From: a virus | IMG/VR virus record: IMGVR_UViG_3300037184_000495 | Coordinates: 1-25,605 of that record | DNA length: 25,605 nt | Strand: one strand, 5' to 3' | In this document: one piece after another, positions 1-25,605 of the stretch | Position numbering within the stretch: position 1 is the stretch's first letter | How the letters are laid out: each line of letters begins with the position of its first letter | Program-made: the position numbers and the translations under genes | Notes under the pieces: model-generated | Told to the model about the DNA's origin: nothing | Database searches by the model: none | Seen by the model: the letters and a program-made list of their open reading frames with translations, nothing else

Positions 1-10
1 CATTCGCCAT
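1..10 (-). CDS. Start of next late gene (partial, possibly tail tube)
   Basis: Only the first three codons (Met-Ala-Asn) plus one base lie in the window; the rest is beyond the left edge. A strong ribosome binding site, GGAGGT, sits six bases before the ATG on the minus strand, which supports a real start. The gene directly follows the tail sheath gene in the same direction. In contractile-tailed phages the tube gene commonly follows the sheath, so tail tube is the likeliest identity. That is inferred from position only; no protein sequence is available to confirm it. Confidence 0.55.
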
Positions 11-16
11 GTAGAT

Positions 17-30
17 ACCTCCAAGGAGGT
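17..30 (-). promoter_or_regulatory. Palindrome containing the Shine-Dalgarno of the next gene
   Basis: The 14-base palindrome ACCTCCTTGGAGGT lies just before the start codon of the gene entering at the left edge. Its right half is that gene's GGAGGT ribosome binding site. As RNA it could form a five-base-pair stem with a four-base loop that partly hides the site. Whether this has any regulatory effect is unknown. Confidence 0.35.
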
Positions 31-57
31 TATGCCCTCCCGGAAGGTATTATTGTA

Positions 58-3000
58 TCACACTACGAGGGTCAACTTGATGTAATTGCAGGGAATCGGG
101 ACATCAAGGGTCGTGTCTACCAGAACAGTATCCCGGTTGTTCTCGTCTTGAATGATGTTATCAAGCGAGCCGCCGATCAGCACGCCAGACTCCACAAGGA
201 ATCCGAAGAGGCCTTGAATTGTAGTACCGAGTGAATCGAGAAAGCCCTGGGTGATGTTGAAGCGACCAATGAAATTCTTGATCGCAGCGCGCATGAACTT
301 CGCAGTGAAGTCCACCACCTTCGTCACAGAATCCGTGCGCGTTTCGATGCTTGTAAGGTCTGTGGTCAAGGCCATGCGCGCGTAAACCGGCGCAGACACA
401 GAGTCCTGGATGAAGATGTAGGCGCCGCCTCCGGCCATCACATCAAGCTGTGCTTCTCCGAAAGTGTCGTTGCTTCCGAGCACACGGGTGAAGCCCGTGA
501 TGGGGAAGTTAGTGAAGGACTGTTGCGGCGGCTGTTGTGCGATGGCGCCGGCGGTTGCTGCCGCCATGTAGAAGCCGTCAATGATTTGCTCGGTGCCATT
601 GAGGGTCGCCGCGCAGCGGTCAGGAACGGTCATCCAGAAGCGGCGTTGCCCGAAGGATGCGCCCATCGCATTGACGGTGTCCGCGATGGCATCCTTGTCA
701 GGCGTACCGATAGAAGTCACGAGTGCAGCACCGCGAATGCGAAGTGTGAACACTTCCCCAATCAATGGAGTAGGAAGAACGGTCTCTGCGTAGAAATCGT
801 CGTTGTTCGTTCCGTTCGGGAACTCCGCTGCAGTTGTACGCACGGTGATTTGCGAGCCCACCACACTCTTGATGGAGTAGAGGTTATTGCTTACAGCCAG
901 CTCGAGGAACAGATTTGCAGATGCGGGGATAGACCCAGTCGTGCTGATGCCCTCGTTCTGTAGAAGGACACTGAGGTTCGCAATCTTTGTGTCGAAGATG
1001 GCCGTCCCAAGTGCATCGCCATTCGTCCCGCTGGCAACAAGTGCATCGAGGGCACGTGTCGGCATCTGAGGGTTCCAGAGGACAATGCGTTCGCCGCGGT
1101 TCTGCGGCTCCGACATGAATTGCACGTGCGTGTTGAAGATTTGACCGACGCTTTCATCGTGCGTGAGCGGCACGATGGCGTAGACCTCGTACCCTTCCAG
1201 GAATTCGGCGGCACGCGTGTAGGCTTCGACGGTTCCAAAGGGCTCTGTGGCGCTGATGGCGTCGATACCAAGGCCCGTAATCTGCACACCGGGCGCATTG
1301 ATAAGGGCGAAGAACAGACCCAGCGCCAAGGGGTTGTCCGGCGTAGTGGGACCAATCGAGGTATCCAGCGTGGTTGTGTCTTCAAACGTAAGCAGACCTG
1401 GATTCGTGGCGATGGCCGTTGTGTCCTCGCGGACCGCACGGTACGACACGTAGATGGCTGTCTTGACCGAAATGGGTGCGCCTGTGTAGTCGCGCAGAAT
1501 GTTCGCCTTGATCGTCAAATTGTTCGACAGATCGATTTGAAGATCGGGAGACGGACGGTTCACAGGAGCCGGCGCCGTGAGGTTCTTGGCTTCGATGAAA
1601 AAGTACGTGCCTACGTTAGGAGAGATAGGAACTTGCTGGTCGATACGGATACGCGCAGTGTTTCCTCCGGGAGCCACCTTGTAGACGTGCGCATACAGCA
1701 CGCCGTCAATCCACAGCTCATCTCCAGGCACAGGTTGGTAGGGGTTGCCCGTGACCTCGGTGCCGGCCACCAATGCGGGTGTGACACCAGGATCGATCTC
1801 TGCGAGGGCCGTCCCTCCGATGATAGCGATAATGGATTCCGCACCCTTGTTGGCCGTGTTGGTGAGCGTCAGGGCGCCACCCGTTGCCGTGACCGCAAGA
1901 TTTCCACCCGCCGCTGTACCGAGCACCGCCTCGATAGCGCTCTTCAGACTGGGTGCAGGTCCAGCAACGCTGGTCTCCAAACCCGTGAACACGATGGTCT
2001 GTGGCTGATTGCCATCACTGATTTCCAGTGTGGAATCTGCCGGAAGAGGGAGCGTGGGCGCAGAAGATGCGGTGATGGTGGCATGCGTTGCCGCCGCCGT
2101 GAAGTTGTAACCAGCGAACTCCAGAAGGGGAGTGAAGGCATCGCCGTTGCCGTCATCGACAGCGGCGATGCTCACGCCGGTATTTGAGAGCGGAGCGAAC
2201 GTAATGATGGACAATACTGTGCTCGTTGCACGCACAATCAGTGTGCCCGTGGAGCCCGTATTGTTATCCGTGAGAACAAGATGATTGCCCACAACAGACT
2301 CAGTTGCAGTCTGCCCCGTGATGCCCGCATTGATTTGCGTAAGGATGTCGGAGATAGCGGCGACTCCAGCAAATGTGATGGTTTGGTCAACACCGCCATC
2401 CACATTAACCACAAGGGTCTTTCCGTTGAGCGAGGAGAGTGGCGTGATGGTCGTGAGGTCCGTCGTGCTCACCACAGAAGCCGCCGTCGAAACTTTCCCA
2501 TTCTGGAGGAAGGATTGCGTCCGCGAGGCTTCCACGATGTTCGTGCCATTCCCAGTAGCCAAGAACGCACGAACGGTGTCTGGCTCAATAGCCAGCTCCG
2601 AAAGGTTGCTGCGTGGGTCTGGGTACGCCACTTCGGGGATGACGGTGGTGAACTGATCGTAGTACTCCGTCCCTGTGTACGTATGCCCAATACCGAGCCC
2701 AAAGGCAGCAGCGATTTCAGGGCTCGTTCCCGTGTCCACCAAAATGGACTGGAATTCGCCCTTAGCAAGCGTTGCAATCTCCCACTGTGTGGCGCTCAGA
2801 AGAACAGCACTTGCTGCCGTCACCCCTTGTTGCGTAAACGATGTGTTGATTTGTTCCACAACACCAGAAGAAGACAACCCCGATGCAGACGGATCGGAGA
2901 ACACAACTGTGACGTCTGGAGCATTGTTGATACTGAGTACCAGCTCCATGCCATCCAATCCGGTATAAACCGCAGGAGTACCCGTGGGTGCTTGCGGAAG

Positions 3001-3198
3001 AATGAGTGCAGGAAGATCAATCAGCGCGTCTGGATTGAGGGTTTGCCCGCCGGAACTCGTTGTGACCAACAGGTCCACAATCTGCTTACACACACCAAGA
3101 ATGTGGGGAACAAGCGTGGGTGTTATGATTGTGGGAGTAACTGCCCGGAACTGTTGGATAACTTGAACGCCGGGGCGCGGGAGAGATGCAGCCGCCAT
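58..3198 (-). CDS. Tail sheath protein, very large, with three beta-module inserts
   Basis: Probable contractile tail sheath subunit of about 1046 residues; sheath proteins are usually nearer 400-700. The N-terminus (MAAASLPRPGVQVI) and the C-terminal domain (residues about 830-1046, including the FIGRFNITQGFLDSL region and the ending IPCNYIKLTLVV) have the sheath pattern, in which the C-terminal strands bind the neighbouring subunit. Between them lie three related beta-rich modules at residues about 79-172, 256-336 and 387-469. Each has an L-(N/D)G-x-x-L-x-(V/L) start, a ThrIleThrPhe-like strand, a helix, then an L-x-L-T-N/D turn; they explain the extra length and are probably surface decorations. 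The start was chosen at the second Met, because GGAG lies eight bases before it and falls inside the coding sequence from the earlier ATG at 3216. Sheath is the best fit by composition, ends and position, but no structural comparison could be run. Confidence 0.75.
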   Translation of the reverse strand: MAAASLPRPGVQVIQQFRAVTPTIITPTLVPHILGVCKQIVDLLVTTSSGGQTLNPDALIDLPALILPQAPTGTPAVYTGLDGMELVLSINNAPDVTVVFSDPSASGLSSSGVVEQINTSFTQQGVTAASAVLLSATQWEIATLAKGEFQSILVDTGTSPEIAAAFGLGIGHTYTGTEYYDQFTTVIPEVAYPDPRSNLSELAIEPDTVRAFLATGNGTNIVEASRTQSFLQNGKVSTAASVVSTTDLTTITPLSSLNGKTLVVNVDGGVDQTITFAGVAAISDILTQINAGITGQTATESVVGNHLVLTDNNTGSTGTLIVRATSTVLSIITFAPLSNTGVSIAAVDDGNGDAFTPLLEFAGYNFTAAATHATITASSAPTLPLPADSTLEISDGNQPQTIVFTGLETSVAGPAPSLKSAIEAVLGTAAGGNLAVTATGGALTLTNTANKGAESIIAIIGGTALAEIDPGVTPALVAGTEVTGNPYQPVPGDELWIDGVLYAHVYKVAPGGNTARIRIDQQVPISPNVGTYFFIEAKNLTAPAPVNRPSPDLQIDLSNNLTIKANILRDYTGAPISVKTAIYVSYRAVREDTTAIATNPGLLTFEDTTTLDTSIGPTTPDNPLALGLFFALINAPGVQITGLGIDAISATEPFGTVEAYTRAAEFLEGYEVYAIVPLTHDESVGQIFNTHVQFMSEPQNRGERIVLWNPQMPTRALDALVASGTNGDALGTAIFDTKIANLSVLLQNEGISTTGSIPASANLFLELAVSNNLYSIKSVVGSQITVRTTAAEFPNGTNNDDFYAETVLPTPLIGEVFTLRIRGAALVTSIGTPDKDAIADTVNAMGASFGQRRFWMTVPDRCAATLNGTEQIIDGFYMAAATAGAIAQQPPQQSFTNFPITGFTRVLGSNDTFGEAQLDVMAGGGAYIFIQDSVSAPVYARMALTTDLTSIETRTDSVTKVVDFTAKFMRAAIKNFIGRFNITQGFLDSLGTTIQGLFGFLVESGVLIGGSLDNIIQDENNRDTVLVDTTLDVPIPCNYIKLTLVV

Positions 3199-3228
3199 GT
3201 AGCGCGCTCCTTTCATACCGTGTTGTGA

Positions 3229-4152
3229 TTACCTATTGGATTCTTCCACGCGGGGCCAGGGTATGGGAATCGGCCCTCGTGGAGCCATATTGTCTGAGCG
3301 AAGTCCCGGACGATATGGGCGTACTACACGAACATTGACTTCACGACTTGGGTCGAGAGGGTGCCTTTGTTTCGAAAGAAACGTGGGAGGCGTTGAGAAT
3401 GTAGCCGTTCCCCCATGAACATCGGGAGAGGGAATCAGCGGAGAGACGGGTTGCTTCTCCACACTTAGTTGGTCCGGCCCGATTGTGGGAGGCCCCACAG
3501 GCACGTGCATCGAGGCCTTGTGTCGAAACTGCATCTCGATGTTCTGCACAATGCGATGCCCAAGTGGAGTGAACGCGCTTGTTCGTATGAACTGAAAGGG
3601 TGCGCTTACAACCACTGCATACCACTTATTTCCACTGTCATCTGGAATGATGGAGCCTGCAGGGGACGGAGAGCCGATGGTGATTTGCCGGCCGGTATCA
3701 AACATTCCTGCTCGAATAAGCAAGTCACGAAGAAGCCACACGTGTTCGGCGACTACCCACGCAAGATTCTCGGCTTCGAGGGATGCACGTGAGCAGCAAT
3801 TGATAGACATCGTGCCCGGCACCGTAATGCTCTTGGTCTTTCGTGCTGTTGCTGCATCGTAAGCCTGAAGATCGTCCATCCCAAACGAGTAGAACTGAAT
3901 CGGTCCACGGGTAATAGTGATGATGGGTCGCTTCATCATCACTTCTTCCTGCGTCGGTGCTTCATCCTGGATAACAATCTCTGTGGATTGCGGATCTTCA
4001 TCCCAGTGATAGCTTCGAGGAGGTGCGGCATTGAACAACCCCTGAAGAAAACCGACGAACAGGTTTCTTAGGGCTTCGAGCGGCGTGTACTTGAAACTTC
4101 CGGGGAAGTTACTCGCGAAATCAAAACCCGGTATCTTTGCTGAATCGGTCAT
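3229..4152 (-). CDS. Neck or tail-terminator-type virion protein
   Basis: 307 residues, not firmly recognised. The start is well supported: AGGAGGT lies seven bases before the ATG, and the gene overlaps the end of the preceding 141-residue gene by 32 bases. It lies directly before the sheath gene, where head-tail joining and tail-terminator proteins are usual. The middle (residues about 75-215) is a mixed alpha/beta domain, with PIITITRGPIQFYSFGMDDL followed by a helix-rich ENLAWVVAEHVWLLRDLLIRAG and strands WYAVVVSAPFQF and IVQNIEMQFR. This is compatible with a connector or tail-completion fold. The C-terminal 90 residues are rich in Pro, Ser and Arg and probably unstructured. It lacks the K-T-A peptides common in the neighbouring unknown proteins. 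Confidence 0.5.
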   Translation of the reverse strand: MTDSAKIPGFDFASNFPGSFKYTPLEALRNLFVGFLQGLFNAAPPRSYHWDEDPQSTEIVIQDEAPTQEEVMMKRPIITITRGPIQFYSFGMDDLQAYDAATARKTKSITVPGTMSINCCSRASLEAENLAWVVAEHVWLLRDLLIRAGMFDTGRQITIGSPSPAGSIIPDDSGNKWYAVVVSAPFQFIRTSAFTPLGHRIVQNIEMQFRHKASMHVPVGPPTIGPDQLSVEKQPVSPLIPSPDVHGGTATFSTPPTFLSKQRHPLDPSREVNVRVVRPYRPGLRSDNMAPRGPIPIPWPRVEESNR

Positions 4153-4546
4153 CAGGGATACCTCCTACATCGCCGTTTTTTCGCGCCTCTCGCTCTGCAT
4201 GCGCGTCCTGCATTCGCTTCAACATCTTGTGCTGAAGGTATGCGAAACCCAAACCCGATGCCATTGTTGCTGCGGGGGCTGCATATTGAAGTACACCAGG
4301 AGGGATGCCATTTCCTGTCACTGCCTTCACGCCCTGATTCAAGAGATGTGCGCCACCCATGCCGACGCCCGCTCCCAGCGCAAAGCCTCCGATGCCGCGA
4401 GCAATGTCCCATCCAGGATGCTGCCGGCGGCTTGGAGGCGTCTCTTCATCCGGTCTCACCGCCGAAGCAGCATCCGTGGCTTGGTCGACATCGCTGGCTA
4501 TCTTTATCAACTCGTCGACGAAAGCGGCACAAACTACGGGATCCAT
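4121..4546 (-). CDS. Small membrane-type protein with K-x-A motif
   Basis: 141 residues, function unknown. The N-terminus has an amphipathic stretch ending in the recurring motif (AFVDELIKIASDV, residues about 8-20). A charged Pro-rich linker follows. Then come two Gly/Ala-rich hydrophobic segments, residues about 50-76 (GGFALGAGVGMGGAHLL) and 85-108 (LQYAAPAATMASGLGFAYL), and a basic tail. The segments look like membrane helices or glycine-zipper helices and match the style of the large glycine-zipper proteins upstream. AGGTG precedes the ATG by four bases and overlaps the stop of the previous gene, so translation is probably coupled. A holin is conceivable from size and two hydrophobic segments, but the position inside the neck/tail block argues for a virion component. 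Confidence 0.6.
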   Translation of the reverse strand: MDPVVCAAFVDELIKIASDVDQATDAASAVRPDEETPPSRRQHPGWDIARGIGGFALGAGVGMGGAHLLNQGVKAVTGNGIPPGVLQYAAPAATMASGLGFAYLQHKMLKRMQDAHAEREARKNGDVGGIPDDRFSKDTGF

Positions 4547-4549
4547 ACA

Positions 4550-5452
4550 TCACCTGTACGTGGGTGGCGGGTAGAGCAGGAAGATACCCGGATAGTCTAG
4601 TTCGTCGGGCACCTTGTTGTCCAACGTCGTTGGGTTAGTGTAGTTCCTCGACGGCGTGTACGTGATGTCCTCCATTGGGACACCTAAGTCAATAGGAACC
4701 AGAAACTCGATGTCGCTGGACTCGATTCGATTCAACTGAAGTTCCTGCGTGACCACCGTTCGTTGTTCCTGTGTAGTGGAAACCGTGCGCACCGTCCAAC
4801 GGATATTCTCTGCCTCGATAAGAACATCATCCTTCTTCACCGGCGGGTAGAACGACATACGTCCCGTCGTTGATTGCTGCTGAAGGCGCCCGAAATTGGA
4901 GGGCTGTTCGGCGGCCACGGTAGGATCAATACTCGCCCAAATCTCAATAGGCTTGTAGTATCCGCGCACAAATCCTGTGTCATAGCAGGTTCGACACCCA
5001 CTAAATCGACGCTTCTGAAGCCGGGGGTTCCAGCAATCCGCGCACCGTTGTCCGAACGTACGAATCGGAAGCAGCCAGCACCTTCGTCCGATGTATTCGT
5101 GCATCAAGATATTGAGGTGCGTACGTAGTTCTTCTGCGATAAGTGTGGGCTCCGGCGCTTTCTGATACGGACCATAGAGCTTGATGTCGCCGGTTTGCTT
5201 GTTCCGAATCTGGATCTTGTAGTGGTACTGCCGGTAGATGTTTCCGACCTTCACCAGATTGTCAATGAACAAGAAGGTGTCTTCGAGCTCCTTTGATATG
5301 GGCTCAAAAGGCCCAGAGGGCGCCTCAGAACGTAACACCTGAAAGGTGTAGTCCAAGACGTCCTCCGAGGTATCTCCAATGTCCCAGGTGACTTGATTGT
5401 AGTCAAGAGACAGTGAGAGGATACGTGCCCTTCGAACCTCTACGCCGGGCAC
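4550..5452 (-). CDS. FN3-like/zinc-ribbon head-tail connector-type protein
   Basis: 300 residues. Residues about 5-100 read as a fibronectin type III-like beta domain (VTWDIGDTSEDVLDYTFQVL, then FIDNLV, YHYKIQIR and KLYGPY). Residues 137-156 carry two Cys pairs (CADC and CRTC, 12 residues between) followed by YDTGFVRGYYKPI, a zinc-ribbon-like arrangement. The rest is beta-rich and ends in Pro/Tyr-rich sequence. FN3 domains are common adhesive inserts in phage virion proteins, and small zinc knuckles occur in neck and tail proteins. The exact role is not known; the position between the large internal-type proteins and the sheath suggests a neck, stopper or baseplate-linked part. The start is GTG, one base after the TAA of the upstream gene, so it is probably translated by coupling. 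Confidence 0.55.
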   Translation of the reverse strand: MPGVEVRRARILSLSLDYNQVTWDIGDTSEDVLDYTFQVLRSEAPSGPFEPISKELEDTFLFIDNLVKVGNIYRQYHYKIQIRNKQTGDIKLYGPYQKAPEPTLIAEELRTHLNILMHEYIGRRCWLLPIRTFGQRCADCWNPRLQKRRFSGCRTCYDTGFVRGYYKPIEIWASIDPTVAAEQPSNFGRLQQQSTTGRMSFYPPVKKDDVLIEAENIRWTVRTVSTTQEQRTVVTQELQLNRIESSDIEFLVPIDLGVPMEDITYTPSRNYTNPTTLDNKVPDELDYPGIFLLYPPPTYR

Positions 5453-7303
5453 TTACATCCCACAACTTTCTTTGGATTTGTCGGCCTTTTTGGCAACGGC
5501 GGGGATGCTGGATTCGGCGGCCATCTCCGGGTACTTCTTGGCGACAGCCTTGTACACCGAGGACTTCTCCGCCGGCGAACCGAACTGACGCACGCGTGTA
5601 AGTGCATTCGCGGCATGCCTCTTATCCTCGACAGGATACTTGGGTTCGCCGGTGTCACTTTTCTTTGCAGGCACCGCAAAGTTCTTGGGCTTGATCTTGT
5701 CCCGTGCCGCCTCGGTCAGTTCCGCAGCGGCTTTCGCCATTGCAACAGCGGCTGTCTTTCCTGCATCAGGCATGCTCCGTGCACTGTAACCCATTTGGTA
5801 GTCATGGACAGGATCACCATAAATATCTGCATGCTCGCGTAACGGGGATAGAATGGGCTCTGCCGCCTCTATGCCCTTTTTATGCGCGTGAGCCCTATTC
5901 CACACATCCCCTATAATACCTCCAGTAGGCCCGCCGAGCATCGCACCCGAGGCACCGCCCATCACTGCGCCACCCAAACGATCCGACGGGTTGACTAATG
6001 CACCCAAGCCCGCGCCTCCGAGCGCGCCAACACCCGCACCCAAAAGACTCCCCTTCAAGGCGCCAGCAACCGAGCGATTCTCATTGAAGCCATGTCGTGC
6101 AGCCATTGTAGCAGATTGAAGACCAGGGATCCCCACACCCAGGTGATAAGCATTCCATCGGGCTGAATCATCCTCCGGCGAAGCCTCTTCTGCTGTCTTT
6201 GCCATTGCATGCGCCATCGCGCGCCCCGCGAAGTCGAAGTACTCCGCCTGCTTCGGCATTCCTGCAGACGCCTGCGCCGTCATTCCCTGCGGCTGTCCAC
6301 CCTGCTGCATCTGAATGAGCTGCTGCTGTTGCTGAAAGTCACGGTCGGATTGTTGTCGTTGTATCTTTGCTTGCTGTCGCATCTGGAGACCCGAGCCGAC
6401 GAGACCCGAGCCGGTGACCGCGGCTCCCACAAGATGCCCAGGAGTCTCGGGTGCGGCCATCATCTTTGCTCCCCAACTCTTTGCCCCACTAAGTGCGCCC
6501 TGCAACTTTGGAGCGGCAGCAGTTGCCATGTTCTTCGCGCCAGAGGCTAGGCCTGGAGCGGCCTTGGCAACCGAACCCCCTAATCCCTTCGCGGCGCCCG
6601 CCAACATACTGCCGATACCCGCCAGTTTTGGCTGTTGCGCAGGTGCGGGGGTCATTGCCTTGTTCACCGCACTGCCCGCGAGAGACGAGACAGCCGCACC
6701 ACCAAGTGCCTTGGCGGCAGGAACAACGAGCCCCTTTGCAGCATTGAGAGCGGCACCAATCCAAGCCTCCTTGGGCATAGAATCTTGAAGCAACCACTGT
6801 GTGAAGTGGTCCTGCGCCTGCTTTTCCGCATCGGGTGCAGGCGGTGCTCCTACCGGAGGAGGTGGACCGGGCGGAGCCTCTTCGACACCCTCCTCGGTCT
6901 CTTCTTCGCCTTCCTCACCCGTTTCTTCGGCATGACGATACTTTGAAAGCTCAAGATCGAGCTGTCGCTTCTTCAAGCGGATCATGTCCACCTGCGAGTA
7001 CAAGTCTTCCTCGGACTCGGAGGGCGGACGATTCATTCGCTTCTCGATACGCTTTGCTTCGATGCCGAGGAGAGCCTCTTCGAGGCCCATCGCTTTGTCG
7101 TACAGCGGAGTGTCTTCGTAACCCTCAAGCCAAGACTGCTTGTCATCACCATCACACCCGAAGGCTTGCTTGATGTTGCCGTTCATTGAAGCAATCTTCT
7201 GAATGTCCTCCAATGGAAGCGTGAGCATTGTCTCCGTAAGACGGTCTTCTGCTTCTTTGTTCGAAGCCTGCTTGATCAAAACGTGGGTAAATGCGTCGAG
7301 CAT
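5453..7303 (-). CDS. Large Gly/Ala-rich internal-type virion protein with YP..D..HA.NAL.RV domain
   Basis: 616 residues from the ATG at 7303, chosen because AGGAG lies about seven bases upstream and the gene then begins just after the stop of its neighbour; an in-frame ATG at 7420 has no such site. The order is: helical N-terminus with K-x-A motifs (LIKQAS, IQKIAS); a charged coiled coil (about 65-125); an acidic and proline-rich linker; Gly/Ala-rich hydrophobic helices (about 180-305); a Gln-rich helix (305-335); a FAGRAMAHAMAKTAEEA segment (358-374); a glycine zipper (412-467). The C-terminal module (about 538-593) has FAVP, KYPVEDKRHAANALTRV and KKYP, a pattern I recognise from many phage structural proteins (DUF6582-like). 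It is probably an internal or ejected virion protein; that role is inferred. Confidence 0.6.
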   Translation of the reverse strand: MLDAFTHVLIKQASNKEAEDRLTETMLTLPLEDIQKIASMNGNIKQAFGCDGDDKQSWLEGYEDTPLYDKAMGLEEALLGIEAKRIEKRMNRPPSESEEDLYSQVDMIRLKKRQLDLELSKYRHAEETGEEGEEETEEGVEEAPPGPPPPVGAPPAPDAEKQAQDHFTQWLLQDSMPKEAWIGAALNAAKGLVVPAAKALGGAAVSSLAGSAVNKAMTPAPAQQPKLAGIGSMLAGAAKGLGGSVAKAAPGLASGAKNMATAAAPKLQGALSGAKSWGAKMMAAPETPGHLVGAAVTGSGLVGSGLQMRQQAKIQRQQSDRDFQQQQQLIQMQQGGQPQGMTAQASAGMPKQAEYFDFAGRAMAHAMAKTAEEASPEDDSARWNAYHLGVGIPGLQSATMAARHGFNENRSVAGALKGSLLGAGVGALGGAGLGALVNPSDRLGGAVMGGASGAMLGGPTGGIIGDVWNRAHAHKKGIEAAEPILSPLREHADIYGDPVHDYQMGYSARSMPDAGKTAAVAMAKAAAELTEAARDKIKPKNFAVPAKKSDTGEPKYPVEDKRHAANALTRVRQFGSPAEKSSVYKAVAKKYPEMAAESSIPAVAKKADKSKESCGM

Positions 7304-7313
7304 AGTCCTCTCC

Positions 7314-9641
7314 TTACTTTCGATAGAGTCGGCGGCGAGCTGCGCTCGTCTTGTTCGCCATTTGGGGCAACGATTGCGCCATACTGGGGTCCGGCCCTGG
7401 AGGACCACCGGCATTGGCATTCATATCAGGCGAACCTGCAGGGGGCGCCGCACCAGGCGCTGTTTGTTGGTCGGGAGACGCACCTGCGGGTCCGCCCGGA
7501 GGCCCACCGCCACCCTCACCCGCCGCTGTCGGATTCGGCGGCCCGCCAGCAAGTCCTGCATCGGGCGGGACACCCTCCGCCGGTCCCTGCGTACCCTCTG
7601 GAGGTGCTGCAGCTGCCGCTTCCTGCTCCGAGGCGCCGCCCGTAGTCGCCGACAGGTCCATCGCTGCATTCATGTTCGGGTCTTGGGAGGCGAGCTCCAT
7701 CAGCTTCATGCGCAAGTCTTGTTGCGCAATACGGAGTTGTGCGGCCGTCTCGGTTTGCTTGAGAGCGTCGTCCTTCGCCTGCAAGGCCTGGTCAAGGGCC
7801 GACTTCACCTTAGTGTCCGCGGTCTGCGCGTCCTGCATTGCTTGGGCCGCTTGTTGTTGAATCTGCTCAACTTGCGCCTGTGCGGCCTGCACTTGTTGCT
7901 GCGCCTCCATCTGCGCCTGTTGCACTTGCTTTCGATAGTACGACGCCTCATTCTGGCTTTGCATCTGACGACCCAGTTGTTCGGCGTGCATGTAGTTCGT
8001 AGGCTCGAGTTCCTGGTTGTCTGTCGGTGACGCCATCGGCGCTTCTTGCTCGGGCGCACCGGCCGCAGCATCGTCGGCAAGTTTGACGGCCCAACGAGCC
8101 ATACGAGCCGCCATCTTATCGATAGCGCTTTCTTTCTTCGGTTTGTGGCGAGCGATGTCGGCTTCTGTCCCGAGTTCGCCACCGGCGTGGTGCCCGAGAT
8201 GTGCACCAAGAGCGGCGCCGCCCAAGGTACCCAGCACACCACCCTTGCTTAGTTTGTGTCCCGCGATGCCACCGGCCGCCGCACCCCCCAGTGCGCCGAG
8301 CACTTTGCCCATACGCTCTCCGCGGCGGGCGGATTCTCGATGATGTTCGGCAGAAATATTGGCGACCGCCCGTTGCCGACCCGTCTCTTTGAGCTCGTTG
8401 TCGGAAAGCATCTCCTTGGCAACCTTCGCGAGATATCGAGCGGCTGCTGTCTTCGTCTGACCTGCGGATGCCTGTGAAATCATTCCTCCGCCACCGTAAG
8501 CGGCCTGCTGCAGGGCCAACCGGCGCAAGTCTTCGTTCTGCGCCGCAAGAGCCTCTGTTCGCGCCCGTGTAGCTACTGAGGAACCCAGATGTGACCCCAG
8601 TAAACTGCCACCAAAGGCGCCCATCTGCTGGAGTGCGTTCTGTGTCTCGGGATCCTTTGACAAATACGCGGCACCGGTACCGAGTGCGCCACCCACGGCG
8701 CCGCCAAGAGCACCGCCGGCAAAGGCGCCTGCTCCAGACATGAAGCTGGAATTGAGGCGCTGCGCAGGGTCCATCAACGCGCCTGTGATGGCGGAACTCG
8801 CTGTGGCGGGGATAGTTCCCATCGCTGTTCCCGTCAGCACATTCGCCAGTCCGATATCCGCTGTTTTGCGAAAGCCGTGGGCGGCTTGCGCTACCATTCC
8901 ACCGCCTTCATGGTGTTCGGGGGGTTCTACGCCGGCTTGTTGTTCGGCGGCTTCAAACTCGGGGCTCTCGATCGCTTCCTGCTCCGGCGTCTCATGCTCT
9001 TCGTGCTTGGCAAGCATGTCCGGCGGCCTCGGTGTCATCGGCTTGTTGCCGGCATCGGGCGGCATCGCCATCCAGTAGCTATCGAGGTGCTCCTGGCACT
9101 GGCCCATAAAGCACTTGACCTTCTCCTTCATCGGGTTCTGCCCAAGTACGTTGAGCAACTCATGGTAGCTGTTGATCATTTCTTGTTCAGCGCGAATCAT
9201 CCGCTGTGCGACAGCAATCGGCTCCGTACTTGGAGGCGGCATATCCACTTCTGGAATATGCGGGGCGCCGAGGAGCACGGTCATGCGCTCTACAAGGTAC
9301 TCAAAGGCGCGACGATGATCCCATTCTCCACTGTCAATCGCGCGCTTTACCCCTCCAGCGAAAGGGCCGCGCACACTCTTGACGTAGATAAAACCTGCGT
9401 TGATAAGGCGCAGAAGCTTCATCGCACAGTTGCCCATAAGCTGCACGGCGAACTCCACCGGGACTTCAAACTGTCCCTCGAAGACACCGGTTTCATCGGG
9501 TGGGTCTTGCCAACCCGCAGTCTTCGCCATCATCTGCGCCACCTTCACAATCTGTGGGCGACGAGCATTGACGAAGAAGGCGCTGGCATCCGCCAACGGG
9601 ATTTCCATGTCACCAAGTAGGGCTTTTTCAAAGCTGTTCAC
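7314..9641 (-). CDS. Very large virion protein: ferritin-like bundle, glycine zippers, Gln-rich coiled coil
   Basis: 775 residues, starting at GTG with GGAGGT six bases upstream. Residues about 1-45 include MMAKTAGW, the recurring K-T-A motif. Residues about 57-195 look like a four-helix bundle resembling ferritin/bacterioferritin-like proteins, with a DHRRAFEYLVERMTVLLGAP helix, an AEQEMINSYHELLNVLG helix and a QEHLDSYW helix end. After an acidic linker come two glycine-zipper regions (about 303-355 and 441-490) separated by a K-T-A-A-A-R-Y-L-A-K-V-A-K segment. A Gln/Ala-rich coiled coil follows (about 555-650), then a Pro/Gly-rich disordered tail (660-760). The mix of membrane-type zippers and long coiled coils suggests an internal, ejected or tape-measure-like protein. 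It is short for a tape measure in a phage of this type, and the identity is uncertain. Confidence 0.6.
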   Translation of the reverse strand: MNSFEKALLGDMEIPLADASAFFVNARRPQIVKVAQMMAKTAGWQDPPDETGVFEGQFEVPVEFAVQLMGNCAMKLLRLINAGFIYVKSVRGPFAGGVKRAIDSGEWDHRRAFEYLVERMTVLLGAPHIPEVDMPPPSTEPIAVAQRMIRAEQEMINSYHELLNVLGQNPMKEKVKCFMGQCQEHLDSYWMAMPPDAGNKPMTPRPPDMLAKHEEHETPEQEAIESPEFEAAEQQAGVEPPEHHEGGGMVAQAAHGFRKTADIGLANVLTGTAMGTIPATASSAITGALMDPAQRLNSSFMSGAGAFAGGALGGAVGGALGTGAAYLSKDPETQNALQQMGAFGGSLLGSHLGSSVATRARTEALAAQNEDLRRLALQQAAYGGGGMISQASAGQTKTAAARYLAKVAKEMLSDNELKETGRQRAVANISAEHHRESARRGERMGKVLGALGGAAAGGIAGHKLSKGGVLGTLGGAALGAHLGHHAGGELGTEADIARHKPKKESAIDKMAARMARWAVKLADDAAAGAPEQEAPMASPTDNQELEPTNYMHAEQLGRQMQSQNEASYYRKQVQQAQMEAQQQVQAAQAQVEQIQQQAAQAMQDAQTADTKVKSALDQALQAKDDALKQTETAAQLRIAQQDLRMKLMELASQDPNMNAAMDLSATTGGASEQEAAAAAPPEGTQGPAEGVPPDAGLAGGPPNPTAAGEGGGGPPGGPAGASPDQQTAPGAAPPAGSPDMNANAGGPPGPDPSMAQSLPQMANKTSAARRRLYRK

Positions 9642-9643
9642 GA

Positions 9644-10096
9644 TTAGACCTCCACCACAACAAAGTAGCCGTCCAAGCGTGCTTTGCTGCCTACTTCGAC
9701 CAGGCGCGGGACCGCGCCGACAAGGCTGTTGAAGAATGTTCCCACAGTATCGAGGGAATCGCTAAACCCAAAGACAGCGTTTGCGGTTCCCGTCTTCGAT
9801 ATCTTAACGCCTGCACTGGAAGACGGAGCAGAGAAGCGCCAAACATTGTTCCGAAACGACGGACGAATGGCGGCATTCACTGCAACGATCTGCGCCGCAA
9901 TCTGTGCTGCAGATAACCCGACACCGGTGTTGTCTACGAAGGTGACGACAGCTGCTGGTGCTGTGAATATCAACTGCAGCCCGTTCAATCCAGGAACGGT
10001 ACCCCCTTGTTGGAGTGTCAACGGGCCTCCGTTGACACCTCCTTGAAGAAAGAAGTTCACGTCTTCAATTGTGTCGAACGATTGCATCTGCAACAT
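9644..10096 (-). CDS. Small beta-module protein related to sheath inserts
   Basis: 150 residues. Residues about 37-112 (starting LNGLQLIFTAPAAVVTFVD, then a helix SAAQIAAQIVAVNAAI, then WRFSAPSSSAGVKI and NAVFGF) follow the same pattern as the three inserted modules in the tail sheath protein: short strand, threonine/valine strand, Asn-containing helix, strand, and a terminal F-G-F/L-G. The shared fold is inferred by eye. It may be a virion decoration, tail or neck component. AGGAG lies six bases before the ATG. It ends two bases before the start of the 775-residue gene, in the same operon. Confidence 0.55.
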   Translation of the reverse strand: MLQMQSFDTIEDVNFFLQGGVNGGPLTLQQGGTVPGLNGLQLIFTAPAAVVTFVDNTGVGLSAAQIAAQIVAVNAAIRPSFRNNVWRFSAPSSSAGVKISKTGTANAVFGFSDSLDTVGTFFNSLVGAVPRLVEVGSKARLDGYFVVVEV

Positions 10097-10111
10097 GGAG
10101 AACTCCTGAGA

Positions 10112-10618
10112 CTAGTAACTGAGATACGAGCAGTTTATGGCAGACAGCTCACTACTCAGACCGTGGTTATTGACACCCAGAATCTGATTGATGTTCATCG
10201 ACGTTTTCACACGAAGTTTCATCTGCTCGATGTCGGCTTTGAAGTACTGGAGCCAGTTCATAATGAGCGGCGTTTTGTCGTTGACGCCGACATTGATGCC
10301 GCCGTTGGAATAATTGATATGGTTTCGAGTTTGAAGAAGTCCGACGGACTCGAGGAGTGAGCACACCACCATGCGCGTAAGCAGCTTTTGCTGATTGAGC
10401 ATCAGCAGGTCTTCGAGCCTGGCAGTCCCAATTAGTGGAGGGGTTCCATTGAAGTCGGACATGGCGTCCACGATAGCCCACAGGATCATACGGTCGCTGG
10501 ATTCCTCGCCTTTGACGATTCGATTCAGTTCCGGATGGTCACGCATGAACAGGCGAATCGTCTGCACGAATGCCTGCATCACGGGGTTCTGTGTTTGGAC
10601 GCTCTGTAGCCGCTCCAT
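10112..10618 (-). CDS. Neck/head-completion-type protein, unknown
   Basis: 168 residues, mostly helical (FVQTIRLFMRDHPELNRIV, RMILWAIVDAMSDFNGTPP, KLLTRMVVCSLLESVGLL), ending in a Tyr/Ser-rich C-terminus. The start ATG overlaps the TAA of the previous gene by one base (TAATG), and AGGA lies about seven bases upstream, so the two genes are translationally coupled. Size, helical content and position after the capsid gene fit a head-completion or adaptor protein. I recognise no specific family. It has no K-T-A motif. Confidence 0.5.
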   Translation of the reverse strand: MERLQSVQTQNPVMQAFVQTIRLFMRDHPELNRIVKGEESSDRMILWAIVDAMSDFNGTPPLIGTARLEDLLMLNQQKLLTRMVVCSLLESVGLLQTRNHINYSNGGINVGVNDKTPLIMNWLQYFKADIEQMKLRVKTSMNINQILGVNNHGLSSELSAINCSYLSY

Positions 10619-11118
10619 TAGCGATTCCTACGACGCCTCGAGGAGCTGTACGCCACCTCTTGTTCCTCTGTCGGCGCTTCTGCATGTGAGAAGGGAACCT
10701 CCACAGACGTCTGGACTTCCTCGGAGGGCACCGGCGCATCAACGGGTGCGGGGGCTTCTTCTGCAACAGGAGCATCCACAAGAATGGGCGTATCTTCCGC
10801 TACCACATCCTCTGCCTCCGGTTCCGGAGGCGGTGAAGAATTGGCTAGCACTTCAAGCGTATCGAGATTCACACGTTGACTGTTCGAGGTATAGACGGCA
10901 ATGAGCCCCTTCGCTTCCTTGTCCGCCAATTCGGCTCGATGCGTGCGAATGAAGCCTGCTTTGACCGGCATCGGCCTCCCCCGAACAACACGAAGAACGC
11001 CCGAGATGAAGATGTTCTTCGTACTGGATTCCGGTCCGTGAAGGAGTCGACGAAGGGGGCGTGTTTTGACGTCGCGTGTGGTGTTATGAATGTAGAACGT
11101 AGCTTCTTGCATGGTCAT
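10618..11118 (-). CDS. Virion-type protein with disordered Pro/Glu tail, unknown
   Basis: 166 residues. Residues 1-95 form a compact, basic, strand-rich domain (FYIHNTTRD, NIFISGVLRVVRGRPMPV, GLIAVYTSNSQRVNLDTLEV). Residues about 96-155 are an unstructured acidic, Pro/Ala/Val-rich tail with near repeats of the type APVDAPV. The last residues are a basic cluster, RRRRNR. GGAG lies six bases before the ATG. It is the first gene after the terminator that follows the capsid gene, and it overlaps the next gene by one base. The role is unknown; an acidic extended tail could serve as a linker or surface spike. Confidence 0.5.
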   Translation of the reverse strand: MTMQEATFYIHNTTRDVKTRPLRRLLHGPESSTKNIFISGVLRVVRGRPMPVKAGFIRTHRAELADKEAKGLIAVYTSNSQRVNLDTLEVLANSSPPPEPEAEDVVAEDTPILVDAPVAEEAPAPVDAPVPSEEVQTSVEVPFSHAEAPTEEQEVAYSSSRRRRNR

Positions 11119-11135
11119 AGCTTACTCCAAAGTAG

Positions 11136-11166
11136 AAAAGGGCACCGACGTCCGGCGCCGGTGCCC
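11136..11166 (-). terminator. Rho-independent terminator after the major capsid gene
   Basis: On the minus strand, an eight-base-pair GC-rich stem (GGGCACCG with CGGTGCCC, 11-base loop) is followed by TTTT and then a T-rich stretch. It lies 44 bases past the capsid stop and before the next ribosome binding site. This is the classical shape of an intrinsic terminator. It would reduce read-through from the capsid gene into the connector and tail genes. Confidence 0.75.
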
Positions 11167-11182
11167 TCGTCACGGGCCAATA

Positions 11183-11202
11183 CTGCAGGAGAGTTCCTGC
11201 AG
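11183..11202 (-). other. Perfect hairpin just downstream of capsid stop
   Basis: An inverted repeat of eight bases (CTGCAGGA with TCCTGCAG, four-base loop) begins seven bases after the capsid stop codon, upstream of the terminator. It has no T-run, so it is not a terminator itself. It could protect the 3' end of the very abundant capsid mRNA, which is inference. Confidence 0.5.
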
Positions 11203-11209
11203 GTATGGA

Positions 11210-12331
11210 CTACGAGGCGTTCACCTGTGGGAACTTCAAGCCCATACCGACGCGGTTGTTGATCGCGCCAAGTTGGTCTTCGGCCACCGGGATGAAACTC
11301 GAAAGCAGCGCGTCTGCGTTGTTCGGGCTTGCGTCCGCCGAGTAGAGCTCCATCTTGCGGCACGAAGCGATGTTGATAACCGCCATGGCGATGTCTTCCC
11401 AGGCCTGGAACGTGATCATGTTCGCAATCTTGTCGATATAGAACTTGGTCTGGTTCAAGACGTAGAACTTGCCGAAGAATTCGGGAGCCGTGAAGAAGTA
11501 CACGTTGCCGCGACGAAGGATGTCCGTCTTGACGGTGCGAATGTACGGTCGTCCAATCAGGAGGTTGTACTTGTAGCCGTCAACAGTAGTTTCCGATTGG
11601 ATACGGTCACCGTTGTCTTCCACAGTCCACGACAACACGTCATCGAAGTCCACCTCGGTGAGGAGGAAGCGCTCGCAACGAAGACGATTGCCATCAATCA
11701 GCTTGAAGCCTTCCACGAGGTCTTTGCGCTGAATGGGGAGAACCACTGCACTATTGGTGGGGGCCACGCGAGCCAGCTCACCTTTGCGAACGGAGAACTC
11801 CACGGGTGGGTTGGCGCCGGCGAGCGAAGAAGCATTGAGCGTGGTGATGACACCACCGTTCGCTTCTTGCTGGAGGGCTTGGACTGCGGATTCGACATGG
11901 ATGACGAACTCTCGGTCTTCGATTTCTTGGATGTCCTTCACGGAGTTCTCTTCGATGACCTTCGTGATGGGCATTTCGTAGGCAAGGAGTTCTTGCTCTG
12001 TCTTTTGAAAGACTTCCGAGGAGATGGTGAAGAACGCAACTTCCGCCTTCTCGCCGCGGATGAACCTCGCCGTGGGTTGACCACGGAACGAGATCGCCAT
12101 CGCGCGAGACTTCGGTTCGACGTCCACGATCTTCACGAGGGTGTCGTGCTTGGTGGAGCGTTGGCAGTCCGTACGCGTGACTTGCTCCGGGGGGATGACT
12201 TTGCGAACGAACGAGACTTCGCGGAGGCGGTCTCGGATGTAGGAGCCGCCGAATTGCGCGAGCTTCTCTTTGCCGCCCGGTTCCCCGAGCTTCGTGTTGA
12301 ACATATCGTTGACTGTGCGAGCCGATGCCAT
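11210..12331 (-). CDS. Major capsid protein
   Basis: 373 residues, probably the HK97-fold subunit that builds the head shell. The N-terminal arm is helical and polar (MASARTVNDMFNTKLGEP). An extended beta region around VTRTDCQRSTKHDTLVKIVD resembles an E-loop, and the body mixes helices with strands. The C-terminal part (GNVYFFTAPEFFGKFYVL, then MITFQAWEDIAMAVINIASC) has the strand-helix pattern common in phage capsid proteins. It sits after protease and scaffold-like genes, preceded by a possible decoration gene and followed by a terminator, as expected for the most highly expressed late gene. AGGAG lies nine bases before the ATG. It lacks K-T-A motifs. The family call rests on pattern and position; a structure prediction would settle it. 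Confidence 0.75.
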   Translation of the reverse strand: MASARTVNDMFNTKLGEPGGKEKLAQFGGSYIRDRLREVSFVRKVIPPEQVTRTDCQRSTKHDTLVKIVDVEPKSRAMAISFRGQPTARFIRGEKAEVAFFTISSEVFQKTEQELLAYEMPITKVIEENSVKDIQEIEDREFVIHVESAVQALQQEANGGVITTLNASSLAGANPPVEFSVRKGELARVAPTNSAVVLPIQRKDLVEGFKLIDGNRLRCERFLLTEVDFDDVLSWTVEDNGDRIQSETTVDGYKYNLLIGRPYIRTVKTDILRRGNVYFFTAPEFFGKFYVLNQTKFYIDKIANMITFQAWEDIAMAVINIASCRKMELYSADASPNNADALLSSFIPVAEDQLGAINNRVGMGLKFPQVNAS

Positions 12332-12373
12332 GTTTTTGTACTCCTTCTAATCCAGTAAGCTGGTTTGCACAGC

Positions 12374-12919
12374 TTAGTAAAAAACGCCGCCCTTGATGCG
12401 AAGCCACCCACTGTTCTCAGCAGGAAGGCGTGTAACGTAGCCGACGAATTGATCGGTGTCGCTTGCGCCACCCCAACCAACCAATCCACTGAGAACACGG
12501 GGGCCGTAGACGCCGTTCGTTTGAATGCTGGCGACTTTGACCTTTTGGAAGCGCGTGGTGATGGCAAGGCCACTACCGACGACGGCGGACGCATCGTAGA
12601 TGAGCGTTTCACATTCCCACTGATTCAACCAAATGATGGGGGGTTTGCGGTCCGCCATCGCTTGGATATCCGTGCGGCCGTTTTCCGCCCACACCGGCCA
12701 GGAAAGGATGGCGCCTGCAGAATTGCCGACGGCAGCAATGTTCGCGGAGCGAACCAACTTGCCGGTCGAATCGAGAGTCATCCACTCTCCATCGAGATAA
12801 GACAGTGGATTCCTCGGATCCGCAAGGGTGGGATCCGTGAGCGGGAAGTCACGACGAACGAGAGGGATAACGTCCGTGACCGGCCGGAAGTTTTCGTTTT
12901 GCGTACCAAAAGTAGCCAT
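12374..12919 (-). CDS. Possible capsid decoration or stabilisation protein
   Basis: 181 residues, beta-rich and aromatic, without membrane segments. It contains YLDGEWMTLDSTGKLVR, a short strand-turn-strand pattern typical of head decoration proteins that trimerise on the capsid surface, and ends VTRLPAENSGWLRIKGGVFY. It lies immediately before the major capsid gene in transcription order, where decoration proteins often lie. AGGAG precedes the ATG by nine bases. The decoration role is inferred from position and composition. A weak six-base-pair inverted repeat (AAGCTG/CAGCTT) overlaps its stop codon and has no T-run. Confidence 0.5.
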   Translation of the reverse strand: MATFGTQNENFRPVTDVIPLVRRDFPLTDPTLADPRNPLSYLDGEWMTLDSTGKLVRSANIAAVGNSAGAILSWPVWAENGRTDIQAMADRKPPIIWLNQWECETLIYDASAVVGSGLAITTRFQKVKVASIQTNGVYGPRVLSGLVGWGGASDTDQFVGYVTRLPAENSGWLRIKGGVFY

Positions 12920-12961
12920 TGTATTGAACTCCTATGAACTGAGGTTGAATCTTACCGTGGG

Positions 12962-13369
12962 TTATTCGATATCTCCGAGAATGTACCTCTCGAAGTCCGT
13001 GGAGGTGCCAGACGCATTGACATTGGTGGCGACCGAGGCGGCCTTCATCATGTCTGGTCCTGTGAGATTGACTGCCTCACGAAGTACCGCAAACCCCTGC
13101 GGGTCTACATGCGCTCGCTTTTCGAGATGCTCAACGAGCGCCTCGAAGGGGACGTCGGTGTGCATGCCCTTATCGTGCATGTCCATCGCCACCTTCTCCG
13201 CCTCCATACGGAGACGAAGAGTATTGTTGTCGGCAGCCAACTTCGCATTGTCTGCTGCCAGCGCATCGCGTTCCACGGTTGTTCGATGAAGCGCAATGGC
13301 CCCATCGCGGAGCACTTGCGCGACCTTCACGTTGTCGAATACATTCTTTGCCTTAGCTGCTGTTGCCAT
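12962..13369 (-). CDS. Coiled-coil head-assembly protein with K-x-A motif
   Basis: 135 residues. Residues about 25-65 (ALHRTTVERDALAADNAKLA and following) form a clear coiled coil. The C-terminus (residues 105-130, PDMMKAASV then STDFERYIL) resembles the C-terminal region of the 250-residue protein upstream (PDMNKTASV then GDYERAL), so the two share a module. Two K-x-A motifs are present (NVKVAQ, MMKAAS). AGGAG six bases before the ATG overlaps the TAG of the 732-residue gene. Size, coiled coil and place between protease and capsid suggest a scaffold or core protein; this is inferred. Confidence 0.5.
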   Translation of the reverse strand: MATAAKAKNVFDNVKVAQVLRDGAIALHRTTVERDALAADNAKLAADNNTLRLRMEAEKVAMDMHDKGMHTDVPFEALVEHLEKRAHVDPQGFAVLREAVNLTGPDMMKAASVATNVNASGTSTDFERYILGDIE

Positions 13370-13378
13370 CGTGCTCTC

Positions 13379-15577
13379 CTACATCCTTCGTGCGTTGAAG
13401 CCCGAAGCAGCTTGTGGGTTGTTCGGGGCCATGCCTGGCATCATTGACGTCTTGGTCTTCTTCGGCTTTGCAGCCGGCTTACTTGCAGCCGCTGTCTTCG
13501 GTGCAGGTTTCTGACCAAACTGTTGTGCGACCTTCTCCATCACCGCACGGGCCGCTGCTATCTGCACAAGTTGTGCACTCTGTGCACTCGCAATCTTGGC
13601 GCCGGCTTCGTTGGTGTGTTCGAAAACGCGTTGAAGAACATCGTCTTTGCTCGCCGACAATGCCGGCTCGTTCACAACGGCACCCAGGTCTTTCTTGGGG
13701 TCGGCCTTTGCTTCACGACGTGTGTAGTTGATAGCGGCCTGCGAAGACTCAAGCATGCGCTTTTGCGAATCCACATCGCTCGGCTCCGGTGGCTGCTCTT
13801 CGCCGCTTTCCGATGCACCGTCGGGTGGATTGGGACCGATGTCCTTGATAGTGCCCGCACTGATTTGCGCGGGGAAGATCGCGTCTTCTGCCGTCTTCTT
13901 CAAACCGAGAGCGGCAAGATTTCGCTCGTAGACAGAAGCGGTCTTACCCGCCTTGGCTGCCTTTGCCATGCGTGCAGCCGCTGTCTTGAATTCTAATTCA
14001 TCGCCGCCGCCCCCGAGTTCCGCATTGTGAACGGCATTCTGGTGACCCAGGAGCGCAATACGCTTAGCCCGTTCTTGTTCGAGTGCATCAGACTTTGCAA
14101 GCGCCGCCGCTCGTTGGTCCTTGTCACCAAATTGCTCGCCGATGGACTTTCCCGTAATGTGCCCCAGGTACCCGCCACCAATTGCGCCAGCAGCAGTACC
14201 CAGGCCTGGATGTCCGATGAGTTCACCGAGCGCGTGCCCACCAACACCGCCACCAATTGCACCCAGTGTAGTACCAATAGTGGAGCCGCGATTGACGGGC
14301 GTATTGGCGCGATTGAGTTCATTGTAGGCGGTATCGAGTTCCGGTTCAACTTCGTGCAGAGGGCGTGGGTCCGCGGCTTTCTTCGTCTTGGCCGCCGCCT
14401 TCGCCATCGCAGCCGCCATCTTGGGAAGAGGAGCTCCCGTAATCATGGCGTGTCGAGCCGCATCGTAACCGGTAGCGGGGGCCACAGCAGCTTTCTGTGG
14501 CATGAGGCTTTGTGCATGCTGGCCAATAGTCTTGCCCGTGTATCCATGAATGGCGCCCATCGTACCGCCTGCCGCTGCACCAATACGACCACCTTCTGGG
14601 CCAGCAATAGCACGTCCAATTAGCCCGCCTGCCGCCGCACCGCCGAGACCCTTTAGCACTGCCATGCCCGTACCGCCAACCTTCACAAGCTGCGGCCGCC
14701 CCTTCGCATCGAAGGCCACTTTGGCGAGGCCGAGAGCAATGAGGTTGTTTGCGTGCGCCGATGACAGCTTTTGTTCCGCGGTCGTGAGCGTCGTCTTCTC
14801 ATTCGGAATGGGCTCGGTCGGTTGCTCGCCGTGCTCCATATGGTCATTCGTCTCCATCCCTGTACCGGGGTCGGAGGGACGCGTGGGGTCTTTTTGCTGT
14901 GCCGGCGACATCGGAGGGGCCTCGTTGGCCTCACCCATGTTGGTGTCCGCGGGGTTCTCACCGGAGGGAGGGGTGTTCAATTCCAGTGAACCCGGGCCCT
15001 CGCCCGGACCCACACCCGCTGTCGTCGCAGAATCCAGCTCAATCGCCGCAAGTTTGGGATTCACCTGACGTGCTAGGTAATCCAAGGCGTTCGCCAGCTT
15101 GGTCGTCACCGCGGTGGGAATCGAAGAGGGGGCCGGTGCGGGCTTCGCACTTGCCGTCTTCACCTGCGCCGGGGGCGTACCCCCTGCATTGGCAATCTGC
15201 CTTGCGGCTTCATAGCTGATATCTACCCGAGATGCCGAGCCCGCCATTGCGGATTTGATCAACTCGTGCAGCGGGGGTCGTCCCGTCATTGTATTCATTG
15301 CACTCTCCTGTGAAGCTGTCTTTGGTAAAAACTCAAGGCCCCTGGGGGACTGGGACTTCTGCTCGGTGGCACCCGCATCCGGGGTGATAGGTAGTCCCGT
15401 ATTCACGCGCGAGTAGGTTGTTCGTCCACCGAGTCCAGAAGGGCCTTTTTGACCTGGAGCCGGCTTGTTTTCAATCGCGGGTTGGGGAACAGGAGCCTGG
15501 CGTGCAGTCGCAGTACTCGGATCAGGAGTACCCGACCCAACTGCATCTGCAAACTTCGCACGCCAGCTCGTGTTCAT
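13379..15577 (-). CDS. Large glycine-zipper internal-type protein with many K-T-A motifs
   Basis: 732 residues, not a known family. It alternates disordered Pro/Ser/Glu-rich stretches with helices. Two glycine-zipper regions (about 305-353 and 431-480, with GGAAAGGLIG and GAIGGGVGGHALG) look like paired membrane-type helices. The K-T/x-A motif occurs many times (LPKTAS, QVKTAS, FKTAAARMAKAAKAGKTAS, KKTAED, PKTAAA). A short segment is duplicated: NLIALGLAKVAFDA (279-292) and NLAALGLKKTAEDA (553-566). The N-terminal ATG has only AGG five bases upstream, whereas an internal in-frame ATG at 15298 has AGGAG at ideal spacing, so a second, 639-residue product is likely. The protein probably lies inside the head and may be cut by the phage protease (inference). 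Confidence 0.6.
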   Translation of the reverse strand: MNTSWRAKFADAVGSGTPDPSTATARQAPVPQPAIENKPAPGQKGPSGLGGRTTYSRVNTGLPITPDAGATEQKSQSPRGLEFLPKTASQESAMNTMTGRPPLHELIKSAMAGSASRVDISYEAARQIANAGGTPPAQVKTASAKPAPAPSSIPTAVTTKLANALDYLARQVNPKLAAIELDSATTAGVGPGEGPGSLELNTPPSGENPADTNMGEANEAPPMSPAQQKDPTRPSDPGTGMETNDHMEHGEQPTEPIPNEKTTLTTAEQKLSSAHANNLIALGLAKVAFDAKGRPQLVKVGGTGMAVLKGLGGAAAGGLIGRAIAGPEGGRIGAAAGGTMGAIHGYTGKTIGQHAQSLMPQKAAVAPATGYDAARHAMITGAPLPKMAAAMAKAAAKTKKAADPRPLHEVEPELDTAYNELNRANTPVNRGSTIGTTLGAIGGGVGGHALGELIGHPGLGTAAGAIGGGYLGHITGKSIGEQFGDKDQRAAALAKSDALEQERAKRIALLGHQNAVHNAELGGGGDELEFKTAAARMAKAAKAGKTASVYERNLAALGLKKTAEDAIFPAQISAGTIKDIGPNPPDGASESGEEQPPEPSDVDSQKRMLESSQAAINYTRREAKADPKKDLGAVVNEPALSASKDDVLQRVFEHTNEAGAKIASAQSAQLVQIAAARAVMEKVAQQFGQKPAPKTAAASKPAAKPKKTKTSMMPGMAPNNPQAASGFNARRM
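15296..15309 (-). promoter_or_regulatory. Internal ribosome binding site and in-frame ATG
   Basis: AGGAG, then six bases, then ATG in the reading frame of the 732-residue protein at codon 94. This is a better initiation site than that of the annotated start. The resulting protein would begin MNTMTGRPPLHELIKSAMAG, closely resembling the motif-bearing N-termini of neighbouring proteins (for example FVDELIKIAS). It may be the main start or an additional one. Confidence 0.5.
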
Positions 15578-15583
15578 GACTCC

Positions 15584-16336
15584 CTAGACCTTTGACCAAT
15601 CAACGGGATACTTGGCGGCTTCGAGCAGTTCCAGCGAGCGGATATTGAGTGCACGTTCGTAGTCGCCGGTGCCCACCACAGAGGCCGTCTTGTTCATATC
15701 GGGGACGCCGAGCGTGAGAATCGCATTCAGTCGTTGCGTGACTTCCGGCACCTGAATGCCGGCTTGGCTTGCAAGCTTGACAGCATTGCGCGCGGCTTGA
15801 ACGTCGAACGCGGAGGCTTCCTTCTTGGCGGCAGGCTTCGCATTCGCGGCGAACTCCGGAGGAACGCCCTTCTTCTTCGGTGCAGCCACTTCCGCGGCAA
15901 TCTTGGTGCGTTCATCGGTGAAGGAGTGTGCCATCACGCGACCGAGGTAGTCGGCTTCCGCAACCTTCTGTTGCCATTGGTGCATCGCGGCGAATTGAGC
16001 CTGAGCCTCTTTCTTTTCCTCAGCCTCCTCTTTCTTTTCCTCGCCCTCGGCCTCCTCTTCCTCGCCCTCGACCTTTTTCTTTTCGCCTTCGGCTTCTTCT
16101 TCTTCGCCTTCGGCCTCTTCTTCGGCGGCTCCGCCCTCTTCCGCGAGTTTGGCATTCCATGTGGTCCAAAGTTCTGCGCGCTGTCGTGCAGTCAGGGCCG
16201 TCAAGTCGATGCCTTGGTCGCTGGCAACCTTCGCGAACAGTTCAAGGTGAGCGATTTTGGTTTGTTCTTTTTGCACTTGATCGCCAAAACCGTGAGTGTT
16301 GTACATCGCAGCAAGCGTGGGATTCATTCCTGACAT
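15584..16336 (-). CDS. Scaffold-like protein with E/K-rich helix
   Basis: 250 residues. The N-terminus (NPTLAAMYNTHGFGDQ) is followed by K-x-A motifs (TKIAHLELFAKVASD). Residues about 66-112 are almost entirely Glu, Lys, Ala and Gly, probably a long charged single helix. A YLGRVMAHSFTDERTKIA segment follows at 130-147. The C-terminal third is helical and carries PDMNKTASV then GDYERAL (212-230), shared with the 135-residue protein. High charge, helix content and a position straight after the protease resemble the scaffolding or core proteins of large phages; this is inferred, and no family is firmly recognised. GGAG nine bases before the first ATG supports this start over the Met at codon 4. 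The 101 bases upstream hold no gene. Confidence 0.55.
   Translation of the reverse strand: MSGMNPTLAAMYNTHGFGDQVQKEQTKIAHLELFAKVASDQGIDLTALTARQRAELWTTWNAKLAEEGGAAEEEAEGEEEEAEGEKKKVEGEEEEAEGEEKKEEAEEKKEAQAQFAAMHQWQQKVAEADYLGRVMAHSFTDERTKIAAEVAAPKKKGVPPEFAANAKPAAKKEASAFDVQAARNAVKLASQAGIQVPEVTQRLNAILTLGVPDMNKTASVVGTGDYERALNIRSLELLEAAKYPVDWSKV
16001..16141 (-). repeat. Low-complexity Glu/Lys/Ala codon tract
   Basis: A purine-rich tract in the scaffold-like gene, made of imperfect repeats encoding units such as EEEEAEGE and KKEEAEEKK. It is coding, but prone to expansion or contraction by slippage. Confidence 0.7.
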
Positions 16337-16437
16337 TTATTTGTTCTCCATGTGAGTGTTCGGTCAGTTCACGTGTTCCTCGAAGGGGTTCGCCCCTCTC
16401 CACGCTGGCTCTTCGCCTTTGAGTAGGTTGTAGCAGT

Positions 16438-18081
16438 CTACACGATACATCCACAAACCTCGTTTTTGAAAGCATCACGCAGATAGCAGTAGGACAGTGA
16501 AGTAAATACTTCGGAGGGAGAGGCGGATGCAACCTTCTGAAGATCAAAGTCTTTGGAGGTGGCAACCTTCTGAATCAGTACTTGACTATAGGGGGCCATA
16601 TCTAAGAGCTGTTCTCGATAGCCGTTGTACGCAGCACCAATCTTACGGAGTAGTTCCGAGGAATGGGAAGAACCCTTCGGGTCTACATCTCCAGAATCAG
16701 AACTGATAATTGTCACGCGCCGTTCAATTGCCGGAGCCAATGCAGTCCGTTCTTGAAACAGCGGCATCAACATACGTGCAAGTGCGGGAAGAAAAGAGGT
16801 GAAGCCCATGTCACAAGGTGTGGATTCTTCAACCTGCGGGAATGTGATGTTCTTGTCCTCAAGTGCGTCCGCCAAAGGCGCCTGCCCACCCCGAATCAGA
16901 ATGATTCGTTGGAACTCTCGGGGACGAAGAACCATCCCCAGACCGCTTGTTGTACTGAGGGCATTGGACAAAGGGACGGAGGACAGTGCATGGAGCATGT
17001 CGCTTGATAGGTCTGGCTCGTTCTTCGTCATCAGCGGAATGGCCTTGGCAGCATCGGGAATCGAACTGACTTCCTTGTCTATTTCCGCGCTCTTGTCCTT
17101 CGCATCTTTTCCGAGGAAGGCCGTCTTCAGAATGTCATCTGAAATGGACGCCGTCTTCTGGATTCCTTCCCACCAAGGAGCTGTCGAAACAGCGACTTGC
17201 ACAGACGCAGTCTTCTCCGGACCCACTGGTTCATTCTTCGAGATGTGCACCAGTACCTTCGCCGTTCGGTCGGCTCCGATGAAGACGAAGCTGATGTCGA
17301 AGAATCGCGGGTAGTCGTTGTACACAAACACCTTTCTTCCGTCGGGAAGAATTCGGTTCATGTACTTCAGACAGTACTCATCGTAGTCATCGCGCGTGAT
17401 AGACAGTCCCGTAATGGGATCCTTCTTATGGTATTCAAGGATGGCCTGTCCTGGAGACGCGTGCCTCTTTGAGTCATACGTCGCCTTTGCCTTGTTGTAC
17501 TTGTCCCAGTCGAGCGTAATGGAGCTGGTATCAAAGGGGACGCGGGAACCCATTGAAACATCTGGAAACATTCCAGCCGTCAACTTATCCCAGACGGGCG
17601 TACCCCCGAACTCGAGACACTTGTCGTAGTCAACGCGCACGACCAATTCGACCCGCTTCATCTGGTCGTTCCAGATGGCGAGCTCCACTTCGCCGTAGGC
17701 CCGACTTGGATCCTTGTTCTTATGGTGGGCGAACGGGTGTGCGCTATAGAAAGACGGAAACCCGTAGGGCCAATTAGCCGAAAGAGGTCGATCTACAATC
17801 GGATTGTCCGTCCATCCCGGCGGGCAGTGAATCAACCCCTCTTCGGGAAAATGATCGCCGTTTATATTCGAACCGTAATACTCTCCGGCACCCAAAGCAT
17901 TTACGAGAACGTATTGCGAGCCCTGACGTCGACGAAGGCTCGAGATATAGTTGGAAACCGCGGGGAGAAGCCCAGCACCCGCCGTCTTCTCAAACTCACG
18001 GTCCGTTTTCTTGGAGCCAAAGAGAGGGATCGCGGTGTACCCAAGCTCGTTTCGATTGAGAAAGGTACTGACTTTGAGCAT
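16438..18081 (-). CDS. Prohead (capsid maturation) protease with long C-terminal extension
   Basis: 547 residues. Residues about 57-83 (YVLVNALGAGEYYGSNINGD, then HFPE) and 113-180 form the part that resembles phage prohead proteases. A His-rich segment HPFAHHKNKD leads into AYGEVELAIWNDQMKRVELV, and FPDVSMGSRV contains a candidate catalytic Ser at about 176 in a V-S-M-G context comparable with V-S-I-G of herpes/HK97-type serine proteases; His 115, 119 or 120 could be its partner. Such proteases cut scaffold and capsid N-termini during maturation. At 547 residues it is more than twice the usual length. The C-terminal half carries several K-T/V-A-S peptides (EKTASV, IQKTASISDDILKTAF, LQKVAS) that could be self-cleavage sites. 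No clear ribosome binding site is visible; the gene starts six bases after its neighbour. The protease call is moderately sure. Confidence 0.6.
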   Translation of the reverse strand: MLKVSTFLNRNELGYTAIPLFGSKKTDREFEKTAGAGLLPAVSNYISSLRRRQGSQYVLVNALGAGEYYGSNINGDHFPEEGLIHCPPGWTDNPIVDRPLSANWPYGFPSFYSAHPFAHHKNKDPSRAYGEVELAIWNDQMKRVELVVRVDYDKCLEFGGTPVWDKLTAGMFPDVSMGSRVPFDTSSITLDWDKYNKAKATYDSKRHASPGQAILEYHKKDPITGLSITRDDYDEYCLKYMNRILPDGRKVFVYNDYPRFFDISFVFIGADRTAKVLVHISKNEPVGPEKTASVQVAVSTAPWWEGIQKTASISDDILKTAFLGKDAKDKSAEIDKEVSSIPDAAKAIPLMTKNEPDLSSDMLHALSSVPLSNALSTTSGLGMVLRPREFQRIILIRGGQAPLADALEDKNITFPQVEESTPCDMGFTSFLPALARMLMPLFQERTALAPAIERRVTIISSDSGDVDPKGSSHSSELLRKIGAAYNGYREQLLDMAPYSQVLIQKVATSKDFDLQKVASASPSEVFTSLSYCYLRDAFKNEVCGCIV

Positions 18082-18087
18082 GATGCT

Positions 18088-18639
18088 TTACGGGCTGTGT
18101 TTCTGCCATTGGGGGGCGAGTTCGTCTAACTTCTTCTCCAGCTCAAGGCCATGAACAGTCTGAGCCAGACCTGAATATGGATCGGACGGTTTGAGCGCGT
18201 TTGAAGCGAGGTCTTTGCCGACACTCGGTGCCATTGATTGCATTGCACGGGAGAGCACGCCCTGATCGGGCTGCTTCATGCTTTCTCGACGGGCTTCCAC
18301 GACATGCTTTCCCGCACCTTCGGGGTTGCCCACCATTTGGTGCATGTACGCACTGGCCACAAGTGGGTCGGCCGCGAACTCGGGAGACATTCGGTGAAGA
18401 GAGTCGAACATCATCTTCGCCTTCTTTGGGTTCTGCTCGTGAAACTGGCGGACATCGTCTGAGCTGTTTTCGAGCATAGCGTTGTACCGAGAGTTCTTCA
18501 TCGCGCTGTTGTACAAGTGGCTTGCAATGACGGGAGCGCCTGCGAGGGCCAAACCCGCGCCCACGCTGATGGCTCCGTGTTGAAGGGCGTCCTTCCAGTC
18601 CGCGGTCTTGGCCATAAAGTATTCATCGATTGGATTCAT
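18088..18639 (-). CDS. Virion-type protein with one hydrophobic segment, unknown
   Basis: 183 residues. It begins MNPIDEYFMAKTADWKDAL, with the recurring K-T-A motif near the N-terminus, followed by a Gly/Ala-rich hydrophobic stretch (residues about 22-43, AISVGAGLALAGAPVIASHL) that could span a membrane. The rest is polar and helical. The start overlaps the stop of the upstream gene as ATGA, with GAGGTG just before it, so translation is coupled. The role is unknown; it resembles its larger neighbours in having a motif, then a hydrophobic helix, then a charged tail. Confidence 0.55.
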   Translation of the reverse strand: MNPIDEYFMAKTADWKDALQHGAISVGAGLALAGAPVIASHLYNSAMKNSRYNAMLENSSDDVRQFHEQNPKKAKMMFDSLHRMSPEFAADPLVASAYMHQMVGNPEGAGKHVVEARRESMKQPDQGVLSRAMQSMAPSVGKDLASNALKPSDPYSGLAQTVHGLELEKKLDELAPQWQKHSP

Positions 18640-19607
18640 CGCACCACCTCACCATAGTGTTGATTGACCGAACGCTCAAAGTGAACGAGCTGCTCGATGC
18701 CTTCCAAAATCTCTTGTTGTGCGGCACGAAGATGCGCAATCTTCGTCAGCGTTTCCTGGTAGGCATCGAAGGTCACAACCAGTGGGTGCTTGTCGTTGAC
18801 GACGACGTTTCGACTTGCAGTCTTTTCAAAGGAGGCGCCGAGTTTGTCCCACGAGGAAAAGACTTCCTGTTGAAGTCGTGGACCCATGTACGCGAAAGCA
18901 GCCTTTACCATTTCCGGGTCTGTCGCCTTTGTCAACTGCCAAGCCTGCACGATCTCTCCGAGGGACACACCCGAAAGCGACGCCTGCTTGACGCTGTTGT
19001 ACATCTCCTCTGAAATTGAAAGAAGATCCACTTCCAGCTCACCGATTTGTGATGTGATGTTGTCCCGGGCTGTTGCCAACTTGTCGCGCATCTCGTGCAC
19101 GTCGCTCATGGGGTGTGCAAACGGAATAGGTGCCGCTTGTTTGTCCACCGCGAACGCCTCCGCGAGTACGTCGTCCGAACGACTTTGTGCAGAGGCAGTC
19201 TTGGCCATACCACCCCGAGAAGCCGTTTTGACGTTCGGCGTGTGCGAGTAGTCAAGGTTTCCGCGGTCAAATACGGTTCCCCCACCGCCATCATTGAGGT
19301 CTTGAAGAACCGTGTTGTACTCCGCGGGCCCGCCCTCGAAGACCACATACTTATTTGCCTCGCCCTCTTTTTTGAACTCCGTGAGGAAGGCGTCCGTGTT
19401 TGCGAATTCCACAACCCGCTTCACCTGTTCTGGAGAAAGGCCCGCGGTCTTGATGGTCTGAACCACCGCTTCACTGAGTGTGCTGCAAACCCCCGAGGAG
19501 TACAGATTCGAGGCATGCTTTCCGAACGTTTCGAGTTCTTCTCCGCTCACGCTTCGCGCGGAGGATTGTTGTAGGAGCGTCTGCGGAGGGAGGTCGTATT
19601 GGCTCAT
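18636..19607 (-). CDS. Motif-rich virion-type protein, unknown
   Basis: 323 residues, mostly helical with a Gly-rich turn (LQDLNDGGGGTVFDRG, about 101-116). It carries one of the densest sets of K-x-A motifs in the window: TIKTAG, NVKTASRGGMAKTASA, VDKQAA, SVKQAS, MVKAAF, FEKTASR, LTKIAH. It lies between terminase and protease, a place often held by portal in other phages, but it has neither the length nor the pattern of a portal protein. It is probably a head-interior or assembly protein (inferred). Its start is 20 bases from the divergent start of the helix-turn-helix gene, and only a weak ribosome binding site is visible. Confidence 0.55.
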   Translation of the reverse strand: MSQYDLPPQTLLQQSSARSVSGEELETFGKHASNLYSSGVCSTLSEAVVQTIKTAGLSPEQVKRVVEFANTDAFLTEFKKEGEANKYVVFEGGPAEYNTVLQDLNDGGGGTVFDRGNLDYSHTPNVKTASRGGMAKTASAQSRSDDVLAEAFAVDKQAAPIPFAHPMSDVHEMRDKLATARDNITSQIGELEVDLLSISEEMYNSVKQASLSGVSLGEIVQAWQLTKATDPEMVKAAFAYMGPRLQQEVFSSWDKLGASFEKTASRNVVVNDKHPLVVTFDAYQETLTKIAHLRAAQQEILEGIEQLVHFERSVNQHYGEVVR

Positions 19608-19627
19608 GGTTTATACCTAGAAGTAAC

Positions 19628-20332
19628 ATGGTCGCAGAAAACATAGGAAGAAACGAAGCGCTCATCTTCGTTGAAGAAGCCGCCGTCGTTCTGGGCGTCT
19701 CACGTCGCTTAGTCTATCGCTGGCTACGTGAAGGGACACTACGACGACGTTCTGGAACGGGCATGCGAGCGAAGTTATCCGCCGATGAAGTGCAGGCTTT
19801 TCACGAGGCCCGGCTGCACCCCACAACGGTCGCTGGCCTGCAAAGGGAACTTCTCGCCGAACGAATTCGACGAGAGGCCCTTGAACGTCGGATAGAACGA
19901 ATGGAGCGCCTTCTTCTTTTGCAAACCCCTATCATTGGGGACGACAAGGCGGGATTGATAGACCTTACCCAACGTGCCTGCTACGCGCTGAAGGAACCAC
20001 CCACAGAGGTTTTGGAGATCACCGAGTGGTGCTCCATCTTTCTCAGCCTGCAAGAAGAGACGTTCCACCTGATTGAAGTCTATACCGACAATCCCGAGCC
20101 TTGGGCCCCCTTCCTCGTCTTGGCGGAGAAGATATACGAAGACTGCCGAAGACGCCTCTACGATCCAGAGATCAAAGCCATCTATGCAGAGTTGTCTGCT
20201 GCGCGTAGAACGCTTCGACAGGTGGTGTTCTTCATGGTTGCTCGAACGCGTAACGAGGTTCGCGCCCGAGGCGTCGTCCCGGAGATGGAAACGGACGTCA
20301 TCCGCAGAATCAATAAGCATGTTCGATCCTAA
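19628..20332 (+). CDS. Helix-turn-helix/coiled-coil DNA-binding protein
   Basis: 234 residues on the strand opposite to nearly all neighbours. Residues 12-60 (FVEEAAVVLGVSRRLVYRWL, then EGTLRRR and LSADEVQAF) match the helix-turn-helix of excisionase/MerR-like (HTH_17) DNA-binding proteins. Residues about 68-100 are a strongly charged coiled coil (LQRELLAERIRREALERRI), probably for dimerisation. The remaining 130 residues are helical and unrecognised. It faces the 323-residue gene head-on across only 20 bases and ends overlapping the last three bases of the terminase gene. It could regulate the divergent late genes or act in DNA recognition for packaging. Start at the ATG at 19628, because the domain begins right after it; the ribosome binding site is weak (AGAAG). 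Confidence 0.7.
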   Translation: MVAENIGRNEALIFVEEAAVVLGVSRRLVYRWLREGTLRRRSGTGMRAKLSADEVQAFHEARLHPTTVAGLQRELLAERIRREALERRIERMERLLLLQTPIIGDDKAGLIDLTQRACYALKEPPTEVLEITEWCSIFLSLQEETFHLIEVYTDNPEPWAPFLVLAEKIYEDCRRRLYDPEIKAIYAELSAARRTLRQVVFFMVARTRNEVRARGVVPEMETDVIRRINKHVRS

Positions 20333-23300
20333 CCTTGCCAGGTTGTGCCCCTATAGGGAGAAATCGGTTTGCCTTCGGCACTTTCTTGCGAAGGCGAGAT
20401 GATGTCGGGACGTCGAATGACAAGCATCGACGCGAGCCAGCAAAACACAAAAGCATGAAACGTATCGTCTGGGCAACCTGCTTTGTGGTCGTACATAATC
20501 ATGCGCAAGGTTTCGTTGTACTCGCTGTAGATATTCGTGAAGTCTTCGGCGAACGGTTTTCGGAACTCCTCCCACTTAGGAAACTCCACCTTCCCGCGCT
20601 TGATGGCATCAAAGATGGCGCTCATCACCTCTGTGCGGTGCGCCTTCCACCGAAGCATCTTGGAATCGAAGACCACCTTCTTGTTGATGCGTGCCATGTA
20701 TTGGAACATTTGCATTCGCTGTGCGCCGAAGGCGCGCGTGAGGTGGTGATTGAGCCCAAAGCCAAACCCATAGTCGGCCCCGATCATCTTCACGTTGAAC
20801 CGGTGCCCCATCTCAATAATCTTAGGAATGCACACCCCGGGGTCTGCTTCTTCACCGACAAAGCGGTGCGCGTACACCATTCTGAATCGGCTTTCCACGT
20901 ACGTGCATATCACCAATACGGTGTACGCGTTATCCCCAGAACCCCAGTCAATGCCGAAAAAGAAGGGTTCAATGAGCGACTTGTTCTGAATAGAGTCGAT
21001 GTCCCCTATGGAGTGCGTTCCGCACTGAGCGCGCACCTGCGCCTGCGTAATAGGGCGAGTTCCGGACTCGTAAGAAATGCCCAAGCATTCGTTCATAAAC
21101 CGGGCGCGCGGATAGTTCTCGTAGTCACGCAGGACTTCATCCCAGTTGTGAATCTTCCACGGAACCATCAACTGCGGAATGCGATAGCTCTCCCAAGGAA
21201 CCTTGATGCAATCCACATCCTGATCGACCATAGCCGCCCATTCGCAATGCTCACTCTGTGGATTGATACCCTTCCCGCATCGACTACAGATTGGTCCCTT
21301 CTTGCCGATGTTCTTTTCGCCCAAGTTGTTCCAGTATCCACAGCCTTCGCAAGGAACCATCCACTCTCCTTGCGTACTTCTGTTCGATCGGTACTCCTCA
21401 ATGATGTTGTCTAAACTCTTGGGTGTTCCCGAATATACAAACCGCTTCAACTGGTCAGGGGCGTGAGACGTACACTGCTCGATAACGGGAATGTTGTCTC
21501 GAAGAATGTCCTGCACTTCATCGATGTACAACTGTGAAGCGGGAATCCCGCGCGTATTGTGCACGTAGAAGCCGTCGCTTAGGTAGTTCTCGAGGCCGTC
21601 GATCGATAGGTCGAACGTCTCCTCCATGCCTACCGCCGTCACGCTCTCTATACGTGCCCACCCCAGGGGGCTGTCGCTCAGCTTAAGTAGATAAGCATCG
21701 CCTAATTTAGCCCCTATACAATGCAGCACCTCACGCCCTACGGAGTCCCGCACGTTGCCCGGACGTAGTTGAATATGGTGACGTGTCCACGCCGTATGCG
21801 TACTTAGCCCGTACTTGTTTTTAAGGTATGCGCGCAGTGCCAGGTAGGAGACAGGAATGCGATCATACTCTGCGCGTAGTCGCTGTACCTTCTGCGCAGC
21901 CAGTAACACCGAGGCGACAGCCGCCTCCTTTGCGTATATGCCAACCTTCGCGGCGAATAGCTGTACGTCCGATCCGGTTCGAATAGAAAGCGTGTACGCA
22001 CCAAGGGCAGAAGGCGTCGATGGCTTCTTCTGCTGGCTTATACAGCTGCGAATCGTAAAGCGTAGAAGAAGGTGCTGCACGTCTACAAGTAGCCCGCGTG
22101 AGTTAGAGCAGTACCCTATTTCAAACTGCCCCTTGTTGCTTATGGACGCCCAGCCATCCGTTGCATAGAGGGCATTTAGAAAGTTACTAATCTGTAAGGC
22201 GTCCCCCTGAAAGAAGGCAGCAGGTACGCGCTTGTTACTGTGAATCTTTCCTAGTACGCCGAGCTCCAACAGACGCTTCTTGTAACCCTCCCTACCGCCC
22301 CCGAAGCCCTGCCTCTTTGTCTTTGAGTGGACCCAGTGCTTTTTATTTCCGTCCTGCTCCTTGTAAAGCGGTATACCTAGTGCGCGTGCGCAGCGCCTGA
22401 AGTCCTCTAGTACCCGCGCGTCTCCGTTATGCAGGGCCGCCGCTCTGTATGTTTTTACGCTGCCATCACCGAGTAAGTACCCAACCAGCCTAAACTCTTC
22501 TACAGGGGCTGACGTTCCGGGGCCATGCGCGGCCACCCTGGGTACAGCGACAAAGTCACCCACATGCAGAGATTCTAGAGACTTCCAGCCTTCTTGCGTA
22601 AGCAGTGGTTGATTGCCTGTACACGTAAGCTCCGCGCCACCCTGTACACGTACTAAGAATACCGGGCGCAGCCCCTGCGCCACAGCCCCTGTAAGCGTAG
22701 CGGGTTCTACCCAGTTCGTAGCAGGATTAGCTGCCCAGACACTTTTGCCCACAAAATCCGCCAGGCGCGCGTACACGTCGCTAACAGACGCTACAGATCC
22801 ATCTGCGAAGTACACTCGCGTATCCCCCACAACGCAGCGGTCCGCATTCAAGAAGGCGTATCGCATCGTGATCTTCGAGCGATTCACAAACTGTTTCTCG
22901 AAGATATTCTGCGACAGCATCGTCGTTGTAAACTGTCGAAGAAGCGGACTAGTTTCGATTGGCTCCTTGATACGGTCGTTGCTGAATACCTTTGTTTGTG
23001 TCGCCGAAGGACTCACATACAACGTACGGAGTGCTGTCGTCATCGCCGAATAACAGATAGCGCGGTTGCCGAGCAGGGTCGACTTTTCAACCTGACGCCC
23101 ACAACACAAAAGGATTCTCCGCGCCTTCGTATCGTAGATCCTCGGAAGGTGTCGACGACCCTCGAAAGAAAAGTTTCCATACCCAGTGCCGTCCTCCAAG
23201 GGCATCATGAAGGCACGCACGGTAAAGCGAGAAGGCCGCATCTGCGGAATGTGCAAGTTGGCTTCTTGTGGCTTTGTCACCACCATGAACTGGTCGAGCG

Positions 23301-23451
23301 GCTGCTCTTCTGGCACCCAAAATTTGTCATCCTGATAGGTATCGTCAGTATCTGGGTCTGCCCAGAACTGGTCGTCACCACAACCAGATACGAGCTGCAA
23401 GTCTTTCTGTGGGTCTTTATAGAATTCATCTACATTGAAATCAAAGCTCAT
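20329..23451 (-). CDS. terL: Terminase large subunit, interrupted by an intein
   Basis: The DNA-packaging motor and nuclease. The precursor is 1040 residues; removing the intein (206-632) leaves 613, normal for the family. ATPase: Walker A-like GRQVEKS at 118-124, Walker B LYIDE at 641-645 with the catalytic Glu, and the SGTP coupling motif at about 674-677. A CxxC...CxxC zinc-ribbon-like insert follows (Cys 701, 704, 722, 725). Nuclease: FGIDWG (Asp 835), IGADYG (Asp 892) and PDDTFHA (Asp 995/996) give the three acidic metal ligands of the RNase H-like fold. The intein splits the ATPase between Walker A and B, so the motor cannot work until splicing occurs. The start ATG shares CATG with the ATG of a plus-strand gene; only a weak GAGAG ribosome binding site is seen. 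Confidence 0.93.
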   Translation of the reverse strand: MSFDFNVDEFYKDPQKDLQLVSGCGDDQFWADPDTDDTYQDDKFWVPEEQPLDQFMVVTKPQEANLHIPQMRPSRFTVRAFMMPLEDGTGYGNFSFEGRRHLPRIYDTKARRILLCCGRQVEKSTLLGNRAICYSAMTTALRTLYVSPSATQTKVFSNDRIKEPIETSPLLRQFTTTMLSQNIFEKQFVNRSKITMRYAFLNADRCVVGDTRVYFADGSVASVSDVYARLADFVGKSVWAANPATNWVEPATLTGAVAQGLRPVFLVRVQGGAELTCTGNQPLLTQEGWKSLESLHVGDFVAVPRVAAHGPGTSAPVEEFRLVGYLLGDGSVKTYRAAALHNGDARVLEDFRRCARALGIPLYKEQDGNKKHWVHSKTKRQGFGGGREGYKKRLLELGVLGKIHSNKRVPAAFFQGDALQISNFLNALYATDGWASISNKGQFEIGYCSNSRGLLVDVQHLLLRFTIRSCISQQKKPSTPSALGAYTLSIRTGSDVQLFAAKVGIYAKEAAVASVLLAAQKVQRLRAEYDRIPVSYLALRAYLKNKYGLSTHTAWTRHHIQLRPGNVRDSVGREVLHCIGAKLGDAYLLKLSDSPLGWARIESVTAVGMEETFDLSIDGLENYLSDGFYVHNTRGIPASQLYIDEVQDILRDNIPVIEQCTSHAPDQLKRFVYSGTPKSLDNIIEEYRSNRSTQGEWMVPCEGCGYWNNLGEKNIGKKGPICSRCGKGINPQSEHCEWAAMVDQDVDCIKVPWESYRIPQLMVPWKIHNWDEVLRDYENYPRARFMNECLGISYESGTRPITQAQVRAQCGTHSIGDIDSIQNKSLIEPFFFGIDWGSGDNAYTVLVICTYVESRFRMVYAHRFVGEEADPGVCIPKIIEMGHRFNVKMIGADYGFGFGLNHHLTRAFGAQRMQMFQYMARINKKVVFDSKMLRWKAHRTEVMSAIFDAIKRGKVEFPKWEEFRKPFAEDFTNIYSEYNETLRMIMYDHKAGCPDDTFHAFVFCWLASMLVIRRPDIISPSQESAEGKPISPYRGTTWQG
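21556..22836 (-). other. Intein with LAGLIDADG homing endonuclease in terminase
   Basis: A 427-residue protein-splicing element, terminase residues 206-632. It starts with Cys (CVVGDTRVYFADGSV), ends with His-Asn (LSDGFYVHN), and is followed by Thr as the +1 residue. The flanking exteins join as LNADR-TRGIPASQLYIDE, a continuous terminase sequence. Two LAGLIDADG motifs are visible, LVGYLLGDG (322-330) and FLNALYATDG (424-433), each keeping its acidic residue, so the homing endonuclease is probably active. The block B motif, normally T-x-x-H, reads T-G-N-Q (278-281): the usual His is Gln. This is unusual for an intein that otherwise looks intact. Confidence 0.93.
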
Positions 23452-23842
23452 GACAGACTCTCAAGAAACCGAAGATCCTACAGAAGCTCTCGCTGGAATC
23501 TGGCGCTGGCTTTCCAGTGCAGGCAGCCACTTTTCCGGCGCTTGGACCCTCAATGTGGATGAAAAAAAGAGGGAGCACCGTGCAGCCCTCCTGTGCACAG
23601 AAATACTTCCGCAGCTACATAAGCCAATCAAGGGCATCATCCGTGACTCCGCACTCGAACTTGGCTGGCGTGCGAAGTACATTCGCTTCCAGAAGGACCG
23701 CGTAGAGTTTGTTCTCAAACCTTACCCACTAGAGGCCCGTTTGCGTGAACAAGCTCGGAGTGAAGAGTTTCGTCAAGCTGCTCGTAAAAAGCGCGCAGGA
23801 ACGCCCCTACATCGAGCATGTGCGCAAATCCCTGAGCCTTGA
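23450..23842 (+). CDS. Small charged protein, unknown, divergent from terminase
   Basis: 130 residues from the ATG at 23450, which overlaps the terminase start codon on the other strand (shared CATG). An in-frame TTG lies 15 bases earlier. The protein is charged and well balanced (GIWRWLSSAGSHFSGAWTLN, then EKKREHRAALL, then KYIRFQKDRVEFVLKPYPLE), with a helical Arg/Glu-rich C-terminus. It fills the 263-base gap between the terminase and the next minus-strand gene, where no convincing minus-strand protein exists. Its 3' end overlaps the 3' end of that gene by 128 bases on opposite strands. No family is recognised and the ribosome binding site is weak. It is probably real, judged on composition and on filling the gap. 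Confidence 0.55.
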   Translation: MTDSQETEDPTEALAGIWRWLSSAGSHFSGAWTLNVDEKKREHRAALLCTEILPQLHKPIKGIIRDSALELGWRAKYIRFQKDRVEFVLKPYPLEARLREQARSEEFRQAARKKRAGTPLHRACAQIPEP

Positions 23843-24179
23843 ACCACCAGCTCGCGACTTCCGGGGTGTACTTCGCCATCAAACGCGGAGGGCCTGCATT
23901 GAAGTACTTCTGCGCCTCGTTGCTCATGCTGTTTGCAAAATCGTTCAACCACCACGGTGCAATCTGGCTTTCCGACCAGTTCTTTCGCACCGCACTCGAG
24001 ACATAAAAATGAATCACGATGTCCTGGTCAGACAGTGTGTGTTCTGCACGGAAGTAACGCATCTCCACAGGATCAAACGTGAGCGGCCTTGGAACATCCA
24101 TGGGGCCTGCACCTTGAAAGGCCTGTGGCATGTTCTCTGGGGACATGTCTGCGACCTGTACATAGCGTTCACTTTGCAT
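23715..24179 (-). CDS. Unknown late protein upstream of terminase
   Basis: 154 residues from the ATG at 24179. GGAG lies nine bases before this ATG, inside the end of the preceding gene, and the two genes overlap by 11 bases; an earlier in-frame start at 24215 has no such support. The protein is rich in Trp, Phe and Met, soluble and mixed alpha/beta (PLTFDPVEMRYFRAEHTLSD, IVIHFYVSSAVRKNW, SWWFKAQGFAHMLDVGAFLR). No family is recognised. Its last 128 bases overlap a convergent plus-strand gene. Confidence 0.55.
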   Translation of the reverse strand: MQSERYVQVADMSPENMPQAFQGAGPMDVPRPLTFDPVEMRYFRAEHTLSDQDIVIHFYVSSAVRKNWSESQIAPWWLNDFANSMSNEAQKYFNAGPPRLMAKYTPEVASWWFKAQGFAHMLDVGAFLRAFYEQLDETLHSELVHANGPLVGKV

Positions 24180-25098
24180 CGACTTTTTCTCCTTCAACTT
24201 CAACGTCAATGACACTGTCCATGAACTTTCCTGCCGTCAGCTGGTGTACGGACTTCATAGGGGTGTCGTCTGTTTCTAACGTGAGCAAACTCTTTCGAAG
24301 CACCGCATCTCCGTCCCCGCGTTCTCGTAACAATGCGTCCATAGTAGCGGCCACAGTTGCAAAGTCACGCGCATTCGCTCCGTCCTTTGGGCCCGCACGT
24401 TGTGAGTACTCCACAGCAGCTGCGATAGCTGACGTTCTAGCGGCTTCTGCGAGCACTGTGTAGTCTACACGGCTGGGTATCAGGCCATAACGGAGTTGTA
24501 AGCGTACTAGCGTAGTAGGTGGGTGCACGGAGTTCGCTGCCAAATAACGGGGGTCTAAGTACATGGCCTGCTTCATAGCCTTGTGCCGAACCAACGCCTC
24601 TTTATCGTCAGTATCAAGCGCCATGTCATCGACGCGTACCTGCAAAAGCGCCCGAAGTTCTGTCGGATCTACGAGCTTCAAGTTGAGAAAGAAGTGCGCG
24701 TAGTACTTGATGGATTGCTCTGTTACATGAAAGCCAAAAAGACGAAGGCGCTGAATGATCTGTCCACGCGTCTCTGACGCGATCAATGCCGACTCTACGA
24801 TTTCCTTTGCGCGGGGTTGCTGCAATATCAACAGCGCAATGTTCACATGCTTGTCTCGAAAGAACAGGCGATGCACCCTGTGTTCCTGAAGAAACTTGTA
24901 AGATTCCAGATCGGATTCCTGCGTAGGATAAAACGGAATGGGCGGTTTCAGCGTCAAACGAAGCCGCTTCAAGTACAAGCGACCCGGGTAGTCCAAATGC
25001 AACAAACGGAGTGTACGTGTGACGTCATCGTCAGAGAGTTTCTCTGGCAACAACATCAGGTATTTGATGTAGTATTCCGCGGGGCTTCTACGAATCAT
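24169..25098 (-). CDS. Candidate terminase small subunit (unknown late protein)
   Basis: 309 residues, basic and largely helical. A middle region (TRGQIIQRLRLFGFHVTEQS, then IKYYAHFFLNLKLVDPTELR) could form a helix-turn-helix followed by a helical pair. The N-terminus is rich in Leu, Arg and Tyr (LLHLDYPGRLYLKRLRL). Small terminase subunits are helical DNA-binding proteins usually encoded shortly upstream of the large subunit, and this gene lies two genes upstream of it. That makes the call possible but unproven. No good ribosome binding site is seen before the ATG. Confidence 0.45.
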   Translation of the reverse strand: MIRRSPAEYYIKYLMLLPEKLSDDDVTRTLRLLHLDYPGRLYLKRLRLTLKPPIPFYPTQESDLESYKFLQEHRVHRLFFRDKHVNIALLILQQPRAKEIVESALIASETRGQIIQRLRLFGFHVTEQSIKYYAHFFLNLKLVDPTELRALLQVRVDDMALDTDDKEALVRHKAMKQAMYLDPRYLAANSVHPPTTLVRLQLRYGLIPSRVDYTVLAEAARTSAIAAAVEYSQRAGPKDGANARDFATVAATMDALLRERGDGDAVLRKSLLTLETDDTPMKSVHQLTAGKFMDSVIDVEVEGEKVDAK

Positions 25099-25122
25099 GC
25101 AGACAGCATACCGCGTTTACAA

Positions 25123-25605
25123 TCACGAGCCCTGGAAACCTAAAATCTTCAAGCCCTCGATGACTTCTTCGGTCGAACGTACGGCGCGCTCTACTGCCGT
25201 TTGTGGAACGTTAGAGAGCCCAACACGCACTCCGAATAGAAGCTCGCACAGCTTCTCCTGCACGTCTTCCAGGTCAGGAAGATAGGAAACGAAGGTCATA
25301 ATGTTCTCAGGATTGATAAACCCAAGACTGAGAACAGTGTCCACCGTTTGTGGGTCCGGAAAGCTAGCAGCTTCCTTTACCAAGAGCGGCTGCTTGAACT
25401 TACCAACGGTCTCGATGACACCCGCCGCTTTTTCGAAGGCCTTCTTGAACAAGTCCTTCTTGTGTTCAATCACACGCGCAACCTTCACAGTGGCGGGCCG
25501 ACGAAGGGCCACCGCCTCCGCAAGTTTCTGCGCGCCATAGCGCATGTTCACGCCCAGACCCGCAAGAAGAAACATCGCATCGTCCACACCGAGGAATCCC
25601 TTGTG
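25123..25605 (-). CDS. Unknown late protein (N-terminus beyond window)
   Basis: The reading frame stays open to the right edge of the window (codons for HKGFLGV precede a possible GTG start at 25587), so the true start may lie outside. At least 160 residues are visible, helical, with several K-x-A type peptides (AQKLAEA, TVKVARV, VKEAAS) like the virion-type proteins further along. It is followed after 24 bases by the 309-residue gene. No family is recognised. Confidence 0.5.
   Translation of the reverse strand, partial: HKGFLGVDDAMFLLAGLGVNMRYGAQKLAEAVALRRPATVKVARVIEHKKDLFKKAFEKAAGVIETVGKFKQPLLVKEAASFPDPQTVDTVLSLGFINPENIMTFVSYLPDLEDVQEKLCELLFGVRVGLSNVPQTAVERAVRSTEEVIEGLKILGFQGS

Follow-up and report, generated by a model that had tools for sequence, protein, structure and literature searches.

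A short lysine-dependent peptide recurs across otherwise dissimilar head proteins of this phage and of its relatives. We propose that it is very probably the site recognised and cut by the phage's prohead protease, its N-terminal form being the end of a removable capsid-targeting propeptide. The window, that is the whole stretch of 25,605 nucleotides that was analysed, is a 25.6 kb phage-genome fragment from an IMG/VR record. Its ORFs were called mechanically, and nearly all of its late genes lie on the minus strand. An earlier note on this DNA had named nine proteins as carriers of the peptide, and each is present at the length claimed, the 616-aa protein starting at an ATG at 7303 within a 655-aa ORF. 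To these we add a tenth carrier, overlooked until now, at 25123-25605 (Table 1). This fragment shares 43-56% identity with the C-termini of 722-745-aa proteins, and most of its full-length relatives have an FEK[TSV]A-like site at residues 12-19.

Table 1. Features of the window, with coordinates, strand and supporting evidence (x, ratio of observed to expected sites)
Feature	Coordinates	Strand	Evidence
141-aa protein, N-terminal tag-like peptide AAFVDELIKIAS, K15-I-A at 4496-4504	4121..4546	-	fits the [AS]-F-x-D-E-L-x-K-I-A tag
616-aa protein, N-terminal site K11-Q-A-S (7265-7273) and further sites	5453..7303	-	family 9.1x
775-aa protein, N-terminal sites K33 and K40, glycine zipper	7314..9641	-	family 3.4x; K40/A42 in 100% of aligned homologs
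Major capsid protein, K23-L-A in N-arm conserved, without hydrophobic P3 residue	11210..12331	-	capsid family comparison
135-aa protein, directly upstream of decoration and capsid genes	12962..13369	-	family 7.4x
732-aa head-cluster protein with glycine-zipper segment	13379..15577	-	family 6.8x; glycine-zipper match weak, below cut-off
250-aa acidic head-cluster protein, candidate scaffold or core	15584..16336	-	family 9.4x; K27/A29 kept in 98%
547-aa prohead (head maturation) protease, probable zymogen with N- and C-terminal propeptides	16438..18081	-	PHROG, fold, invariant H120/S176
K516-V-A-S, distal C-terminal site of the protease	16528..16536	-	51 family sites at residues 476-550
K309-T-A-S, predicted C-terminal processing site of the protease	17149..17157	-	77 family sites at residues 276-350; K309 in 70%
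Catalytic domain of the protease, about residues 37-269, nearly motif-free family-wide	17275..17973	-	0 sites at 101-275 in 60 sequences
K32-T-A34 site just before the catalytic domain	17980..17988	-	K32 in 100%, A34 in 97% of homologs; model's disordered segment 1-8
183-aa head-cluster protein, N-terminal site K11-T-A-D at 18601-18609	18088..18639	-	homolog support
323-aa head-cluster protein, site-rich	18636..19607	-	family 12.9x; at least one site in each member
C-terminal fragment of a ~730-aa virion-cluster protein, site-bearing, ends at window edge	25123..25605	-	homology; family 9.7x

The recurrence of the peptide in head proteins is confirmed and is stronger than first stated. In the form K[TIVQA]A[SAEDG], it occurs 35 times in the nine named proteins (3702 aa), where 5.2 copies are expected and the maximum was 14 in 2000 composition-preserving shuffles, and twice in the thirteen other proteins of the window (4650 aa). 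KTA alone was found 22 times against 2.6 expected in shuffled proteins. The earlier note had asked whether Lys, Ala and Thr content could account for such frequencies; the counts are far above those of shuffled proteins. The motif discovery it proposed was carried out on all gapped residue triplets with no motif assumed, and KTA, K.AS and M.K.A came out as the top three. Recurrence among the nine carriers therefore stands, but the 183- and 141-aa proteins hold one good copy each and are not significant alone. The family of the former has 30 sites in its first 45 residues versus 2.6 expected, with K11 kept in 90% of aligned homologs, unlike the 141-aa protein, which has no homologs in the set.

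Each window protein was also tested together with its homologs. Enrichment of 2.9-12.9x, in counts that are non-independent events because homologs are related, was found for the families of the 323, 183, 547, 250, 732, 135, 775 and 616-aa proteins and of the 25123 fragment. Sites crowd at N-termini: the first 45 residues hold 56 sites versus 2.0 expected in the protease family, and 67 versus 2.9 in that of the 250-aa protein. The terminase, its upstream 309- and 166-aa proteins, the regulator, the decoration protein and the 168-, 300- and 307-aa families are at 0-1.5x, with the terminase and neck families at about 1x. With five sites each, two small families (166 and 150 aa) are at 2.6-3.4x, and the 2.1x of the capsid family is due to a single conserved internal match. 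Thus, the absence of the motif from terminase, decoration, FN3-like, neck and sheath proteins, first noticed in the window, is true of their families too (for the sheath, one homolog only).

Pooling the enriched families of relatives (269 sequences) gave the consensus [L/M/F]-(E)-K-(T/V/I/L)-A-(S/A/E), which was refined on these same sequences and was replicated by the blind search, by Salmonella phage Arash and Vibrio phage D69, and by an IMG/VR scan for the tag. When the remaining positions are fixed, the key position has Lys at 21x expectation and every other residue at 1.3x or less (Arg 1.3x, Glu 1.3x). Glu, the mark of the T4 LxE, phiKZ and SPN3US sites, is thus not the key residue here, though it is favoured directly before the Lys. 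Leu, Met and Phe are at 18-21x two residues before the Lys, so that a T4-type hydrophobic residue is present at this place. The Ala position is at 13.7x for Ala, with some Ser and Gly (~3x), Ser follows at 21x, and information falls to background beyond about -4 to +4. We found no description of this motif in the open-access literature.

From homology and modelling, we identify the 547-aa protein as the prohead protease. The protein itself has no direct family match, and a direct profile alignment with T4 gp21 was not significant; the assignment is based on the match of 42 of 55 protease family members to PHROG_18299 'head maturation protease' and on a fold nearest to that of T4 gp21. The AlphaFold model of the core has a pLDDT of 85.5. 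When its catalytic domain was searched against solved structures with Foldseek, T4 gp21 came first (5jbl_B, probability 0.97, E 0.034) with nothing else credible, and prohead proteases recur among the matches to viral models in BFVD. H120 and S176 are invariant across the family, the third catalytic residue (D262?) being assigned by eye only, and the protease and capsid genes belong to the same head cluster. As a side observation, most homologs have a zinc-ribbon-like CSICG...YC.H insertion, of which the window protein (16438-18081, minus strand) lacks the first cysteines.

The earlier note had also seen copies in the protease itself, and these proved to flank its catalytic domain family-wide. 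Among 193 sites in 60 sequences, 56 lie at residues 26-50 and about 130 beyond residue 275, with none in the stretch 101-275, and both flanks of the core are disordered in the model. The motif flanks the catalytic domain at an invariant Lys and avoids the fold, the pattern that autoprocessing would give, and this placement fits a probable zymogen. It also bears on a different reading, in which the peptide would be an uncut docking or packaging motif that binds scaffold or protease and is retained in the mature virion. A patterned amphipathic peptide at the N-termini of unrelated proteins would suit such a motif, many internal copies could act as multivalent contacts, and some copies are in structured parts: the 25123 protein has a 685-aa relative whose low-confidence model places certain invariant copies (K275, K522) in structured segments. 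However, the arrangement around the protease fold is the one that autoprocessing predicts, and recognition spans only about 6-10 residues, in which Arg cannot replace Lys. We consider retention of an uncut motif to be unlikely.

A protease site would also be consistent with the N-terminal form of the peptide. Proteins of two related genomes (G001 and G002) begin with peptides like AFLDELQKIAA and AFYDELRKIAE; one of them has a pyrophosphatase-type domain, found in PHROGs under DarB-like and minor head proteins. The 141-aa protein of the window starts with the same tag form. Scanning IMG/VR for F-x-D-E-L-E-K-I-A returned 111 stretches, versus 10 for the reversed pattern and 6 when Lys was changed to Arg, a control that has the advantage since Arg has three times the codons. 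Of 108 cases, 65 have the tag Lys no more than 20 residues from the ORF start and 84 no more than 45 (uniform expectation 35). At position -7, outside the scan pattern, Ala, Ser or Gly is found in 120 of 130 contexts. Conservation stops at the Ala that follows Lys-Ile, and the end of the tag, L-E-K-I-A, is the core motif of the putative protease site. The protease was found on 36 of 49 tag contigs tested versus 2 of 16 control contigs; both long control contigs (2/2) carried it, and among contigs under 100 kb it was on 11 of 20 with the tag versus none of 14 controls (p = 0.0006).

The carriers of the tag include helicases, a NUDIX protein, an acetyltransferase, peptidases and a DarB-like match. 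The 68 tagged proteins have only the tag in common, with a mean column identity of 7% and different Pfam families, and a short N-terminal peptide common to otherwise unrelated proteins is what a capsid-targeting sequence is expected to be. Together with the dissimilarity of contexts beyond about five residues, this diversity makes it very improbable that the carriers descend from one duplicated gene or repeated domain, as could be suggested by the Arash and D69 homologs of the 250-aa protein, which hold similar repeat units with motif copies. In these two homologs (L002 21410-22177; L003 21337-22146), each near-repeat unit has a copy (VELVKEAS ... LEKAAAV).

The motif accompanies this protease well beyond the window. 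A tblastn search with the 547-aa protein led to Arash, three Vibrio phages and Bacillus phage G, and blind triplet discovery returned the same motif for the Arash and D69 late regions and, more weakly, for the phage G locus; it did not return it for the first 100 kb of Arash. A profile scan of IMG/VR gave at least 181 relatives, of which 80 were retained; in most of these the motif ranks among the most enriched triplets, and enrichment exceeds 3x in 66 of 69 loci. Each of the other three loci contributed a single protein to the test. Across five genomes that are complete or nearly so, the excess is limited to between four and six proteins, encoded in the head cluster or close to it, and the Arash proteome without its enriched proteins has 35 sites against 32.7 expected. 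Five Arash proteins labelled 'structural protein' in the record (gp220, gp221, gp222, gp223 and gp242) have 2 to 8 sites each. A further copy was noted at the extreme N-terminus of the RNA polymerase-like proteins of Arash and D69 (L002 3294-7871; L003 8559-13196), which start MP-K-[SK]-A-S.

The strict form [LMF].K.A[SAG] gave observed and expected counts of 33/9.2 in Arash, 32/8.3 in D69, 38/10.7 in G001, 39/9.7 in G002 and 27/9.0 in G004, and of 9 versus 3.4 in the first 100 kb of phage G. It is near chance in T4 (11/7.1), SPN3US (10/9.8) and PaBG (14/11.2), and its Arg-for-Lys version is at 0.5-1.6x in the five clade genomes. PaBG has a remotely related protease, but extension of the rule to this phage was rejected since no motif excess is found there. 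That the motif would be a by-product of Lys/Ala-rich helical or coiled-coil composition, as the helical, Ala- and Lys-rich nature of several carriers might suggest, is the least credible reading, since composition-preserving shuffles, Arg-for-Lys and reversed-order controls are all near chance and other phages have no excess.

The two readings offered in the earlier note, a protease site and a packaging tag, are both consistent with these results: the motif is restricted to families near the prohead protease in about 70 loci and flanks its fold, its excess is absent from phages with other head proteases, and the tag is found on unrelated proteins of genomes that have the protease. The two are probably one system. 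We infer cleavage, import and ejection from the analogy with T4, in which gp21 acts at LxE, both cleaving core proteins and taking off the propeptides used for targeting (PMC9026906, PMC5694885). The window protease resembles gp21 in its fold class, its invariant His and Ser, its head-cluster location, the hydrophobic residue two before the key residue, its many candidate substrates and its own termini, which are likely processed (PMC9026906). It differs by the key Lys in place of Glu, by a strong additional demand for Ala two residues on, and by its other substrate proteins. The capsid targeting sequence of T4 IPIII is formed by about ten N-terminal residues, imports unrelated proteins and ends in a protease site (PMC9026906). 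By comparison, the tag consensus here is [AS]-F-x-D-E-L-E-K-I-A, import is a prediction, and the carriers are helicases, NUDIX, DarB-like and many small proteins of uncultivated phages. Other large phages are also known to cut internal proteins, with redundant propeptide sites, as with phiKZ gp175 (S/A-x-E) and SPN3US gp245 (A-x-E) (PMC10052503, PMC9026906). Unlike the Lys site described here, both are Glu-specific, and SPN3US has no excess of the Lys motif.

By this analogy, the carriers would be scaffold or core proteins, internal and probably ejected proteins, and the protease zymogen, with one to many copies each. Once the prohead is complete, the protease would cut at [LMF]-(E)-K-x-A-(S), trimming both core proteins and propeptides in the way that gp21 does at its LxE sites. 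Close to an N-terminus, the peptide would end a short (~10-20 residues) amphipathic propeptide, best represented by [AS]-F-x-D-E-L-E-K-I-A, that would probably bring its carrier into the prohead in the manner of the capsid targeting sequence of T4, before being removed. For the scissile bond, we modestly favour cleavage after Lys over cleavage after Ala, as Lys is the least replaceable residue; the Ala/Ser bond is also possible since tag conservation ends at Ala and Ser is preferred after it. These two candidate bonds are framed by HK97 gp4, where the cut is after Lys103 and before Ser104, and by herpesvirus assemblin, which cuts Ala|Ser. We know of no distributed tag system for either.

Few phages have known cut sites or targeting sequences, found one at a time by proteomics, and the present rule is clade-wide and read from sequence. 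It would place dozens of unknown proteins in the head or give them an internal role, offers a short peptide as a candidate tag with which proteins could be loaded into phage heads, and predicts enzymes that would enter the host with the DNA (helicases, NUDIX, DarB-like). More broadly, it seems somewhat more likely than not that a large clade of 150-200 kb phages, most of them uncultivated, combines a Lys-dependent prohead protease with a portable tag that imports and releases many unrelated cargo proteins, and that the injected set can be read from their genomes.

The capsid may behave differently. In residues 18-27 of its N-arm, GKEK[IL]A is near-invariant in close relatives. When solved structures of relatives with visible mature N-termini were sought, the phage G capsid alone was found, and its chain in 6wkk begins near residue 2. 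As the N-arm copies have no P3 hydrophobe and the phage G chain starts so early, capsid N-arm processing may not occur in this lineage. The portals of close relatives have no terminal site, by which they differ from that of SPN3US. We also considered the 722-745-aa motif-rich protein as a portal and rejected it, since a profile placed the true portals elsewhere in the genomes.

Glycine-zipper segments are present in the motif-rich 732- and 775-aa proteins, which suggests membrane insertion of these internal proteins. The terminase ORF (20329-23451, minus strand) encodes 1040 aa versus 598-636 in relatives, and its additional middle part is intein-like with a homing-endonuclease-type motif. Finally, a DNA-binding-like gene (HTH by eye) at 19478-20332 on the plus strand, opposite to the late genes, adjoins the terminase and is conserved in G001, G002 and G004.
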